DNA from: a virus
IMG/VR virus record: IMGVR_UViG_3300029286_003693
Span: 1 to 64,000 of that record
DNA length: 64,000 nucleotides
Strand: one strand, 5' to 3'
In this document: positions 1 to 64,000 of the stretch, in pieces
How positions within the stretch are numbered: the stretch's first letter is position 1
How the letters are laid out: every line of letters starts with the position of its first letter
Notes under the pieces: model-generated
Databases searched by the model: none
What the model saw: the letters and a program-made list of their open reading frames with translations, nothing else
What the model was told of the DNA's origin: nothing
Translations under genes and position numbers: made by a program

Positions 1-465
1 TTACGGCAAAAGGGGATTGCTGTTTCCGTCAGAACGGTATGCTATGCCCGCGGCCTGCTGCATATCCCCAACTATGCCGAGCGAAACAAAAGCGGATATG
101 AAGGCACGGCTCAATTCAGCGGTTATTTTCCACTAAACAGAGAGAATATCGCCAGGATTCCAGAGATTCCCGGCATCTATGAAATGAGCGCTGCGGCAAG
201 CTTTAATTACCCGAAGGGCAAGAGTATGACCGCATATCTGGGAGCGACCAAATGTTTGCGCAGGCGTCTGATGCATTACACAAACGGGCAAATAAAAAAT
301 ACTGCGTTGCTTCCGATCATAAGAGAATCCGGCGTTAATGTCAGGTATTTCCCGACGGATAATTACCGGGATTGCGAAAAACGACTGTTACTGAATTTCA
401 AAGCCTGTTTTGGAGAATTACCGGTGGCAAACGTGCTGGGAGGTGGTACCCATGAAAACCGGTGA
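1..465 (+). CDS. GIY-YIG domain protein, 5' end outside window
   Basis: The frame is open from base 1 to the TGA at 463-465, so only the last 154 residues are visible. The C-terminal half reads as a GIY-YIG core: PGIYEM, then AYLGAT as the YIG strand, the arginine-rich LRRRLMHY helix, a glutamate in CEKRLL, and a PVAN asparagine near the end. These correspond to the catalytic Arg, Glu and Asn positions of GIY-YIG nucleases. The upstream part is not recognised. The stop overlaps the start of the kinase gene by 14 bases, so the two are probably co-transcribed and translationally coupled. The domain assignment is fairly secure; nuclease activity and biological role are not. Confidence 0.75.
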   Translation, partial: LRQKGIAVSVRTVCYARGLLHIPNYAERNKSGYEGTAQFSGYFPLNRENIARIPEIPGIYEMSAAASFNYPKGKSMTAYLGATKCLRRRLMHYTNGQIKNTALLPIIRESGVNVRYFPTDNYRDCEKRLLLNFKACFGELPVANVLGGGTHENR

Positions 466-2371
466 GAAGAAATTTGATGAGTTTGAGGAATTGGTTCTTG
501 AATTGGACATGGCAAGAATCATTTTTGCAGAAGAAGAAGAAGAAGAAGAAGAAGCCCGCATCGTCGTCTCCATAAAAGACATCACCGAACGCAAGCGGAC
601 GGAGGAGGCGCTGCACCGAAGCGAAGAGAACTTCCACCGTTCTCTGGATGATTCCCCGCTGGGCATCCGCATCGTGACCATAGAAGGTGAGACAGTTTAT
701 GCCAACCGGGCTATGCTGGATATTTATGGCTTCGACAGCATCGAGGAATTGAATACAACCCCTGTAAAGAAGCGATACACCCCGGAGAGCTATGCCGAGT
801 TCCAGATACGAAAGGAGAAAAGACGGAAAGGTGAGTATGACCCGTCCGAATATGAAGTAAGCATCGTAAGGAAAAATGGTGAAGTCCGCCATCTCCAGGT
901 ATTCCGCAAGGAAATACTCTGGAACGGCGGAAGGCGCTTTCAGACAATATACCAGGACATTACCGAGCGCAAACGGGCGGAGGAGGAACTGCGGACCCAA
1001 AATAAGACATTCTCGCAAGTTTTAAACGGCCTTGATGCCCTCGTTTACGTTGTTGATATGAAAACCTATGAGCTCGTATTCATCAACACATACGGGCAAA
1101 ATATATGGGGTGATGTAAAGGGTAAAATCTGTTGGCAGACGATACAGGCAGGCAAGGCCAGCCCCTGTGAATTTTGCACAAATAGTAAGCTCATTGGGCC
1201 TGATGGGAACCCGACAGAGGGTGTTGTCTGGGAATTTCAGAACACTGTCAATAAACGGTGGTACGATTGTCGGGACAGGGCCATTTATTGGCCTGATGGT
1301 CGCATTGTCCGTATGGAAATCGCCACCGACATTACCGACCGCAAGCGGACGGAGGTGGCGCTGCGGGAGAGCGAGGAGCGCCTGAAAGAGGCACAGCGGG
1401 TGGGCCACCTTGGCTCTTGGGACCTCAACGTTGTGACTGGCGACTTACAGTGGTCCGATGAGTGCTATAGCATCTATGGATTCAGGCCGCAGGAGTTCGT
1501 GCCGACATATGAGAAGTTCCGGAGTATAGTCCACCCGGAGGACCTCGGGTTCGTCCAAGAGCAGGTAGATGCTGCACTGAATAACGACAAACACTACGAT
1601 GTTGATTTCCGATTTGTGCGGCCAAACGGAGAAATAGGCTGGCTCCACTGCGAGGGCGAGGTAATGCGGGACGCGGAAGGCAAGCCACTTCGCTTCTTCG
1701 GGACGCAGAGTGACATCACAGACCGTAAGCAGGCGGAAGAACGGATTCATGCATCCCTTCGGGAGAAAGAGATCCTCCTTAGCGAAGTCCATCACCGGGT
1801 GAAGAACAACATGCAGGTGATATCCGGCCTTCTCGATCTACAGGCAAAGTCAAGCGGGAATCCGGAGCTGATCGAAAGGTTGAATGAGAGCCAGAGCCGA
1901 ATCCGATCCATGGCACTTATCCATGAAAAACTCTACGGGTCAAAGGATTTCGCAAGAGTCGATCTGGCCGGTTATGTGAGAACCCTGTCACAGGGCTTGT
2001 TTCAATCGTACAAAATCAATCCTGGGGAAATAGATCTGATCGTCCAACCCGACGGCGATGTTTATGTGGATATTAACAAGGCGATCCCCTGTGGGTTGAT
2101 TCTGAATGAATTGATTTCCAATGCGCTTAAACATGCCTTTCCCGGCGATGGACCACATGAATTACGGATCATCATCCGCGAAACGAAAAACACAGAAATA
2201 GAGATCGTCGTCCGTGATAATGGTTTGGGCCTGCCGGATGATGTTGATATTCACCAACCCCGAACTGTGGGGTTGCATCTTGTGAACGGGCTTGTAAAAA
2301 ATCAGCTTGACGGTCAAATTGAGGTAAGGCGAGACAACGGAACAGAATTCCGGATCAAATTTCCTTTATGA
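452..2371 (+). CDS. Multi-PAS sensor histidine kinase (HisKA_2/HWE type)
   Basis: This 639-residue protein has no predicted membrane segment, so it is probably a cytoplasmic sensor. The ATG at 452 is preferred because GGGAGGTGG lies just upstream. The N-terminus keeps only the tail of a PAS/PAC unit (ARIVVSIKDITERKR) right after eight glutamates. Three PAS-PAC modules follow at about residues 60-170, 175-295 and 310-430, each ending in an ITERK/ITDRK motif. The second contains CxxC-type cysteines (PCEFCTN). The phospho-acceptor region has HHRVKNN near residue 447, typical of HisKA_2 kinases. The ATPase has an N-box (NELISNALKHAFP, about 551) and a G-box (DNGLGLPDD, about 587). The next gene encodes the likely partner response regulator. 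Confidence 0.92.
   Translation: MKTGEKKFDEFEELVLELDMARIIFAEEEEEEEEARIVVSIKDITERKRTEEALHRSEENFHRSLDDSPLGIRIVTIEGETVYANRAMLDIYGFDSIEELNTTPVKKRYTPESYAEFQIRKEKRRKGEYDPSEYEVSIVRKNGEVRHLQVFRKEILWNGGRRFQTIYQDITERKRAEEELRTQNKTFSQVLNGLDALVYVVDMKTYELVFINTYGQNIWGDVKGKICWQTIQAGKASPCEFCTNSKLIGPDGNPTEGVVWEFQNTVNKRWYDCRDRAIYWPDGRIVRMEIATDITDRKRTEVALRESEERLKEAQRVGHLGSWDLNVVTGDLQWSDECYSIYGFRPQEFVPTYEKFRSIVHPEDLGFVQEQVDAALNNDKHYDVDFRFVRPNGEIGWLHCEGEVMRDAEGKPLRFFGTQSDITDRKQAEERIHASLREKEILLSEVHHRVKNNMQVISGLLDLQAKSSGNPELIERLNESQSRIRSMALIHEKLYGSKDFARVDLAGYVRTLSQGLFQSYKINPGEIDLIVQPDGDVYVDINKAIPCGLILNELISNALKHAFPGDGPHELRIIIRETKNTEIEIVVRDNGLGLPDDVDIHQPRTVGLHLVNGLVKNQLDGQIEVRRDNGTEFRIKFPL
530..553 (+). repeat. (GAA)8 trinucleotide repeat inside the kinase gene
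   Basis: Eight perfect GAA codons encode eight glutamates at the start of the kinase, where a PAS domain appears to have been cut away. Gain or loss of units would keep the frame, so only the linker length would vary. Confidence 0.95.
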
Positions 2372-2392
2372 TTTGTGAGAGGGGAGGTTGTT

Positions 2393-3379
2393 ATGAACAG
2401 TGAGAAGATCATGGTCGTGGAAGACGAATGGGTCGTTGCCGATCAGCTTTGCAGGGATCTGAAAGATCTCGGGTACACGGTTTGCCAAACGGCATCCACG
2501 GGAGACGAGGCCATCAGGAAGGTGGAAGCGGATAGACCCGACCTGATCCTGATGGATATTGTTTTAAAGGGTAAAATGGACGGCATTGAAGCTGCCGAAA
2601 AGATCGCGTCAAAGTTCAATATCCCGGTGCTTTATTTGACCGCTTACACAAATCAGGAATATATCGAGCGGGCAAAACTGACAAATCCTTTCGGTTATCT
2701 GGTCAAACCTTACAATCAGAAGGAACTGTACGCAACCATCGAGATGGCTCTCCAAAAGCACAGGGTAGATAAGGAAATCAAAGACTACCTGGACCGTTTG
2801 ACAAAGTGCTACACGGGGATGATGAAAGCATTCTCGGGAGCGGTTGAATTGCGCGGACCCTATGCTCCCGGACATCACCAACGGGTCGCGTATTTTGCAC
2901 ACGCCATCGCCAAGGAAATGGGACTTCCCGAATGCTCGGTGGAGGGGCTCTGGATGGCAGCCCACGTCTATGACATCAGCCTTGTGAATATGTCCGTCGA
3001 AATACTTCTGGATGCCGAGCAGTTGACAGGAACCAAACTGACCCTATATCGCAAGTACCCACAGTTGAGTTACGACATTTTAAAAGAAGTCAATTTTCTC
3101 TGGCCCATCGCGGACATTGCCCTGCAACATCGCGAGTGTTATGATGGATCCGGATTCCCGCGGGGGATCAAGGGGGCGGATATTCTCATCGACGCCAGGA
3201 TCCTGGCTGTGGCCCATGCCCTTGAAGAATTGACCTCTCGTCGAGCTTACCGGGATGCCCTCCCTTTAAAGCAGGCCCTTGATGAAATAAAAGCCCATCG
3301 CGGATCCCAGTATGATCCCGATGTCGTGAATGCCTGTCTGAGGCTTTTCAATGAAAAGGGCTTTAAGACGGAAGGCTGA
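2393..3379 (+). CDS. Response regulator with degenerate HD-GYP output domain
   Basis: This 328-residue protein starts at the ATG at 2393, with GAGGGGAGG ahead of it; the stop of the kinase is 21 bases upstream. REC domain: acidic pocket Glu10/Asp11, phospho-acceptor Asp55 (LILMDIV), a Thr near 85 and a Lys in VKPYN near 107. From about 145 an HD-GYP-like fold follows (GHHQRVAYFAHAIA, QHRECYDGSGFPRGIKG). The HD pair of the usual LLHDIGK motif reads HVYDISL, GYP is GFP, and the AVADVYDAL metal-ligand segment reads AVAHALEEL. Family knowledge says these residues bind the metals needed for cyclic-di-GMP hydrolysis, so catalysis is probably lost. It probably acts as a phosphorylation-dependent protein partner. 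Confidence 0.88.
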   Translation: MNSEKIMVVEDEWVVADQLCRDLKDLGYTVCQTASTGDEAIRKVEADRPDLILMDIVLKGKMDGIEAAEKIASKFNIPVLYLTAYTNQEYIERAKLTNPFGYLVKPYNQKELYATIEMALQKHRVDKEIKDYLDRLTKCYTGMMKAFSGAVELRGPYAPGHHQRVAYFAHAIAKEMGLPECSVEGLWMAAHVYDISLVNMSVEILLDAEQLTGTKLTLYRKYPQLSYDILKEVNFLWPIADIALQHRECYDGSGFPRGIKGADILIDARILAVAHALEELTSRRAYRDALPLKQALDEIKAHRGSQYDPDVVNACLRLFNEKGFKTEG

Positions 3380-3457
3380 CGCTTCTTGCGTCCTTTTAAT
3401 CAGTTCTTGGGCAACATTAAGGTCATTTATCGATACTTGGGGGTCTGGCGAAATAAC

Positions 3458-3607
3458 ATGAACGATCTGACAAAGACTGAACTCCTGGAAAAACTGCTGA
3501 AACTGCTGCAAACCGACAGAGATCTGAACTTTCTGCTGTCCCTGGAAAATGATGATCTTACGACGTTATTGATTGCTCTCAGGGAAAGAATCGAGAACAC
3601 GAAGTAG
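3458..3607 (+). CDS. Small acidic helical protein (49 aa)
   Basis: ATG at 3458, stop TAG at 3605-3607. The product (MNDLTKTELLEKLLKLL..., ending RERIENTK) is leucine- and charge-rich and probably two helices. It follows the response regulator by 78 bases on the same strand and may belong to the same transcript. The ribosome binding site is weak. It is not assigned to a named family; a short regulatory or adaptor protein is one possibility. Confidence 0.5.
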   Translation: MNDLTKTELLEKLLKLLQTDRDLNFLLSLENDDLTTLLIALRERIENTK

Positions 3608-3641
3608 CTGAATATTGGAAATGAAGGATGCAAGCGAGGGC

Positions 3642-3786
3642 AGAAGGTTAAGATAACGCGGCTCAATGAATAAAAGGCTTCGGGTTCATCGAAAAGGACG
3701 GCGCCGGGGATATGTTCGCTGCTCAAGCCGCCATTCAGAAAACTGGCCTCAAAGGAATGGAAATCGGAAATGACGGATGTATTTGA
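3642..3786 (+). pseudogene. Cold-shock domain remnant
   Basis: From 3676 the frame reads GFGFIEKDGAGDMFAAQAA and then a GLKGMEIGND segment, closely resembling the RNP1 half of a CspA-type cold-shock domain (KGFGFI, VFVH, GF.SL.EGQ). Upstream, the expected VKWFNEKK part is broken: a LNE match lies in a different frame and in-frame stops occur just before GFGF. No start codon with a Shine-Dalgarno remains. It is best read as a decayed csp-like gene. Confidence 0.6.
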
Positions 3787-4159
3787 AGCAAAATGCCCTG
3801 AATGTCGTATCTCCTTCACAGTTCTCCACGGTGGCGGGGTATTCTATCACCTCATTCGCTGTGAGAATTGTGGAAAGACGAAGGGCATAGGTTTTGATGA
3901 ACTTGGCGAGCTGCACCTGCGCTACGTGAAAAGAATAGGGATGCCGTATTGTGTTGCGAGTTCAGAACATGATAGATACATGCAAGACCACGTACAAGTT
4001 GAGCCGATATCCGAAGATGAATACAACAGAGGAATTAATGCTATTGCCGGAACATGCATATGTGGCGGGAACTATTGCCTCGACGCACCCCCTCGTTGTC
4101 CGAAGTGCCGCTCAACGCGAATTGACGAAGGCGAGATTCCTATAAGGCATTATGACTGA
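3770..4159 (+). CDS. Zinc-ribbon protein (129 aa)
   Basis: The product holds several CxxC knuckles: CPECRI near the N-terminus, CENCGK at about 31-36, a CICGGNYC cluster at about 96-103 and CPKCRS near the end. These suggest two zinc ribbons around a mixed central segment. The Shine-Dalgarno is weak (GGAAATCGGAA). The start overlaps the cold-shock remnant by 17 bases. No enzyme motif is seen; nucleic-acid or protein binding is the general expectation for such ribbons. Exact family unknown. Confidence 0.65.
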   Translation: MTDVFEAKCPECRISFTVLHGGGVFYHLIRCENCGKTKGIGFDELGELHLRYVKRIGMPYCVASSEHDRYMQDHVQVEPISEDEYNRGINAIAGTCICGGNYCLDAPPRCPKCRSTRIDEGEIPIRHYD

Positions 4160-4259
4160 AGAATGACCGAACAACCGGATGCAACGGACATGCTGCTGCG
4201 CGCCGCTGAGCGCATCTTTCTGGATCAATCATTTCTCCTGCCATTAAATATCTAATATC

Positions 4260-4320
4260 ATGCCGGACTTGATCCGGCATCCAGTCCAATTCTTGATTCC
4301 CGCTTTCGCGGGAATGACGG
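4260..4320. repeat. REP-like double palindrome
   Basis: Two adjacent stem-loops. ATGCCGGA and TCCGGCAT (4260-4267 / 4273-4280) flank CTTGA, and ATTCCCGC and GCGGGAAT (4296-4303 / 4308-4315) flank TTTC. The reverse strand translates as SRHSRESGNQELDWMPDQ, the familiar signature of a repeat that is dispersed in many proteobacterial genomes, usually between genes. Confidence 0.85.
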
Positions 4321-4492
4321 CTTTGACATATATTGTTGCCGAAGTAATAAAAAGACAACCGACGCGATACATCACTCACACAGTGATCGGCAACGCACCC
4401 CATATTTTGTGGTAAAAATCCTCTTGACACAAAATTATTTTTCATATAGTCCCGCCGTGGCAAATTGATACGGGAAATGTTTTTGTAAATTG

Positions 4493-4821
4493 AGCCTGTT
4501 CAATAATTCAGTTTTTACCATGAAAACCAACTGTACCATGTGATGTTTGCTGTTCAATACTGGTGTTCAATATTTAGAAAAGTATCTAAAATACTGATAT
4601 AGTAAAGGAATTTTAAAAATCCCTTATTTTTTAAGAGTGGCAAGCGCTGATTTCTTGGGTTAACCTACCCCCGGAATCGCCCAATTTGTGGGTTATCTTT
4701 TTTCAAAACATTGGATTTCCGAAGGCTGATCCTCCGGAAATCCAATAAAAATGGGTTATCTTCGATTTTTCGTCTTTGTAAGTAACTATATTCATTAGTA
4801 TAAACAAGTATTGAACAGGCT
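4493..4821. repeat. Inverted-repeat element, MITE-like candidate
   Basis: AGCCTGTTCAATA at 4493-4505 is exactly repeated as its reverse complement at 4809-4821, bounding 329 AT-rich bases with no gene. Inside is a strong hairpin (ATTGGATTTCCG at 4710-4721 with its complement at 4735-4746, extended by AGG/CCT). An 11-base direct repeat TGGGTTATCTT flanks that hairpin (4689-4699 and 4752-4762). This looks like a non-autonomous mobile element or a structured RNA locus. No target-site duplication was recognised. Confidence 0.5.
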
Positions 4822-4839
4822 TAAATTAGCGGAGGGAAA

Positions 4840-5019
4840 ATGATGGAGGAAGATAGAGCTACCTGCCCATATTGCAGCAAGGAGTTTGTAGTCGTAGAAT
4901 ATGGATACCGCGTTAAATGTCCGCTATGTAGCGGTAGAATAGATGTGTTTCCCGAATCAAAATATTACATTGATACACCATTTGGAATGATGGGGGTTGG
5001 AATTTGTAATGGAAAATAA
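4840..5019 (+). CDS. Small zinc-ribbon protein (59 aa)
   Basis: ATGATG at 4840, 5 bases after a strong GGAGGG, stop TAA at 5017-5019. The product has a CPYC knuckle at residues 9-12 and a CPLC knuckle at 27-30, a classic one-zinc ribbon, then an acidic tail. The start lies just outside the right arm of the inverted-repeat element, so its leader includes that arm. It resembles generic HTH-less zinc-ribbon proteins; target unknown. Confidence 0.65.
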   Translation: MMEEDRATCPYCSKEFVVVEYGYRVKCPLCSGRIDVFPESKYYIDTPFGMMGVGICNGK

Positions 5020-5113
5020 ATGTCCCCGTTGCCTGAGTGTATGTGTTGGGCACCGGGTGCGACACCCATATTTCGGTGGATTGATGATCTCTCCGCAGAA
5101 TCAGGGGTATTGA
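5009..5113 (+). CDS. Tiny CxxC-containing ORF (34 aa)
   Basis: ATG at 5009 lies inside the last codons of the zinc-ribbon gene (11-base overlap, shifted frame); stop TGA at 5111-5113. The product begins MENKCPRCLSVC, a single cysteine knuckle. The overlap suggests coupled translation, but the size and lack of a second knuckle make it doubtful. It could also be a decayed 5' end of a longer zinc-ribbon gene. Confidence 0.25.
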   Translation: MENKCPRCLSVCVGHRVRHPYFGGLMISPQNQGY

Positions 5114-5146
5114 TAAGTAGATGAACGACAGAGAGTACGCAAGAAC

Positions 5147-5182
5147 CGGATGAGCCAAAAAACCGCCGGATGCGCGTGACCA
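5147..5182. repeat. Direct repeat, left copy (36 bp)
   Basis: CGGATGAGCC-AAAAAACCGCC-GGATGCGCGTGACCA matches 8763-8799 at 33 of 37 aligned positions with one gap. The two copies bracket 3.6 kb holding the antitoxin, BrnT/BrnA and restriction-modification genes. It may be an insertion-sequence end or an island boundary. Confidence 0.75.
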
Positions 5183-5210
5183 GTTACCAGTCGCGTTGGC
5201 AGCTTTACAG

Positions 5211-5277
5211 CGGATCGGCCACCTTCTTTTTATGTTACGCGGTCCATCCTCCGCTTTGTACCCAGCTACATCGCATA
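5211..5277 (-). repeat. Transposase-like 3' fragment, copy 1
   Basis: About 80 percent identical by eye to 5621-5687, in the same orientation, so the pair flanks the orphan antitoxin. Read on the minus strand it gives SGGWTA, a stop, then HKKKVADPL and a stop. This is the same peptide as in copy 2 but already interrupted. It faintly resembles the C-terminal GGW/GGY region of IS4/Tn5-type transposases; that match is tentative. Confidence 0.5.
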
Positions 5278-5375
5278 GGGATCATGTCTTACGTTCGTAT
5301 CGGCACACACATGAAAAACATTTGCGATTTGCGCGTTGTTCAGTATAACGGTGAAGGCGTAAAGGAGGTGATTTT

Positions 5376-5618
5376 ATGCAGGCACTTAGAATTTTGGAAA
5401 CAGTAAAAAAAGACGGCGAACTCAAAATTTTCGGCCTTCCCTTAAAGAAGGGACAGCGCGTCGAGATGATCGTAATGACAGAAACTCTGATAACGGAGTC
5501 TATCGGTGCTACTGCGCAAAATCTACTGAGATCGAAGATTGTGGGTTTATGGACGGATCGCCCGATTGAAGACAGCGCCATGTATGCCCGAAAGCTGCGA
5601 GCTGAATCCCTTTCTTAA
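5376..5618 (+). CDS. VapB-like orphan antitoxin (80 aa)
   Basis: A strong AAGGAGGTG lies 6 bases before the ATG. The N-terminal half (QALRILETVKKDGELKIF, then GLPLKKGQRVEMIVM) fits the short beta-strand module of a small antitoxin family usually paired with PIN-domain (VapC-type) toxins. The C-terminal half (LLRSKIVGLW, EDSAMYARKLR) fits the helical toxin-binding tail. No toxin gene follows: 172 non-coding bases and then the convergent BrnA gene. The flanking repeats (5211, 5621) suggest that the toxin was lost by rearrangement. It could still neutralise a toxin encoded elsewhere. Confidence 0.7.
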   Translation: MQALRILETVKKDGELKIFGLPLKKGQRVEMIVMTETLITESIGATAQNLLRSKIVGLWTDRPIEDSAMYARKLRAESLS

Positions 5619-5620
5619 AC

Positions 5621-5687
5621 CGGATCGGACACCCTCTTTTTATGGTAGGCCGTCCATCCGCCGCATCTCACCCCCAGCCACATGGCA
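5621..5687 (-). repeat. Transposase-like 3' fragment, copy 2
   Basis: Minus-strand translation reads FVQYAMWLGV, RCGGWTAYHKK, RVSDPV and a stop, better preserved than copy 1. Upstream of it (towards higher coordinates) the frame is not extended by a full transposase. Same caveat as copy 1: resemblance to IS4/Tn5 transposase C-termini is suggestive only. Confidence 0.5.
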
Positions 5688-5715
5688 TACTGGACAAAGA
5701 TCCCCTTCCCTCTTT

Positions 5716-5784
5716 CCTGATAGCATCACCCTCACGCCTCAAGCGGCATATCGACAATCTGTAAAGTGGAAAGATGCTATCAGG
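5716..5784. terminator. Inverted repeat between convergent antitoxin genes
   Basis: CCTGATAGCATC at 5716-5727 pairs perfectly with GATGCTATCAGG at 5773-5784, with a 45-base loop. It lies between the plus-strand VapB-like gene (ends 5618) and the minus-strand brnA gene (ends 5791). It could act as a bidirectional terminator or be an element end. No clear U-run follows, so terminator is only the likeliest guess. Confidence 0.4.
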
Positions 5785-5790
5785 GTTATA

Positions 5791-6039
5791 TTATAAAGAG
5801 GCGTGTGCTTTCGTCAATCTTTCCCGCACCCACATCCGGATCAAGCTGGAAACACCCAAACCTTTCTCGTCGGCTTCCTTCTTGAGTTCGGAAACCGTCG
5901 AATCGTCCAACCTTACTGCCACGACACGCTCCTTCCGCAAAACAAGGTGATTCGGGCCAGGCAGAAAATCCTTCACCCTGACCGCATGTTCCAGATCGAC
6001 ATCCGACGGTTCATCCTTATATACAATTTTCTTTTTCAT
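5791..6039 (-). CDS. brnA: BrnA-type antitoxin (82 aa)
   Basis: The start at 6039 (MKKKIVYKDEPSD...) follows GGAAAGGAAAGAAG and lies inside the last 23 bases of brnT, as is usual for this pair. The N-terminal part should wrap BrnT. The C-terminal part (VAVRLDDSTVSELKKEAD, then GLGVSSLIRMWVRERL) reads as a ribbon-helix-helix DNA-binding domain. In characterised systems the BrnT-BrnA complex represses its own promoter, which fits the palindrome found ahead of brnT. A longer version starting at 6105 would run back through brnT and lacks a binding site. Confidence 0.8.
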   Translation of the reverse strand: MKKKIVYKDEPSDVDLEHAVRVKDFLPGPNHLVLRKERVVAVRLDDSTVSELKKEADEKGLGVSSLIRMWVRERLTKAHASL

Positions 6040-6301
6040 AACGCTTCTTTCCTTTCCGCCAAAAGGCCGCTCCGAAAATCCTGATCTTTCCATTTCGGTA
6101 TGCAAACCGGACGGTCATGATCTCGCCGCAGACTTTGCCAAGGCAAAAATACCGCTGTTCATTATCACTATGACGCGAATCTTGAAGAATAACGCGCTGC
6201 TCATCCTGGAATGCCTGCTGCGCATTTTGAAACGGCACCCCGTGTTTTGCGATATTGTCCAGGTTCTTGCTGTCGTCCCATTCAAAATCCGGCGCTTTCA
6301 T
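6017..6301 (-). CDS. brnT: BrnT-type ribonuclease toxin (94 aa)
   Basis: The product matches the BrnT (DUF497) pattern: FEWDDSKNLDNIAKHGV at the N-terminus, then a QAFQD segment, a DSRHSDNEQRYFCLG strand-loop, and the basic end IRIFGAAFWRKGKKRY. BrnT is a RelE-fold ribonuclease that blocks growth unless bound by BrnA. Length is normal for the family. The gene starts only about 6 bases after a good -10 box, so the mRNA may be leaderless. It is the first gene of the brnTA operon. Confidence 0.85.
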   Translation of the reverse strand: MKAPDFEWDDSKNLDNIAKHGVPFQNAQQAFQDEQRVILQDSRHSDNEQRYFCLGKVCGEIMTVRFAYRNGKIRIFGAAFWRKGKKRYEKENCI

Positions 6302-6307
6302 AGTCCT

Positions 6308-6336
6308 AATGTACTACAAACGGCAACGTTTGTCAA
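6308..6336 (-). promoter_or_regulatory. brnTA promoter with operator palindrome
   Basis: On the minus strand TTGACA (6336-6331), a 17-base spacer and TACATT (6313-6308) form a near-consensus sigma-70 promoter. The spacer and -35 box are covered by a perfect inverted repeat, ACAAACG-GCAA-CGTTTGT (6316-6333), a good candidate binding site for BrnA. Transcription would begin at or next to the brnT start codon. Confidence 0.7.
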
Positions 6337-6379
6337 TGAGAAAATCTCCTGTGACACCCCCGCAATTCCGATTCGCACC

Positions 6380-6637
6380 CCCACCCAAGCCACTGAGATC
6401 GGCCTCACGCTCGACGCCATTGAGGTGGAGGCGGAGTCAGTCTCTTACATAGTCGCAGCGCGATTGGCCCTCGAAACATCATCCGATGCCTATCTCGCCG
6501 GCTATACCAAAAACGGGCAGATTCCCGCAGGAGTCAGTCTTGATCTCATCGCGAAGGTAGCGGGTCGAATCACCGAGATGGGGGAACACCTTCTGCCCAA
6601 ACGGAAACTCAAAGGCAAGGAATCAGAGGCAGATTGA
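6380..6637 (+). pseudogene. 3' remnant of an ImmA/IrrE-like metallopeptidase gene
   Basis: The open frame ending at 6637 reads LDAIEVEAESVSYIVAARL, then YLAGYTKNGQ and a final helix. This resembles the region just after the HExxH helix in ImmA/IrrE-family peptidases, where the E(V/L)EAESVAY motif supplies a metal ligand. The upstream part of this frame runs antisense through the brnT promoter and gene and shows no zincin core, so the catalytic half is gone. A truncated gene is more likely than a functional small protein; the family call is tentative. Confidence 0.45.
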
Positions 6638-6741
6638 TACGTTTGCTGGCATCACGAGAGATGATCCTGGTACGGTATAGCTATCCAAAGGTTGAGCGTC
6701 CTCATCTGTATCGTTAGCATTTTTATATGTAATCGTTCAAA

Positions 6742-6764
6742 TATACTTTACTCGGTAAAATATA
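6742..6764 (+). promoter_or_regulatory. AT-rich imperfect palindrome before methyltransferase gene
   Basis: TATACTTTAC and GTAAAATATA flank TCG, matching at 9 of 10 positions as an inverted repeat, 41 bases before the methyltransferase start. It could be an operator or part of the promoter. No second C-box is seen here. Confidence 0.35.
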
Positions 6765-6804
6765 CCACGATTAAAGGTTGCATCGGTGGGCGGTTGCTGT
6801 TATA

Positions 6805-7755
6805 ATGATGACTATGATCCCCATTTTGCAAACCAACCTTGGCCGTCTTTACCAGTCTGACTGCATAACTGTCCTGGATATGCTTGAGCCCGAGTCAGTG
6901 GACTTAGCATTTGCTGATCCTCCTTTTAACCTTGGCAAGAAGTACAGTTCTAATATCGATGATTCAAAGACAAATCACGAATATCTGGAGTGGTGTCAGA
7001 CGTGGCTTGACGGAATGATCCGCGTTTTAAAGCCAGGCGGGTCGCTGTTTCTCTGGAACTTGCCGAAGTGGAACCTTCCGTTGGGAGCGTTTTTAGGCAA
7101 GCGTCTAACCTTCCGGCACTGGATCGCCGTTGATATCAAGTACTCCTTGCCCATAAATGGCCGCCTTTACCCGTCACATTACTCCCTTCTCTATTTCGTG
7201 AAGGGAATTAAGCCATCGATATTCAAGCCGGATCGTTTACCAGTCCCGTGCTGCCGCCACTGCGGCGGCGAGCTTAGGGACTATGGCGGTTATAAGGACA
7301 AGATGAACCCCAATGGCGTTAACCTGTGCGACGTGTGGACCGACATTCCGCCGGTAAGACACGCCAAATACAAGAAGCGCGATGCAAATGCTCTGTCACT
7401 CAAGCTTATGGACCGCATTGTTGCTATGGCAAGTGATCCTGGATCCATTGTTCTTGATCCATTTGGTGGGTCAGGCACGACCTATGTTGCCGCCGAGTTG
7501 ACAGAACGCCGGTGGGTCGGATGCGAATTGGACTGTTCAGCAATAATGCAACGCTTCGAGTCGTTAGAGGTCGATAGGGATCATCTCTCCCAAATCCACG
7601 CAAATAAGAACATCTTGTTTAAAGGTGCCGACATTGAAAAGCGGCGCAAGGCAGGCAATCCGCTATCAAATAAATACCGCATTGCCGAGATTACTGGTAC
7701 CTGCACATGCGACATGCCCGCTCAACAACAAGCAGACATGTTTAGCGTCTCTTAG
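6805..7755 (+). CDS. Type II DNA methyltransferase, partner of BamHI-like enzyme
   Basis: This 316-residue protein is a beta-class amino-methyltransferase: catalytic motif IV ADPPF near residue 38 precedes the SAM-binding motif I (DPFGGSGTT, about 218-226). A cysteine knuckle (CCRHCGG) sits near 149-155. Beta-class enzymes include N4-cytosine and N6-adenine methylases, and motif IV alone does not decide. M.BamHI makes N4-methylcytosine, so that is the first guess. The ATG at 6805 is favoured over a TTG at 6778. The gene converges on the restriction gene, with 14 bases of 3' overlap. It should protect the host (and any resident phage) DNA from the neighbouring nuclease. Confidence 0.85.
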   Translation: MMTMIPILQTNLGRLYQSDCITVLDMLEPESVDLAFADPPFNLGKKYSSNIDDSKTNHEYLEWCQTWLDGMIRVLKPGGSLFLWNLPKWNLPLGAFLGKRLTFRHWIAVDIKYSLPINGRLYPSHYSLLYFVKGIKPSIFKPDRLPVPCCRHCGGELRDYGGYKDKMNPNGVNLCDVWTDIPPVRHAKYKKRDANALSLKLMDRIVAMASDPGSIVLDPFGGSGTTYVAAELTERRWVGCELDCSAIMQRFESLEVDRDHLSQIHANKNILFKGADIEKRRKAGNPLSNKYRIAEITGTCTCDMPAQQQADMFSVS

Positions 7756-8452
7756 CTCCACCCTCACGAGCACGGCCGTCTATGCCAGTCGGCAAGTGTG
7801 GAAATGTTGGGTCACTGGTGAGATAGTCATGTTCCACGATACTGATTGCCAAAAGCCCGCGCTCCACTCGGGTTTCCAAGTCTTTCCACATGGAAAGATA
7901 CCCCGACAGTTCGCCGATGTTACCAATGCGATCTGTTAAATGCTCATAGAGACTACGGCTGGGCACGATGAGCACACCAGCTTGTATCTTCGCCGTCGCT
8001 AATGCAATCGCGAGTTTGTTCATGCTACGATGGGAGGAGGAAATGTTGCCTGTCTCCCATTCAATCGCCATATACGTTCCTGCGGGAGTGGATGTAACAA
8101 AATCGAAACCGCCAAACTCAGACGTTATCAGTTCGCGGTGACGTTCCATACTTGGAAATATAAGCAAATCGGGCGGCACGCGATTTTTGCCAAGATCAAG
8201 ACCGGCTTCCTCGCGCCAATGTTCAGCGTTAACCATGTGATCAAAAAACCGACGCTTGAGATAGACAACGCCATTTCGGTCCCATTGACCGTCAGGGCGC
8301 TTGACCTTGCGGCGTAGTGTTAGGCTGCCAGCCCCTTCCGGGAAGTCAATGTGCTGGATTGATCGGACATAACTCTCATGGATCGCCCGCCAGTCGGTAG
8401 TAGATACGACGTCGCCACGGTCAAAAATTACCAAAGTCCGTAACCATTTCAT
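7742..8452 (-). CDS. BamHI-family type II restriction endonuclease
   Basis: The 236-residue product contains the BamHI signature almost intact: EWETGNISSSHRSMNKL at 131-147 (BamHI has EFETGNISSAHRSMNKL) and LTDRIGNIGEL. The PD-(D/E)xK-type catalytic residues are visible: Asp117 in GGFDF, and Glu131 and Glu133 in EWE, matching BamHI Asp94, Glu111 and Glu113. A WREEAGLDL segment parallels the BamHI region holding Glu77. The start at 8452 is chosen because its ATG overlaps the controller stop (ATGA). Cleavage of GGATCC is the obvious prediction, but relatives can differ in specificity. The length is slightly above that of BamHI (213 aa). Confidence 0.88.
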   Translation of the reverse strand: MKWLRTLVIFDRGDVVSTTDWRAIHESYVRSIQHIDFPEGAGSLTLRRKVKRPDGQWDRNGVVYLKRRFFDHMVNAEHWREEAGLDLGKNRVPPDLLIFPSMERHRELITSEFGGFDFVTSTPAGTYMAIEWETGNISSSHRSMNKLAIALATAKIQAGVLIVPSRSLYEHLTDRIGNIGELSGYLSMWKDLETRVERGLLAISIVEHDYLTSDPTFPHLPTGIDGRAREGGAKRR

Positions 8453-8679
8453 TGCTCTAACTCCGGGAGGCCTTTTGTTAATGCAGCTACGTCGGACCCA
8501 AGTGCCGAACAAATCTCACAGAGCACCGTGAATGTTAGATTCCGTTCGCCCCGCTCGACACCACCAATATACGAGCGATCAATATCAGCCTTGGCGGCAA
8601 GTTCCTCCTGCGTCCATCCATGCGCTTTCCGCTTCTCACGGATACGGTTCCCCAACTCTTCGAGTACATGCGTTTTCAT
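8449..8679 (-). CDS. Restriction-modification controller (C) protein
   Basis: This 76-residue XRE-type helix-turn-helix protein (TQEELAAKADIDRSYIGGVE, then RGERNLTF) has the size and layout of C proteins of type II restriction systems. Such proteins dimerise on tandem C-boxes, activate their own operon at low level and repress it at high level, delaying nuclease expression after entry into a new host. The start at 8679 places it 24 bases from the C-box; longer in-frame versions (to 8811) would run through the operator. The stop overlaps the nuclease start as ATGA. Confidence 0.85.
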   Translation of the reverse strand: MKTHVLEELGNRIREKRKAHGWTQEELAAKADIDRSYIGGVERGERNLTFTVLCEICSALGSDVAALTKGLPELEQ

Positions 8680-8702
8680 ATTTGAATAATGCTGTATTTG
8701 CG

Positions 8703-8728
8703 GACTATATGTCCACGGACTATAATAC
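8703..8728 (-). promoter_or_regulatory. C-box operator of the controller-nuclease operon
   Basis: On the minus strand two half-repeated sites read GTATTATAGTC, CGTG, GACATATAGTC (8728-8718, 8717-8714, 8713-8703). The TATAGTCCGTG core and 4-base CGTG spacing match the well-known C-box consensus of C-protein-controlled restriction systems. Confidence 0.85.
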
Positions 8729-8762
8729 CCATTGTAAAAAATAGTTGAACGGGAAAGAAGTA

Positions 8763-8799
8763 CGGATGAACCTAAAAACCGCCTGGGTGCGCGTGACCA
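8763..8799. repeat. Direct repeat, right copy (37 bp)
   Basis: CGGATGAACC-TAAAAACCGCC-TGGGTGCGCGTGACCA; partner of 5147-5182. It sits between the restriction operon and the last lysis gene of the phage, so it marks the phage/island junction. No tRNA gene or integrase is next to it, so calling it an att site would be a guess. Confidence 0.75.
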
Positions 8800-8817
8800 T
8801 CTTTTCAACAATCCGGT

Positions 8818-9255
8818 TCAAAGCAAAAGTATCGCCACAACCGCCAGCAAAGCCCCCACCCCACCGGCCAGGACGTTGCTTTTAACATTTTCCATGAAGG
8901 TAGGCTTAGCCGCCTTGATCAACTGCTGGCAGTTTGCGTCCTGAGCCTCGGCCAATTTCTTCTGAGCCTCCAACGCGGCGGTCGCCACATCGACCTGTTC
9001 CTTCTGGATGTGGATAGTTTCTTTCAAGATATCCAGTTGCGCCTGCATCTCTGCCGTCCCTTGTTCCGAAAGCTCCACCTGTTTCCCAAGATTCGCTGTC
9101 CGCTCCAGCTCCATGACCATCTTCCCGGCGACGTCCTCGGAAAAGCACACTGCCCTCTGGGCGTAACCGTCAAGGCAAGGGAGGATACCCCATAGTAGAA
9201 AAGCGAGCGCGAATCTCAGAATTCGACTGAGGCGGGGCGACGTTTGCGTATTCAT
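8818..9255 (-). CDS. Lysis-cassette envelope protein, possible spanin partner
   Basis: This 145-residue protein starts at 9255 after AGGAGTTGAAAG. It has an N-terminal signal-like segment (FALAFLLWGILP), a long coiled-coil middle (about 45-110) and a C-terminal hydrophobic helix (VLAGGVGALLAVVAILLL). Its start lies inside the 3' end of the Rz-like gene (86-base overlap), as in Rz/Rz1 pairs, but no valid lipobox precedes a cysteine (GILPC has Pro at -1). It could be an atypical spanin or tail-anchored envelope protein that acts in outer-membrane disruption. It is the last gene of the phage operon. Confidence 0.5.
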   Translation of the reverse strand: MNTQTSPRLSRILRFALAFLLWGILPCLDGYAQRAVCFSEDVAGKMVMELERTANLGKQVELSEQGTAEMQAQLDILKETIHIQKEQVDVATAALEAQKKLAEAQDANCQQLIKAAKPTFMENVKSNVLAGGVGALLAVVAILLL

Positions 9256-9550
9256 CTTTCAACTCCTGTAATTTCTTTACGATGACCTTATATTTCTGGT
9301 CTGATACGGTCAGCCGGTTCGTCAGTTCCTTGATTTTGGAATCTCGGGTCTTGATCTCCTGCTCGTATTGCGCCATCAACTGCTCCCGCATGTCCGCTAT
9401 GATATGCTGGGAATTGTCCGGCTTGTTCTGGGTGTAACTTAGGATCAGGATCGCTACGAGGCTGACCACAAGGAGCACAATCACCGTATTCCGCCAGCCC
9501 CAGCTACCAATAAAAGTAACCATCTTTTCCTTTGCGGTATTGATTCCCAT
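9170..9550 (-). CDS. Rz-like inner-membrane spanin candidate
   Basis: This 126-residue protein has one N-terminal membrane helix (VIVLLVVSLVAILIL), then a periplasmic coiled coil (QLMAQYEQEIKTRDSKIKEL...) and a proline-rich end (MGYPPLP). This is the layout of i-spanins, which span the periplasm and fuse membranes at lysis. It overlaps the transglycosylase gene by 47 bases and the next gene by 86 bases. Start at 9550 follows AAGGTGG; an internal ATG at 9523 is possible. Confidence 0.65.
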   Translation of the reverse strand: MGINTAKEKMVTFIGSWGWRNTVIVLLVVSLVAILILSYTQNKPDNSQHIIADMREQLMAQYEQEIKTRDSKIKELTNRLTVSDQKYKVIVKKLQELKDEYANVAPPQSNSEIRARFSTMGYPPLP

Positions 9551-10085
9551 ATTTTTCCACCTTCTTGGAATATTCGTAATTGACGGTGCAGAGGTCCAGG
9601 ATGCCCCATTTCATCTGGATTTTCTTACGGTGGCATGACAGCTTCATCAGCTCCCAATCCACCAGACCGGCCCGTTGATATTCTTTGTACAAGGTCCCCC
9701 TTCCCCCGTTATAAATCTGATATGAAACCCATAGCCTGTCAGTCCAGTTTTCCTTTCGGTGAATCTGGTTCATGTAAAACGCCTGCATCCGGATCGCATG
9801 GCGCGGATTGTACGGATCGAGAGCTTCCCCCATCAGCGATTGAATATACTGAGAGGTCTTCGGCATGAACTGAGCAATCCCCTGGCCAGCATCGAAAGCG
9901 GTAATGTTTGTCCGACATGCCGACTCTGCCTTGAGCTGTCCGATGCCATACCAGTACGGAAACTGAATCCCGAAATACTTCGTGTGCTCGACCCGGACAT
10001 CTTTGATGTGCGCCTCACACCGATCAAGGGCGTGCGCGGGTACGGCGACAAGGAGAAGGATCAGCCACCAACAGCGAAAGCCCAT
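9504..10085 (-). CDS. Secreted lytic transglycosylase endolysin (SLT fold)
   Basis: This 193-residue protein begins with a cleavable signal (CWWLILLLVAVPAHA) or signal-anchor, so export by the Sec pathway is expected. The catalytic ES motif of soluble lytic transglycosylases is in QLKAESACR, followed by the typical GQGIAQFMPKTSQY loop and a YNGG motif near 125. It should cleave the glycan strands of peptidoglycan to 1,6-anhydro products. Position between holin-like genes and the spanin supports a role as the phage endolysin. GGAGTGGTGAT precedes the start. Confidence 0.85.
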   Translation of the reverse strand: MGFRCWWLILLLVAVPAHALDRCEAHIKDVRVEHTKYFGIQFPYWYGIGQLKAESACRTNITAFDAGQGIAQFMPKTSQYIQSLMGEALDPYNPRHAIRMQAFYMNQIHRKENWTDRLWVSYQIYNGGRGTLYKEYQRAGLVDWELMKLSCHRKKIQMKWGILDLCTVNYEYSKKVEKYGNQYRKGKDGYFYW

Positions 10086-10354
10086 ATCACCACTCCGTAA
10101 TAGGCAGTCAAGAACGCCACGCCCCCCCAGTGATGCTCTGTGATGAGGCCCTCCATGTCAAGATAGGGGAACAGGAACTTCCGGGAGGCATGAGCATAAA
10201 GAACGCCCATCGTCACAAACATCCCCTTCGTGATGAAGAGCCCCAAGAGCCCAAGCCGGGCCTCCGAGGGGATGAATGCAATCGCGATTGCCAGCACCAA
10301 AAGCAGGGTCAGCTCCGTCCTGATCCGCTTTACCTTTCCCAAAAAGGTTGTCAT
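10061..10354 (-). CDS. Holin-like membrane protein (97 aa)
   Basis: Three hydrophobic segments are visible: LTLLLVLAIAIAFIP, GLLGLFITKGMFVTMGVLYA, and a C-terminal VAFLTAYYGVVIWAFAVGG. Basic residues sit at the N-terminus and in the short loop ASRKF. Strong AAAGGAGG ahead of the ATG. The gene overlaps the endolysin gene by 25 bases. Size, topology and position fit a holin that forms membrane lesions at the lysis time; no named family is claimed. Confidence 0.6.
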   Translation of the reverse strand: MTTFLGKVKRIRTELTLLLVLAIAIAFIPSEARLGLLGLFITKGMFVTMGVLYAHASRKFLFPYLDMEGLITEHHWGGVAFLTAYYGVVIWAFAVGG

Positions 10355-10683
10355 ACGTCCTCCTTTCGCCGTCCACGTAACATCTTATCCGGTTGATCGC
10401 AGCCCCTTAGCTGGTGGATCATTTCGATCTCGCCGAGTCGCGTTGTGTGATCGTTCTTTGACGTTATCAGTTCCTTGTTGGTCTTATCCTGCTTGTCGAT
10501 GTACCTTTTCCCGACAAATGCGAGGATCGCTCCTGGCGCAATTCCATTGAACAGAAGAGGCCACGTTAAATCCGGTGCAGCTTGGGCAATCCCGCTAATC
10601 GCCGCAGCATACACAGCCGATGCCGCAAAGACGAAGATCAGGAGCACCGCAGATTTCATCCAATTAGCTCTCTTCACAGCCAT
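10351..10683 (-). CDS. Second small membrane protein, holin/antiholin candidate
   Basis: This 110-residue protein has two hydrophobic segments (AVLLIFVFAASAVYAAAISGI and LLFNGIAPGAILAFVG) and then a charged helical tail. Its stop overlaps the start of the 97-residue membrane protein (4-base ATGA-type overlap). The pairing of two small membrane proteins before an endolysin suggests holin plus antiholin, with roles not assignable. Start at 10683 has an AAGGAG very close; MKSAVLL at 10659 is an alternative. Confidence 0.5.
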   Translation of the reverse strand: MAVKRANWMKSAVLLIFVFAASAVYAAAISGIAQAAPDLTWPLLFNGIAPGAILAFVGKRYIDKQDKTNKELITSKNDHTTRLGEIEMIHQLRGCDQPDKMLRGRRKEDV

Positions 10684-10689
10684 TCTCCT

Positions 10690-13600
10690 TCACAGTGTAT
10701 TTGGCATAGCATTCAAGCATGTCCTTTGTTCTCTGTAAGTATCGACATAATGTTTCTTGTACCAGGCGGTGGCCACGGATAGCGTCTCCTGCTGCTCCGG
10801 CGACAGGGACGCCTTGAACTTATACCGGTCGGCCAACCTCAAAGACGCCAGTGGGTGAACCCGCCTGATGCTCCCTTGGACATCGTGCAACTTCCCGCCC
10901 ATGTCCTGGTACTTCTTGAGATACTTCTCCGCTGCGCCAAAATCACCGAATTTCAACGCCTGCTTGTAATAGTAGAGGGAATTGCTCCGGTTTGTCGGCA
11001 TGGCCGCGGGCTTTTCCTTCCCCTGCTTGTCCAGCCAGTCAAAGATATATTTCCGGCTGGTGTAGTATGCCTGCTCACCTGGATCTGCTTCGGTGAGGGC
11101 CAGGCTTTGGATGTCTCGATACATCTGAGTCGCCCAGGTGCCGCCCTGCTTTGGCTTCCCCGACGCCTGATTGTAGATCCGGTCCAGGGAGAAAGTCCGA
11201 AGGATATGCTCCGCCGTGTCGCGGATCGGTCGCGGGTGCATCGGATCCGGGAAGAAACTCTGCCCGGACAGGGTCTCGTATAGCAGCTTCGGCTCCGGCC
11301 TGAATCCCTGGAAGAGCCTTAGAGGCGCGGCTTTGACTACTTCCTTCGCCAGGTCGCCGGCGCCCTTTGTCCCGCTGACAACCTTCTTGGCCTGCTCGAC
11401 GGGGTTGCCCATCCCGAACCACGAGAGGGCATCCGATAGGGCGCCCTGGAATCTGAGGGTGATGATGGAGCCATCAGCCCGCCGCCCCAGGATCATGTGA
11501 AGCTGTTCTCGCCCGGCCTCTTGCAGCTCATCCTCTTCATCGGGGAAGAACGCCGCGTTCCACAACATGACCAGCCCCATGAGGGCGGAGGCTTTGACGG
11601 CAAGTTTTGTCGTCTTCCAGGCCAGGACGCCGCCCATGGCGCCGATACCACCGCCGCCTTCATCCTTCAGGCTTCTGAATAACCGGACGTACCGGGGCGC
11701 GTTTATCTCAAGCCAGGAGTAGAAGGGGATCATCCGCTCCCGGATATACTGTCCGGCATGGCTGATATTGCCGTAGTCGCCGATCAGTTCTCGCGCCAGC
11801 TTTGCGGCCTTGTCGTCTCGGTTCTCAATGGCGTCAACCTCTTCCTTGCGCGAGGCTCCATAGACGATATCTCCTTTCGCCAGTCGGTCCAGGAAATACC
11901 GATTCGCCGCCAGCCGCAGGATGTTTTCCCGCAAGGTCGAGAGCTTCTTGCTCATCGTCCACCACCGGGACAGGGCGTTCTTGCTCTTGCCGTCGAAGAA
12001 GTCCACGAGGCCCTTGACAGATTTGACATCCCCCAGTTCGGGGATATCCATCGCCGTCATGCCGGACCCGACAACACCGCGCTTGGTCAGCCCAGACAGC
12101 TCGTCCATCAAAGCCTCGGATGCCTTCCCCTGGGACGCCGCCCATAGGTCCTTGAAGGCTTGCGAGAAATAACCCGTGATGATCTTCGGGTCGTAGGCGA
12201 GGGCGATGTCGAGGTCGCCCGACATATTGTTGATGTTGTATTTGATGACCCGGAAAGGGTTCATAAGAATCCACTGTTTCCAGGCCGTCAGCATACTTTT
12301 CGACATCTTCGCCGGGAGCGAATCCGACATGGCCGGCCTGAATTCGTTCAGGGTCTTGGAGATCCCTTCCTTCACAACCCATTCTTCATCGCGGCCCCTC
12401 GCCAGGACTTGCCGCACGGCTTCCGGAAGGTTCTTGTGTCCGGCCAACACCTGGTTAAGCGCCTGGTCTGCAATGCTGTTTGTGAAATAGAACGTGCTCC
12501 CGGTTTCAGGTTTATGGGCGACGTACCCCTCGGGGATCATATCGCGGTACGTGACCCAATCCTTGCCGACGATCTGCTTGATGAAGGCGTTCCTCGCTGC
12601 GATCGCCTTGAAAATCATGGCCGCCGGCATAGAACCCGGCCCCTCATGGTTGATCAAGTAGTTCAGCAGGGCGAACATCCGGGGGTGAGGAACGGGGTCA
12701 AATTCGATCTCGTCTTCCTTTGCCGCCCGGCGCTGCTCCTCCTGGTCAACGATGTGCTCGATGACATCGTCAAACTCCATCGGCAGGGAGCCCATGTCGT
12801 TCTCGGAAGTGAACAGTTTCGCGAGTTTCTGGAATCCCATCGCAATCTTCACCCGGAAGGGCAGAAGCGGGTCCGGATGGTCCGCCAGTGGGTCTCCGCC
12901 CTCCTCGTTGGTCTTCCGGTAGAAGGTCGCCATGTTCTGGTCTTTGGCTTCGGCCTCCAGTTGCGGCTTGATATCTGCCAGGCGCTCGATCTCCTTTAGA
13001 GACTTGACCGTCTCGATCTGAGTCAATGCCTGAGAAATAATCTCGAACTCGGATTCGACATACTCAGTGTTGTAATCAAGCTGGGAGCCCTTCCGTCCAA
13101 CCTGCCAGCCCTTTCGGTGGGTACGAACGTCCTGTGAAGACATCCCCCAATTCGGATTCTCCTTGTAGTTCATGTAGGCGAGGACCTGGTGATGGAAGTA
13201 GGCTGCCGGGTCGTTGGCGGCCTCCTCCTTCAGCAGCTTGTGCTGGATGAGTTGGTCGGTCAGCGAGCCCATGAAGGCGTTCCGCCTGTCAAGGGCTTCC
13301 ATTATCGCGGTGCTCCCCTCGGCGATGGCCCGGAAGTGGTCGTAATCCTGCTGTACCTGATCCCTGTTTTTGTACCCGAACGGAAGCCCGGCTTCATCTT
13401 CAACGGTCAGGGTGCCATCTTCGATGTCCCGGATCATGTCCGGCAGAAGAATGTTCATCGTGAACACATCCCGGCCCTGGGGAGAGAGTCGTCCGATGAA
13501 GCCGGAGAGCTGCCGAACGGTTTCATCCTTCGCCCACGCGGGAACGTCCTGGAACTTGCGGAAGACATCGATGACCGCGCCGTCTGTTTCCGGTTCAAGG

Positions 13601-16600
13601 TGCTGGAAGTGCCGGGTGAAATGTTCCCAGCCGGTGACGAGGGCATCCTTCGCCCTGTCCTTCAGGGAGGCATACTGGATCCCCTTGGCCGCCTTCAGGC
13701 GTTCGTTGACTTCGGGGAAAATGGAAGCGTTGTCGATGGCGTCCTTCTGGACGGAATAAAAAACCCTTTTGGTCCTAATATTTTTTTCAGACTCAAATAC
13801 CTCCTTAATCTTTTCGTAGTGGTCTCCGTCCTTATCCCGAACAGTCGTGAATGAAAGTTGTGTGTTTTTCGCGAAATAAAGCAGGTTATCAATATCCTCT
13901 TTCGTCAATGTCTTTTTGGCATCGTAGATCATAAAGTCTACGGCGTTTCTCTTTTCCGCTTCTCGCAGGATTTCCGTGTGAAGGGGACGGAGTTTCGAGT
14001 AGTCGTCGATAGAGATTAATGCTACGGGTTGACGCTGAGCGGAAACCAGAACCATCCCGCCCTCTTTCATATATAAACGGCCAAACTCCTCAAATTCATT
14101 TTGGCTTCCTATACTTTCGAGACCTTCCGGAGACTGGTCAAATTTTCTTCCCAGTATGGGCAGTTTGTAAATCGCAGGTTCTTTCGGCGGAAGGGGTTCG
14201 CTGGACCACCTGTTATCGGAATATCTCGACGGCGTGATCGCAATGATCGACATACTTTCGATCCCGGCGTCCGCGATAAGATCGCCAATGTTGGCGCTTA
14301 CGCTCAGGTCTGCATCGGACAATTTTGCTTGTCCGGAAGGATGGTTATGGACAAGCCATACCTTAGAAGCGCCTGTAATATTTAATATCTGCCCGGCAGC
14401 AAAATAGGGATATACGGCGCTCTGGTCAGGAGCTCCTATGGTGTGTTGATTGACGGCCAGAATCTTTCCGTTTTTGTCGGTGACAATAGAGACAAGGGTT
14501 TCCTGTGCATCACGCAATAGGTTATCACGGGCAATAACGGCGGCGTCTTCAGAAGTGGTTATTGTTCGGCGTGAGGATTTCCAGGTTCCGATGGGTTCAC
14601 TTTTGACGGTGGGGAGAGTACCCCGTTCGGGTACATAGGGAAGCACCCTTCCTCCAGGGGCGGGTATTTTCCGCTTATCATCGACCCCCTGTCCGGCGGC
14701 AGAGGCATTGTCAGCCAGCACCACCGCGGTTCCGGATACTTCTTGTCCATTGGATACCTCTTGATTATTGTTAAGCGCTCTGCGTGGCTTTCTTGTCAAC
14801 CCCTTTTCCGTAATTGCGAAAACCGGGAGATGTTCGTAGACGGCAATTCCTTGCTTCTCGCGGGGCTCCCCGTATGCTTCGTCCTGGGCCAGCTCCTTCT
14901 CTAATGCGGCTGCCAGCTTCTTCTCGGTTGCAGCATCCTGCGGAACGTCTTCGCTCTGGACCTCCCCCTCGGTAATCCGATACGGCCTGTCGAGACTCTC
15001 GTTCTTTGCGAAACGTTTCGCCCATGCCTCGCGAGATGCCGCATACCCGCCACCGTCGATCATGCCCCCGTCCAGCTCCAGTCCATAGTGCTCGGCCTGC
15101 CACGTCCCGTCTTTGAGCTGCCCTTCGATGGTGATGATCTTGCCGCTCGGCTCGATCCTCTTCAAGGCCCTGGCAAGCACCCTGCAGCCGCCGTCGAGCG
15201 GACCGGATTGGATAGGTCCGGCATCGGTGAGAATCGAGGCGACCGCATCCTTCCTGAAAGCCTGCTTGATCTTGTCGCCGAGCCACTTTGGTAATTCCAG
15301 GTCCGCGGTTCCAATGGCATACTTTTCACCTTTTGGATTAGATTTTGCGTAGACCAGCCCCTTGCCGCCGCCTACCGCATCACGCGCTGCCCGGATCGTT
15401 GCTCCCGAAGAAATCACATTATCAACGAAAAAGACGTTATCTCCGTCGAGTGTTTCCGTACTGACCATGCCGAACTCGACGGGTTTCATGGTCCGCCGCC
15501 CGGCTACGCGAGCATCCCGCTGACTTTGTCCAGCCGCCCGCTTGAGTACGTCTGCCAACCTGCCACCCGTGATGGCTGCGATCCGTTCCGCGAGGGCGAC
15601 GTTCGCTGCCGTATCCCCGGTATGTCCGGGTATCGGGACCAGTATCGCCGTTTTTCTCGCCTCTTCGGGGATGAGTGCCGCCATTTCTTTGGCGACGCTA
15701 TCCAACACGACCGGGTCCATTCCTTTGACTCCATAGGCATTTTCCCGGATGGTCTTTTCTTGGGCGCTCAGGGATGGCTTCACCCGCGGAGAGATGTATG
15801 CGTGGGCGGAAAGTGCCTCGTCATACGCCTTTACAGAGGACTTTTCCTCACCGGCGCGTATCCAGTCAACGGGGACTGCTCCCCTCACCTTCGCGCCGTG
15901 GCCGATTGCAATGCTTTCGGCCAAGGTATCGCCGAGGTCCGTCCGGCCTCCAAAGTGCCGCTTGTTCCTGAGCTGGTCATTGTCAGGAACAAGGTTTTTC
16001 ACCAGGACATCGACCGGGTAAATCGCGATCTCCTTCCCAGCATAGGCCAGCCTACCGAACTGATGGGCCATGCCGGGGAAGAGCGAGAGAGAGACGGTCC
16101 CGTGAGACGATTGCAGAGACTTGGCAGTCCTGGCGCTGGTCGGCTTCAGACCTTCCTTCATGACCGGGATGCCGGCGTCGGTCCCGTGGTACATCCTGAT
16201 CGTGGCGTATCGATTGTCCTTCAGCCAGGCATTGAGACGGGCAATAGCCTTCTTTGTAGGCTCCCGGTAGGCGATGTCATGCCATGCCTCGTCTTCGCTG
16301 AAGTCAGTGACGGCGGTGTCCCCGAAATTGTCATATTTCCCAGTGCCGTACGCCTCCTCTCCCTGGCTTGTTTCCTGGGTTTCCCTCTCGAATATCTTCC
16401 CGGACTGGAGTTCCCGCCCGATCATGCCTGCCGTCCTGATTCCCACGATCCGATTGATGAAGTCCTGGATCTTCTGCCAAATCTGCGCGAGGACCGTCTG
16501 ATTCGGCTGTGGCCCCTTTGCGAAATCCGCAAGCCACTTTGCCCGGTTCTCCTCGTGGCTCAGGTCCTTGTTCCATTTCCCTTCTTTCTGGATGCGGGCA

Positions 16601-19600
16601 TTCAAGGTCGCCTTGTCCGATTCGGAAATGACACCCAGCTTTTCAAGCCAGTGGACGGATTCGTGGGAAACGGTCCATGGGACTTTCGCGTTTTCCCGGA
16701 CGATCCGGATGACTCCCCTACCCTGCGCGTCAAGACCGTCGAACGCTCCGGCGATAAACTGGCCGGCGGCCAACCCCTTTTTGTATCCCGCGTTCAGGGA
16801 AACGGTATTCGGGGTGATCTCGGCGACGCCGTAGATAGTCGCCTGTGCCCCGTTCTTCAGAGTGACAGTGAAGTTGTCGCCGTCTTGCGCGACCTGCTGT
16901 CCAGGGAAGAGGGACTGAACCGTCTTGAGGTCCATTCTGCCGCCCCCGGTTGCGCCTTCCTCTCCGACAGCGTACTGGGGTCCCCCCGTCGCAGAGACCG
17001 CCTTCATGGCCTTTTCATCGATGTCCTTGACGCCCTGGGGCACATAGGATTCCTGTTTCGCGTTGATAAATGCGTCCCTCTCCCCCGTCTCGGTAACGTG
17101 GATCAGGAACCTCTCGCCCATACCCCTAGCCTCATAATGCCACGCCCCCTCCTTCCCGATTATCCTTTGCAGGAGGTTCCACTCAACCGGATCAACGGTC
17201 ACAAAGGTTGCTCCGGCGGGCACCCAAAACTTCGTTACGTTGTCGATCACGGTATAGGCTATTGGCTTCGTTACGGGCGACCGGGGTTTCCCTCCGTCCA
17301 GAGCATTCAGGGCGTCGGGAGCGTTGTAGCTGGATGCTATGCTGGGTTTGAGCTTACCGCTTTTTAGAAAACGGCTGAGGTCGGTCTTGGCACGGACGCC
17401 AATCGTCGTATTCTGGTGAGGGTACACGATCCCGTCATGAAACGACCACCCGTCTTTATCCGCCACATCTTCAAGGACGGGGACAACACCCTTATACTTA
17501 TCGATTGGAATCCCGGTGGTGGGATCTCCGACGGAAACCCCTCGTGCGGCCATTTGCGCCTCGACTTCGCGCAGTTCTTTGTCGTTGGTCGCGAGCTCGT
17601 CCACTTTTGCCCAGGGGGTGTCTATGACACTCTGTAATTTCGGCGCGTTGGCATTGAGTTCCGCGATGGCGTCCTTTGCCGACTCCTCACTGTGGTTCAG
17701 GTAGGAAAGGTATTCTGTCACAGTCCGGGAGACATTAGCCTTGATATCGGCTGTGGTAACGATTCCCTCTTTCCCTTGTTTTGCCTGGATGTCGGCCAAA
17801 TTCCGGTCGCTGCTGAGGATGCTTCCGGATATCAAGAGCCGTCGCCCATAGGGGTCTCTTTCTTTTCCCGTGATATCGGCCTTGGCTGGGAGCGGGACAA
17901 AGGTGTATTTTTTAACCTTCTTTTCCTTTTTCTCCCCGTCTTTCCCTTCTACCTCTTCGGTAACTTCCGTCTCCGTGTGGCTGCCGAATACCAACAAGGC
18001 AGCCTTTTTGTTCTCCGTCCACGAATGGGTGTCCACCATGACTGCCTTTTCAAGCGCCTCGGAGATCTCCTTCCCGTGCTTCTCCAGCACCAGGGTCCGG
18101 TCGTCGCCGATGAACCGTACCGCCGTCACCTTGCCCATAACGCTGCGACTGCGCTGGTAATCGGTGATACATTTCTCCAGTGCTTCAATCCGCCCGGGGA
18201 TAGCGGCCAGATCCATTCTCGATCGACGGACAACGTCGAGATGGGCGGCCTGCTCGAACCGAAGCCCCTGCACCTTCTGAAGAAGTGTCGCCTGGGTGGA
18301 CATGAGCGGATCGCCGGATGCTTCAGCCGCCATCATCTTCGCGCTCATGGTCTCGTCGCTGATGTCCTCGATCACGTCGAGGTTGACGTCTCCACCCAGC
18401 ACGGCATTCAGGACCTTACCCTTGGCAAATACCTTGTCCCAGCGGGTAGCGTCCACCGTTGTCTCGGTGACGTAATTCCAGATGTAGGTCCCCGGCATCC
18501 CGTCTCTGGCATAAAGATTCCCTGCCCGGATGCCACGCCCGTTGCGCTGCTCCCACGCCGAGTAGTTCCACCATACGTCAAGGTGATGGATGTCCGACAC
18601 GCGGCCCTGGATGTTGACCCCCGTGCCCGCCTTGCTCGTGGACCCGATCAGAACGCGAATGTCGCCGGCGTTGACCTTCTTGAAGAGGGATCGCAGGTTG
18701 GCCGCCTTCTTTTCCTTGTTGCTATGGTCGGCGTCGTGAATGAAGGCGATCTGATTTTCAGGAATCCCCAGTTTGACCAGTTCCTTCTTCAGGCCCTCGT
18801 ATGTATTGAACCCGGTAGACGCGCTTTCGTGCTCAAACATCTCTTCATTGTAAATCGCCAGATCTTCCGGGGCCAACTGAGAGGTTTCATCTTCAGTCTT
18901 ATACTTGAATTTGTCCGAGTATTTGCCGGGGATCCCCAGGTCTGCGAAGACAAGCTGGACGCCCTTGTGCTTTGCCTCTTCTTGCCACCGCCGATACATG
19001 ATCTTCGACGCCGTGGCGATCTTTGAATCCTGCTGCATCTCCGTGTTGGCATAGTGGTGATCAAGACGCTGATCGATAGCCACCTTGCTCATATTGGAGA
19101 TGATCCGGAGCATGTTGTCGGGGACGCCCTCGTATTCGGCATTTTTCGGATCCGCCTCGATTGCGGCACATCGCTCCAGAACGATCTGCTTATAATCCTC
19201 GACATACTGGTTGGGCTGCACCTTTACCCGTTGCGGTTCACCCCCACGGATGATCGGCCTTTTGACAGGCGTATCCTTCGCCCGGACGCTATCGACATTC
19301 TGATATGCCGTCGCCAGGAGCCGCCCGGCATTGACGATCCGGCGGTTCGTTGTGATGACCTTGTACTGCCCGCGGGCGCCGTCCCATTCCAACTGTGACC
19401 CCATGTCGCCAAAGTTGGCAATCCAGCGGTCGAAAGACCACACCCCTTGCCTCTTTACCTCCTGGGGCTGAAGCATCCGCTGAATGTTGTACATCTCCGC
19501 GATGGAGTTCGACAAAGCCGTTCCGGACGCCAGGACGATCCCATCCTTTTTGGGGAACTGGGCATTCAGGTACTGCGTCTTGCGGAAGAAGTCCTTCGCG

Positions 19601-22600
19601 GTCGGGCTTCCCGTCGGGTTCAAGCCGGTAATGCGGGTCAGCCGGGTGGCATACGGGATGTTCTTGTATTTGTGGGCTTCGTCCACGATCATGAGGTCGA
19701 TCCCCAGGTCGTCGAAGAAAAGGTTCTTTCTCTTCGCTTCGTCATGGACACCCGGCGCACTGAGCTTCGCCTCCAAGGCGTGAATTTGGACCTGGATGTC
19801 CTGCTCCAGAATTCGCGCCCCCTCCTTCTTGGCCTCTTCGAGAATTTCCCGCAGCTCCAGGAGCTCCTCTTCGATGAACACCCGCTCCGACTCCGGCGAC
19901 AGGCCGATCCGGTCAAGGTCCTGCTGCCTCATGATCGCTATGTCGAAATCATTCAGGGCGATCTTCTGAAGCGACCGCTGCTTGCGCTGTTCATTGGTAG
20001 AAACGCGCACAGGCAAGATGTTTGCCATCGGGTAGAGGTTCTTGATTTCCTGAACCGCCTGCCCCATAGTGGAATCATTTAGGGTGACGTAAAGAACCTT
20101 TTTCTTGCCCCGAAGCCTTTTCGCCTCCATGGCGATCAGGGCCATTGTCACAGTCTTGCCCGTCCCGACTTCATGCCCCAGATACAGGTTCCCGTTTTTC
20201 AAGTATTTCCATGCCGCATTCATCTGATGCGGGTAAAACGTCAGCGCGTCAGTGACCCCAAGGGCTTCCTTTTCTTTTGGCGTCAACATCCACATTCCCT
20301 TGCCCGGGAAGGTAAGGTGGGAGCCGTCTGCATTCATGGGAACGGAGGTATTGATCAGATCATTGAAACGCTTGACGGCCTCATCCGACCGTCCTGCTTC
20401 AGCAAACAGCCATCGCCCAAATTCCGACTGGATGTCCTGGAGCTTTACTTCGGCGGCCTGGGTCGCAACCTCGTCAAGGTACTGTTTTCTATCGACGGTA
20501 AAGGTGACTTGCGGACGCTTCCCCATCAAGGCGCACTTCATGAGCTCAAAGAAATCCATGCGCTGGGTGCCCCACACCGTCGTCGCCTCAACGCTCCGCT
20601 TTGCCGCGGCTATCTGCCGCTGCACTTCGGCCTTATTTTCTCCAACCCCCTTGCCGCGTCCCCGGTAATGCTCTTCCCCGCCGAACGACATGGACCACTC
20701 GTTGCTTACCGGGCTGAAATTAAAGATTGCATGGAGACCGTGCCTCAGTGCCATCTTGTCTCGTACAAACTCCGCCAGGTGCGCGGGGTCAATCCACGAC
20801 GCGCCGATGCGCGCGGTGATTCTGTGCTGGGAAATCTCCGCCGGCTGCGCCGCCTCAAGCAGTGCCACGTTGCGGGCATATTCAGGGCTGGACGCCACCA
20901 TCTCCCGGGCGACGGTCAGCTTCCGCTTCACGTTGCCGGACAGGTATTCGTCTATCGTTTCAAGGAAGCCGGTTTCGGGGTTTTCGACGATCTTGTCGGC
21001 AACCCCGGCCCTGACAGAATCGACATCCGAGCTCCGCAGCCTCGCCATGTATTCGAGGTTGGGATACCCGAATTCGTCGAGGGCCATCGCCAGGGCGTCA
21101 TGATCGGTGTCCGCCCTGTCAGGCCGGGCGGCAAAAGCTGTTATGTTTTTGGTGAATATGTCCGCAAGCTTGGTGACTTTATTTGTGTCTGGGTCGTGCT
21201 CTTCCAGTGCCAAAACCCACGCGGAATCCGTATAGTCAACATACACGCCACGGTTCTTGGGATCGTTGACCGGGCCGAACTTCTTAACAAACAGGTCGTA
21301 CCACTTTTTGAGTTTGACCTGCTCTTCCTTGATGACCTTGGCGTCCGTCTCGGTCTTTTGCGCCCTCAGCAATGTCCGGATTTGATCCAGAACACGAACA
21401 TAGAGGCGTACAACCTCGGCCTTTTTCTGTTCGCTGGCCGTTGCGACAGGCAGTTTTAATTCCTCGGAATCTTCCTTGACACAAACCTCGCCCTTATCAT
21501 TGATGTATGCTCCCCCCTCTTTGATGGTTCCGGGCGCGGAGATAATGTCATCGATCGACTTGGCTTCCTTGACGGCCTCCCGCTCGACGATCTTGTCCGG
21601 GAATGCGGCGGCAAGCCTTTCCAGGTTGGACTGCAAATCGCCCTCGGGAGCTACCCGAAGCCCCTCGTTCCCATACCTGCCGGTGATTTTTTCCAGTTTT
21701 CCCGCAACCATCTCCGGGTGCTTGAGGAAATAATTATTGATGGTCAACCCGGTTGATTCGTCTGTCCCCGCGGTCGTCCATTCCTCGGCGGGGACTCCCA
21801 CGAACTTCCCCCCCTCGATATTCTTGCGGAACACCAGGATATCGGTCGCTACTTGCGTGGCGCTGTAAATCCCGGAAGGAAGCCGGATCGCCCCCACGAG
21901 TTGAGCCTTCCCCGCGAATTCTGTCAGGTGGGCGCCGACGGCATCCAGGGTATTTGAAGTGGTGATCATCATGCTCAACGCGCCCGGTGCGGTCAGGTTG
22001 AGCATCTTGTTGATGAAATAGTTATGGAGCCGATACCCGCCCTTGTTGTGTTTCAGATCCGAAGGGGAGAAATTCTCGAACGGGACATTGGTGATGGTCA
22101 GATCGAACCGATTGTTTGGTTTCTTCACGTCCTGGAATGACTTGGTTTCGATGGAGGCCAGCCCGTAGAGTTGCGTTGCAATGCGGGCGCTCACCCCGTC
22201 CATTTCGATCCCCTGCAACGCCGTCCCCTGGGCGAGGTCGCTCGGCATGGTCCCCAGAAAGAGACCGTTCGCTCCAGTGGCAGGATCAAGCACGACACCA
22301 TTCGTGAAACCAAGGCGCTGCGCCAGCTTCCACATAAATGTGCCAACGGGTACGGGGGTATAGTAGGCTGATGTTGAAGACGACGCTGCGTCACGGACCT
22401 CGTCATCGTTGAGTTCCGCCTTGAGCAGTTCGGCCTTGCCCGCCCATGCCGCGGTGGGTTCGTAGGCAAACAGCTCCGACATGCCGCCCCAGCCGCTATA
22501 CTGAGCCAGGATATCTTTTTCAGCATCCGTCGGAGTGCGGTTTTCAGATTCTACGAGGTTGAGTACTTTGACAGCAGATAAATTCAGGCCGAACCGAACG

Positions 22601-25600
22601 GGTACTGATTTCGGATCGTTTAAGGTGAGATCGGTTATTCGGTAGTTTCCGGCGGGAGAAGGATGTACTCCTTCAGTACTATCTCCTTCGACGCTTCCAT
22701 CTGCGCCCCTCTGCTTACCAGATTCCCGAGTTCCAGGCAAGCCGCTTCCGCCGCTGCCTCGGTCTCCTGATCGAACGTCCCCTCCTTCATTAGGGCTGCT
22801 GTCAGGGCGGGCAGGTACTTCTTCCAGTGCCTCTGTGCCATCCTCTTGAATACCAACATCGATGCCACCCCTTTCTTTGGCAATATAAACCGGGTTTTCA
22901 CCCTCATACTGGATGTTTGACAGCTTATAGTCTAATATATCATCGGGATGGAGCTGTGTCAAGTAGGCGACCGCCCCCGTTCCGTTCTGCCCTTCCGATG
23001 TATATCCCTTATCATGACCAGCATACCCGTCCGGCTGCATCATCGGTCCGAAAGATGTATCGTCATAGCGATACCAGTAATAGCCGTCCTTGGATGGTTC
23101 GGACGCCCAGATCGCCGTATATCGCGCCTCTACTTGGTCCAGAAGGTATCTCAACTGGAGCTGAAGCATCAATTCATTGGCTTTTTCGATGGAGATGTAA
23201 TCATCCTTGAGGGACGGCTTTCCGGATTCATCCCACACCAGACCATTAAGGAGATGCTTGATGGTCGCATTGAACGTCTCGCGCTCCTTCCCCGCGGGAT
23301 AAACCAGTCTTGTCCCGACGCCGGCCTTGCCACCTACCCTGCCGGCGGCGACGAAATCGTTGACCAGGTAATTGTTCTTGCCTTGCAATGTATCGTAGAT
23401 GTATGCCTCGAATGCCCTTGCCCACATCTCTTGCGCCCGTGCGGTATAGTCAGGGTCCATCTGCTGCGCGGTGCTGTAATAATCAGTGTCTTTCCTGACC
23501 GTATCCTCAAATCTGCTGGTAACTTCGTTCTTTACTGCCTCGATCCGCTGCTGCTTTTTCGACGACACCATCCGCTTGAGAAACATGGAATCCTTCGCAA
23601 GCAGGTCGTCAATCAGGCGGGTCCCAGCCTCGAAGTCATAGACATGGTGGAATGTATTGACAACTTTTTCTATTTCGGTTTTTGCATCCTCAGCGGCCAG
23701 GTCCTGCAATCCATGCCCCCATTCGTGAGCCATGGTCCCGTCGCCATTATCACGGGTGAAATTGATCGTTTGGACAGTGGGGAAGTATGCCGCCGCCGCG
23801 CCCTTCGCCTTGTGTCCCAGGTTGGCAAACTGCACGGCAAGTTCACCGCCCAGGCTCATGCCGTTATCGGGTGCGCCGATAGTCGCGGCCAGATCCTTGA
23901 AGGCATCATACGCTGCTGGGATGACGCGGTTACGCTCCTCCTGGTTGATCCACCCCTCTTCTCCGAAGCCGACGCCCTTGAATCCGAACGGAGCCTGAAA
24001 GTCCTCCGTCTTTTTCAGTTCAACGCCCTCCCGGTAATCGGACAAGCCGGAGCGAACCACTGTCTTGTTGCGCCCGCGCTTGTTGATGTCGATCTCCGAC
24101 AGCAGGATATCGTTCTCGTCGGCAAGGAGGCTCTGCCAGGAGTCAGTCAGGAAATTGTAAAGAGAATTGGGCCGCTGGACATAATCACGGGTACTCAGAA
24201 GGCCGGAGAGGCGTGTTCTCGCTTCCGAATAATCGGGAAATGTTCCATCTTCTTTTCGGGCTCCGAACAGCACGGTCTCCTGTAACCGACCGATGATATT
24301 CGTGATGCTGGTCTGCCCGTTAAAAACATCCACGACCGGCTGCATGGTCTTCCCATACTCAGTTGCCCACTGCTTGAGCATGTCGATAGATCCGCCGCGA
24401 TAATTGAGCCAGTGCTCGATCTTATCGTCTATGCTCTTCCCCGATGAGTAACGCAGCCGATCCCGGCTCTCGGTAAGGTATTCCTTGAACGTCAAGAAAT
24501 ACTTCTGAATTTGCGTCATCAGGCGCACAGTCCCAGGGGTCGCTTCTTCTGCGAAAGCGGCTGTCCATATCTTCCCAGGGACCATCTCGTCGAGGATGAT
24601 CTTCGCCGCGGACTTGGGCGTTTTATCCTTTGTCTTCTGGTTCAGCTTCTCGGGATCATAGACATAGCCGACGTTCTTGAACTCGCCCATCGCGGACTTC
24701 CGGGCCTTCTTTTCGGCGGCCGCCTCTTCCTTAGCTTTTTTCTCCGCCTTCTCCTGCTCGGTCAACTTCCGGCGCGTCCGGGCTCCCCCCTCACCTTCCC
24801 CGGTGTTTTCGTCGAGGTTGATCACTTCACCATCTTCCGCTATGTCTTCCGGAAGGATATTTCCTTCGTGCCTTACAGACCCCACACCCTCCCATGAGTA
24901 TTTCCAGCCTCCTTCCGGGATAGACACCGTCCCGCTTTCTTCCCATTCCGGGTGCTCGCTTGCAGCCTTGTTCCATGCGGCGTTCCGAGATTGCTGATCT
25001 GCTTTAACGGGTTCGTCCATAGACGCCCGGTCATATCTGAGAGAAGATTCCGGCACACTCACTCTGAGGACAACAGGCTCCCCCCCGTGCTCGTCAACAG
25101 CCTCTTTTGCATAGTATTGGGCAAGCTCTCTCGTTTTTGCGAGGTAAGGGTTATTCAACCCGTTCTTCCTTATGTCATCTAATAGTTTAGAACTCGTCCC
25201 GTGATAGGCTTCGCGGATGGGGTGATCTATCTCTTTTTTATCCCTCTTTTCCTGAATGAACTGCTTGATGTAAGGCCGGATCGCATCGCCGAATTGTTTC
25301 ACAATGGTGGCGGCAAATTCCCGGAGCCCCTTGCCGACCTGGATGAAGTGCTCCAGCGCCGCCTCGAAATGGGGCTTCGCTTTTGCGTAGGTGTCCTCAT
25401 CAAACCCGCCGGGGAAAGACTTCAGGGACGACCCGCCGAAAAGTTCATAAAGACCCTTCAGGGCTTCTCCTGCACCCTCGATACCTTCCTTGGCAACGTC
25501 GGCCAGGATATCATCGAGGGCCTTGGCTGGTTTTGCCGAGGGGATCTTTCCCGCAGCGCGATCCCTGGCGGCAGCAAATATGTTCTTGACAGCTTCGTTT

Positions 25601-28600
25601 GTCGTCTTTGGGGCGGTTTCTTTCTTTTCCGGCATGTCAAGCATGGCGTCGAGGTCTTCATCGGAAATCTCGGAGATCTCCTTCATGATGTCGGCCTTGG
25701 CGGCTTCTGGTTTCGTCAATTCTGTCAGTTCGGGATATTTGTCGAGTATGGCCTGTCGTGCTTTTGGATCATCGCCGGGGGCAGCATCGAGGTCGGATAG
25801 AAATCTCTTGGCATCCTCCAATGAAAAATTTTCAGCCTGCGAAACCTTGTCCGCACCCTCCAATAGGGCTGTGCGCTTTTTCTGGTATTCAAATTCTGCT
25901 TCTCGCGCATTCTGCGCCCTGAGCCGGTCGCTTATTTCGGCCTGTTCGTTGCCAGAAGCGGTGCTCTCTTTTTCCTCCTTCGGCCCCCTCTTCCCGCCCG
26001 TGCCAGCGGCTTTGATCTTTTCCGGGGCCTTGGCCTCTTCCGTGGCCTTCCCCTCGAACATCTCTTTCGCGAGGCCGGGGTAAAATTCTCTGATGCGTGC
26101 CTGCAGGTTCGGAATCCTCTCCCGTAAGGATTTTATTTCTTTCTCGATTTCTTTGATCCGGCCCGTCAGGTCAGCGTAAGTCGGGGTCTTCCCGAACCAT
26201 GAATCTCTCCATGCTTCAGTACCCGCCGATTCTTTACTTGCGGCTGCCTTTGCATCCTCCCCGAGCTGCTTCAGGGTGATCTCTTTGGCATCAACCTTGC
26301 GCTGGATCTCGTAGTAGCGTTCGAGACGGGCCTGGGCAGCTTCGATCTCTGCCGGGACCCCTTCATACCGGGTCTTGAACTCATTCCTTTTCGTCCAGTA
26401 ATCAGCGACCTCCGCCTCTGCCTCCTTGGTGATCAGATCCGTGGACTTGCCCACAGGTTTGCCGGAGTGCTGCGGGAGTTTATTCAGCGCCGCCGTTACC
26501 TTCATTCCCGCCACTTTCTTTTTGAACTTCTCCAGGTTCTCTTTCGTGTTCAATATCCTGAACTTTCCGTCCATGGGAACATCGATGATGACGTGGATGG
26601 GTCCGGCGTCCTCGGTCTTGTTGTTCTCGTAAGCGGTCCGGGCAGCTATGGCCTCGTCAAGGTGTTCGAGCAGATACTTCTTGATGATCCGGGACTTACC
26701 CTCTTCCTCCTTGGACTTTACCTCTGCCGCGGTAGGAACTGGCTTTGCTGCCTTCCCAGCTTCGGGGGCCTTGACGATTTCCGGTTTCGGGCCTCTCGCG
26801 CCGCCGGTACCAGCCGCTTTGATCTCCGCGGGTTGCTGAGAAAGACCGGGATGTCTCTCCTCCTGCTCTCCCTTCAGTAGGTTTTTCCAATGTGGTTCCG
26901 CTGCGTCTATGTCCGCAATCAGAGACATTAACCTCTGTCCCAGCGCCTTGTCTTTTTCAGTTACCCGCTTCAGAATGTCGCTCTTCTCTGCCGGCCTGAG
27001 CGTGCTATACCCGCGTGAGCCTAAGCCGCCGCCACCTTTCCCGATCGAATGCTTGAGGCCAGCTTTCCGTTCGATAGATGCAAATTCTTCTTGATATTGA
27101 GAAATCAGCGATCTGCCCTCGTCGGCAGACTTTGCGTTCTTCATCCTTTCCGCATAAGACGGTACCGTCTCCGTGATTACGGGTGCCGGTCCTCTTGCGC
27201 CGCCCGTGCCCGCGGCTTTGATCTCGGTGGATTGCTCTTTCTCGAACTTTGCCAATTCTGCCAAGGCGGCTTTCCCTTTGGGGTCGTCTGCTTTTGTACG
27301 GCTCCTTATTATGTCAATGCCGGCTTTGATCGCCTCGGCTCGCGTATCGTATTGCGTGCCGTCGATACCTGGGGCATTTCCGCTCCCCTCGTAGTCGCCA
27401 TATTTTTTCGAGATATTGACGCCAATGCGGAATTTCCCGTCAGGGCCTTCCGCTATGCGGATGCTGCCCTCCCTTCCGGATGACTTACTGAATGGGATTG
27501 AGATCTTTTCCGGTTCATTATAGACGCCGTTATCGTTGATATTATGTCCTGCATCCCGGTATTGTTTGACCTCTTCATCCGATTTTTCTCGTGCCGACTT
27601 TGGTGCGGGTGCTTCCTCTCCTTTTACCGAATCAATCACTTGTTGCAGTAAAGGCCGCTGCCAACCCTGTTCATTCATACGTCCGTCCGCCAAGGTAGCG
27701 ATGGCGTCATAGACCGAATCCTGGTCGGCCTCAATTCCTTCTGCTTTCAACTTTGCTACGACTTTCCGGGCCAGATCCTCCTGTGCATACTGCCAGGCAA
27801 TTTCCGCATGGCGGGTGACAATCTGCGATTCCACCCGAAGATTCCCGATCTCTTCATCGATCTGCTTCTTCCGGGCAACCGCTTCTTTACTGCGGTCCGA
27901 TTTCAGTACGTCCCGTTCCTTGGCAAGGGCGTCGATGGTTGGTTTATTCTTGGCCGTAATATCCTCGCTTACCGTATAAAGTTCATCCCAAAGCCCACCC
28001 AGGTCCATAGGAGAATAATGTTCGGGAAACGTAAAGTCTTCCACCAAATTGCCGGTTGCGATCTGGTTCGCTAAGCCTGTTTCTTGCGCTGCACCTTGGG
28101 CCGCGGGCTCTTCGGCGGCCTTCTTATCCACGACGGTTTTCTCCAACATCCCGAGCCGATACCGGGCGTAAGCGCTGACAGTATCTTCGCCCCGGTATTC
28201 ATCAAGGACCGCCGCAGTGCCGCCTTCCGCGAATAGGCTCGCCACCTTCGTCCGAACGAAAGGCGGGGTCCCGGTTTCCTGGGTGTCCCAGAGATCGAAC
28301 GTCTTTTTATCCTGGGTCTTGACCTCTTTCGTGATGTCCAGGATCTTTCCCGGAGTTTCCCCGGTCACATTCAGCGGTCCTCTCGCGCCGCCCGTGCCCG
28401 CGATCTTCAATTTTTTGTCGATTTCAGCCAGCGTCTCGGGGGTGATATCCTCTTCGGTCTGGATGTTGACATCTCCCTCCATCAAGATATCCGTCGCCGT
28501 CAGGTTCTTCCGCTTGGCTTTCGGCTCACCTTCCAGGAGAATGTCCCTCGCAGCGCCCTTGGCTGGCCCCATGGGCTTACTGACCACACCACCCTTCCCG

Positions 28601-30210
28601 ACACCGGCAGTATCGAGAACTTCTTCTGGAAACCCGAACGTAGTGGCCTTGGCGGCTATTGCATCTGTCAGCCGGTTGAACTCTTTCCGCTGGGGTTCTC
28701 TCGCCTTGCCGGTCGAGATGAGTTTCGTCAGTCCGTAGGCTTTATTGATGTCCGACTGGTAGGCCAAATACTGCTGGTAGAGATCCGGGCTGATGTTTTT
28801 TTCCTTGAATTCGTCCCGCAGAGAGGCCCATCTTGCGACGTCCTCGCCGGTGGCCTCCTCCGATTTCACCACGGCGTCAAGCTTAAAGTATTCCTTGAAC
28901 TTACTTGTCATATCGAAGTCTATGCCGCGCTTTTCCATCTCGGTCGCGAAGGCGTCTCTTGCCGTGGCCAGGGACTTATCCGTTGGTCTTTTATCCGACA
29001 ATTCCTGGGCGTGCTCGTACATGGCCGGGAGGAATTCATTGGGGATCGAGTCGAATCTGTTCTCGGCGACAACGTCCTTAACAAGCTGGGCCGATGCCTT
29101 CGTGTCCATCTTTTCCTTGACGTGCTCGCCCGTGAGCGCCGCGCCGCCCATGACCGTAGTGAGCAGGAGGATGTCGGCGAAAACTTCCTTATTGGACTGT
29201 CTCAGGTCGTCGAAGCTGGTCCATGAGCGCTTTGTCGCGCCGGGATTCAGGCCCATCTCCACGTCGATGTTGTGCTGCCACTGCTGGGTCCAGGTCTCCG
29301 TGGTCTGCTCGGTCGCCTGTTCTGCCAACATCTTTCCGGCAGCCCCCGCACCGTATTTGTCGAGGGCCTTCCCGATAGTCGTCTTCGCGAGCTGCTTGCC
29401 GAAGGCATTCTTGGCCGCTCCGAAAAACAGCTCGAATCCGATCAGGTTCCCGATGGCTTCCGGGATTGCTTCAGAGATGCCCTGCTCGATCAGGGATCCC
29501 TCATTTTTGTCATAGGCTGTCTTCCATTCTTCCGGGGTCAGAACCCGACCAGCCGTTTTCATGCTGGTTTCATTGAGTTTATCGTAAAGGTCTTTCGTTG
29601 AGTTATCCTTCTGCATCCGGTACGCAGCTCCACCCGATGCCGCCATGCCTGCCGCCCGACCCGCGACAAACGAGCCCACGGGGCTGGTAGGCGCCGCTGC
29701 AGTTGCTGCTGCTACGCCCGCACCGAGGCCGGCGCCTGCGCTTACCACCGAAAATGCCGCCTGCTGGGGAAATCTCGTGATCGTCCCCGTGGTGATGTCG
29801 TCAGGAAGGCCGAGTTTCGTGAGCGGTGCGATGACCACCTTGTTATCGGCGTATTTCTTCTGGAAATCCTCGGCGTCCTTGTTGGCCCTGTCGATGATCC
29901 TCGTCAGGAAAGAGTCTTTGTCGGCCACAGCCTCTCGTGATCCGCCCCGGATCGCGCTCGCGGTTGCCCCGGCAATCTGCAAGGGGGTTCTGATCACCGC
30001 CTCGCCGACCGCGCCGACAGTCTCGGCGATCTCCCCCGGTGACGCCAGCTCGTAGCGGGCCGGGGCCGCTGGTGCCTGCTTTACCTCTGCCGGTTTTGAG
30101 ACAGCGTCATAGAAATCCTTCGAGACAGGAGAAGGAATATCCTTCGTGATGTCATCGTAGAAGGACTGGGACAGCGACAGTGGACTTCTTGCGGACGGAT
30201 TCAGCTCCAT
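10690..30210 (-). CDS. Giant polyvalent phage protein (6506 aa)
   Basis: One uninterrupted frame of 19.5 kb. Visible modules with approximate residues: paired FYDDITK/FYDAVSK motifs (15-35); Ala/Gly-rich hydrophobic stretch (147-190); low-complexity helical region with four AAGTGGARGP-type motifs (602, 997, 1130, 1399); ADP-ribosyltransferase-like domain (YHGTSS, 1668); HEWGH metallopeptidase-like site (2162); N6-adenine methylase (YSGWGG 2570, DPATGANGLF 2646, NVPF 2708); SNF2-like helicase (GHEVGTGKT 3345, DEAHKYKN 3510, helicase C with GSTSKAGTGVNIQGR 3860); second HExxH site (HESVH 4516); second ADP-ribosyltransferase-like domain (YHGT 4672); ComF-like phosphoribosyltransferase (FVDNVISSGAT 4930); papain-like segment (GGCRVLARAL 5012, AEHYGLELDGG 5045); RadC/JAB domain (VHNHPSG with SDAD 5288); long helical C-terminus with a hydrophobic segment near 6200. 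This matches the published concept of polyvalent proteins: large phage or conjugative-element proteins injected with DNA to counter host defences and prepare the cell. Start at 30210 follows AGAGGTAG. Ejection with the genome is inferred from position after the structural genes. Confidence 0.9.
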   Translation of the reverse strand: MELNPSARSPLSLSQSFYDDITKDIPSPVSKDFYDAVSKPAEVKQAPAAPARYELASPGEIAETVGAVGEAVIRTPLQIAGATASAIRGGSREAVADKDSFLTRIIDRANKDAEDFQKKYADNKVVIAPLTKLGLPDDITTGTITRFPQQAAFSVVSAGAGLGAGVAAATAAAPTSPVGSFVAGRAAGMAASGGAAYRMQKDNSTKDLYDKLNETSMKTAGRVLTPEEWKTAYDKNEGSLIEQGISEAIPEAIGNLIGFELFFGAAKNAFGKQLAKTTIGKALDKYGAGAAGKMLAEQATEQTTETWTQQWQHNIDVEMGLNPGATKRSWTSFDDLRQSNKEVFADILLLTTVMGGAALTGEHVKEKMDTKASAQLVKDVVAENRFDSIPNEFLPAMYEHAQELSDKRPTDKSLATARDAFATEMEKRGIDFDMTSKFKEYFKLDAVVKSEEATGEDVARWASLRDEFKEKNISPDLYQQYLAYQSDINKAYGLTKLISTGKAREPQRKEFNRLTDAIAAKATTFGFPEEVLDTAGVGKGGVVSKPMGPAKGAARDILLEGEPKAKRKNLTATDILMEGDVNIQTEEDITPETLAEIDKKLKIAGTGGARGPLNVTGETPGKILDITKEVKTQDKKTFDLWDTQETGTPPFVRTKVASLFAEGGTAAVLDEYRGEDTVSAYARYRLGMLEKTVVDKKAAEEPAAQGAAQETGLANQIATGNLVEDFTFPEHYSPMDLGGLWDELYTVSEDITAKNKPTIDALAKERDVLKSDRSKEAVARKKQIDEEIGNLRVESQIVTRHAEIAWQYAQEDLARKVVAKLKAEGIEADQDSVYDAIATLADGRMNEQGWQRPLLQQVIDSVKGEEAPAPKSAREKSDEEVKQYRDAGHNINDNGVYNEPEKISIPFSKSSGREGSIRIAEGPDGKFRIGVNISKKYGDYEGSGNAPGIDGTQYDTRAEAIKAGIDIIRSRTKADDPKGKAALAELAKFEKEQSTEIKAAGTGGARGPAPVITETVPSYAERMKNAKSADEGRSLISQYQEEFASIERKAGLKHSIGKGGGGLGSRGYSTLRPAEKSDILKRVTEKDKALGQRLMSLIADIDAAEPHWKNLLKGEQEERHPGLSQQPAEIKAAGTGGARGPKPEIVKAPEAGKAAKPVPTAAEVKSKEEEGKSRIIKKYLLEHLDEAIAARTAYENNKTEDAGPIHVIIDVPMDGKFRILNTKENLEKFKKKVAGMKVTAALNKLPQHSGKPVGKSTDLITKEAEAEVADYWTKRNEFKTRYEGVPAEIEAAQARLERYYEIQRKVDAKEITLKQLGEDAKAAASKESAGTEAWRDSWFGKTPTYADLTGRIKEIEKEIKSLRERIPNLQARIREFYPGLAKEMFEGKATEEAKAPEKIKAAGTGGKRGPKEEKESTASGNEQAEISDRLRAQNAREAEFEYQKKRTALLEGADKVSQAENFSLEDAKRFLSDLDAAPGDDPKARQAILDKYPELTELTKPEAAKADIMKEISEISDEDLDAMLDMPEKKETAPKTTNEAVKNIFAAARDRAAGKIPSAKPAKALDDILADVAKEGIEGAGEALKGLYELFGGSSLKSFPGGFDEDTYAKAKPHFEAALEHFIQVGKGLREFAATIVKQFGDAIRPYIKQFIQEKRDKKEIDHPIREAYHGTSSKLLDDIRKNGLNNPYLAKTRELAQYYAKEAVDEHGGEPVVLRVSVPESSLRYDRASMDEPVKADQQSRNAAWNKAASEHPEWEESGTVSIPEGGWKYSWEGVGSVRHEGNILPEDIAEDGEVINLDENTGEGEGGARTRRKLTEQEKAEKKAKEEAAAEKKARKSAMGEFKNVGYVYDPEKLNQKTKDKTPKSAAKIILDEMVPGKIWTAAFAEEATPGTVRLMTQIQKYFLTFKEYLTESRDRLRYSSGKSIDDKIEHWLNYRGGSIDMLKQWATEYGKTMQPVVDVFNGQTSITNIIGRLQETVLFGARKEDGTFPDYSEARTRLSGLLSTRDYVQRPNSLYNFLTDSWQSLLADENDILLSEIDINKRGRNKTVVRSGLSDYREGVELKKTEDFQAPFGFKGVGFGEEGWINQEERNRVIPAAYDAFKDLAATIGAPDNGMSLGGELAVQFANLGHKAKGAAAAYFPTVQTINFTRDNGDGTMAHEWGHGLQDLAAEDAKTEIEKVVNTFHHVYDFEAGTRLIDDLLAKDSMFLKRMVSSKKQQRIEAVKNEVTSRFEDTVRKDTDYYSTAQQMDPDYTARAQEMWARAFEAYIYDTLQGKNNYLVNDFVAAGRVGGKAGVGTRLVYPAGKERETFNATIKHLLNGLVWDESGKPSLKDDYISIEKANELMLQLQLRYLLDQVEARYTAIWASEPSKDGYYWYRYDDTSFGPMMQPDGYAGHDKGYTSEGQNGTGAVAYLTQLHPDDILDYKLSNIQYEGENPVYIAKERGGIDVGIQEDGTEALEEVPARPDSSPNEGGDVRSGDRGSGGSGLPGTRESGKQRGADGSVEGDSTEGVHPSPAGNYRITDLTLNDPKSVPVRFGLNLSAVKVLNLVESENRTPTDAEKDILAQYSGWGGMSELFAYEPTAAWAGKAELLKAELNDDEVRDAASSSTSAYYTPVPVGTFMWKLAQRLGFTNGVVLDPATGANGLFLGTMPSDLAQGTALQGIEMDGVSARIATQLYGLASIETKSFQDVKKPNNRFDLTITNVPFENFSPSDLKHNKGGYRLHNYFINKMLNLTAPGALSMMITTSNTLDAVGAHLTEFAGKAQLVGAIRLPSGIYSATQVATDILVFRKNIEGGKFVGVPAEEWTTAGTDESTGLTINNYFLKHPEMVAGKLEKITGRYGNEGLRVAPEGDLQSNLERLAAAFPDKIVEREAVKEAKSIDDIISAPGTIKEGGAYINDKGEVCVKEDSEELKLPVATASEQKKAEVVRLYVRVLDQIRTLLRAQKTETDAKVIKEEQVKLKKWYDLFVKKFGPVNDPKNRGVYVDYTDSAWVLALEEHDPDTNKVTKLADIFTKNITAFAARPDRADTDHDALAMALDEFGYPNLEYMARLRSSDVDSVRAGVADKIVENPETGFLETIDEYLSGNVKRKLTVAREMVASSPEYARNVALLEAAQPAEISQHRITARIGASWIDPAHLAEFVRDKMALRHGLHAIFNFSPVSNEWSMSFGGEEHYRGRGKGVGENKAEVQRQIAAAKRSVEATTVWGTQRMDFFELMKCALMGKRPQVTFTVDRKQYLDEVATQAAEVKLQDIQSEFGRWLFAEAGRSDEAVKRFNDLINTSVPMNADGSHLTFPGKGMWMLTPKEKEALGVTDALTFYPHQMNAAWKYLKNGNLYLGHEVGTGKTVTMALIAMEAKRLRGKKKVLYVTLNDSTMGQAVQEIKNLYPMANILPVRVSTNEQRKQRSLQKIALNDFDIAIMRQQDLDRIGLSPESERVFIEEELLELREILEEAKKEGARILEQDIQVQIHALEAKLSAPGVHDEAKRKNLFFDDLGIDLMIVDEAHKYKNIPYATRLTRITGLNPTGSPTAKDFFRKTQYLNAQFPKKDGIVLASGTALSNSIAEMYNIQRMLQPQEVKRQGVWSFDRWIANFGDMGSQLEWDGARGQYKVITTNRRIVNAGRLLATAYQNVDSVRAKDTPVKRPIIRGGEPQRVKVQPNQYVEDYKQIVLERCAAIEADPKNAEYEGVPDNMLRIISNMSKVAIDQRLDHHYANTEMQQDSKIATASKIMYRRWQEEAKHKGVQLVFADLGIPGKYSDKFKYKTEDETSQLAPEDLAIYNEEMFEHESASTGFNTYEGLKKELVKLGIPENQIAFIHDADHSNKEKKAANLRSLFKKVNAGDIRVLIGSTSKAGTGVNIQGRVSDIHHLDVWWNYSAWEQRNGRGIRAGNLYARDGMPGTYIWNYVTETTVDATRWDKVFAKGKVLNAVLGGDVNLDVIEDISDETMSAKMMAAEASGDPLMSTQATLLQKVQGLRFEQAAHLDVVRRSRMDLAAIPGRIEALEKCITDYQRSRSVMGKVTAVRFIGDDRTLVLEKHGKEISEALEKAVMVDTHSWTENKKAALLVFGSHTETEVTEEVEGKDGEKKEKKVKKYTFVPLPAKADITGKERDPYGRRLLISGSILSSDRNLADIQAKQGKEGIVTTADIKANVSRTVTEYLSYLNHSEESAKDAIAELNANAPKLQSVIDTPWAKVDELATNDKELREVEAQMAARGVSVGDPTTGIPIDKYKGVVPVLEDVADKDGWSFHDGIVYPHQNTTIGVRAKTDLSRFLKSGKLKPSIASSYNAPDALNALDGGKPRSPVTKPIAYTVIDNVTKFWVPAGATFVTVDPVEWNLLQRIIGKEGAWHYEARGMGERFLIHVTETGERDAFINAKQESYVPQGVKDIDEKAMKAVSATGGPQYAVGEEGATGGGRMDLKTVQSLFPGQQVAQDGDNFTVTLKNGAQATIYGVAEITPNTVSLNAGYKKGLAAGQFIAGAFDGLDAQGRGVIRIVRENAKVPWTVSHESVHWLEKLGVISESDKATLNARIQKEGKWNKDLSHEENRAKWLADFAKGPQPNQTVLAQIWQKIQDFINRIVGIRTAGMIGRELQSGKIFERETQETSQGEEAYGTGKYDNFGDTAVTDFSEDEAWHDIAYREPTKKAIARLNAWLKDNRYATIRMYHGTDAGIPVMKEGLKPTSARTAKSLQSSHGTVSLSLFPGMAHQFGRLAYAGKEIAIYPVDVLVKNLVPDNDQLRNKRHFGGRTDLGDTLAESIAIGHGAKVRGAVPVDWIRAGEEKSSVKAYDEALSAHAYISPRVKPSLSAQEKTIRENAYGVKGMDPVVLDSVAKEMAALIPEEARKTAILVPIPGHTGDTAANVALAERIAAITGGRLADVLKRAAGQSQRDARVAGRRTMKPVEFGMVSTETLDGDNVFFVDNVISSGATIRAARDAVGGGKGLVYAKSNPKGEKYAIGTADLELPKWLGDKIKQAFRKDAVASILTDAGPIQSGPLDGGCRVLARALKRIEPSGKIITIEGQLKDGTWQAEHYGLELDGGMIDGGGYAASREAWAKRFAKNESLDRPYRITEGEVQSEDVPQDAATEKKLAAALEKELAQDEAYGEPREKQGIAVYEHLPVFAITEKGLTRKPRRALNNNQEVSNGQEVSGTAVVLADNASAAGQGVDDKRKIPAPGGRVLPYVPERGTLPTVKSEPIGTWKSSRRTITTSEDAAVIARDNLLRDAQETLVSIVTDKNGKILAVNQHTIGAPDQSAVYPYFAAGQILNITGASKVWLVHNHPSGQAKLSDADLSVSANIGDLIADAGIESMSIIAITPSRYSDNRWSSEPLPPKEPAIYKLPILGRKFDQSPEGLESIGSQNEFEEFGRLYMKEGGMVLVSAQRQPVALISIDDYSKLRPLHTEILREAEKRNAVDFMIYDAKKTLTKEDIDNLLYFAKNTQLSFTTVRDKDGDHYEKIKEVFESEKNIRTKRVFYSVQKDAIDNASIFPEVNERLKAAKGIQYASLKDRAKDALVTGWEHFTRHFQHLEPETDGAVIDVFRKFQDVPAWAKDETVRQLSGFIGRLSPQGRDVFTMNILLPDMIRDIEDGTLTVEDEAGLPFGYKNRDQVQQDYDHFRAIAEGSTAIMEALDRRNAFMGSLTDQLIQHKLLKEEAANDPAAYFHHQVLAYMNYKENPNWGMSSQDVRTHRKGWQVGRKGSQLDYNTEYVESEFEIISQALTQIETVKSLKEIERLADIKPQLEAEAKDQNMATFYRKTNEEGGDPLADHPDPLLPFRVKIAMGFQKLAKLFTSENDMGSLPMEFDDVIEHIVDQEEQRRAAKEDEIEFDPVPHPRMFALLNYLINHEGPGSMPAAMIFKAIAARNAFIKQIVGKDWVTYRDMIPEGYVAHKPETGSTFYFTNSIADQALNQVLAGHKNLPEAVRQVLARGRDEEWVVKEGISKTLNEFRPAMSDSLPAKMSKSMLTAWKQWILMNPFRVIKYNINNMSGDLDIALAYDPKIITGYFSQAFKDLWAASQGKASEALMDELSGLTKRGVVGSGMTAMDIPELGDVKSVKGLVDFFDGKSKNALSRWWTMSKKLSTLRENILRLAANRYFLDRLAKGDIVYGASRKEEVDAIENRDDKAAKLARELIGDYGNISHAGQYIRERMIPFYSWLEINAPRYVRLFRSLKDEGGGGIGAMGGVLAWKTTKLAVKASALMGLVMLWNAAFFPDEEDELQEAGREQLHMILGRRADGSIITLRFQGALSDALSWFGMGNPVEQAKKVVSGTKGAGDLAKEVVKAAPLRLFQGFRPEPKLLYETLSGQSFFPDPMHPRPIRDTAEHILRTFSLDRIYNQASGKPKQGGTWATQMYRDIQSLALTEADPGEQAYYTSRKYIFDWLDKQGKEKPAAMPTNRSNSLYYYKQALKFGDFGAAEKYLKKYQDMGGKLHDVQGSIRRVHPLASLRLADRYKFKASLSPEQQETLSVATAWYKKHYVDTYREQRTCLNAMPNTL
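22635..22859 (-). CDS. Nested out-of-frame ORF inside the giant gene (74 aa)
   Basis: In another minus-strand frame, an ATG at 22859 with AAAGGGGTGG just upstream opens a 74-residue protein: MLVFKRMAQRHWKKY, then a helical LPALTAALMKEGTFDQE segment, LVSRGAQMEASKEIVL and KEYILLPPE. It has balanced composition and looks like a small folded helical protein. Over the same DNA the giant protein is a Gly/Ser/Arg-rich linker (GGDVRSGDRGSGGSGLPG...), which is what a frame constrained by another gene looks like. The layout suggests an old separate gene that was swallowed when flanking genes fused. I recall similar short helical proteins near phage helicase-methylase genes but cannot name the family. 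Confidence 0.5.
   Translation of the reverse strand: MLVFKRMAQRHWKKYLPALTAALMKEGTFDQETEAAAEAACLELGNLVSRGAQMEASKEIVLKEYILLPPETTE
25981..28407 (-). repeat. Four spaced copies of a 12-residue AAGTGGARGP motif
   Basis: Within the giant gene, IKAAGTGGARGP or close variants occur at 28375-28407 (KIAGTGGARGP), 27187-27222, 26788-26823 and 25981-26016 (IKAAGTGGKRGP). The spacing is irregular (about 395, 133 and 269 residues), so this is a dispersed linker motif and not a tandem repeat. Confidence 0.9.
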
Positions 30211-30241
30211 TTACACTACCTCTTGCCGATGTTAATTGGCG

Positions 30242-31354
30242 TTAAAACCCTATGGAAGTAAGCCCCCTTGCTTGCCGGACTGCGACGCGACGTTTCCGTG
30301 CCTCCTCGTCGGCATCGGCTTGCTTCTGGATCGCGACGGCCCTTGCCGGATCATTCGCCTGCGCTACCTGCGCTGGGGTATTGAAAACCCCCAATGCTCT
30401 TTGCCCCATCGCACTCGGGGACATCAGGTTTGATGTCAGGGGTCCTCGCTCGGCGACCGTAGCCCCCACGATCGGAGAACCAGGGAATGGATTCGGTCCA
30501 CCCAGGGGGTTGTCACGGTTATGCCGGTCCACGACTTCCATTTCTGGCCTTACTGGTGGAGCCTGGGCGGCGGGCTGAACCTGCGAGACGAGCGGTCTTA
30601 CGCCGGGGGCCGGAGTGACGGGCGCTACTCCCGCCGCCGGAGTAGCTGCGGCCCCTGGGTTCAGGAGCGCCAGTGCCGCCTGTCTGGTGTCAGCGGGAAG
30701 GGCATTCAAATAGTTCCGTGCTGCGTCAGGGGTCCCAGCCTTTTCGTGTTCTCTGAGAACCCCGACAGCGAATTCCGCTTCGCCGGCCACATTCCTGCTC
30801 TGGGGCGTTGCGGCTGGCCTCGCGAGCCCGGTTTGCTCCATGAGCGACCTTGCCGCGTTCCCGACCTCTGTTGTCGGCTTGCTCGTTTTCGTAACCCCGT
30901 CAACGCCCGTTTGGCTGACCTCCTGTGCGTGCCCGAGGATCGTGCCCAGGGTCGTCAAGTATGCCTTGGTCGTCTCGGTCTCGGCATTGAGTTTCGTCTT
31001 GTTCGTCTCGGTGTCGGCGCTGAGCTTCGCCCTGCTGTTTGCGCCTTCCTCCATGATCTTCTGTTTGTCTTTCGCGTCGAGCCCTTCAAGGCGCTTCTGA
31101 TCAAGCATCCCGCTATTTTTGAGCGTCTGAAGATCATAATCGCCCTTGATCGCGGTCGTCAGCTTTTCCTTCTCCCATTTCAGTTTGTCCTTGTCTCCCG
31201 TGATCTGAGCTTCGAGTTTCCGGTACTCAAGATCCGTCTTATTCGCCTCATTCTTTTCTTCGAGCGACATGGCCCGTTTGCTCATCTCCATGTTGAAGGC
31301 CATCTTCTGCTCGAACAGCGGCATCAGTTTTCCTAAAATGTCATCGAAGTTCAT
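30242..31354 (-). CDS. Helical linker-rich virion protein (370 aa)
   Basis: Starts at 31354 after TAGGAGGC. The first 150 residues are strongly charged helices (KRAMSLEEKNEANKTDLEYR..., repeated ET-x-TNKTKL units) likely to form a coiled coil. The second half is Pro/Ala-rich and disordered-looking (GAAATPAAGVAPVTPAPGV). It precedes the giant gene by 31 bases and follows the 460-residue gene. Together with the repeat proteins upstream it may belong to the ejected core or the tail tip. Not assigned to a family. Confidence 0.6.
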   Translation of the reverse strand: MNFDDILGKLMPLFEQKMAFNMEMSKRAMSLEEKNEANKTDLEYRKLEAQITGDKDKLKWEKEKLTTAIKGDYDLQTLKNSGMLDQKRLEGLDAKDKQKIMEEGANSRAKLSADTETNKTKLNAETETTKAYLTTLGTILGHAQEVSQTGVDGVTKTSKPTTEVGNAARSLMEQTGLARPAATPQSRNVAGEAEFAVGVLREHEKAGTPDAARNYLNALPADTRQAALALLNPGAAATPAAGVAPVTPAPGVRPLVSQVQPAAQAPPVRPEMEVVDRHNRDNPLGGPNPFPGSPIVGATVAERGPLTSNLMSPSAMGQRALGVFNTPAQVAQANDPARAVAIQKQADADEEARKRRVAVRQARGLTSIGF

Positions 31355-31372
31355 GGTCGCGCCTCCTATCGG

Positions 31373-32755
31373 TTACGGTTTATAAAACGACATTGGTAAA
31401 ATCAGCATTTTCGGATTGACCACGTATGCCTGATTGGATGGGGTCTCCTTCTCCATCTTCTCGCGGGCGATCAGGTCCTCCATCTCTTTCCACTTGAAGT
31501 TCCCCTTCGTCTGATCCAGGAATCGGTCAAGATCGTTGATCCGCAAGATCGACACGCGGTCCCCCACGCGGTACTCGTAAAAATCAGAGGCTGAGACGCA
31601 GACCTCCACCCCTCTTACAACGCACCTATAAGCCAGCCCGAACGAACCTTCGGGGGGTTGTAGGATCTCCGTGACGACCCCGGATGTATAGTGGTTGGTC
31701 TCGAACCAGTTGCCCGAGTAGAGGAGGGGGGATGTTTTCTGGAACCACCACACATGGGCTGGCCACGGCTTTGCCAGCAGTCCAATGAACTCGCCCGGCA
31801 GCGGCCACTTTGCGTCCCGGCGCAGGTAGTATCGAAACGAATGGAACGGGAGTATCTTGTCGTACCCCGCAAACGGCTCCGCGGGGTATTCGGCATCACG
31901 GCTCTCTATGAGATAGCCCTTGTTGACGAGATGCACCCCCGGACAATCTCCCTTTACGTCCGTCATGGGGGACATGAGCCCATCGAGAGGCTGGTCCGTT
32001 ACGCATTTCCACCCTTCCGGGTTTTCAATCCTTACTGTTCCGTCCGGGGTGAAAGGGACCTCGTTCGTCAGCATGTCGTCCATGCTTTCGGAGAAGACGG
32101 ACAGGACCTCCATGACACCCAGCGGCCCCACGGGAAACGACAAGAGCCCGCTATAAAGCTGTCCCAGGCTTGCTTCCGATTTACTTTTGACGCCTTCCTC
32201 GACCGATGCTTTCGGACCCTTAGACGGGAACTCGGTATTGCGGTTGAGCATCCACGTCTCAAACCGCATCTCCCGGATGACCGGGGGAGCATGATCCGCA
32301 TCAAAGCCGGTTCGCATCTCATGCGCGTTGAAATAGGCATGGATGTCTTCGTAGCTCTGGAGGCTCTTTAATGGTTTGATGTTGTCGAGCCGGGTCAGAT
32401 ACTTTGCAAGGAAGCCGAGGATCTTCTCCGCGTTTCCCTGATAGTTCTCCCCTCGGAACGGGAGGATCGATGCACCGATGGCCAGATACCAGATGTCGGA
32501 CGCGACCGGGAGGGAGAGCTTCACGTCGTACCCGGTATCCGGGCCGGTTCGGGTTCGGTCCCCAACATCCATGACCAACAACCGGCTGAAATCATACTCG
32601 GGCAAGACCGCAGCAAACATATCATGGAGGCGTCTCTGCATCCCCTGGCCGGGAGACCCCACCGCGGAGCCGACCTGGTTCCCTGCAAGTGTGCGCTCAC
32701 GGGTGCTCCGCTTCGCGAGTTCCTGTATTCGCTCTTGAACTTCCGTTAAATCCAT
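31373..32755 (-). CDS. Phage structural protein (460 aa), unknown fold
   Basis: The start at 32755 (MDLTEVQERIQELAKRS) shares its A with the stop of the upstream gene (TAATG), implying coupled translation; the longer frame to 32860 would overlap that gene. The body is a mixed globular sequence with many aromatics and no low complexity (DMFAAVLPEYDFSRLLVMDV; PFHSFRYYLRRDAKWPLPG). No catalytic motif is recognised. Its place between coiled-coil proteins in the late operon points to a virion component. Confidence 0.6.
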   Translation of the reverse strand: MDLTEVQERIQELAKRSTRERTLAGNQVGSAVGSPGQGMQRRLHDMFAAVLPEYDFSRLLVMDVGDRTRTGPDTGYDVKLSLPVASDIWYLAIGASILPFRGENYQGNAEKILGFLAKYLTRLDNIKPLKSLQSYEDIHAYFNAHEMRTGFDADHAPPVIREMRFETWMLNRNTEFPSKGPKASVEEGVKSKSEASLGQLYSGLLSFPVGPLGVMEVLSVFSESMDDMLTNEVPFTPDGTVRIENPEGWKCVTDQPLDGLMSPMTDVKGDCPGVHLVNKGYLIESRDAEYPAEPFAGYDKILPFHSFRYYLRRDAKWPLPGEFIGLLAKPWPAHVWWFQKTSPLLYSGNWFETNHYTSGVVTEILQPPEGSFGLAYRCVVRGVEVCVSASDFYEYRVGDRVSILRINDLDRFLDQTKGNFKWKEMEDLIAREKMEKETPSNQAYVVNPKMLILPMSFYKP

Positions 32756-34359
32756 TACTTGGCTGCCCCTATCTGGTGCGTCAGGGTATTCACGATATTC
32801 GCCTTTCTCATGATCTCTGCCGCCTTTTCCGCTCCGGCGATCTTCTCCGCATTTGCCCATACACGAGCCTCGTCGTAAGCCGCTCTGTTGTCTGCATTCT
32901 TCTCGATCATGTTCGCTTCAATGATATGGTTGGCCGTTTCCAGGGCCGTGATGGCGTCCGACGTTTTCGCCTTTTCGTCGTAACTCAGGTGACGGTTTTC
33001 GTACTCGGCAACAGCGTGCTGATTCCTCATCTCCTGGCTTGCGAGATCGGCGTTCTTCTCACCCTCGATGGCCTGTGCGAGTTTCGGGATCGTATCGGTA
33101 ATCTCGACTTCGGCGGCTTCAATCCGCTGATCGATAAGGGGGCCTTTCTCTTTCAGGAGTTCTGTTTCCTGGGCATAGGCGGTGGTCTCGGCCTGGGCGA
33201 CCGCAAGCTCCGACTCGACAAGGGACTCGGCTTCTTTTTGGGCCTTCAGCCGGGCGGTGTCCGCCTCTGTCTGTGCCACCCTGATAGGGACCTCCGCAGT
33301 GTCCAGGGCAATCCTACCGATGTCTGCCTCCAAGCCAGTCTTGCGGACATCGACCTCCTGGCAGTCGAAATCGAGGCGGCCAATATCGGATTCCAGCATG
33401 GTCTTCTTGACTTCAACCTCGCTGATATCGAAGTCGGTACGAACGATGTCAGATTCAAGCAGGATCTTTTTGACATCGACTTCCGCGGTGTCCAAGCCCA
33501 GCCGGCTGATATCCGAATTCAAACCCGCCTTTTTGATATCAACTTCCGCCGTTTCCAGCTCAAGGCGGTCAATGTCTGAATCCAACCCCGCCAACTGAAC
33601 GTCCACTTCTGCGGTATCGAATTCAATGCGTCCAATGTCTGACTGGAGTGTAGCCTTCCGGGCCTCTACCTCCGCGATGTCCAGGGTAATCCGGCCAATA
33701 TCGGCTTCCAGTTCTGTTTTCCGGACGCCAACAGCGGCCAGTCTGTAGGCGGCATCTGCAATCTGCGCCTGGATCTCCAGCGCCCGGATGCCGGTCTCGA
33801 TGACATCGAGTTCGGCCTTCTGCGTGATCAACTGCTGTCGGGTGATCTCGGCTTCGACATGGGCACTGTCCAGCGTCTGCTCCTCTATCTTTGCCTCCAA
33901 CTCCTTGATAAGGGTGTTGGCCTTGCTCTGGGCCACTTCAAGTTCCGTGATCTTGGTTGCGAGCGCCTGCCGGTCAGACTCCAGGGCCTCAATCTTCGCA
34001 TCGACTTCAGATACTTTCTGCGCAACCTTTCGTTCCTGATTGGCCAACGCCGCATCCTTCGCGGCAAGGCTCTGATCTTCGATGTATCGTTTCGCTGTGA
34101 TATCGATAACCGAGCGCCGCTCGTCGGCAGTCAATTCCGCCATGGCCTGGTCGTAAGCAAGAACCATTTGTGCGAGGGTCTCGTAGGTGATCTCTTTTAG
34201 GTAGTTGTACCCGTGAAGGTACGCCCCGGAATAGACCCCAAAGACAACAGCCCGGTCTGAAATATGCATGGCCAGTAACCCAGGGACTTGATATTGAAAG
34301 GCAGGCCATATCGACCGACCCCGAACCAAACCTCTATCCAGCACAGCCTGTACCGTCAT
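32755..34359 (-). CDS. Long helical protein with 21-residue repeats (534 aa)
   Basis: Start at 34359 after AAAGGAGAA. After an N-terminal globular part of about 85 residues, the rest is almost entirely predicted helix. Residues 210-377 are eight tandem 21-residue units of the type VDVRKTGLEADIGRIALDTAE. Twenty-one is three heptads, which fits a long parallel coiled coil. The pattern of V, I and L spacing supports that. A role as a rod in the tail, needle or internal core is inferred from position beside the other helical proteins and the giant protein. Confidence 0.65.
   Translation of the reverse strand: MTVQAVLDRGLVRGRSIWPAFQYQVPGLLAMHISDRAVVFGVYSGAYLHGYNYLKEITYETLAQMVLAYDQAMAELTADERRSVIDITAKRYIEDQSLAAKDAALANQERKVAQKVSEVDAKIEALESDRQALATKITELEVAQSKANTLIKELEAKIEEQTLDSAHVEAEITRQQLITQKAELDVIETGIRALEIQAQIADAAYRLAAVGVRKTELEADIGRITLDIAEVEARKATLQSDIGRIEFDTAEVDVQLAGLDSDIDRLELETAEVDIKKAGLNSDISRLGLDTAEVDVKKILLESDIVRTDFDISEVEVKKTMLESDIGRLDFDCQEVDVRKTGLEADIGRIALDTAEVPIRVAQTEADTARLKAQKEAESLVESELAVAQAETTAYAQETELLKEKGPLIDQRIEAAEVEITDTIPKLAQAIEGEKNADLASQEMRNQHAVAEYENRHLSYDEKAKTSDAITALETANHIIEANMIEKNADNRAAYDEARVWANAEKIAGAEKAAEIMRKANIVNTLTHQIGAAK
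33229..33732 (-). repeat. Eight 63-bp units encoding 21-residue repeats
   Basis: Consecutive units begin VGVRKTELEADIG, VEARKATLQSDIG, VDVQLAGLDSDID, VDIKKAGLNSDIS, VDVKKILLESDIV, VEVKKTMLESDIG, VDVRKTGLEADIG and VPIRVAQTEADTA. The last is degenerate. Drift between units shows that the array is old or under selection for the protein pattern. Confidence 0.9.
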
Positions 34360-34371
34360 CTCGATTCTCCT

Positions 34372-36021
34372 TTACGCAAGCAAGTGGATCAGCTTCTCGG
34401 TTATTTCCGCGCTTGCCGTCGCATTCGCCATCGCAATGCTATGTTCCCTGTCGGCAGCAGCCATCCTTCTTACTGCGGATGTCTGGCTGGCCAATTCGCT
34501 CGCCTGAGCGGCATACCGGGCTGCCTCAACAACCTCAAGCTGTGACTTTTTGAGAGCCACCTCATTTGACCCCTGCGTGGTGATATAGACAATTTCCGCT
34601 GCCGACTCGGCAGTCATCGCCGTCTGGATCTCTCCGAGCTGGGGACGGAGAGCATCGACAACAGCCAGTCTCGCCTCTGCTCTTCTAAGCTCCAGAACTG
34701 CTCGATCTCTCTCGATGATGATTTTCTGCCCTTCCAGGGTTAATTCCTTGCCCATGAGCGCGAGTTCTTCGTTAAGCCTGATCACCTTCTCCTCAGCCAG
34801 TTTCACCTTCTCGACAGCAAGGAGTCGGTGATTTTCGAGTTGTGCCGTCATCTCCGCGGCAAGTTCGATGTTGGCCTGCGCCTTGAGAAGCAGGGGGTTG
34901 AAGAGGGTGCTTAGTTCCCCAGTCAGGGTTTCGATCGCGGCGGACTTGCGGGTCATGGGGTCCAGGAGTTCGGTCTGCTTGTTTGTCAGCAGCATGGTCT
35001 TGTCTGCTCTGCGGGTCATGGGCTCCAGCAATTCAGTCTGTTTCGCCGTAAGTTCGGAAGTTTTGTTGGCCTTTCTGGTCATTGGGTCGAGCAGTTCATA
35101 CTCCTTCGCAGTCAGGGTTTCCGTCGCGGCGACCTTCTGGCTCATTGGATCGAGGAGTTCGCGCTGTTTGGTTGTCAACGCGGTCATCGCTGCGGCCTTG
35201 TCAGCCATCGGTGGCAGCAACTCGGCCCGCTTCCCGGTCAGAGCCAGGGTCTTTTCCGCTTTCTCGATCGTGGGGTCCAGCAGTTCGGTCTGTTCCACGG
35301 TGAGGGCCGCCGTGGCCGTGGCCTTGGCCTCCATCAGGGGAAGGATCTCGGCAGTCGTCAGATCCGAGACCTGCTTGTCATAATTCGCCTTCTCTTCCCG
35401 AGCGGGCATGATGATCGATTCTTCTGTGTCGAGTGCGGCACTTTGCGCTGCCAGGGCTGCCAGGATGTAGGGGATCACATCAAGTTTCCGACGAGCCGCC
35501 GCCAGTTTTGCCGTCGCCAACTGCTCTTCCAGCGGGAGAGGAAGAAGCTCGACCTCTTCCTTCTGCCGTTTTATGTCTTCAATCTGAAGCTCGATAGCGA
35601 CCTTGGACACGAGCACGGCTATTTCCCGGAACTCCTGATCGATCATCAGTCCGTCGATTTCTTCTCCCCGGAGCGACCGGATCAACTCCTTGTCGGCAAA
35701 TTCCGTTTGCAGATCCGCAAAGAGCTGCATCTTTTCGAGTTCCCACGCAATCGTAGCCTGTTTCAGGGCGATGTCATTCTCCAGACCAAGGGCCTTCAGC
35801 TCGCGGTCGATCGCATCGCTCATGATCTTCTGGTTGTACTCCGTCAGCTTAATCTTGCTGTCGATCTCGACATCCGTGAAAGCCTCGATTGCAAAACCCG
35901 GCAGTGATGAGAAATTCCGGGAGGCGACGGCGGACAGGATCGCCGCAGTGTTCTTTTTGAATTCCCGGAAGACCTCGCCCTTTCCCTTGTACCAAAGGCT
36001 GTTTTCCGTCGCGGTTCCCAT
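34372..36021 (-). CDS. Long helical protein with a second 21-residue repeat (549 aa)
   Basis: Start at 36021 after GAGGTAAG. It shares architecture, but not sequence, with the next gene: an N-terminal globular/helical region (YKGKGEVFREFKKNTAAILSA), then long helices. Between are seven 21-residue units of the type LTAKQTELLDPMTRKANKTSE at about residues 240-386. The conserved LLDPM puts a proline in each unit, so the units likely form short helices joined by turns and not one continuous rod. The tail is again charged helix. A structural virion role is likely; no family assigned. Confidence 0.65.
   Translation of the reverse strand: MGTATENSLWYKGKGEVFREFKKNTAAILSAVASRNFSSLPGFAIEAFTDVEIDSKIKLTEYNQKIMSDAIDRELKALGLENDIALKQATIAWELEKMQLFADLQTEFADKELIRSLRGEEIDGLMIDQEFREIAVLVSKVAIELQIEDIKRQKEEVELLPLPLEEQLATAKLAAARRKLDVIPYILAALAAQSAALDTEESIIMPAREEKANYDKQVSDLTTAEILPLMEAKATATAALTVEQTELLDPTIEKAEKTLALTGKRAELLPPMADKAAAMTALTTKQRELLDPMSQKVAATETLTAKEYELLDPMTRKANKTSELTAKQTELLEPMTRRADKTMLLTNKQTELLDPMTRKSAAIETLTGELSTLFNPLLLKAQANIELAAEMTAQLENHRLLAVEKVKLAEEKVIRLNEELALMGKELTLEGQKIIIERDRAVLELRRAEARLAVVDALRPQLGEIQTAMTAESAAEIVYITTQGSNEVALKKSQLEVVEAARYAAQASELASQTSAVRRMAAADREHSIAMANATASAEITEKLIHLLA
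34864..35304 (-). repeat. Seven 63-bp units encoding LLDPM-type 21-residue repeats
   Basis: Units begin LTVEQTELLDP, LTGKRAELLPP, LTTKQRELLDP, LTAKEYELLDP, LTAKQTELLEP, LTNKQTELLDP and LTGELSTLFNP. The period is exactly 21 residues (63 bp), the same as in the neighbouring gene but with an unrelated consensus. Confidence 0.9.
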
Positions 36022-36025
36022 ATTC

Positions 36026-36568
36026 TTACCTCGTCAATACGACTGGGAAGAGTTCCACCTGCCCCAGCTCGTCAAAATCGGCCACCAGGAAAGTCCATTT
36101 ATTCCCTACCAATGTCCGTGGAAATATCACCTTGGAATGCAGAATAGGGATGCTGGCCCCTACTCCGCCGACCTCGCCCCGGACCACCGGCGCTGCCCCC
36201 TCGACATCGAAGAATCCCGCCCGGAAGCGTTTCCGGTTATTCGTCCCGAACATGGACGGGGAAAGAATGACGCCGCTGTGAATCGCCGCCCCGGCGTCCG
36301 TTGTCCCATCCAGGACGTAGATCCCCTCTTCCCGTGCCGCATAAGTCACCCCGTCCTCAACGGCATAGGAATTGAACGCAAAACCGCTGTAAACGGACGG
36401 CTCGAAGGTCTGCCCGTTGAACGCCCACGCCTCCCACACATCGCCGCTGACCGCGCTCAGATCCTCCAGGGACAGAACATCGGGGATCATGGAATGAAGA
36501 ATGCTCTTCAGAATCGCCTCGTCTGCGGGAGTCAAGAAAGAGATCAGGGTTTCGTTGATTACTAACAT
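36026..36568 (-). CDS. Phage structural protein (180 aa)
   Basis: Start at 36568 after ATAGGTGA. Residues 1-40 are helical; the rest is beta-rich with many Gly and aromatics (AWAFNGQTFEPSVYSGFAFN; GTNNRKRFRAGFFDVEGAAP). It looks like a small beta-sandwich decoration or tail protein. The gene is tightly packed between its neighbours (4 and 7 bases). Function not recognised. Confidence 0.55.
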   Translation of the reverse strand: MLVINETLISFLTPADEAILKSILHSMIPDVLSLEDLSAVSGDVWEAWAFNGQTFEPSVYSGFAFNSYAVEDGVTYAAREEGIYVLDGTTDAGAAIHSGVILSPSMFGTNNRKRFRAGFFDVEGAAPVVRGEVGGVGASIPILHSKVIFPRTLVGNKWTFLVADFDELGQVELFPVVLTR

Positions 36569-36575
36569 GCGTCAC

Positions 36576-37814
36576 CTATCCTATGATGTCTGCGATATCG
36601 CAGCCGCTTTCGACCAGTACGTTGAACGCCCATCGCGTCAGCTCCACATCACCAAGGTCGAGCCCTTCCTGGATGATGATCCCCTGGATGTACGAGTCGA
36701 TATCCCTGAAGGTCAGGGACTCGCTGGCGAGCCCTATGAAAGTCCCCACCGGGACCGCCGTAGCGCTGGCGTTGAATGTCTCAAGAGCCGTATTGTTGAG
36801 TGACAGGAATGTTACCGCACCGTCCACCAGCTCCACCGTGTCGTCTGCGAGACAAAGGTAATAGCGCTCGGATTCTGAAATATCGCCTGCATTGAAAGAG
36901 TCCTCGGAGGAGCAATACCGGGAGACCCCGCTCGCCTGTGCCTCTTGGAGTATCAAGAACTCATGGATAAGGTGCCCCAGGAACTCCGAAACGGCATCGT
37001 TGAAATCGAAAGTGTCTGTAGCCGTAAGCAGGAAAAATCGCTCATGCCCCGCTGAATCAAAGACGAACATCTTTTCGGCAATGACATGCAGGACTATGAT
37101 CCAAGGCGCCGGCGTGTCTTCAAGGAAGAGATAGTCATCGGCAATCTTCCCGATGATTTCTTCGATGGTATCGGTATTGACCAGGGAGTCGGCAATCAGG
37201 TGGTCCCATCCTTGTAGAATACCGTCCCACACAAAGATCTCCTCGCGGCAGGTAGAAGTGAAAAGGTATTCCTGGGCAACATCATGTCGCATGTTCACAA
37301 GGTCGGAAACTGAAAGATAAAGTCGCAGATAAACCGGCAGGTATGGCTGCGGTTCCGCCATCTCGATGTTGAAGGACTCAAAGAGCTGCTCCCAGTAATA
37401 CGGGACTGCGTTCGCGTAAGTGGAGTGAATCTGAAGCTCGCTGGAGACCTCTTCCTGGAACGAGTCGCTGCCGCTCATGACAACATCCAAATGCATGTGA
37501 GCGACACTGATCGGCGCGACAGGCTTCGTGTAAACGATATTCAGAACCGATTGTTTTACCCGAGTTTGAGATCCGCCGAGAAGGTCAAAGAAGGCAATGT
37601 TATCAGCAGCAAACGCTTGGTGATAAGGCGTGAAGGCTTCGGCCATACCGAGAGTCTCCTCGATCTGGTCGTTCCAGACGACATACGCCTCGTGGCCCAG
37701 GTCGAAAGACTCCTCAACCAGGTCATCGAAAATCAAACCAGCGACATTCACGTTGCCCTGCTGATATTCGGTGAACCAGAGGTATTCTTCAATTTCCAAG
37801 TATGCGTTTGCCAT
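36576..37814 (-). CDS. Acidic aromatic repeat protein (412 aa)
   Basis: The ATG at 37814 shares one base with the upstream stop (TAATG). The protein is very acidic. It is built from loose units of about 25-30 residues in which an E-(S/T/E)-(F/L)-x-(F/L)-x-D core recurs (VEESFDLGHEAYVVW, IEETLGMAEAF, LASESLTFRDID, FDFNDAVSEFLGHL). Similar units fill the C-terminal part of the 708-residue gene, so the two are related. Such repeats appear in tail or capsid-fibre proteins of phages; that role is inferred. Confidence 0.55.
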   Translation of the reverse strand: MANAYLEIEEYLWFTEYQQGNVNVAGLIFDDLVEESFDLGHEAYVVWNDQIEETLGMAEAFTPYHQAFAADNIAFFDLLGGSQTRVKQSVLNIVYTKPVAPISVAHMHLDVVMSGSDSFQEEVSSELQIHSTYANAVPYYWEQLFESFNIEMAEPQPYLPVYLRLYLSVSDLVNMRHDVAQEYLFTSTCREEIFVWDGILQGWDHLIADSLVNTDTIEEIIGKIADDYLFLEDTPAPWIIVLHVIAEKMFVFDSAGHERFFLLTATDTFDFNDAVSEFLGHLIHEFLILQEAQASGVSRYCSSEDSFNAGDISESERYYLCLADDTVELVDGAVTFLSLNNTALETFNASATAVPVGTFIGLASESLTFRDIDSYIQGIIIQEGLDLGDVELTRWAFNVLVESGCDIADIIG

Positions 37815-39001
37815 TATGTGTCCACGACCTCATCCGCGAAACCGGCCTCTTCCAAAATCACGCCGGTCCAGACAGGCTCTCTCAGCATGAAGCCGAACTG
37901 AGACCCTTCCAGCAGCAACTTGGTCCAGTCCACGGTAAGAACGGGGACCAAGTTGTAATAGACATCAAGAAATTGGTATGTCCACCCGGTGAGCCTCTTT
38001 GCCAGAGAGTTTGTGACAACGATCTCATTCCCCGATGACTTATATAGCGGTATCAAGGTATTAGGCGGGGGATTCCCCGGAGAAGCGACGCTTCGCACTG
38101 CGGTCCGGTGATTGATTGCGACTATCGTGGCTTCCGCAGACAATTCCGCTACCCCGGGAAACCACATTGTTTCTTGAGCCAGGTCTTGAGCGCACAGGAT
38201 AAATTCCGCCTCAATCGCCGGGTCGAACACCGGGTCGTCAATCAGTCCCGTCCGTACTGTATTATCGGGAGCAGGAAGACCATTGATGTAGGGTTCCCAG
38301 TCTACCCGGTCGCCATCGCCCAGGGGGTATATCGTTTTAACAAGGAAGTCCCCCAGAAAATCATTGTGGTAGCCACCCTCGTCGTCGCAGATATAAAGGG
38401 AGTCCAGCCTCATCGTATGGTTAAATTGGACCCTGTTTATTTTTGCCCGTGGGTCGAAAGGGTTGCTTCCGAAACCGGTATATGCTGCGGTCGCGATCCC
38501 TGTTACATCATGGACCACCTTCCCGTTGACACCGCACTTTACTCGTCCATTCATGAAATCCGCGACATCGACCAGGATCTCTACAAAGGTGAATGCGTTT
38601 GTCTGCACGAAAGGGACCGACACATAAGCTGAACTCGGGATCGCCGGGTATCCGGTCCCACTGCCCGTCCAGAAATTGAAAGTCAATCCGCTGGCTGATA
38701 ACGCTACCTGAACGCGGAAATTCTCATAATCCCCATAACAAAATTGAATATAAAAGTTGGGATTCCCGAAGTAGTCTGCCTTCCGTGTAAAGGCGAAACC
38801 AACAACAATCCGACTGCACAATCTTGGAAGAGTAAAATATGATGGACCGACATTATAAGTGAGGGTAACATTGAGATCCAGAAGGCTACTCCCTCCCCGT
38901 CCTACCCCGCCAAGAATCTGCCTATTGGTGTCACCCCCCCAGCCAAGGGCCACCAAAGATGCTGCCGTTATGTGGTCAAACGACTCACAGTATTTCAACA
39001 T
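37814..39001 (-). CDS. Jelly-roll/lectin-like virion protein (395 aa)
   Basis: The first 200 residues read as a concanavalin/LamG-like beta sandwich (FTLPRLCSRIVVGFAFTRK, FTFVEILVDVADFMNGRVK). The motif LDSLYICDDEGGYHNDFLGD follows; it is also present as LDDVYICNDEGEFNNTFLGN in the 708-residue protein. The C-terminal half is unlike it. The gene begins 2 bases after the previous stop. A head-fibre or tail-adhesion role is inferred from the fold pattern and location. Confidence 0.6.
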   Translation of the reverse strand: MLKYCESFDHITAASLVALGWGGDTNRQILGGVGRGGSSLLDLNVTLTYNVGPSYFTLPRLCSRIVVGFAFTRKADYFGNPNFYIQFCYGDYENFRVQVALSASGLTFNFWTGSGTGYPAIPSSAYVSVPFVQTNAFTFVEILVDVADFMNGRVKCGVNGKVVHDVTGIATAAYTGFGSNPFDPRAKINRVQFNHTMRLDSLYICDDEGGYHNDFLGDFLVKTIYPLGDGDRVDWEPYINGLPAPDNTVRTGLIDDPVFDPAIEAEFILCAQDLAQETMWFPGVAELSAEATIVAINHRTAVRSVASPGNPPPNTLIPLYKSSGNEIVVTNSLAKRLTGWTYQFLDVYYNLVPVLTVDWTKLLLEGSQFGFMLREPVWTGVILEEAGFADEVVDT

Positions 39002-39003
39002 AA

Positions 39004-41130
39004 CTAAGCTCCCCAGGGGTTATCGCCGGTGTGGTTCCCGTCAGTTCCAGCCTGCTCAATCGGTGCTTCCTGCCAGCTATTCACAACCATCCCGAACATG
39101 GTTTCGTACCGCCAATGCTGGGTAAGAATGCTGTCTGCGATCGTGGGGCCGTCCATAAACAATTCCACCCAGAACCCATAGCCAGTCTCTTCCAGGCCAA
39201 ATCCATCTGCGATGTCAAGGCCAATGCCGTTCATGGCTTCATCGGCAGAGCCAAGATATTCTTCCAGTAGCTCGTGATTATCCCACGGCTCGTCTGCGTC
39301 GATGGAGAGTTCCTCCTCAATCAGTTCATGGCCGTCCCAGAGATAAGGTTCTTCAAGGCCGAACATCTCTTCCAGGGTTTCAATAATAGAAATGGCCGTC
39401 TCGTCTGTTACCTCAATGGCATCCGTAAAGACTTCTTCCCAGAACCCGTCCGCCCAGTCATAGACGTCAATGGCCTCGTCAATCGTGTCGAGGAACTGTA
39501 CAGACACGGTCTCATCGAACCCGATGAACTCCCCGGCGAAGAGATATGTCCAGGGGATCACGTCCTCAAATTCAATGGTCTCATTCAGGAAACGATTTCC
39601 ACCACGGTTCCCCTCAGTAAATGACTCAAGCACGAGGGAGTCGTAGATTGCCCATACAAACTCGTAGCCGGTGTCATCACCGGCAGCAAAAGTCTCATCA
39701 ACAAACTCCTCAAAATACCTGTGCATCAATTCCGAAAGATCAATTTCTTCGGCAACCGTATCGTAAATGATCAAATTCACACGAGCGATGGCTGGGTCGT
39801 ATGTCTCGGGCGCTATTGCTACCGGTGTCAATTCAAGACCCCACTCGGAGGCATCAACCGCAGTCGGAGCCCACCGAAGGTACGGTGATCCGGGATCTAC
39901 CGTCTCTTCGTTTTCCCAAATGAAGTGACGGCTTTCAAATTCCGTCTTCATAATCAGAGGCGCGTCCATCGGCTTACTTTCGACCAGTTCTTCAGTCCCG
40001 AATCTCCTTACAGCCTTGAGGGTGTTCGGGGTGTCCCGATATCGAGGTTTCAATAGCGTATGAAGGATGGCCCCGTAGACCTTGGAGGTAGATCCTTGGG
40101 CGCCAAGAGAAGTGAAGCGCATCAACTGCCGATCTCCGCTCTCTTCCAATTCGAGGTAGTCATTGGCAAATGTTTCCCACGGTATGAAGAGCGGGGTCGT
40201 TTCATGGCTGGGAATCGGAACAGGGAGACTGTTGACGGTATCAATGTAGTCCTCGTCTACCGTTCGGAATCTATAAGTATCTCCGTAAGGAACGCTGTTG
40301 TTTTCTGTTCCGTCGCCAGAAACCGATGCACGCCGGACACTGACGTTCCCCAAGAAGGTGTTGTTAAACTCACCCTCGTCATTGCAGATATAGACATCAT
40401 CCAGACCAATCACGGCTCCGGTGTATATGGAATAATAGCTCGGCACTCCTGGTACGATCTTCACAGCATTCATAAGAAATGACGAATTCGACCCCGATTC
40501 ATCCGCCGTCATAATGTTGCTGAACACAAGGTTGTCGCCCCGGCTTCCCAGTCGGACCTCCGCCCATGCCTGCGGCTGCGCGACAACATTCCCCGTGAGC
40601 GTCATCCCGGCCTGGATATAACGCCAATCGCCGTTCAGAAGGTTTGCGCTTGTATTGATGCGGCCCGTCTTTATCGTCGTGTTGGTCCCCACGAAAGACC
40701 ATGTAACATCAATATACGATGCAGAAATGGCGAGGGTGCAGGTGGCGACAATCGTACCCGGAGTGGTAAAATCTCCGATTTCGTTCTGGTTGGCAAAAGC
40801 GGGCACCTTGTCGTAAGGGCACCCCTTCACAAAGGTTAGCGTGATTGTGACAGGTCCCGAAAGTGAGGCCCTGCGGAACGCGAAACCCGTAAAGACCGTC
40901 CTGGACGGCTTTATAGGGGTCAAAAGTGAATACTTCGTCCCCTGTATCGCCCTGCCACCCGCTCTCCTTGCGTATGGCTTGGCCGGAGAAAATGTCGTGT
41001 CGTCCCCGTGTACGATTGCCGCCCGGATTATACCTGACGATGTCCCAGGCCCGTACCAGGAGCAATATCCCCATTTTCGCCAGAGGTCGTAAGGGCTGAA
41101 TGTTTCAAACCCATCTGCAAATAACAGCAT
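39004..41130 (-). CDS. Large virion protein: lectin-like domain plus acidic repeats (708 aa)
   Basis: Start at 41130 by TAATG overlap. Residues 1-270 form a LamG-like beta-sandwich ending in the YICNDEGEFNNTFLG motif shared with the next gene. The middle holds a second globular segment. From about 455 on the chain is a string of acidic units (IYDSLVLESF, IDEAIDVYDWADGFWEEVF, IIETLEEMFGLEEPYLWDG) like those of the 412-residue protein. So this one gene carries both module types that downstream genes carry separately. Probably a host-contact or decoration protein. Confidence 0.6.
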   Translation of the reverse strand: MLLFADGFETFSPYDLWRKWGYCSWYGPGTSSGIIRAAIVHGDDTTFSPAKPYARRAGGRAIQGTKYSLLTPIKPSRTVFTGFAFRRASLSGPVTITLTFVKGCPYDKVPAFANQNEIGDFTTPGTIVATCTLAISASYIDVTWSFVGTNTTIKTGRINTSANLLNGDWRYIQAGMTLTGNVVAQPQAWAEVRLGSRGDNLVFSNIMTADESGSNSSFLMNAVKIVPGVPSYYSIYTGAVIGLDDVYICNDEGEFNNTFLGNVSVRRASVSGDGTENNSVPYGDTYRFRTVDEDYIDTVNSLPVPIPSHETTPLFIPWETFANDYLELEESGDRQLMRFTSLGAQGSTSKVYGAILHTLLKPRYRDTPNTLKAVRRFGTEELVESKPMDAPLIMKTEFESRHFIWENEETVDPGSPYLRWAPTAVDASEWGLELTPVAIAPETYDPAIARVNLIIYDTVAEEIDLSELMHRYFEEFVDETFAAGDDTGYEFVWAIYDSLVLESFTEGNRGGNRFLNETIEFEDVIPWTYLFAGEFIGFDETVSVQFLDTIDEAIDVYDWADGFWEEVFTDAIEVTDETAISIIETLEEMFGLEEPYLWDGHELIEEELSIDADEPWDNHELLEEYLGSADEAMNGIGLDIADGFGLEETGYGFWVELFMDGPTIADSILTQHWRYETMFGMVVNSWQEAPIEQAGTDGNHTGDNPWGA

Positions 41131-43586
41131 TACACGATCCTCGCTTCAAGGTTGAACACTGAGAAGTCCTTCAGGCCGAGACCAAGACCGGTATAATGAC
41201 GAGCGATGAGCTTCTGGATCTCGTATTCAAGGAGACCATTCCGGGTCTGTTTGCTCGGGTTACACTGCCCAAAGTTCGTCTTCAGGGTCGAATACAAGTC
41301 ACAGGCCGCCATGATCTCCACTTCGTTTCGGTTCGACCGGAGGGCGGAAGGCGGATTGTATCCGACCTCTCCTGGATACTGAGACCGGAGATAGACACGA
41401 TCCGAGACCGCGGCCTTTTTCTGTTCCGGCGCCATGGCGTCATAATCGACTCCGCCCACGTATTTGATCGATGCCGGGTCAAGGTGGTCATAGATCCCCT
41501 TGTTTGCTTCCTGCCTCACAGAGGTCAATGCAGGGTTCTCAAACATAGTCACGGCCTGCCTCTGCACGATGTAAATCTGGCTGATGACGCGCCGGGTGTG
41601 CTTTGTCTGCCTGGTAAAGTGAGTGTTTACGGGGAGGTCTCTTCTTGCCGTTATATTGCCTGGGCTGAAACTGAGCCCGCTCATGTACCAAATCGCTGCT
41701 TCCCATCCCGGAGCCGCATGCCACATGCTGCCGATCGGCGTGTCAATGAAGGTGGCTCTAATCCTCCACTGCTCGGCGTTGCTCTTGAACCACCAGGTCC
41801 TGTCCACGCCCCATGTTGCGCACGAGTATTGGAAGCTGTTCATCCAGTTGTCGTACCTGTGCCAAACGTCGATGTGCTCTAAGCGGGAGTTCATCGCCGT
41901 AATGAATGTCGGCTCCGTGGGAGAGAGGGGAATTGGATTTTGCAATAACCGAAACGATCCAATGCCCGCCGTCTTCAGCGCCGGGTGGGTTGTCCGGTGA
42001 AAGCCGCCGTCGTTGATCCGTTTCAAGGTGCCGTAACTGAAGATGTTGTTGTCGCCCGCTTGTGTGATGTCAGAGGCAACCATAAGGGATATGTCGCTCA
42101 TGGATAGCGCCCCCACCAGGGCTTGCCCCCCTACTCCAAACCAGGAGGTCCCGGCCAGGCGTTCTGCCGCTGTATTCCCAATGGGAATAACCGGAGGAAG
42201 ATTGGTAAGCCGCACGAATTTCCACATCGCATCGCAGGCGTCTACAACGAGCCCGCCATAGACGTTCTTCGCGCACACCCATATTTCATCTTCTCCGTAG
42301 GCGTTCTGCATGTGATAGGAACTTCCCTTCAGTGGGTTCCCGTCCTTGTCGTTAGCGATCTCCCAAGGGGTAAAGGCACTCGTCCCGAGGATGGTGTCCA
42401 CCTCCGTCTGCGCGGCATCACGTATGCTCTTATAGGCCCGGTATTTGACGATTACCTGGCCTGCTGAAAGCGCGACGAATTCGGCCTGAAGGGCGGGGTA
42501 TGTCAGGGGGATCATCACAGACAGCTCTTCCCACCTGGAAATCTTAGTAGAGTCAAGAGTCCCGATCAGATCATTCATCTGGCCGATCTTCGTTTGGAGT
42601 TCTTGCAGCCGGGCCTGGGTCTTGGGAGGCATTTCTTGTGTCTCGCCGGATCCCTTCACGTCAAAGCTGCGGGTGTCGTCGTTGAAGGCCAGGGGGCTTG
42701 CGGCCTTCCACTTCAGGATGTTTTCCTTCCCGGCGTTGAACTTCTCCATCGTCTTCGCAAAGGTTCCATCGCTCGCACCGGCGCTGTCGGTGAAAAGGGC
42801 CAGCGATGTATTCGCCAGCAAGTTGAAGATGGGGTTCGCATAGATGTCATAAGAGGTCCACCACGCGCTCGGCTGCGCTCCGTCCCGGATCTTGTTGCCC
42901 TGGAAATCAGAGAGCCAGTCCGGCGTAAACCCCGCCTCCTGGCTCTGGTCATCGCCCTGCGAGCCAAGCGTGAAGAGTTCTTCGTCCGCGAATTTGTAGT
43001 AATCGAGGGCCGGTTTGAAGTCTTCTATGGACACAGGGAAGACGTAGGGCACACCTGATATAGGATTATAGACGGTGGCCGCGGTTCCCTTCGCCGTGTC
43101 CCAGACGGTGCAGTATTCACACGGATGATCATTCACTTCATTGATTTGGTACAGCCCCCCCTCAAGCCATCTGCCGAATGGTGGAGCCAGAGGCACCAGG
43201 GCGGCAACCCCAATCCGGATGAAGAGGTAGTTGTAGGCGCACGGGAGAGCGCCGTCGCGGTGAGCGATGACGTACACCTTCTCGTACTCCTCGCCTTTGC
43301 CCGGAGTCGTCCCGATCTTCGCCATTAGGATCACCTTGTCGCCCACGCCGAACCCCTTGGCCCCATCGACGATTGCCCCATTGGCACGATCAATGCCGGT
43401 CTTCTGGCAGTGATAACGGACAGGCGCGTTGTAGAAGATCTTCTTGTTCTCGTACTCCACGTCCGCCGTATCCCACTTCGCCGCGACAACCCCGGCGGTT
43501 TCAAGATAGACGGCTTTGATCACCCCTTCGAGGTAAACGTAGCTTTGGAGATCGCCGAGGTTTATGTGGTTGAATAGACCCATCAT
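41130..43586 (-). CDS. Large phage structural protein (818 aa)
   Basis: Start at 43586 with AAGGAAAT upstream. The N-terminal 130 residues contain beta-barrel-like sequence (KKIFYNAPVRYHCQ, GFGVGDKVILMAK, KVYVIAHRDG) similar in feel to small oligonucleotide-fold or KOW-like barrels. The rest is a long mixed region with a short coiled coil (QARLQELQTKIGQMND) and many Trp/Tyr. Not recognised as a named family. Size and position between fibre genes suggest a tail hub or tail-tip component. Confidence 0.55.
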   Translation of the reverse strand: MMGLFNHINLGDLQSYVYLEGVIKAVYLETAGVVAAKWDTADVEYENKKIFYNAPVRYHCQKTGIDRANGAIVDGAKGFGVGDKVILMAKIGTTPGKGEEYEKVYVIAHRDGALPCAYNYLFIRIGVAALVPLAPPFGRWLEGGLYQINEVNDHPCEYCTVWDTAKGTAATVYNPISGVPYVFPVSIEDFKPALDYYKFADEELFTLGSQGDDQSQEAGFTPDWLSDFQGNKIRDGAQPSAWWTSYDIYANPIFNLLANTSLALFTDSAGASDGTFAKTMEKFNAGKENILKWKAASPLAFNDDTRSFDVKGSGETQEMPPKTQARLQELQTKIGQMNDLIGTLDSTKISRWEELSVMIPLTYPALQAEFVALSAGQVIVKYRAYKSIRDAAQTEVDTILGTSAFTPWEIANDKDGNPLKGSSYHMQNAYGEDEIWVCAKNVYGGLVVDACDAMWKFVRLTNLPPVIPIGNTAAERLAGTSWFGVGGQALVGALSMSDISLMVASDITQAGDNNIFSYGTLKRINDGGFHRTTHPALKTAGIGSFRLLQNPIPLSPTEPTFITAMNSRLEHIDVWHRYDNWMNSFQYSCATWGVDRTWWFKSNAEQWRIRATFIDTPIGSMWHAAPGWEAAIWYMSGLSFSPGNITARRDLPVNTHFTRQTKHTRRVISQIYIVQRQAVTMFENPALTSVRQEANKGIYDHLDPASIKYVGGVDYDAMAPEQKKAAVSDRVYLRSQYPGEVGYNPPSALRSNRNEVEIMAACDLYSTLKTNFGQCNPSKQTRNGLLEYEIQKLIARHYTGLGLGLKDFSVFNLEARIV

Positions 43587-43599
43587 ATTTCCTTAAATA

Positions 43600-43806
43600 T
43601 TAAGCCACCCACGCCGCCGCGCCACCGGGAGCACCGCCCACTTCCCCGCCCTTGTCAAACAGATCCAGTGGTTCGGCAGGATAATAGTTGATAAGATCCC
43701 ATGCCCAGTCACGAATGACGAGCGTTGAATAATCACTAAAAAGCCCAAATAGTCCTTCCCAGCTTGTTTCCGGGAGTGTTGTATGCTGAACAACGGCGAA
43801 AGCCAT
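43600..43806 (-). CDS. Small phage protein (68 aa)
   Basis: Start at 43806, preceded by GCGAGGAAG. The product is acidic and aromatic (WEGLFGLFSDYSTLVIRDWAWDLINYY) and ends in a Gly/Ala run. It was chosen over an overlapping frame (43593-43793) because of its binding site and composition. Function unknown; a tail accessory protein is possible. Confidence 0.5.
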   Translation of the reverse strand: MAFAVVQHTTLPETSWEGLFGLFSDYSTLVIRDWAWDLINYYPAEPLDLFDKGGEVGGAPGGAAAWVA

Positions 43807-43816
43807 ATCTTCCTCG

Positions 43817-45430
43817 CTATGTCGGGACGTTCGTGTGGGTTATCAACATTCCGTTAGCGGCGAATGGGAATGTCGTGAGATATCGGTAAACCCTGTCATA
43901 CACACGGAACGTCGTGGTCGTGTCCGGGTTAGTGTACCAAGCATAGTCAATGGTGATCGTTGTTCCGTCGTTCCCGGAGATTCTTCTGACCTGGCCTATT
44001 CCGGTCCCTCCGACCAGGACCACGTATTTGTCCTTGAACTGATCCGTGATCCAACTTTTCGTATTGTCTGTTATGCTAAGATTCGTCGCGGCTGTTGCCA
44101 AGACATTGGCTATTACGATTGACCCGTCGTCATTCGCAACTGAGACATCATGGTGCGTAGGGCAGGAGTTGTAGAAAATGCCCTTGTCAATCCACCCGAT
44201 AGCTGGCTGTCCATTCGAGAGGAAGTAGAAAGGTGTCATGACCTGCTTCCCGTAAAACGCATTGGTGCTTCTCATGTCGATGACGGCGAAGGCATTGCGT
44301 CCAGTACCGACAGTCAGTCCGGCATCTGCGAAATGTGAAGTGGGGAAAGGAGTTTGATAGCCATTATTCGTATAGCCATGACACGAGAAGAACGTAGACG
44401 CTGGGAGACCAATCGTAGCCCCGGAAGCATAATTTCGAGGGAGGGTTTCAACGATAATATGCGTAGCGTCTGGAAGCGAAGCAACCTTCAACTTGTCGCA
44501 TCCTTCTCCGGCAACACCCAGGATTTGGAAGAACCCACCAGTTGAAGGGACTTTCGAGGAGTCCGTCACAGGGATGCTTACGTTGTTACCCGCAACGATG
44601 GCATCAGTCGTCTGGATAAGATCCGGGAAAAATCTCTTTGGAAAGTGCCCCCAGGCCGCACAAAACATCTCGACAGTAGAGGCATTTACAGTCCGACAGT
44701 TTATGTAGATCATGTCTTTATCGCCAGCGATATGGCATTCATACGTGGCGTTGAACTGGTTGAGATACCAAAAAGAAGAGGGGTCATATTGTTTTCTCGT
44801 CCCGGTGTGCGCCGTTGCATCCCAATACTGATATGCGTCATAACGCAGGACGGTTGGCTCCACTCTTAGATGAACATACCCGTATGGTTCAAGTCCGGAT
44901 TCCCCCCTCGATTTCCAGACAGTATTGGCCTCTGTCCCCCATACTTGGATTCCACTCCATGCAGACCAAGAGTTTGTGTCGTTATTGTTCGCGACATTTC
45001 CCGCACAACTCCCTGTTCCGGCTCTCCATTCGACTACAACAGTGGTGCTGGTGTAGGATGTGCATTCAAAAGTTGGGTGAGCAGCCGCACATTTGTACTT
45101 GACCCCATTGTTAGTGACGGGATCTGTACGATTAATGGCCAATGCAAAATTTGCTAAAGAGGCGGCAAGATTGGCGCCAATCAGTACCTCCATGTCGGCT
45201 CCCGTAAGGGTCGCTTTCATTGTGTACACAATGCCGTCTAATGTTATTGTCTCGTTTGTCGAGAATATATTTCCGCCTGTGAACGTGTATTTGCACCTTT
45301 GCGCCCCATACGAATCATGGAGCTCCCAGCCTTGGGCCGCAAGAAACGTCTTGAGATATTCGTAGAACTGGTGTGCGACACTTCCGTTTAATGACGGCGT
45401 CTTGAAGTGGTATGATTTCCAGACGGACAT
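43817..45430 (-). CDS. Phage tail or fibre protein (537 aa)
   Basis: Start at 45430 after GGAAGG. The sequence is rich in Ser/Thr/Asn/Gly beta-strand pattern (ETITLDGIVYTMKATLTGAD; NGVKYKCAAAHPTFECTSY) with scattered paired cysteines, and repeated dwelling on short strands. It resembles trimeric or sheet-rich structural proteins of podovirus tails. A receptor-binding or tail-sheath-like role cannot be settled from sequence. Confidence 0.55.
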   Translation of the reverse strand: MSVWKSYHFKTPSLNGSVAHQFYEYLKTFLAAQGWELHDSYGAQRCKYTFTGGNIFSTNETITLDGIVYTMKATLTGADMEVLIGANLAASLANFALAINRTDPVTNNGVKYKCAAAHPTFECTSYTSTTVVVEWRAGTGSCAGNVANNNDTNSWSAWSGIQVWGTEANTVWKSRGESGLEPYGYVHLRVEPTVLRYDAYQYWDATAHTGTRKQYDPSSFWYLNQFNATYECHIAGDKDMIYINCRTVNASTVEMFCAAWGHFPKRFFPDLIQTTDAIVAGNNVSIPVTDSSKVPSTGGFFQILGVAGEGCDKLKVASLPDATHIIVETLPRNYASGATIGLPASTFFSCHGYTNNGYQTPFPTSHFADAGLTVGTGRNAFAVIDMRSTNAFYGKQVMTPFYFLSNGQPAIGWIDKGIFYNSCPTHHDVSVANDDGSIVIANVLATAATNLSITDNTKSWITDQFKDKYVVLVGGTGIGQVRRISGNDGTTITIDYAWYTNPDTTTTFRVYDRVYRYLTTFPFAANGMLITHTNVPT

Positions 45431-45443
45431 AATGATAACCTTC

Positions 45444-46643
45444 CTATTTTGTCGCCGCTATCGTCAGGGTGAGTTTCTGGCAACCCGCGCACGAATCGAC
45501 ATTGAAAGCGATAACGTCACCAGCCACGACACTCGTTGTCCACGTAGACAGAGTGGTGTCGCTATTCATCTCCGCCACAGAAAGAGACGGCTTTTCCGTT
45601 CCAGTAATGGAGTCGGCTACCGTGGGAACAGCGCCGGCCTTTTTCCAAACGTCCAGGACGACGGTTCCTTGCGGACTGCCGACAAGATGCCATCCGGTAA
45701 TCGTGCAGGCGAAAGGCATGATCAGGTATTGCTTAACCCCGACGGTAATCACCTGTCCCGCTCCGTCTATCGAAACCCCGAAACTGCCGGCGACGCTGCC
45801 CGTATCGCCTTTGTCGCCCTTGTCCCCTTGTGGTCCGGGAACGGTTGAGTCCGCCCCAGCCGGACCGACTTCACCCTGCGGTCCGGGAACGGTCGAATCC
45901 GCACCCGGGGGGCCGGTATCGCCCTTGTCGCCCTTTGGCCCAGGGACGGTCGAGTCCGCGCCCGCGGGACCGACCAGACTCGTCGGAGATCCCCAGGCCC
46001 CTCCCGTCTTCGGGCCGTAGATATCGGAATTGCTGGTGTCGATATAGAAGTCGCCATTGACGCCAAGTCCTGCGCCGGGAGCTCCGCTTCCGCTCAGGAC
46101 GGTTTTCCCGTCAGTCCCCGTTAGGCCAATCAGCGATACTCCTGCCCCCCAATCCGCGCCATTCTTGGGGCCGTAAATCCTGGTAACGGCTGTGTCCAAG
46201 TAGAAATCGCCAGTCAACCCGAGATCGCTGGCAGGGGCGCCGACCCCATTGAGAACGGTCTTTCCGTCTGCGCCGTCTTCGCCGGGGAGGCCCGGAGCAC
46301 CGTCGAGGTAGTCAATCCCCTTGACCGGCGTGTATCCGTCGGTTCCGGGCGCCCCGCCGTTCCCGGTGAAACCGATATCGCCTTGGTCCCCCTTGTCGCC
46401 CTTGTCGCCTTTCGGCCCTGGGACGGTCGAGACAGCGCCCATCGCGCCTGTGTCGCCTTTATCGCCCTTATCACCCTTCAGGCCACGCTGGGCATACGGT
46501 AGAGCATTCCAGGCAGTTATGCCGTTGCCTATCTTGAACAGATCGCTGTCAAGCTCAGCCCCGATTTCACCTTCCGCAAGGATAGGGTTCTCGGCTGTCC
46601 AGTCTGCGGCATTGTCCCGCCTAAATTGAATAACGACTGCCAT
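45444..46643 (-). CDS. Collagen-like tail fibre protein (399 aa)
   Basis: The start at 46643 (MAVVIQFRRDNAADW) follows GGAGG and is preferred to 46664. Residues 1-55 are a conserved phage fibre attachment head (NPILAEGEIGAELDSDLFKIGNG). Gly-X-Y collagen-like blocks follow (GLKGDKGDKGDTG; GPKGDKGDKGDQG). They are interrupted by two related 45-residue inserts (KTVLNGVGAP...FYLDTA and KTVLSGSGAP...FYIDTS). A C-terminal beta-sandwich of about 115 residues probably binds the receptor. The triple-helix blocks imply a trimer. Confidence 0.8.
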   Translation of the reverse strand: MAVVIQFRRDNAADWTAENPILAEGEIGAELDSDLFKIGNGITAWNALPYAQRGLKGDKGDKGDTGAMGAVSTVPGPKGDKGDKGDQGDIGFTGNGGAPGTDGYTPVKGIDYLDGAPGLPGEDGADGKTVLNGVGAPASDLGLTGDFYLDTAVTRIYGPKNGADWGAGVSLIGLTGTDGKTVLSGSGAPGAGLGVNGDFYIDTSNSDIYGPKTGGAWGSPTSLVGPAGADSTVPGPKGDKGDTGPPGADSTVPGPQGEVGPAGADSTVPGPQGDKGDKGDTGSVAGSFGVSIDGAGQVITVGVKQYLIMPFACTITGWHLVGSPQGTVVLDVWKKAGAVPTVADSITGTEKPSLSVAEMNSDTTLSTWTTSVVAGDVIAFNVDSCAGCQKLTLTIAATK

Positions 46644-46839
46644 CGGCTGCTCCTCCGCCATCAAGGTGTATCAGGTCGCCGTAGTGCGTGTTCGCGTGGC
46701 CCCCATCATAGTTGATGATGCCTCGGTACTGACGACCCGCTCCTGCCCCGCCTGGGCTGGTGATGATCGTGACATCGTCCGCCTCGCAGACGGTAACGAC
46801 GCTGTCATCTTCTTCGTGGATTATGAACGGGTTGTCCAT
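46621..46839 (-). CDS. Small acidic phage protein (72 aa)
   Basis: Start at 46839, two bases after the upstream stop; the 3' end overlaps the fibre gene by 23 bases. The product starts MDNPFIIHEEDDSVVTVCEA and ends in a Gly-rich segment (YGDLIHLDGGGAADG). No family recognised. Coupling to the fibre gene suggests a fibre accessory or chaperone. Confidence 0.5.
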   Translation of the reverse strand: MDNPFIIHEEDDSVVTVCEADDVTIITSPGGAGAGRQYRGIINYDGGHANTHYGDLIHLDGGGAADGSRYSI

Positions 46840-46840
46840 T

Positions 46841-47059
46841 TCACTCGATGTCCTCTGACCGCACTGTTATGTCTTCATCGCGGTCTGCCCGAGCTTTGTA
46901 ACCCGGCAGATGAACAGCCTGCAGGTACTCGGCACGGTACGCATCAATTTTCTCCGTCACTGCCATCTCGCCCACCACCGCAATCGCGTTTGCAACCCAC
47001 TCGTCCACGTTCACAACAACATGGGCAAGCACAGCTCGGTCTTCTTCAGATAGTTCCAT
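46841..47059 (-). CDS. Small helical phage protein (72 aa)
   Basis: Start at 47059 after AGGAGTGACGG. Helical and acidic (EEDRAVLAHVVVNVDEWVANAIAVVGEMAVTEKI). It sits between the C1q-like fibre gene and the small acidic gene. No family recognised. Confidence 0.5.
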   Translation of the reverse strand: MELSEEDRAVLAHVVVNVDEWVANAIAVVGEMAVTEKIDAYRAEYLQAVHLPGYKARADRDEDITVRSEDIE

Positions 47060-47068
47060 CCGTCACTC

Positions 47069-47854
47069 CTAATCCACCTTGCAGACAAGATGTCCCATGA
47101 TCCTTGTGTAGATATTCACCGCCTCTCCATACACATCAACAACTTGAGTGCTGGGGGAAACCTTGCAAAGCCAGTACGCCGTATCTCCAGCGTCCATCGG
47201 CACGCTCAGCACGTTTTCATGCAGCGCATACGTGCGCCAATGCTGTTGACTTGCAAGAACGGTATCTTGGATGTAATTTTTTTGGGTTGTCATGAGGTAC
47301 AAATAAAACCCGACGTGCGTGGCCAAAATGCCGAGGAGCTGCACGGTGATTGCAAAGTCATAAAGCCCCTTCACAGGCGCCGTAAACAGCCCCGTAACCA
47401 GCGAGTAACAGCCCCCATTGTTGACCAGAACCGAATTGGGCTCGACCTTCCAGGTTACAGACGCGCCCAGTTTATCGGTATATTGCCAGGTGCTATGGAC
47501 ATGGTACGCAGGCCACGGGGCGGGGACTTTGTTATCAAGGACGTGTTTTAGGCCAGCCGGAGTGAGTGCCCTGACCGCATCGATTCCAAGCAAAGCCTCA
47601 CTGAGCGTCGCGATCTCGATTTTTCCTTTGACTGTTTCGGAAGCATCGGGGACGGTGCCCCCACTCCATGCGGAAGAGTGCGCTGCGATCTTGCTTGAAG
47701 CCGCCGCGGCCTTTAGCGCTGCAGCAGACGCGGCATCACTCGCTCCGGAAGCATACCCGATGGCCCTTGACGCAGCATCAGACGCACTTGAAGCAAGGTC
47801 GCTTGCCGCCGCGGCCTCGTTCGGGTCAAAGCTCGTGCTGAGATAGCCGGGCAT
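47069..47854 (-). CDS. Ala-rich fibre protein with C1q-like head (261 aa)
   Basis: Start at 47854 after CAAGGAAGAG. Residues 1-75 are an Ala/Ser helix (SDLASSASDAASRAIGYASG) behind a GYLSTSFDP start shared with the 151-residue protein at 49125. After a linker (GTVPDASETVKGKIEI) the last 150 residues match the C1q/TNF-like jelly-roll pattern: a GLFTAPVKGLYDFAI strand pair and an aromatic GFYLYL strand. Trimeric C1q-like heads are used as receptor-binding domains in phage fibres; that role is inferred. Confidence 0.65.
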   Translation of the reverse strand: MPGYLSTSFDPNEAAAASDLASSASDAASRAIGYASGASDAASAAALKAAAASSKIAAHSSAWSGGTVPDASETVKGKIEIATLSEALLGIDAVRALTPAGLKHVLDNKVPAPWPAYHVHSTWQYTDKLGASVTWKVEPNSVLVNNGGCYSLVTGLFTAPVKGLYDFAITVQLLGILATHVGFYLYLMTTQKNYIQDTVLASQQHWRTYALHENVLSVPMDAGDTAYWLCKVSPSTQVVDVYGEAVNIYTRIMGHLVCKVD

Positions 47855-47855
47855 C

Positions 47856-48017
47856 TTACTCTTCCTTGCTTTCCACCTTCAGGACCTTAAAGTCCGGGTC
47901 TTTTTTTATCGCCTCTTTGATCGTGGATCTGACTGCCCTCACCTTCCTGCGCCAGTCTCCACCGTCTCCGAAGGACACGGCAGTGGTGACTACAAACGTG
48001 ATCGGTTTCGTATCCAT
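47856..48017 (-). CDS. Small phage protein (53 aa)
   Basis: The start at 48017 (MDTKPITFVVTTAVSF) follows GTAGGAGCG and fits just after the glycosyltransferase stop (48028); a longer frame to 48107 would overlap it. Basic, strand-helix pattern with a charged C-terminus (VRSTIKEAIKKDPDFKV). Unknown function. Confidence 0.5.
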   Translation of the reverse strand: MDTKPITFVVTTAVSFGDGGDWRRKVRAVRSTIKEAIKKDPDFKVLKVESKEE

Positions 48018-48027
48018 GTTCGCGCTC

Positions 48028-49062
48028 CTACTTCTTGGCAAGTAGCTCATTATAAAGCTCAATATACGTTTCAACATGCTTCCCCCTATCGAAGTTCTCC
48101 CTGGCATACTGCATGGTTTCTTCCCTCAGCGTACTCCCAGGGGCCTTCAGGTCATTCCAGCATCTCTCGATCTGTTCTGCGATGGAATGAAGGTCAAACG
48201 GCTTTGCATGGTACTTCGTGTATTCCCCGTTGTAGCTGACGACAGGGACGCCGAAGGCCATCATCTCCATCGTCACCCGGCTGGCAATGCCGGAATAGTT
48301 GTTGTTGAACCCGATGTCGGCCCCCGCCTGGAACGGCTTCAGGTTGTTGTTTGCCAGTTGGATGTTCTCGCAGGCTGTTTCCAGGGCTCTTTTGTGGCTC
48401 CGGACGAAGACGTTTCTCCACATCCCGATCGGCTCAAGCAGCAGGGAAAATACGTTCAGTCTTGCCTCCGGGATCTTCTCCATCACGTATGGCATTGCCC
48501 AGATGATATGAAGGGGTAGCTTTTCCACCCTCGGAGTATCGCAGGAGAGAATCGCCGGATGGTCCTCATACTGCCACGGCGCCGTCCCTTCCAGGTCTTC
48601 CAGATCAATGCTGTTCGGGATATACCGGCAGCGCCCCACTTTCTCGTCGTACAGCTTCATGACGTCGTACTCGTGGGTGTTGATGCAGACCGTGGCGTCC
48701 ATCTTCCAGAGAAGGTTCACATGCAGGTTGAACGAGTCGCTCACCTTCTCCCATTCTTTGAACACCATATGCTCAGTCGGCCCGTGCAGAACTGCCACCG
48801 TGACCTTCTTCACCTGCTCCTTCTTCATTTCCGCATCATCGGGAAAGGCGGAATGCAGGACCCAAACGTCGGCTTTTTTCGCCTCTTCCCAGGTGATCGG
48901 GCGGAAACCCTTGTCGTTCCTCTCTGCCGTTGGGATGGCTTCGTAGGAAATGGCAAGCTCCGATCGAATGCCGGCGCGGGTCTCATATTTGCACTGATTC
49001 TTACAGGATTCGTACATCCCGCTGATCCGTGGACCCCAGTTGCTCCAGTGAACTACGAACAT
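48028..49062 (-). CDS. Glycosyltransferase family 4-like protein (344 aa)
   Basis: The start at 49062 (MFVVHWSNWGPRISG) is used; a longer frame to 49416 lies antisense-like over the Ala-rich gene. The N-terminal domain shows an ordered Rossmann pattern with TVAVLHGPTEHMVF, and YIPNSIDLEDLEG is the typical donor-domain entry. The C-terminal half has NNNLKPFQAGADIGFNNNYSGIASRVTMEMMAFGVPVVS, close to the EPFG..E/A.A.G.PVV motif of GT-B enzymes, although the canonical Glu spacing is altered. It probably decorates virion fibres or lipopolysaccharide during infection. Donor sugar unknown. Confidence 0.7.
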   Translation of the reverse strand: MFVVHWSNWGPRISGMYESCKNQCKYETRAGIRSELAISYEAIPTAERNDKGFRPITWEEAKKADVWVLHSAFPDDAEMKKEQVKKVTVAVLHGPTEHMVFKEWEKVSDSFNLHVNLLWKMDATVCINTHEYDVMKLYDEKVGRCRYIPNSIDLEDLEGTAPWQYEDHPAILSCDTPRVEKLPLHIIWAMPYVMEKIPEARLNVFSLLLEPIGMWRNVFVRSHKRALETACENIQLANNNLKPFQAGADIGFNNNYSGIASRVTMEMMAFGVPVVSYNGEYTKYHAKPFDLHSIAEQIERCWNDLKAPGSTLREETMQYARENFDRGKHVETYIELYNELLAKK

Positions 49063-49124
49063 TTTGCCATCCCTTTTTGGGTGGAGAAGGGAGCCTTCGC
49101 CCCCCTCTCCGGGTGATGATACTG

Positions 49125-49580
49125 CTACGCCTGAGCGACCGAGCTGTACCGCAGTTTGATGAGCCCTGCCGACGTGTAAACGATGTTCTTGACAGCCCTC
49201 GAATTGACACCGGGATCTGTGAAGACCGCGCTCGACAGACGGCCCTTTGCCGCCAGTCCTGCCGACGCTCCGGCAGCCAACGCCGCTGCCGCACTCTGAG
49301 CATCGCTTGCCGCAGACTGCGCAATAACGACCTGAGAAGCCGCCGCATTGGCCACGGAATGCGCGTGAACCGCAGCAGCCGAAGCCACTGCCGCTTTGGA
49401 CGCGCCAACACCCCACGACGAGGAATGTGCCGCTATCGCGCTCACGGCACTCGCCGCTGCAGCCATCGCTGCCGACGCGTTGCTATGGGCATCACTTGCC
49501 GCTGCAAGAGCTGCCGTCGCAGCGCTGTGGGCATCGCTGATCTGCGCGGGATCGAAACTCACACTTAGAAATCCAGCCAT
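49125..49580 (-). CDS. Alanine-rich fibre stalk protein (151 aa)
   Basis: Start at 49580 after GAGGAGGACAAG. It begins MAGFLSVSFDP, the same opening as the C1q-like fibre (MPGYLSTSFDP). The bulk is an Ala/Ser coiled region with HSSSW in the middle, also shared (HSSAW). The C-terminus is short (AVKNIVYTSAGLIKLRYSSVAQ), with no receptor head. This looks like a paralogous, headless stalk or chaperone of the C1q-like fibre. Confidence 0.6.
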   Translation of the reverse strand: MAGFLSVSFDPAQISDAHSAATAALAAASDAHSNASAAMAAAASAVSAIAAHSSSWGVGASKAAVASAAAVHAHSVANAAASQVVIAQSAASDAQSAAAALAAGASAGLAAKGRLSSAVFTDPGVNSRAVKNIVYTSAGLIKLRYSSVAQA

Positions 49581-49618
49581 TTTCTTGTCCTCCTCTCTTA
49601 GAGTCGGGCACCTACGGT

Positions 49619-50170
49619 CTATTCGTCATTCCGGCAGACGGCCACCATAGGGTTTTCGTAGCCTGAAACCAGCGGTTCCAGTGTATATGTTCGCAGGCTG
49701 ACACTTACGAAAGCCGTCTTGAGTATCCCCTCGAATTCTTTCGGGGCGTACTCTCGGACGTGGGTATCCGCCTTCCGATACCTGCTCAGCCGGTTAGGTG
49801 TAGAAAGGATCAGAGAACCGTTCTTGGCCATCATCCTCTTGACGTTCAAAAGGGCCTGCTTGTCGTGTTTGATATGCTCAATGATGTCGATCATGACGAT
49901 GAAATCGTATGGGCCTTCGTCGATCCCCTTTGAGATATCCCCGTATTTGAAGCGAAGTTTCGGAATGGGGAAAACCTTCTGTGCGAACCTTATGCCGCAC
50001 TCGTCTAATTCATATCCAGTCACGGCCTGCGCGTTCGTGGTCAACAGGTGCGCCCCGAACCCTGTCCCAAAGCCCACGTCGGCGACATTGCCCCGAACAA
50101 CCTTGGCTACCTGCTCATAAAGGTCAAATTGAGGGCTCAACACATATCGAAGTCGGTTCCAGAGTTCCAT
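49619..50170 (-). CDS. Class I SAM-dependent methyltransferase (183 aa)
   Basis: Start at 50170 after AAGGAGACGAC. Motif I DVGFGTGFGAHLL at about 32-44, an acidic loop residue in GYELDE, and motif IV MIDIIEH near 93. This is the Methyltransf_11/12-type fold found in sugar and lipid modification. Together with the adjacent glycosyltransferase it probably modifies a surface glycan. No DNA-methylase motif is present. Confidence 0.75.
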   Translation of the reverse strand: MELWNRLRYVLSPQFDLYEQVAKVVRGNVADVGFGTGFGAHLLTTNAQAVTGYELDECGIRFAQKVFPIPKLRFKYGDISKGIDEGPYDFIVMIDIIEHIKHDKQALLNVKRMMAKNGSLILSTPNRLSRYRKADTHVREYAPKEFEGILKTAFVSVSLRTYTLEPLVSGYENPMVAVCRNDE

Positions 50171-50179
50171 GTCGTCTCC

Positions 50180-50470
50180 TTATGGCACTGGGGTTGAATC
50201 ATATGTTATTACTACTTTTTTATCGGACCCCATCCGGATGTTCGTTATCTTGTACCCACCGGGCGGGGATACGCTCCTTATCGCGCCAGGGGTGCCAGGG
50301 TCCCGAATAACGACCGGCACGGGCGCCCCTTTGACAACGGTAGGAACTGGAGTGGTTGTCGCAACCGCTGCTCCCGTTACCGAAGCCGAGGCGTTTGTAA
50401 CAACGGTCGGCACCGGCGCTCCCCTTACAACGGTTGGAACCTGGATGGTCGTGACGATCGTTGTTCTCAT
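50180..50470 (-). CDS. Small Thr/Val/Pro-rich repeat protein (96 aa)
   Basis: Start at 50470 by TGATG overlap with the upstream stop. Repeated VPTVVRGAPVP / VPTVVTNAS / VPTVVKGAPVP blocks fill the first half; the rest is beta-like (YKITNIRMGSDKKVVITYDS). This looks like an extended or beta-stranded adaptor. Not recognised as a family. Confidence 0.5.
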   Translation of the reverse strand: MRTTIVTTIQVPTVVRGAPVPTVVTNASASVTGAAVATTTPVPTVVKGAPVPVVIRDPGTPGAIRSVSPPGGYKITNIRMGSDKKVVITYDSTPVP

Positions 50471-50856
50471 CAATCGGCCCTCGTGACTGCGGGGTTGAAC
50501 GTAAATTTTCCTCTTTGCTGCATGCCCGTATCGTTGTCGATCCCGTGGTCAAAGAATAGATCGTAGACGAGGGATCGCTTTTCGTGGTCCGGGCATATTC
50601 CCAAAGTCTGCGCGGGGGTGAGAAATATGGCGTACTTTCCATCGGTCGGTGGAGACAGAATGATGATCCCGCCGTTTTCGGTCGTGAGATCGAAGACAGG
50701 ATCATCGTCCGCAACATCCGCCCTCACCTGCATCCTGGCAGTTACGTCAGTCAGATCCACGGGTTCAGCCGGGTCTCCCGTTTCCCAGGTGAATTCCTGA
50801 TAGAAGGTCGCGCCTTCCCACCCCTCCAGGTTGATTACGGCATGTGAGCTGAACAT
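50470..50856 (-). CDS. Phage tail-associated beta protein (128 aa)
   Basis: Start at 50856. The pattern EGATFYQEFTWETGDPAEPV, DLTDVTARMQVRADV and LTTENGGIIILSP is a small beta-sandwich widespread next to phage tail genes, often unnamed. It ends in the TGATG coupling with the repeat protein. Tail attachment or baseplate role inferred. Confidence 0.55.
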   Translation of the reverse strand: MFSSHAVINLEGWEGATFYQEFTWETGDPAEPVDLTDVTARMQVRADVADDDPVFDLTTENGGIIILSPPTDGKYAIFLTPAQTLGICPDHEKRSLVYDLFFDHGIDNDTGMQQRGKFTFNPAVTRAD

Positions 50857-50865
50857 ATTCGGTCC

Positions 50866-51033
50866 CTAATCTTTAGGCTTCATCGGGGTCCGGTCAGGTG
50901 TCCACCCGTGATCAATCGCATTCAGGAGTCGCCTCTGGGCCTCAGCCTTTTCTTTCGTGGTGCCTTTGGCATGAACGGCATTCGGAGTCTTGACCTGATA
51001 CTTTTTGCCCCTTTTTATAACTGTTACTGGCAT
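50866..51033 (-). CDS. Small phage protein (55 aa)
   Basis: ATG at 51033, stop at 50866-50868, with AAGGAG 8 bases ahead of the start. The product is basic: VTVIKRGKKYQVKTPNAVHA, then KGTTKEKAEAQRRLLNAI and HGWTP. A strand-turn-strand start plus helix recalls small DNA- or capsid-associated phage proteins common next to head genes. Too short for most gene-finding cut-offs, but the signal is good. Confidence 0.65.
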   Translation of the reverse strand: MPVTVIKRGKKYQVKTPNAVHAKGTTKEKAEAQRRLLNAIDHGWTPDRTPMKPKD

Positions 51034-51100
51034 GACAAACTCCTTGGTGCTCCCCTACCCCGAGATCATTCCCTCGGGGCAGGGGTCAGGTGGCGAGCGC

Positions 51101-51697
51101 TTAGCTCGTGGTACAGGTGATCTGGTACGTTACATAGATTTCATCATCGGCGATGACGGCACGGGGGGTCCCGAACCGTTTGGCGCACATCAGGGTGCCC
51201 GCCGCGCTGGTCTTCGCCGCCGTGTCAACGAGGAAGGCCCCGTAGACGGTAATCGACGCATTCATGACGAAGTGCGCCTTGGCGTTGACGTTCGTGATGA
51301 CCGCGGTGGTCGTATCTTCCGTGGTGTACGCGGGCCGGTTGGTCAGCGGGTTGTCATAGTCCGCATCCTGGCACTCGCCGTAGGCATTGCCGGAGCCCAG
51401 CTTCGCTCCCGTGTCGGCCAGGGCCGGGGTAATGTTGTTTTTGAAGATACCGACGTACCAGATGTGCGACGCGGCCTTGGAGATGTCATGGAACATGATG
51501 TTCAGGAGCTTGGCCATACCCTCCGTCGTGAAGGTATTTGTCCCGGTTTCCGTAAAGAGCAGGACGCCATTGCGCCAGTGCTCAAACGTCACCTTGCCTT
51601 CGAAGATGATGTCATCCCATGCCCCTTTTTTCAGTCTCAAAAAGAGTGCCGTGACCATCAACCAGACCATCGCGATAAAACCCTTAATTCTGTCCAT
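51101..51697 (-). CDS. Phage structural protein (198 aa)
   Basis: Start at 51697 after AAGGAGG. A short hydrophobic start (MVWLMVTALFLRLKKG) is followed by a beta-rich body (GVLLFTETGTNTFTTEGMAK, WYVGIFKNNITPALADTGAKL, VYGAFLVDTAAKTSAAGTL). Proteins with this pattern are common near capsid genes and are usually head decoration or tail components. Its 5' leader carries the second copy of the structured RNA motif. Confidence 0.6.
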   Translation of the reverse strand: MDRIKGFIAMVWLMVTALFLRLKKGAWDDIIFEGKVTFEHWRNGVLLFTETGTNTFTTEGMAKLLNIMFHDISKAASHIWYVGIFKNNITPALADTGAKLGSGNAYGECQDADYDNPLTNRPAYTTEDTTTAVITNVNAKAHFVMNASITVYGAFLVDTAAKTSAAGTLMCAKRFGTPRAVIADDEIYVTYQITCTTS

Positions 51698-51720
51698 TGT
51701 GTGTTCCTCCTTGTTGTGTG

Positions 51721-51840
51721 GTTGTTCGGGGCAAAGAAAAAGGGCGACAACGCTGATGTGCTGGCACCAGCATGCCGCCCTTGTTTCTCTCTTGCGTTCC
51801 CGTCCGGGTGGCCACCCTTCAGGGAAACCCCAACTACTAA
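51721..51840 (-). ncRNA. Structured RNA-like leader, copy 2
   Basis: On the minus strand this starts 4 bases after the 413-residue gene. An outer stem GUUUC/GAAAC with CCC/GGG encloses the inner hairpin GGGTGGCCACCC, then GGGAACGCAAGAG. A second hairpin (AGGGCG...CGCCCT, inner TGCTG/CAGCA) ends in CCCTTTTTC, then TTGCCCCGAA. It aligns along its whole 120 nt with copy 1 at 57061-57180. The second hairpin plus U-run could be an intrinsic terminator controlled by the first. Confidence 0.55.
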
Positions 51841-51843
51841 TGA

Positions 51844-53085
51844 TTAAAGAACTTTCCCGTTTCTTACGACCTCACAAGTCGCAGAGTCACCAAAGCCGAC
51901 CCCACTCCCGCGAGGGCGTTCCTGCTTGAAGCTGGTCAAAAACTGCTCCCGCCCGTTCACAGTCCGGGACACCGCTGCCCCTTCCTGGCCGGCTGGGAAC
52001 TGGACCCGGTCCTTTGTGAACTTGGCGAGCACACCGCTATGCCCGCCCGCCATCAGGCCGTCTTTTGATACCCAAACCGGGACGTTGTTGCCCATATCCG
52101 GCACGTTGTTGCAGTAGGCGAGGATATTTTGCGCCACCCCTGCCCCGACATGGACCTCCCGCATCGCGCTCGGTTCTGTTCCGGGAAGGAAAATAGTCCG
52201 GTCATCGAACCCGACGAAGATTCCACCGTCCACAAACGCAACTAGAAGGATGTCATTGGGGAACGAGAACATGTTCGTCGATTTATAGAGGTCGTAACGA
52301 TAGGGTTCACTGTAACGTAGGGTGCTGTCCACCGCTCCCCAGAGGCGACCGAACGCCCGTCGGATGAACTTCATGGGGTTTGGCGGGCCGCAAAGAAAGG
52401 TCGGAAGGGGCTCCATGGTCTCGATCCCCGTGATCAAAGCCTGCTCTTCCGCAGCTCTGTAAAAGGTGCTTCCGTCCGGGTCTGTCGCCCATGCGATGAC
52501 GCCGGATGGTTTGTTGAGAAGTGAAATCGTAGAGTTGTCGGCCATGATGTCAATCTCGGCAATCATCCCGTTGCCGCCAACCTGCCCCCCGACGACGTTT
52601 GTGTAGCAGACCTGGTAGCGTCCGGCGGTCAGCGCCCCGGTGCCATTCACCGCTGCGAGAACCGGCTGCTCCGAAATCGGTATCCCCCAGGTGCTCACCA
52701 TGTTTTGTGCTGGATCGAGGATTCCCATCCAGTGGCGGCTTGAGATATAGATATTGTCGTCCACCGCGGCATAGAAGAGTTTCTCCTCGAAGGGGCCGGA
52801 CAGGGCGCAAAGGTTGACCTTTGACCCATCAGGATAGAATCGGTAGAGTCTGCCTTCCGCCGCAGCCAGCAAGACATGCCTGGTGCCCCAGGCGCTATGT
52901 GCGTTTGGCAAACTGGCCAGAAGTCGATATCCGCCCCGCTTCTTCAGCCGCTCCTCTGCCGTGACATCGGCGTTCAGAATGACCTTCGGGATCGCTGTCA
53001 TCGTCCCATCGTCATGGCCCGAAAATCCGCCCTCTTCGAGTACGTTATTCATGCCTTTGAATCCCCTGATCGTTAAAGGTTTCAT
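51844..53085 (-). CDS. Tail nozzle/stabiliser-like protein (413 aa)
   Basis: Start at 53085 by TGATG overlap. Repeating short-strand blocks (YRLLASLPNAHSAWGTRHVL; LFYAAVDDNIYISSRHWMG; AVNGTGALTAGRYQVCYTNV) look like a beta-propeller. Similar proteins occupy the tail nozzle or tail stabilisation position in P22- and T7-like phages. It follows the connector gene directly, which supports that role. The exact family is not certain. Confidence 0.6.
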   Translation of the reverse strand: MKPLTIRGFKGMNNVLEEGGFSGHDDGTMTAIPKVILNADVTAEERLKKRGGYRLLASLPNAHSAWGTRHVLLAAAEGRLYRFYPDGSKVNLCALSGPFEEKLFYAAVDDNIYISSRHWMGILDPAQNMVSTWGIPISEQPVLAAVNGTGALTAGRYQVCYTNVVGGQVGGNGMIAEIDIMADNSTISLLNKPSGVIAWATDPDGSTFYRAAEEQALITGIETMEPLPTFLCGPPNPMKFIRRAFGRLWGAVDSTLRYSEPYRYDLYKSTNMFSFPNDILLVAFVDGGIFVGFDDRTIFLPGTEPSAMREVHVGAGVAQNILAYCNNVPDMGNNVPVWVSKDGLMAGGHSGVLAKFTKDRVQFPAGQEGAAVSRTVNGREQFLTSFKQERPRGSGVGFGDSATCEVVRNGKVL

Positions 53086-53723
53086 CAGAAATCCAGCCTT
53101 GTCCGTTGGACATCCGCTCTTGCCTTGGGCGCGTTCGGGTAGAAAGCGACCAGAGAGGCAATCCCGTTTGCGGCCAGACCGCTGTATTTCTGCGTGTTCG
53201 GCATCACTCCGTCGAGCCCGTCCTCGATCTGGATGTATGCCTCTTTGAGAGTGTAATTCTGGAAGATCTCCTTGTGAAGAATCTCCGGGATGTAGTCGGG
53301 AAACACGTCCCCGACTGCCAACTCCTTCGGTTTTCCGTAGAAATGAAGCGTCATATTCTCGGCATCTTCCGGGATGGGCCTGAAGTTCAGGATCTTCCCA
53401 TCAAGGCAGATGATCTGCACGGGGCCGGTCTGTGTATCATTGGAATTCGCCTTCAATTCCTTAATGTTCGGGGCAATCAGAATGCCCTGTGGGTACGTCG
53501 GTGTCGTCACGAGGTAGAGGTCATGCAGGTAGGTCTTCGGAAGGGCCGCTGTTAGTGCCGCTGCTGCCGCCTCTACCACTGCGGTCGTCTGAAGGCCAGG
53601 GATTCGGCACATCGTAGCCAATAGGAGCAGGGCCTCGTTGAACTTTCCGATGATCCAGGTCTCGTCGTAAGTCGCGTCCTGGACTATTTTCTCAACCTCT
53701 GTCACGATTGCATCTACTTCCAT
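53085..53723 (-). CDS. Head-tail connector/adaptor-like protein (212 aa)
   Basis: Start at 53723 by TGATG overlap. The N-terminal helices (AIVTEVEKIVQDATYDETWI, IGKFNEALLLLATMC) and a beta middle (MTLHFYGKPKELAVGD, FPDYIPEILHKEIFQ) fit P22 gp4/T7 gp11-like adaptors that sit under the portal. The C-terminal helix contains YLxx-type residues for tail contact. Position after capsid genes supports this. Confidence 0.6.
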   Translation of the reverse strand: MEVDAIVTEVEKIVQDATYDETWIIGKFNEALLLLATMCRIPGLQTTAVVEAAAAALTAALPKTYLHDLYLVTTPTYPQGILIAPNIKELKANSNDTQTGPVQIICLDGKILNFRPIPEDAENMTLHFYGKPKELAVGDVFPDYIPEILHKEIFQNYTLKEAYIQIEDGLDGVMPNTQKYSGLAANGIASLVAFYPNAPKARADVQRTRLDF

Positions 53724-54145
53724 CAGTTTTTCCTCTTCTGCGGTCTCTTTGATCCTTTTTTGGGATAGGCCGGGCGATCCGGTTCATCACTCTTGTCTAT
53801 CTGCCCAACATGGGGCGCGTAAGCATCCTTACCGACCTGCTCATGCACGGGCATCTCGTTCCCGAAATGCGCCGACATGCGGCTCTCGGCAGTCTCCGGG
53901 ACAGCTTCGGCTGAGTCCGCAACAGGCGCCACTTCATCCACCACTTCTTCGGTAATCTTCTTCAGGACGTTGTATTCCTTGAACGCGGTGTTGTGGAACG
54001 GGTCCGAGATCCTTTTGATGTGCTCCTGGTCCGTGATATCACTGACAAGGTGCCCATGATCGTTTCGCTTGAACTTATAGGCCGTCCCCGCCAGGTTGAC
54101 GATGCACTCGTTCTGGTCTCTCTCGACCAACAATTGAACCTGCAT
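53723..54145 (-). CDS. Phage head-region protein (140 aa)
   Basis: The start at 54145 (MQVQLLVERDQNECIV) follows GGAGGAG; a longer frame would cross a strong hairpin. A small beta domain (VNLAGTAYKFKRNDHGHLVSDI) is followed by an acidic disordered tail and a basic end (KKGSKRPQKRKN). A capsid-linked accessory role is likely. No family recognised. Confidence 0.55.
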   Translation of the reverse strand: MQVQLLVERDQNECIVNLAGTAYKFKRNDHGHLVSDITDQEHIKRISDPFHNTAFKEYNVLKKITEEVVDEVAPVADSAEAVPETAESRMSAHFGNEMPVHEQVGKDAYAPHVGQIDKSDEPDRPAYPKKGSKRPQKRKN

Positions 54146-54161
54146 AACTCCTCCAATGTTT

Positions 54162-54214
54162 GTAGGCCGTGACGGTGGAGCGAGAAGAGGGGGCACCCCC
54201 ACCGCCACGCCTAC
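54162..54214 (-). other. Long hairpin in the leader of the 140-aa gene
   Basis: GTAGGCCGTGACGGTGG (54162-54178) pairs with CCACCGCCACGCCTAC (54199-54214) with one bulge and one mismatch: a 16-bp stem, 17 bases before the ribosome binding site. No U-run follows, so this is not a normal terminator; RNase III processing or translational control is possible. Confidence 0.6.
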
Positions 54215-54233
54215 GGGGTTGTGTGGACCCTTT

Positions 54234-54680
54234 TTAGCCGCCGTACTCCGCGGCGCGGTACGTCAGAATCCCACGAATAGTCCCTGCTGCGGCTGTTCCC
54301 GCTGCCGTGGTGATGTGCATCCCAAACAGGGTCTCCGTCTCGACGGGGGCCACCATCGAAAACAGAGTCGAACGGGCAACCCCACCCGCCTGGGCCACGG
54401 TAGACGCGGGAACCATGATCTGATCAACCGCGTCCTCCGCTGCATTGATTCCGCCGCCATCCACGACGATTGCAGGGCTGCCGGCGGAATCCAGATCGTC
54501 AACGATGAGGGTGAAATCCAGGGGGATGCACCCAGCCGGGAGCGAGCACAGCGCGATGGTCTGCTCGTCCACGTTCAGAGCGGCGGTGATTTCATACGAG
54601 CCGTCGCTCACCAGAACCTTGCCAGCCTCGTCCGGGTAAACCGCAGGACGGGCGCCTGCTACATTTGCCGATTTCAACAT
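54234..54680 (-). CDS. Capsid decoration-like protein (148 aa)
   Basis: Start at 54680 after AAAAGGAGAC. The product is Ala/Gly/Val-rich beta sequence (YEITAALNVDEQTIALCSLP, PLDFTLIVDDLDSAGSPAIV, ETLFGMHITTAAGTAAAG) typical of decoration or head-fibre proteins encoded next to the major capsid gene. It may cap the capsid surface. Confidence 0.65.
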   Translation of the reverse strand: MLKSANVAGARPAVYPDEAGKVLVSDGSYEITAALNVDEQTIALCSLPAGCIPLDFTLIVDDLDSAGSPAIVVDGGGINAAEDAVDQIMVPASTVAQAGGVARSTLFSMVAPVETETLFGMHITTAAGTAAAGTIRGILTYRAAEYGG

Positions 54681-54707
54681 AGTCGTGTCTCCTTTTCCTT
54701 TACTGAA

Positions 54708-54727
54708 GGGGGAGATCCGTCTCCCCC
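54708..54727 (-). other. Perfect hairpin after the major capsid gene
   Basis: GGGGGAGA (54708-54715), loop TCCG, TCTCCCCC (54720-54727): an 8-bp GC-rich stem with a tetraloop. No U-run follows in the transcribed direction, so a 3' stabiliser or processing site fits better than a terminator. Confidence 0.6.
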
Positions 54728-54750
54728 GCTGTCATTCCTGCGATCCCCTG

Positions 54751-55854
54751 TTACCCGACCGGCTGCTTGGCTGCCGTGTCGATTGCCATGATCCCGAAGT
54801 CCTTGGCGTTGAACTGCACCTTGGAGATTCCGAAGATCGAGTGCGTGCTGATCACGACCTGGTTTCCGCTGTCTCTCTCCTCTTCGTACCAGCCGAAGCG
54901 GAGACCGTTGCCCTTGGAACCGAAGGCGATCACTGCCGCCTGGACGCCCATGAACAGAGCCCGCGCCGCCTCAACGGTCGCGGGGTTGCCGTAGTCGGCC
55001 ATACGGATTACGGCCTGGTGCTCATGCAGGACCACGTTGTTATACATGCCGAGCCCGCCCTGGAAGATCGGGTTCTTACGGCCCTCTGCCGCTGCCGCCG
55101 CCTTCTGTATGTCCAGCCAGCCAGAGCCGCCCGTGGTCTGCCGAAGGTCGTACACCTGCCACGGGTTCATCAAGAGGACGAAGTGCTTCTCGCCGTTGAT
55201 GAGGATCGGCTGAATCTTGGGGGTTCCCCCCGTTCCGCCTCCCATCATCGAGGCCATAGCCACAGCCTTGTCGATGAGTCCCAGGGTGATCGTGTCGCCC
55301 GCGGCAATGGTCGTCTTGATCTTCGTGCCCGGCATGAGCAAGTGCTCGGTGTCGGGGGCGTTGAAGGCGTTCCCTGCAAATCCCGCGTAACTGGTCGGGA
55401 AGATGTAGTCCGCATTGGACCCGCGGAGCCCGGACAGATACATGAAGAAGAGCTCGTCGAATACCCGGCTCCACCATTCCGACTGCCGTACCCGTGCGAT
55501 CTCCCGAAGCTGGTGGATCGTCCGCTTCTGGGTCATCCTGCCGCCCGTGTTCACCCCGCCGCGCATCTGATTGATCAGGATGTCGTCGGAGTAGAACTTC
55601 AGGTCCTCTTCTTTCCCGGTCAAAGGGGTGTCCCCTTCCACAGGTTGCATTTTCAACTGCATGACGAGGTCGAAGGAAACCTTGTCTCCCGCCGTGCTTT
55701 CGAGGTCTTTTACGACCTGGATGGGCATACTGGAGCCTTCAGCGCCCATGAACTTGCGGGAGAAATAGGAATCCCGCGCCACGTCTACCGCAAGGAATGC
55801 CGAATACTTCTTGACGGCCTTGGGGTCGTTTACACCGATGATTGTCTGTCCCAT
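54751..55854 (-). CDS. Major capsid protein, N4-gp56-type
   Basis: The 367-residue sequence has the marks of the N4-gp56 major capsid family: an N-terminal arm (KKYSAFLAVDVARDSYFSR), VKDLESTAGDKVSFDLVMQL, a QMRGGVNTGGRMTQKRTIHQL spine helix and a RQSEWWSRVFDELFFMYLSG segment. The fold is HK97-like. Position after a scaffold-like gene and before decoration genes agrees. The leader (55855-55974) is unstructured by eye, with AGGAGG ahead of the start. Confidence 0.85.
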   Translation of the reverse strand: MGQTIIGVNDPKAVKKYSAFLAVDVARDSYFSRKFMGAEGSSMPIQVVKDLESTAGDKVSFDLVMQLKMQPVEGDTPLTGKEEDLKFYSDDILINQMRGGVNTGGRMTQKRTIHQLREIARVRQSEWWSRVFDELFFMYLSGLRGSNADYIFPTSYAGFAGNAFNAPDTEHLLMPGTKIKTTIAAGDTITLGLIDKAVAMASMMGGGTGGTPKIQPILINGEKHFVLLMNPWQVYDLRQTTGGSGWLDIQKAAAAAEGRKNPIFQGGLGMYNNVVLHEHQAVIRMADYGNPATVEAARALFMGVQAAVIAFGSKGNGLRFGWYEEERDSGNQVVISTHSIFGISKVQFNAKDFGIMAIDTAAKQPVG

Positions 55855-55974
55855 TGCGTATCCTCCTAAAAGTGATAGAAAATGTTTTTGTGTTTCACCA
55901 TCTCTCCATTTCCCCCATCACTTCCCGGTCATCGGGCTGGCTATGTTTGAACCAGAACGTGGGATGTACTGTCT

Positions 55975-57033
55975 TTATGAGCGGGCTGCGTAGATCGCCC
56001 GTTCCGTATCGCTCATCTTGGCGACTGCGTTCTCGTAGGCTTCCCCTGTGAGCTTATCAATCGCGTCATACTTGTCGTCTCCCTGATTCCCTTCCGATAC
56101 CGGGACCTTGGCAAGCGTCTTGACACCCGCGGCCCTCTCGGCCTCCGCCTTCTTTGCGGCTTCGATAGCCTTGCGCTTCTCCTCGGCGGCCTCAATAGCC
56201 GTGCGCTTCTCTTCGATGGACACGACATTGCCATCGTCCGCCTTGGGCGGTCCTTCCGGGTGGAAAACCGCGTCGCATTCTTTCTTTGCGGCTGCGAAAA
56301 TCTGGGCGTCGGTCATCTTCTTCGACTCGTCGGTGGCCAGGAGCCGGTTGACGGCGTCCACAAAAGCCACATTCTTGATCCGCTCTGCGGAATACTCTGG
56401 GTTGCTGCTAAAAAAATCGGCTTGGGCGTCCTTCCATCCCTTTTCAGCTGCAGCCTTCTGGACCTGGGCGTTGATCTTGTCGAACATCTTCATCTCGGTG
56501 AGCGATTCGACGTACTCGGCGCGTTCCTTGTTGTAAGCGGCCAGGGTGATGTCCCCATCCTCGAACTTCGTGTCGAGCGCCGTCATCTTGGCTTCGATTT
56601 CCTCCCTGGTTCCGTGCTTTTTCTCGGCCTCCAGGATGAAAACAGGTTCGTTTTTGGGTACAATGACGGTCGCTGCCGCAGCTGACTTTTCCGCCTTCTG
56701 CGCTGCCTCCAGGTCTGCCGCCTCTTTGGCTGCCTGGACTGCCGCTGCCGCCTCTGCGTCTGCCGCCGCCTTGGCTTTGGCCTCTTCTTCGAGCTTCTCT
56801 GCTTCCGCTTCCGCTTCCTCCGCCGCCTTCTCCTCTTCAGTCTTCTCCTCCACCGCCTTCTTCTCGACCGTCCGCTTGGCTTCCCCTGCCCCCTCTTCCT
56901 TCGCCTTGGCGGCTGCGGCGGCCTCTTCCTCGGCTTTGATCTCCTCCGTGCTCTTGTTTTCCGTTTCCCCATCAAGGGCCTCTCGCTCTTCGGGGCTCAG
57001 CATCGCCAGCTCGTCTTCCGTGATCTTTCCCAT
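55975..57033 (-). CDS. Scaffolding-like protein (352 aa)
   Basis: Start at 57033 after GGGAGG. Residues 1-130 are Ala/Glu/Lys coiled coil (EEIKAEEEAAAAAKAKEEGA; AAQKAEKSAAAATVIV). The second half has a more varied helical region (EKKHGTREEIEAKMTALDTKF, QADFFSSNPEYSAERIKNVAF). It ends in a short acidic region. Size, composition and place between portal and capsid genes fit an internal scaffold. Its leader holds RNA motif copy 1. Confidence 0.75.
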   Translation of the reverse strand: MGKITEDELAMLSPEEREALDGETENKSTEEIKAEEEAAAAAKAKEEGAGEAKRTVEKKAVEEKTEEEKAAEEAEAEAEKLEEEAKAKAAADAEAAAAVQAAKEAADLEAAQKAEKSAAAATVIVPKNEPVFILEAEKKHGTREEIEAKMTALDTKFEDGDITLAAYNKERAEYVESLTEMKMFDKINAQVQKAAAEKGWKDAQADFFSSNPEYSAERIKNVAFVDAVNRLLATDESKKMTDAQIFAAAKKECDAVFHPEGPPKADDGNVVSIEEKRTAIEAAEEKRKAIEAAKKAEAERAAGVKTLAKVPVSEGNQGDDKYDAIDKLTGEAYENAVAKMSDTERAIYAARS

Positions 57034-57060
57034 AATGTCGTCCTCCCTCTCTGTCCCGGG

Positions 57061-57180
57061 TTGATTCGGGCAACAAAAAAGGACGGCTGTAGAAGTGTAG
57101 GCTCCTACAAGCCGTCCTCGTTTGTTCTTGCGTCCCCTTTCGGTATGCCTACCGTCTGGGGAACCCTTATTTTCTAATAA
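57061..57180 (-). ncRNA. Structured RNA-like leader, copy 1
   Basis: On the minus strand it starts 7 bases after the portal stop. Stem GUUC/GAAC with CCCC/GGGG encloses GACGGTAGGCATACCGAAA, then GGGGACGCAAGAAC. A second hairpin (AGGACGGC...GCCGTCCT with inner GTAGG/CCTAC) is followed by TTTTTTG and TTGCCCGAA. Copy 2 lies at 51721-51840; shared islands include GGGRACGCAAGA, the GG(A/G)CGGC stem start and TTGCCC(C)GAA. GGGACGCAA recalls the 3' part of class-I cyclic-di-GMP riboswitches, but the rest of that motif is absent. Confidence 0.55.
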
Positions 57181-57186
57181 CTACCC

Positions 57187-59622
57187 TTACTCCTTATGGT
57201 TGTTGCTCTTCAGTCCCCTTTCGACTGACCCGTTCGGCTTGTCCTTCGCCTTGACCAATTTCTCGTCGAGGGCCAGGCGCTTTACATCCATGATCCGGGT
57301 ATGCTCGCCCGCCTTTTCTGTGTTCTCAGCGTTCCGCTCGGTCATCATCAGACCATGCGCCGCCGACTCCTCTTTGACGTTCTGATCCCGCGTCTGCATG
57401 GTCCTCTGGTGCTCGCCCTGCTCGATGGTATTCAGCGTGCTGGCCTTCTCCATCCGGAGCTTTTCCTTGTCATAATCGACACCCGCGGCGCTCACCTGCT
57501 GGTTAACCGACTCAGTCTTGATCTTCGCGGCGATAAGCTGGGCTTCTTGTTCAAGCTTCTTGACCTTCGCCTGTTCGGCTGCGAGCTGCGTCTGAAGGAT
57601 CTGGTTTTGTGTCTCTGCCGCCTGCGTCGCTGCATCTGCCTTGGCCTGATCTGCAGCCTGATCTTCGGGAGTGGCCGCACCCTCAGTTCCCCGTTGGCCG
57701 GTGATTGCCCTGAACCGATCGACAAACTTTTCTTTACCGGGTAAATCGGACAACTCGAACCATAGATCAATAACTTGTATTGCTGCTTCGGGCTGCAAGG
57801 TCTTGAGGATCTCAGTCATTGACTCGAACATGGCCTCGCGGATCGTCGCGGAGTAATCCTGCTCGGAAATGACGAAATCGGCCTGACTTGCCGTGATGTC
57901 GCCGATGATCTCATCCGTCTCCGGGTCATATTTGTTGATCTCAAGGAACTCGGGCGTCTTGCCGTTCTCGCCCCCGGTGATCCGGATCTTTTTTTCCTCG
58001 GTGTAGAGCTGCTCGATCATCGACAAAATGATTTCACCAGACAGCTTGAAGGCCAGCCGGTTGTTATCGAAGAATGCCGTCGTTACAACACCGCCCTGCT
58101 CCTGCCGCGCCCTGATCGCCTTCCCCGACACAGCATTCGTGTCCCGCCCCATCAGTTCGTCCGTCACGCCTGACGCGCTCTGGATGTACTTCTCGTCCTG
58201 GGTCATCAGCATGACGTGCTCTTCAGCCATCTTGTTCTCGTTCTGGATCTCGACCCCGCGTTGACTCTTTGGGTTGACCTTGATCAATCCGTCCGGGCGA
58301 TTCGCCTCCTGGACGATGTCGCTCCAACTCTGGTCGGTGTTGTCGATCGCGTCGTCATCCGCCATTACCCGGTTGGCTGACAACAGGTAGAGAGCCTTTG
58401 ACCGGCGCTTGTTCAGGTCTTTCTGCGGGTCTCTGAGATTCCGGACAATGCCGTAGGGCGTCCCGTCCTTCTTCCGTTTGAAGCCCCAGATCGGCACCAG
58501 ACTGAAGCGCTTGTGTCGGTACGGGCTCTCCCCGTCCTGCAATACCGAGTCGCCGGTGAAGATTATCTGACGCATCTCCATCACGGTTGACTCGACCGGC
58601 TGACCGATTCCCAGCTCCACCAGTTTCTGGTGCTTCCCCTCATCGAACGTGATCCCCTGAAGCGTTCCCAGTTCCTTGCCGCGCAACAGCTTCTTTCTTG
58701 CCGGGGTCCGATACTGACACTCGACCAGGAACACACGATCCCGCGGCTCAACAGAGGTCTGGGTGCCGATGTACCCGAAAAACCCGGTGTACTGCGGCAT
58801 AAAGCCTGTACTGCTGTGCGGCATCCCGCCCGCCATCTTTGGATCGAAGGCAGGATCAAGCATTTCCGCAAAGGTCTCGTACCCGAATCCCTGATCCCCG
58901 CTGATAACAGAAGCATGGATAACGTCCGCCCTGTCCGGGAACATGGCACAGGCAACGTCTTCATCCACCCACTTGCCCCTGAAAACGTAACGGGCGTCGG
59001 AGAGGTCGTCCTCGACGGCCAGCGTGTCCCACCAGATGTATCGCCAATCCTCGTAAGAGACGACAAGGGGCTCGTTGTCCGGGTCCGCGTTGATCCCGTG
59101 ATCGATCCACCCTACCCCGGCCAGCACGGCATCGGCGAATGACTTCGACCGCTTGAATCCCGCGTTGTTCGCGTCGGAGACGTATTTGAAGAGCTTCGTC
59201 TTCATCTCCGCGCTCTTCGCGTCCTCTTCACCCCTGGGTAGAACGCGATAGTCAACCCGGATCTTCTTTTCAGTCCCGAGCACCCAATCGACCGTTGGCT
59301 TGACCTGGTTGAAGGTGATCGGCACCTGGGTCCGTTTGGCCAGGATCGCCTTCTCTTCCTGCGTCCACTGCCCCGGTCCGTCGTAAAACTCATGGTCTAC
59401 CATCGACTCACAACGGAAATCGGCCTGTCGCACCCTCTCTTGGGCGAACCATGACGACACCTTCGTGAACCGCTTGCGGACATCCTCCCTGTCGAGCGGA
59501 TGAACTCCTTCGGGCGGCTTTTCAAGCCCCAGATCATCCAGGTGTTCATCAACGTCGAACTCGCGAGGGGTGTATTCCTCGATGCTCCTTACGTTTTCGG
59601 CTCTTTGAGTTCGCTCGCTCAT
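57187..59622 (-). CDS. Portal protein, P22-like (811 aa)
   Basis: Start at 59622, eight bases after the methyltransferase stop. The N-terminal half has the P22-portal features: KVSSWFAQERVRQADFRCES, the FYDGPGQWTQEEKAIL segment, ITFNQVKPTVDWVLGTEKK and a VGWIDHGINADPDNEPLVV strand. The last third (from about 660) is a long coiled coil (QNQILQTQLAAEQAKVKKLE) that would form the barrel inside the capsid. The dodecameric portal is the DNA entry gate and the binding site for terminase. Confidence 0.85.
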   Translation of the reverse strand: MSERTQRAENVRSIEEYTPREFDVDEHLDDLGLEKPPEGVHPLDREDVRKRFTKVSSWFAQERVRQADFRCESMVDHEFYDGPGQWTQEEKAILAKRTQVPITFNQVKPTVDWVLGTEKKIRVDYRVLPRGEEDAKSAEMKTKLFKYVSDANNAGFKRSKSFADAVLAGVGWIDHGINADPDNEPLVVSYEDWRYIWWDTLAVEDDLSDARYVFRGKWVDEDVACAMFPDRADVIHASVISGDQGFGYETFAEMLDPAFDPKMAGGMPHSSTGFMPQYTGFFGYIGTQTSVEPRDRVFLVECQYRTPARKKLLRGKELGTLQGITFDEGKHQKLVELGIGQPVESTVMEMRQIIFTGDSVLQDGESPYRHKRFSLVPIWGFKRKKDGTPYGIVRNLRDPQKDLNKRRSKALYLLSANRVMADDDAIDNTDQSWSDIVQEANRPDGLIKVNPKSQRGVEIQNENKMAEEHVMLMTQDEKYIQSASGVTDELMGRDTNAVSGKAIRARQEQGGVVTTAFFDNNRLAFKLSGEIILSMIEQLYTEEKKIRITGGENGKTPEFLEINKYDPETDEIIGDITASQADFVISEQDYSATIREAMFESMTEILKTLQPEAAIQVIDLWFELSDLPGKEKFVDRFRAITGQRGTEGAATPEDQAADQAKADAATQAAETQNQILQTQLAAEQAKVKKLEQEAQLIAAKIKTESVNQQVSAAGVDYDKEKLRMEKASTLNTIEQGEHQRTMQTRDQNVKEESAAHGLMMTERNAENTEKAGEHTRIMDVKRLALDEKLVKAKDKPNGSVERGLKSNNHKE

Positions 59623-59629
59623 GACTACA

Positions 59630-60919
59630 TCAACCCTCTGCCACCGTTATCAAAAGAGGTTGCACGCTGTTGATCCGTTTGTCGGCTATCTCAACATATT
59701 CAGGATTCAGTTCGATCCCGATGAACCCAAATCCCTCCGCTGCCGCTGCTTTCCCTGTTGAACCGCTACCCATGAAGGGATCAAGAATCACGCCGCCGGG
59801 AGGCGTAACAAGGCGGCAGAGGTAGCGCATCAGGGCGGTTGGTTTGACTGTGGGGTGGAAATTACCCTTCGTGTCTGTGTTCTCAACCTTTCGGAGTGTG
59901 GTACCGTGGTGGAACTGGGGGCCAGGATTATTCAGCCCTTCATTACGATCTTCCCGGCTCGCCTTTGCGCAGTAGAAGAACCGGGCGGTTGAACCGGAGT
60001 CGCCGGGGGTGTCGCGCTTTGTAATGTCTGGGTCCATGTATCCGTAGGTATTCCGGTTAGGTCCTTCAGAATTAAGCCTTCTTTGTCCTGCAGACATCTT
60101 CCCGCTCGTCGTCACCGGAAACAGCCCCACCACTTGATCGCTGCCGTCATATATAAGGTTGGCAGGCCAGCGTCCGTTTGCACTCACGACCTCTGGCGTG
60201 TCGCTCCCTGTCTGATTCATCCCCCATCCATTTTTCTCGCTTTTCTTCGAGCGGTTCATTGTCCTCAATTGTGATGCGTCGGCCTTCGGGTCAATTCCCA
60301 CCCTGCACCCATCGATATTCAATCCCCCCGTCCCATACTTCAGGACGTTGGCGGCCACGGTACCGATTAAGGGCTTCCGGCAAACCAAGACCGGCTCCCA
60401 TGCTGGCTTGAGGGCAGTGCCCCAGCCTTCCCATTGACGGGCGGTATCAGTTGCGGGGGCGGTGATGTCAAAAACCTTTCCACTTCCATCCATGTACCCA
60501 ATTCCAGTATCCCCTTTACCGTGATTGTCGAGCTTTATCCTGTGCGGCCCACTGCCGTTTTCGTTGACGCCCACCACTTGCCGTTCTGCCCCCGCCGCCT
60601 TGTCGATCGCCTTACTCACATCTAGCGACTTAGGGAACCCTGAACCATACACCCACATCACGGTATCCCGAATCTCCCACCCCGCATCCTCTATCGCAAC
60701 AGCCAGCCGGTGAAAGGTTCGTGTCCCACCAAAGGCCAGCATATACGCACCCGGCTTCGCTACCCTCAATGCCGCTTCCCAAAACGGAACACCCGGCACA
60801 CCGTGATCCCAATCCTTACCCATGAAGGAAAGGCCATAAGGAGGATCACAGACGATGGAGTCAACCGATTCGGTTTCAAGCGTTGGCATAATGTTCAGGC
60901 AATCGCCCTCATAAATCAT
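59630..60919 (-). CDS. Beta-class DNA methyltransferase with DPPY motif (429 aa)
   Basis: Start at 60919 (MIYEGDCLNIMPTL), ATGA overlap with the upstream stop. Motif IV is CDPPYGL near residue 24 and motif I is DPFMGSGSTGKAA near the C-terminus: the order for beta-class N6-adenine or N4-cytosine enzymes. The C-terminal end (GIELNPEYVEIADKRINSVQ) is nearly repeated in the other methylase upstream, so the two are paralogues. Likely roles: self-protection of phage DNA from host restriction, or packaging or epigenetic control. Confidence 0.85.
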   Translation of the reverse strand: MIYEGDCLNIMPTLETESVDSIVCDPPYGLSFMGKDWDHGVPGVPFWEAALRVAKPGAYMLAFGGTRTFHRLAVAIEDAGWEIRDTVMWVYGSGFPKSLDVSKAIDKAAGAERQVVGVNENGSGPHRIKLDNHGKGDTGIGYMDGSGKVFDITAPATDTARQWEGWGTALKPAWEPVLVCRKPLIGTVAANVLKYGTGGLNIDGCRVGIDPKADASQLRTMNRSKKSEKNGWGMNQTGSDTPEVVSANGRWPANLIYDGSDQVVGLFPVTTSGKMSAGQRRLNSEGPNRNTYGYMDPDITKRDTPGDSGSTARFFYCAKASREDRNEGLNNPGPQFHHGTTLRKVENTDTKGNFHPTVKPTALMRYLCRLVTPPGGVILDPFMGSGSTGKAAAAEGFGFIGIELNPEYVEIADKRINSVQPLLITVAEG

Positions 60920-61299
60920 GACTGCATCATCCCCACTTTAATATCGGGCCTGTTACTCGCCGGCTGCATGTCGATCACCGTGTTCGGGTCGTCGTACCCT
61001 GCCCTGAACGGCGGCATCTTCACGAGGTCGTCTATCCCATCCATGATCGTGTCTGTTATTGAAGACATCACCTGCACGAACTGACGCTTGCGCGTCGGCA
61101 CCTCAATGTCAAACAACTTGCAGATTTGCAGCACCTTACCTGTTATGAACCCCCCGAACTCATCATTGTGCGTGTCGCTGTATTTCCAGAGGTCATCCAG
61201 TGTGATGATGAAGCGCTTCTTATTGTCCCGTTGCGCCCCGTTCAGGATCATGACTGGTTTACCCTTGAAGTATCCGTAGTCCCTCTCGATTACTCTCAT
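60916..61299 (-). CDS. Phage protein between two methyltransferases (127 aa)
   Basis: Start at 61299 with ATGA overlap of the upstream methylase stop, and its own stop overlaps the next start the same way. Basic, mixed alpha/beta (VIERDYGYFKGKPVMILNGA, DNKKRFIITLDDLWKYSD). No named family recognised. Strict coupling to both methylases suggests a joint role, perhaps DNA binding. Confidence 0.6.
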   Translation of the reverse strand: MRVIERDYGYFKGKPVMILNGAQRDNKKRFIITLDDLWKYSDTHNDEFGGFITGKVLQICKLFDIEVPTRKRQFVQVMSSITDTIMDGIDDLVKMPPFRAGYDDPNTVIDMQPASNRPDIKVGMMQS

Positions 61300-62489
61300 G
61301 CTGTCACCGCGAATAAGAGAGGCTGCACGTTGTTAATCCGCTTCTCTGCCATTTTTGCATACTCAGGATTTAACTCGATACCGACGAAATTACGGCCTAA
61401 CTTCTCGGCCACCAGCCCCGTTGTTCCGGCGCCGGAGAAGGGATCAAGGACGACGCAGGGAGTAGGTTCGTGGTTGTGGGTGCAGGTCGGTCGCCAATCG
61501 TTTGTTGCTATCCGTTGTGGCGTATATGTTGCGCCACTGAGCGACCTAATCCCTGAAGGATTTCCACCCTTATCTGGGAAATAATCTCCAACATCTTTTC
61601 GCGCCCTATCGTTCGTAGCACCCGTTTTCTCCACCATCCTCACCCACGGACTCCCGCACTCGGGGCAGCACCCCTTCTCACTCGTTCCGGCCTTAATACA
61701 TGGCGTCACAAGGGCTTCGGGGAATGTGGCAAAATGGGCTCCAGGGAATGGCTGGGTGGGAATAGTCCAGACAGAACGGCAGTTGCGGCCAGTAGGATGG
61801 CCAACGCTGCGTTTCCGGCCGATTTTAGTTGCAGAGCTGGCTTTACTAAATGGGTCTATTAAATCCTTATGTTTTCCACCGATACGGTCTCGGCTTTCCT
61901 CCATTTTCTTAATATCAGATGGTCCGCTTTGACAAGCTTCCTTGATTGCCTCCGCGTCATAGTAATACCGCTGACTCTTAACCAGTAGGAACAAATACTC
62001 ATGACTCTTTGTCGGTCTGTCCGTTACACTCTCTGGCATGGGGTTCGGCTTGTGCCAGATAATGTCGGAACGTAACCACCATCCGTCAGCTTGAAGGGCG
62101 AAGGCCACGTGCCAGGGGATCCCAATCAGGTCTTTGGGCTTCAATGTCTTAATATTGGTAGGCATACCAAAACGTGATTTTTCTGTTGATGGCTTACCAA
62201 ACTCAGTATGTTTTGCTTGATATTCTGGGTTGCTTCCTGCTTTCCCGCTGCCATTATACGAATCTCCCAAATTCAACCACACCGTCCCGTCATCCCGCAG
62301 CACCCTCCGCACTTCCCGGAACACGGCTACGAGCTTGGCTACATAGGCGTCTGGCGAATCCTCCAGCCCGATCTGGCCATCCACCCCATAATCCCGAAGG
62401 CCGTAATATGGCGGCGATGTCACAACACACTGAACAGAATCGGGTTCAAGCGCAGGCATAATGTCCAGGCAATCACCTTGATAAATCAT
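61296..62489 (-). CDS. Beta-class DNA methyltransferase with SPPY motif (397 aa)
   Basis: The ATG at 62489 overlaps the terminase stop as ATGA and aligns with the paralogue start, so it is preferred to 62498. Motif IV is TSPPYYGLRDYG near residue 27; motif I is DPFSGAGTTGLVA near the C-terminus. SPPY is typical of N4-cytosine methylases. A cysteine pair (CPECGSPW) in the middle may bind zinc. The end (GIELNPEYAKMAEKRINNVQ) mirrors the other methylase. Probably modifies phage DNA to evade restriction. Confidence 0.85.
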   Translation of the reverse strand: MIYQGDCLDIMPALEPDSVQCVVTSPPYYGLRDYGVDGQIGLEDSPDAYVAKLVAVFREVRRVLRDDGTVWLNLGDSYNGSGKAGSNPEYQAKHTEFGKPSTEKSRFGMPTNIKTLKPKDLIGIPWHVAFALQADGWWLRSDIIWHKPNPMPESVTDRPTKSHEYLFLLVKSQRYYYDAEAIKEACQSGPSDIKKMEESRDRIGGKHKDLIDPFSKASSATKIGRKRSVGHPTGRNCRSVWTIPTQPFPGAHFATFPEALVTPCIKAGTSEKGCCPECGSPWVRMVEKTGATNDRARKDVGDYFPDKGGNPSGIRSLSGATYTPQRIATNDWRPTCTHNHEPTPCVVLDPFSGAGTTGLVAEKLGRNFVGIELNPEYAKMAEKRINNVQPLLFAVTA

Positions 62490-63823
62490 GCGGCCCACCC
62501 CGATAGCACCTGCCTGGTTCCTTGTTTCTGAATCCTCTTTGCCTTATACCCAACGGCAAATGTCCTGAAAGAATCCGCCCCGTGAGAGCAGTGGTCATGC
62601 AGCGGTGTCCGCTTGAGAATCTTTTTTTCTTCGTCGTATTCGGCCCTGTAGCCTTCCAAAGCCGATATGCCGGGTGAACACTTGCGTTCGTCAAACCAAC
62701 ACGAGCCAAGGGCGTTTCTGACGGCCTCGATGCCGTTCATGACGGCGTCCGTGTTCCGGGGGCGCTCAACGACGATGATGGGCTTGATCCCCAGCTCCTC
62801 GGCTACCTCAACCCTGGACTTCGCGTGCTCCCCGGCGGACATTTCTCGTACCGCTGCGTCGTGGGGCATATAGTGATCACCGTAAACATAGGGCTTCTCT
62901 TTCAGGATCTTGGCGTAGTGAGCCAGGCCCATGCCACTGTTCTCGTAATAATCGATGCACCTGGTCTCCTTGCCGATGAACTGCGCGAACCAGATCGTCA
63001 TGCTGTCGTCCACACCCAGATCCCAGAACGTGTAGACCTCGGCGCCAGTCTCGTAGGGCACGCGGGTGATGCGGCCCTCCTTGTGAGCCAGCGCCATCTG
63101 CTTGCCGTAGTACGCGCCCATCACTGCGCCCTGGAACGAGCAGAAATACTCCTGCTGAAACATAGCCTCGCCCATCTCTTCGCCGAACGTTCCAACCAGC
63201 TCGGCACGGATCTCCTCCAATTTCACCTTGGTGAAGACAGGGGTGTCATCTGCGGTCAGGACTTGAGCGAACCAACCGGGTGTGATGCGGGCGAAATCCA
63301 ACATTGTTTTCAGATGATTGTCGCCGCGGGATGTGCTGATGAACGCGGCCCAGCCGCCATTTTCTTCGAGTATCGGGGAAAGGTAAGCCCATGACTGCGG
63401 GTTTGATAGCGCGTATTCGGAGAAGACGATGCCGATCGGTGGGCTGCCGACCAAGGCATTGTAATTGTCGGAGCCCACAAGCTGCCAGGAAGAGCCGCCA
63501 ACGAGGCCAATGTACATATCGGTGCTTCTCGTACTGGTCCTCATCTCCATCGGAAACGCCTCGTCGATCCTCTTCATGCCTGTGCGGGGGTTGACGGCTT
63601 CCCAAATCGCCTTACGGCACTGATTGAACTGTGGGAGCATGTGCCAGTAGTTTCCGACACGCTCCTGCGATGCCGTGGCGGTGAAGTGAAGGGCAATATC
63701 ATCCTTCCCCCAGCGACGATGGGCGACCTCGACGGCACGCTTCCCACCATTCTCCAGGTAATCCCAGAGGGCGATCTGATCGTCGCGGGGTTCCCACCCG
63801 TTATGAGGTAGCTCGACTCCCAT
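62486..63823 (-). CDS. terL: Terminase large subunit
   Basis: The start at 63823 (MGVELPHNGWEPRDDQ) follows AAGGAT. ATPase: Walker A-like AHRRWGKDD near 34-42, Walker B-like GIVFSEYAL near 130, and a coupling motif FISTSRG. Nuclease (RNase H-like): FWDLGVDDS near 265, MPHDAAVRE near 330 and HGADSFR near 415 supply the acidic triad. The 445 residues match a phage packaging motor that cuts and drives DNA through the portal. Neighbours (small subunit, portal) confirm it. Confidence 0.93.
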   Translation of the reverse strand: MGVELPHNGWEPRDDQIALWDYLENGGKRAVEVAHRRWGKDDIALHFTATASQERVGNYWHMLPQFNQCRKAIWEAVNPRTGMKRIDEAFPMEMRTSTRSTDMYIGLVGGSSWQLVGSDNYNALVGSPPIGIVFSEYALSNPQSWAYLSPILEENGGWAAFISTSRGDNHLKTMLDFARITPGWFAQVLTADDTPVFTKVKLEEIRAELVGTFGEEMGEAMFQQEYFCSFQGAVMGAYYGKQMALAHKEGRITRVPYETGAEVYTFWDLGVDDSMTIWFAQFIGKETRCIDYYENSGMGLAHYAKILKEKPYVYGDHYMPHDAAVREMSAGEHAKSRVEVAEELGIKPIIVVERPRNTDAVMNGIEAVRNALGSCWFDERKCSPGISALEGYRAEYDEEKKILKRTPLHDHCSHGADSFRTFAVGYKAKRIQKQGTRQVLSGWAA

Positions 63824-64000
63824 CGGTATCCTTCGCCGTCTTCCGGCTGCAGAACTTCTTGATCGTGATCTGGACCGGCTGTTTGAGGTCAACCTCGGTT
63901 TTGTCGTGCAGGAGCCCCAGGTGCCGGGCCAACAGCTCCAGGGATTTCACCTTGTCGCAGAGCTCGAACTCGAACGTCGCGTCGAGGATCTGATCACCAT
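63801..64000 (-). CDS. terS: Terminase small subunit, C-terminal part
   Basis: A frame with no start in the window runs from 64000 to the stop at 63801-63803, overlapping terL by 23 bases. It encodes FEFELCDKVKSLELLARHLG, then LLHDKTEVDLKQPVQITIKK. KxxxLELLxKHLGxxxDKxE is the hallmark C-terminus of many small terminase subunits (Terminase_2 type). The N-terminal DNA-binding part is outside the window. Confidence 0.8.
   Translation of the reverse strand, partial: GDQILDATFEFELCDKVKSLELLARHLGLLHDKTEVDLKQPVQITIKKFCSRKTAKDTDGSRATS

Follow-up and report, generated by a model that had tools for sequence, protein, structure and literature searches.

The locus examined here raises the question of what a single phage reading frame of 6,506 residues encodes, and at which stage of infection its product would act. 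We analysed a window of 64,000 nucleotides (positions 1 to 64,000 of the IMG/VR record IMGVR_UViG_3300029286_003693, an 82.7-kb viral contig), in which an earlier note had described this frame as one protein with at least nine enzyme-like modules. The frame was recovered exactly as described, as a single minus-strand ORF with an ATG start, no internal stops and a gene-like composition (GC of 0.59/0.41/0.68 at the three codon positions). Scans of viral contigs revealed four complete, uninterrupted relatives of 5,581 (L002), 6,677 (L003), 6,813 (L005) and 6,003 aa (L014), as well as a cut copy (L004); the longest member of the family is L005 and not the window protein. Over 4,801 codons compared with L003, 296, 210 and 803 differences were found at codon positions 1, 2 and 3, respectively, and this excess at the third position indicates purifying selection on the protein. 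The giant is known from a metagenomic contig only, a circumstance that would suit a misassembly, an artefactual frame or a pseudogene in decay; however, the comparably long frames on four other contigs, the purifying selection and the intact catalytic motifs reduce the probability of such an origin to almost nothing, and the same evidence rules out a chance ORF. The features of the protein and its neighbours are collected in Table 1.

Table 1. Features of the giant protein and of neighbouring genes (residues refer to the 6,506-aa protein; positions refer to the window).
Feature	Position	Strand	Basis
Whole polyvalent protein	10690..30210	-	Intact 6,506-aa ORF, long relatives, codon-position pattern
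N-terminal backbone block, residues 1-603	28402..30210	-	Short hydrophobic/Ala-Gly stretches; 69-81% identical in L002/L003/L005
Variable cassettes, residues 604-1560	25531..28401	-	(I)KAAGTGG(A/K)RGP-type copies at 604, 1000, 1133, 1402
ART-like module 1, YHGT at 1669; residues 1665-1790	24841..25218	-	KptA E=0.0085, PARP 0.028, KptA 0.099
Zincin-like HEWGH (2162) in CLCA_X, then LPD1; residues 2053-2323	23242..24054	-	NF041907 E=1.1e-23; PF18796 E=2e-12
Predicted N6-adenine methylase, residues 2610-2798	21817..22383	-	PF02384 E=1.3e-8; PHROG 10089; motif I DPATGANG 2642, motif IV NVPF 2708
Predicted SNF2-type SF2 ATPase, residues 3325-3900	18511..20238	-	PF04851, PF00176, PF00271; HEVGTGKT 3346, DEAH 3510, QRNGRGIRAGN 3888
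Second zincin-like module, HESVH 4516; residues 4430-4625	16336..16923	-	Motif and downstream E conserved
ART-like module 2, YHGT 4674; residues 4665-4790	15841..16218	-	Motif; weak in-register hhalign to ART1
Phosphoribosyltransferase-like module, VDNVISSGAT 4929; residues 4795-4985	15256..15828	-	PyrR E=4e-4; Pribosyltran 0.021
Papain/transglutaminase-like module, C5009-H5041-D5052; residues 4986-5085	14956..15255	-	Triad conserved; AF2; weak fold matches
RadC-type JAB domain, HNHPSG 5288; residues 5217-5328	14227..14562	-	PF04002 E=1.5e-12
C-terminal block, residues 5485-6496	10723..13758	-	Kept by every complete relative; also at prophage-like loci in Ca. Magnetominusculus (L018) and Syntrophus (L019)
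SLT transglycosylase (lysozyme), just downstream of giant	9504..10085	-	PF01464; adjoins giant also in L003/L005
Major capsid protein	54751..55854	-	Phage_capsid_3 (PF13252) E=5e-66; 50% identical to JC1
P22-like portal protein	57187..59622	-	PF16510 E=1e-155; 39% identical to JC1

The proposal that the protein is a polyvalent counter-defence factor was partly supported, by its central part. PHROG 10089 ('DarB-like antirestriction') matches residues 2451-3898 with E=2e-297, across both methylase and helicase, and the profile matches place an EcoKI/TaqI-like N6-methylase before a SWI2/SNF2 ATPase, so that residues ~2450-4015 can be described, from sequence comparison, as a DarB-like core. The SNF2, ResIII and Helicase_C profiles matched with E values of about 1e-6 to 1e-8, PF00270 also matched, and the relatives whose cores are complete have kept the Walker A, DEAH and QRxGRxxRxGN motifs. 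At methylase motif IV, the window protein and its five relatives have NVPF, in contrast to NPPF in Burkholderia phage JC1 and Erwinia phage Pavtok; for P1 DarB, the match is SNIPY. LPD36 was sought before the methylase, and no Pfam match to it was obtained at E<=0.01. Local homology extends over residues 2444-4000 with JC1 gp69 and over residues 2467-4015 with Pavtok gp27. At least 80% of a 1,500-aa query containing the core is covered in 49 phage records, at ~28-33% identity, and the DarB-like core is also common on plasmids (1,940 records).

The nine modules named in the earlier note fared unevenly in the profile searches. The methylase, the SNF2 helicase, the RadC/JAB domain and the first HExxH module were recognised by curated profiles, whereas the other five labels are less firm. 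The model over the first HExxH, CLCA_X, is an NCBIfam family, and the motif reads HEW(G/S)H in all relatives; the RadC-type domain carries the JAMM-like HxH...D motif HNHPSGQAKLSD at 5288 within the PF04002 match. The phosphoribosyltransferase (PRTase) assignment is supported, less firmly than those made by curated profiles: a profile of the region searched against the PDB gave PyrR as the best match (E=1e-3), followed by weaker matches to APRT, OPRT and PRPP synthetase. For ART1, the sub-threshold Pfam matches are to ART families only (PARP, KptA), a stand-alone phage homologue matches PARP, KptA and Arr-ms, and relatives in Aeromonas and Bacillus phages are small stand-alone genes; the matches agree with one another and may point to an ADP-ribosyltransferase fold. 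ART2 is a motif-level label, its in-register match to ART1 having an hhalign probability of 1%. The second zincin label is likewise a motif-level one with limited conservation: HES(V/A)H and the downstream E persist among relatives, even at 36% identity (L005), and the profile searches returned no match for this module. PDB profile searches with the ART1, first-zincin and second-zincin alignments gave nothing relevant.

The papain-like module may be a cysteine peptidase-like domain. Its triad is conserved in a distant plasmid homologue (L035), and the AlphaFold2 model (pLDDT 64 in one of five models) places the Cys at a helix start and the His on the following sheet; a fold search in the PDB gave weak matches, with vasohibin cysteine peptidases as the best (E 0.08-0.3). 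For residues 4440-5480, modelled with 5 alignment rows, the pLDDT was 33.5, too low for a fold search. In the phylum to which the Syntrophus locus belongs, 297 genomes were searched with the PRTase-papain region and gave no matches. When the C-terminal 1,706 residues were compared with phage records, the sole match was to the PRTase region, in Virus Rctr197k; there, the gene after the terminase gene (L029 1405-6540) includes a stretch that is PRTase-like and akin to residues 4811-4975, and its product is possibly another polyvalent protein.

Alignment of the relatives revealed three backbone blocks: the N-terminal one, the zincin/LPD1-methylase-SNF2 region (residues ~1790-4400), which is present in all relatives, and the C-terminal one. 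The N-block occurs in L002, L003 and L005 and is missing from L014; it had no match among 50,697 phage records, and it is a candidate for the capsid-targeting or ejection part. For the C-terminal block, a Pfam scan at E<=10 produced no credible family, and a search of 395 genomes from the Syntrophus-locus phylum and 296 from the Ca. Magnetominusculus-locus phylum gave, besides the two known loci, partial weak matches only. At the Ca. Magnetominusculus locus (L018 6206-12703), a 2,165-aa ORF joins this block to a PBECR3 nuclease domain, which indicates that the block occurs with a different effector. Around the constant blocks, modules have been gained and lost between relatives. ART1 and ART2 are shared by the window and L003 only; the PRTase-papain-RadC set is found in the window, L003 and L005 and is absent from L002 and L014; and the second zincin occurs in L002, L003 and, diverged, in L005. 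The variable regions of L002, L003, L004 and L014 were also scanned, and no known Pfam module was detected.

The repeated (I)KAAGTGG(A/K)RGP peptide lies in the variable region and was absent from the other frames of the window, the right-hand rest of the record, and the JC1 and Pavtok stretches searched. Between two of its copies, the window has a 124-residue cassette and L005 an unrelated 205-residue one, so that at least one N-terminal slot of exchanged content is flanked by the peptide. The repeats were considered as DNA-level recombination sites, and this was rejected because several synonymous changes set copies 3 and 4 apart from the rest; these codon differences make it more likely that the peptide itself is under selection. 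The presence of two zincin-like modules and a papain-like one in the same chain raises the possibility that the giant is a polyprotein precursor, which these modules would cut, before or after packaging, into smaller working proteins. The repeats between cassettes could serve as cleavage or docking sites, and P1 DdrB is processed before packaging (PMC5512222). In contrast, the N4 vRNAP, with its zincin domain, is packaged unprocessed (PMC5512222), and the first zincin is still present in L004 and L014, which have a single copy of the peptide or none. We regard such processing, which is compatible with packaging of the protein, as possible but tentative. A more elaborate version, that the giant is a modular carrier in which slots bounded by AGTGG(A/K)RGP, set among fixed N-, methylase-helicase and C-blocks, take swapped effector cassettes that the built-in peptidases would free after ejection by recognising the peptide, seems to us rather doubtful.

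The genomic context supports the earlier remark that the gene lies after the structural genes. On its strand, the genes for TerS, TerL, portal, capsid, head closure (PHROG 8040) and tail fibre are followed by the giant, which ends the virion-gene operon, and then by the SLT transglycosylase. The order TerL, portal, gp46-like, capsid (MCP), gp49-like and the core of the giant is shared with JC1. Between the tail fibre and the giant (30242-45430) lie large proteins with hardly any family matches, which are candidate ejection or tail proteins; one of them (31373-32860) shows a 29% resemblance to a protein of Methanosarcina virus MetMV. Two more N6/N4 DNA methylases are encoded between TerL and portal (59630-62498). 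Adjoining the lysis end of the phage, genes for a DNA methylase (N6_N4_Mtase, E=8e-38) and for a restriction enzyme of the BamHI family (PF02923, E=4e-26) converge at 6778-8512, a pair that may be either a cargo restriction system or host genes. Counting the domain of the giant and the gene at 6778, the record has at least four DNA methylase domains. A PAS histidine kinase and a response regulator with an HD domain, typically cellular genes, occupy 410-3379, which suggests a prophage, with host DNA at the left end of the contig. The record also has integrase and transposase genes; a Mu-like pair of DDE transposase and transposition ATPase, plus an integrase, were observed alongside P22-like head genes (L007 4387-6577 and 17544-18776; record positions 67387-69577 and 80544-81776).

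From the integrase and transposase genes and the adjoining BamHI-like system, the phage looks temperate, and the giant might be an unpackaged intracellular protein that acts in the lysogen or late in infection, against rival phages (superinfection exclusion) or the host. Homologous cores on plasmids fit this possibility, and some polyvalent domains may prevent superinfection according to Iyer et al. (PMC5512222). However, within the virion operon the gene comes immediately after the tail genes, and its syntenic homologue in JC1, the 4,515-aa DarB-like gp69, was represented by 51 unique peptides in CsCl-purified virions (PMC9144972). An exclusively intracellular role is consequently improbable. 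The synteny with JC1 makes packaging and ejection the best reading, and we consider it likely that a temperate short-tailed phage packages this polyvalent protein in its virions, for delivery coupled to DNA injection. Against this, the homology to proven virion proteins spans only ~24% of the chain, the DarB-like core is common on plasmids, where virions play no part, motif IV is NVPF and not NPPF, and several modules are weakly identified.

We infer packaging, ejection, processing and every enzymatic activity and target from these comparisons, and propose the following course. The giant would be made late, together with the head and tail genes, and loaded into the capsid, probably via the conserved N-terminal block. 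It would then be threaded into the new host with the DNA, the chain being at least partly unfolded. Once inside, the DarB-like methylase and SNF2 translocase may jointly mark or shield the incoming DNA from restriction, the zincin-like domains may cleave host proteins or the chain itself, and host factors may be modified or disarmed by the optional ART, PRTase, papain-like and RadC modules. If packaged, the family, with members of up to 6,813 aa, would be a hard test of how a P22-like particle can deliver proteins of such size into a cell. The division between kept parts (the N-block in most relatives, the zincin/LPD1-methylase-SNF2 block and the C-block) and optional ones (ARTs, second zincin and PRTase-papain-RadC set) offers a guide to delivery parts and interchangeable effectors, and highlights two conserved blocks, N- and C-terminal, without assigned function.

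The closest known systems are JC1 gp69, from the Bcep22-like podophages, and Pavtok gp27 (5,007 aa), which share the methylase-SNF2 core at ~29-31% identity over ~1,570 aa. Both occupy the same place as the giant, closing the virion operon ahead of the lysis genes; Pavtok gp27 likewise has virion genes before it and an endolysin after it, and JC1 also shares the P22-like portal and capsid. The giant is longer than both and has no BLASTP-detectable homology with them outside the core; unlike them, it contains modules of the PRTase, papain-like, RadC and ART-like types, together with the AGTGG cassettes. A gene of its own, beside the giant, encodes the lytic transglycosylase, whereas the annotation of Pavtok gp27 includes one within the protein. 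P1 DarB (2,255 aa) also combines methylase and helicase; it is about one third of the length of the giant and lacks all the extra module motifs searched for, and direct similarity is marginal, with a weak match (E=3e-8) in the helicase portion. P1 relies on further Dar proteins as helpers. Its DarB, a component of the capsid, enters there via an N-terminal targeting signal (PMC9024508), and it protects DNA against type I restriction (PMC5512222).

The giant also resembles the polyvalent proteins of Iyer et al., in which several unrelated enzyme-like domains share a chain encoded by a mobile element near late genes. Here, disparate domains occur in one chain (methylase, SNF2, RadC and CLCA_X zincin-like/LPD1 by curated profiles, with PRTase supported), and the invasive element encodes it on the same strand as the late and virion genes (portal, capsid, TerL and tail-fibre operon). 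The zincin, ART, PRTase, methylase-SNF2 and RadC domains are all on the polyvalent-domain list of those authors. Proteins of this kind have 2-15 domains, and the published examples already include a gigantic prophage protein of nine domains or more and a plasmid protein of 12,242 aa (PMC5512222); the combination was therefore overstated when it was called extreme. Since the class was known, as were its principle of combining domains and its range of lengths, the giant is a very long member of it and not a new kind of system. New details are the module turnover outside the backbone and the repeated KAAGTGG(A/K)RGP peptide at an exchanged N-terminal slot, both described from sequence comparison. 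The giant differs in other ways as well. Its 6,506 aa exceed the 5,007 aa given in 2021 for the longest phage protein known at that time (PMC8402733). RadC, listed in the 2017 survey for polyvalent proteins of conjugative elements only (PMC5512222), occurs here in a phage-type one, and the papain-like module lies outside the four peptidase superfamilies of the same survey.
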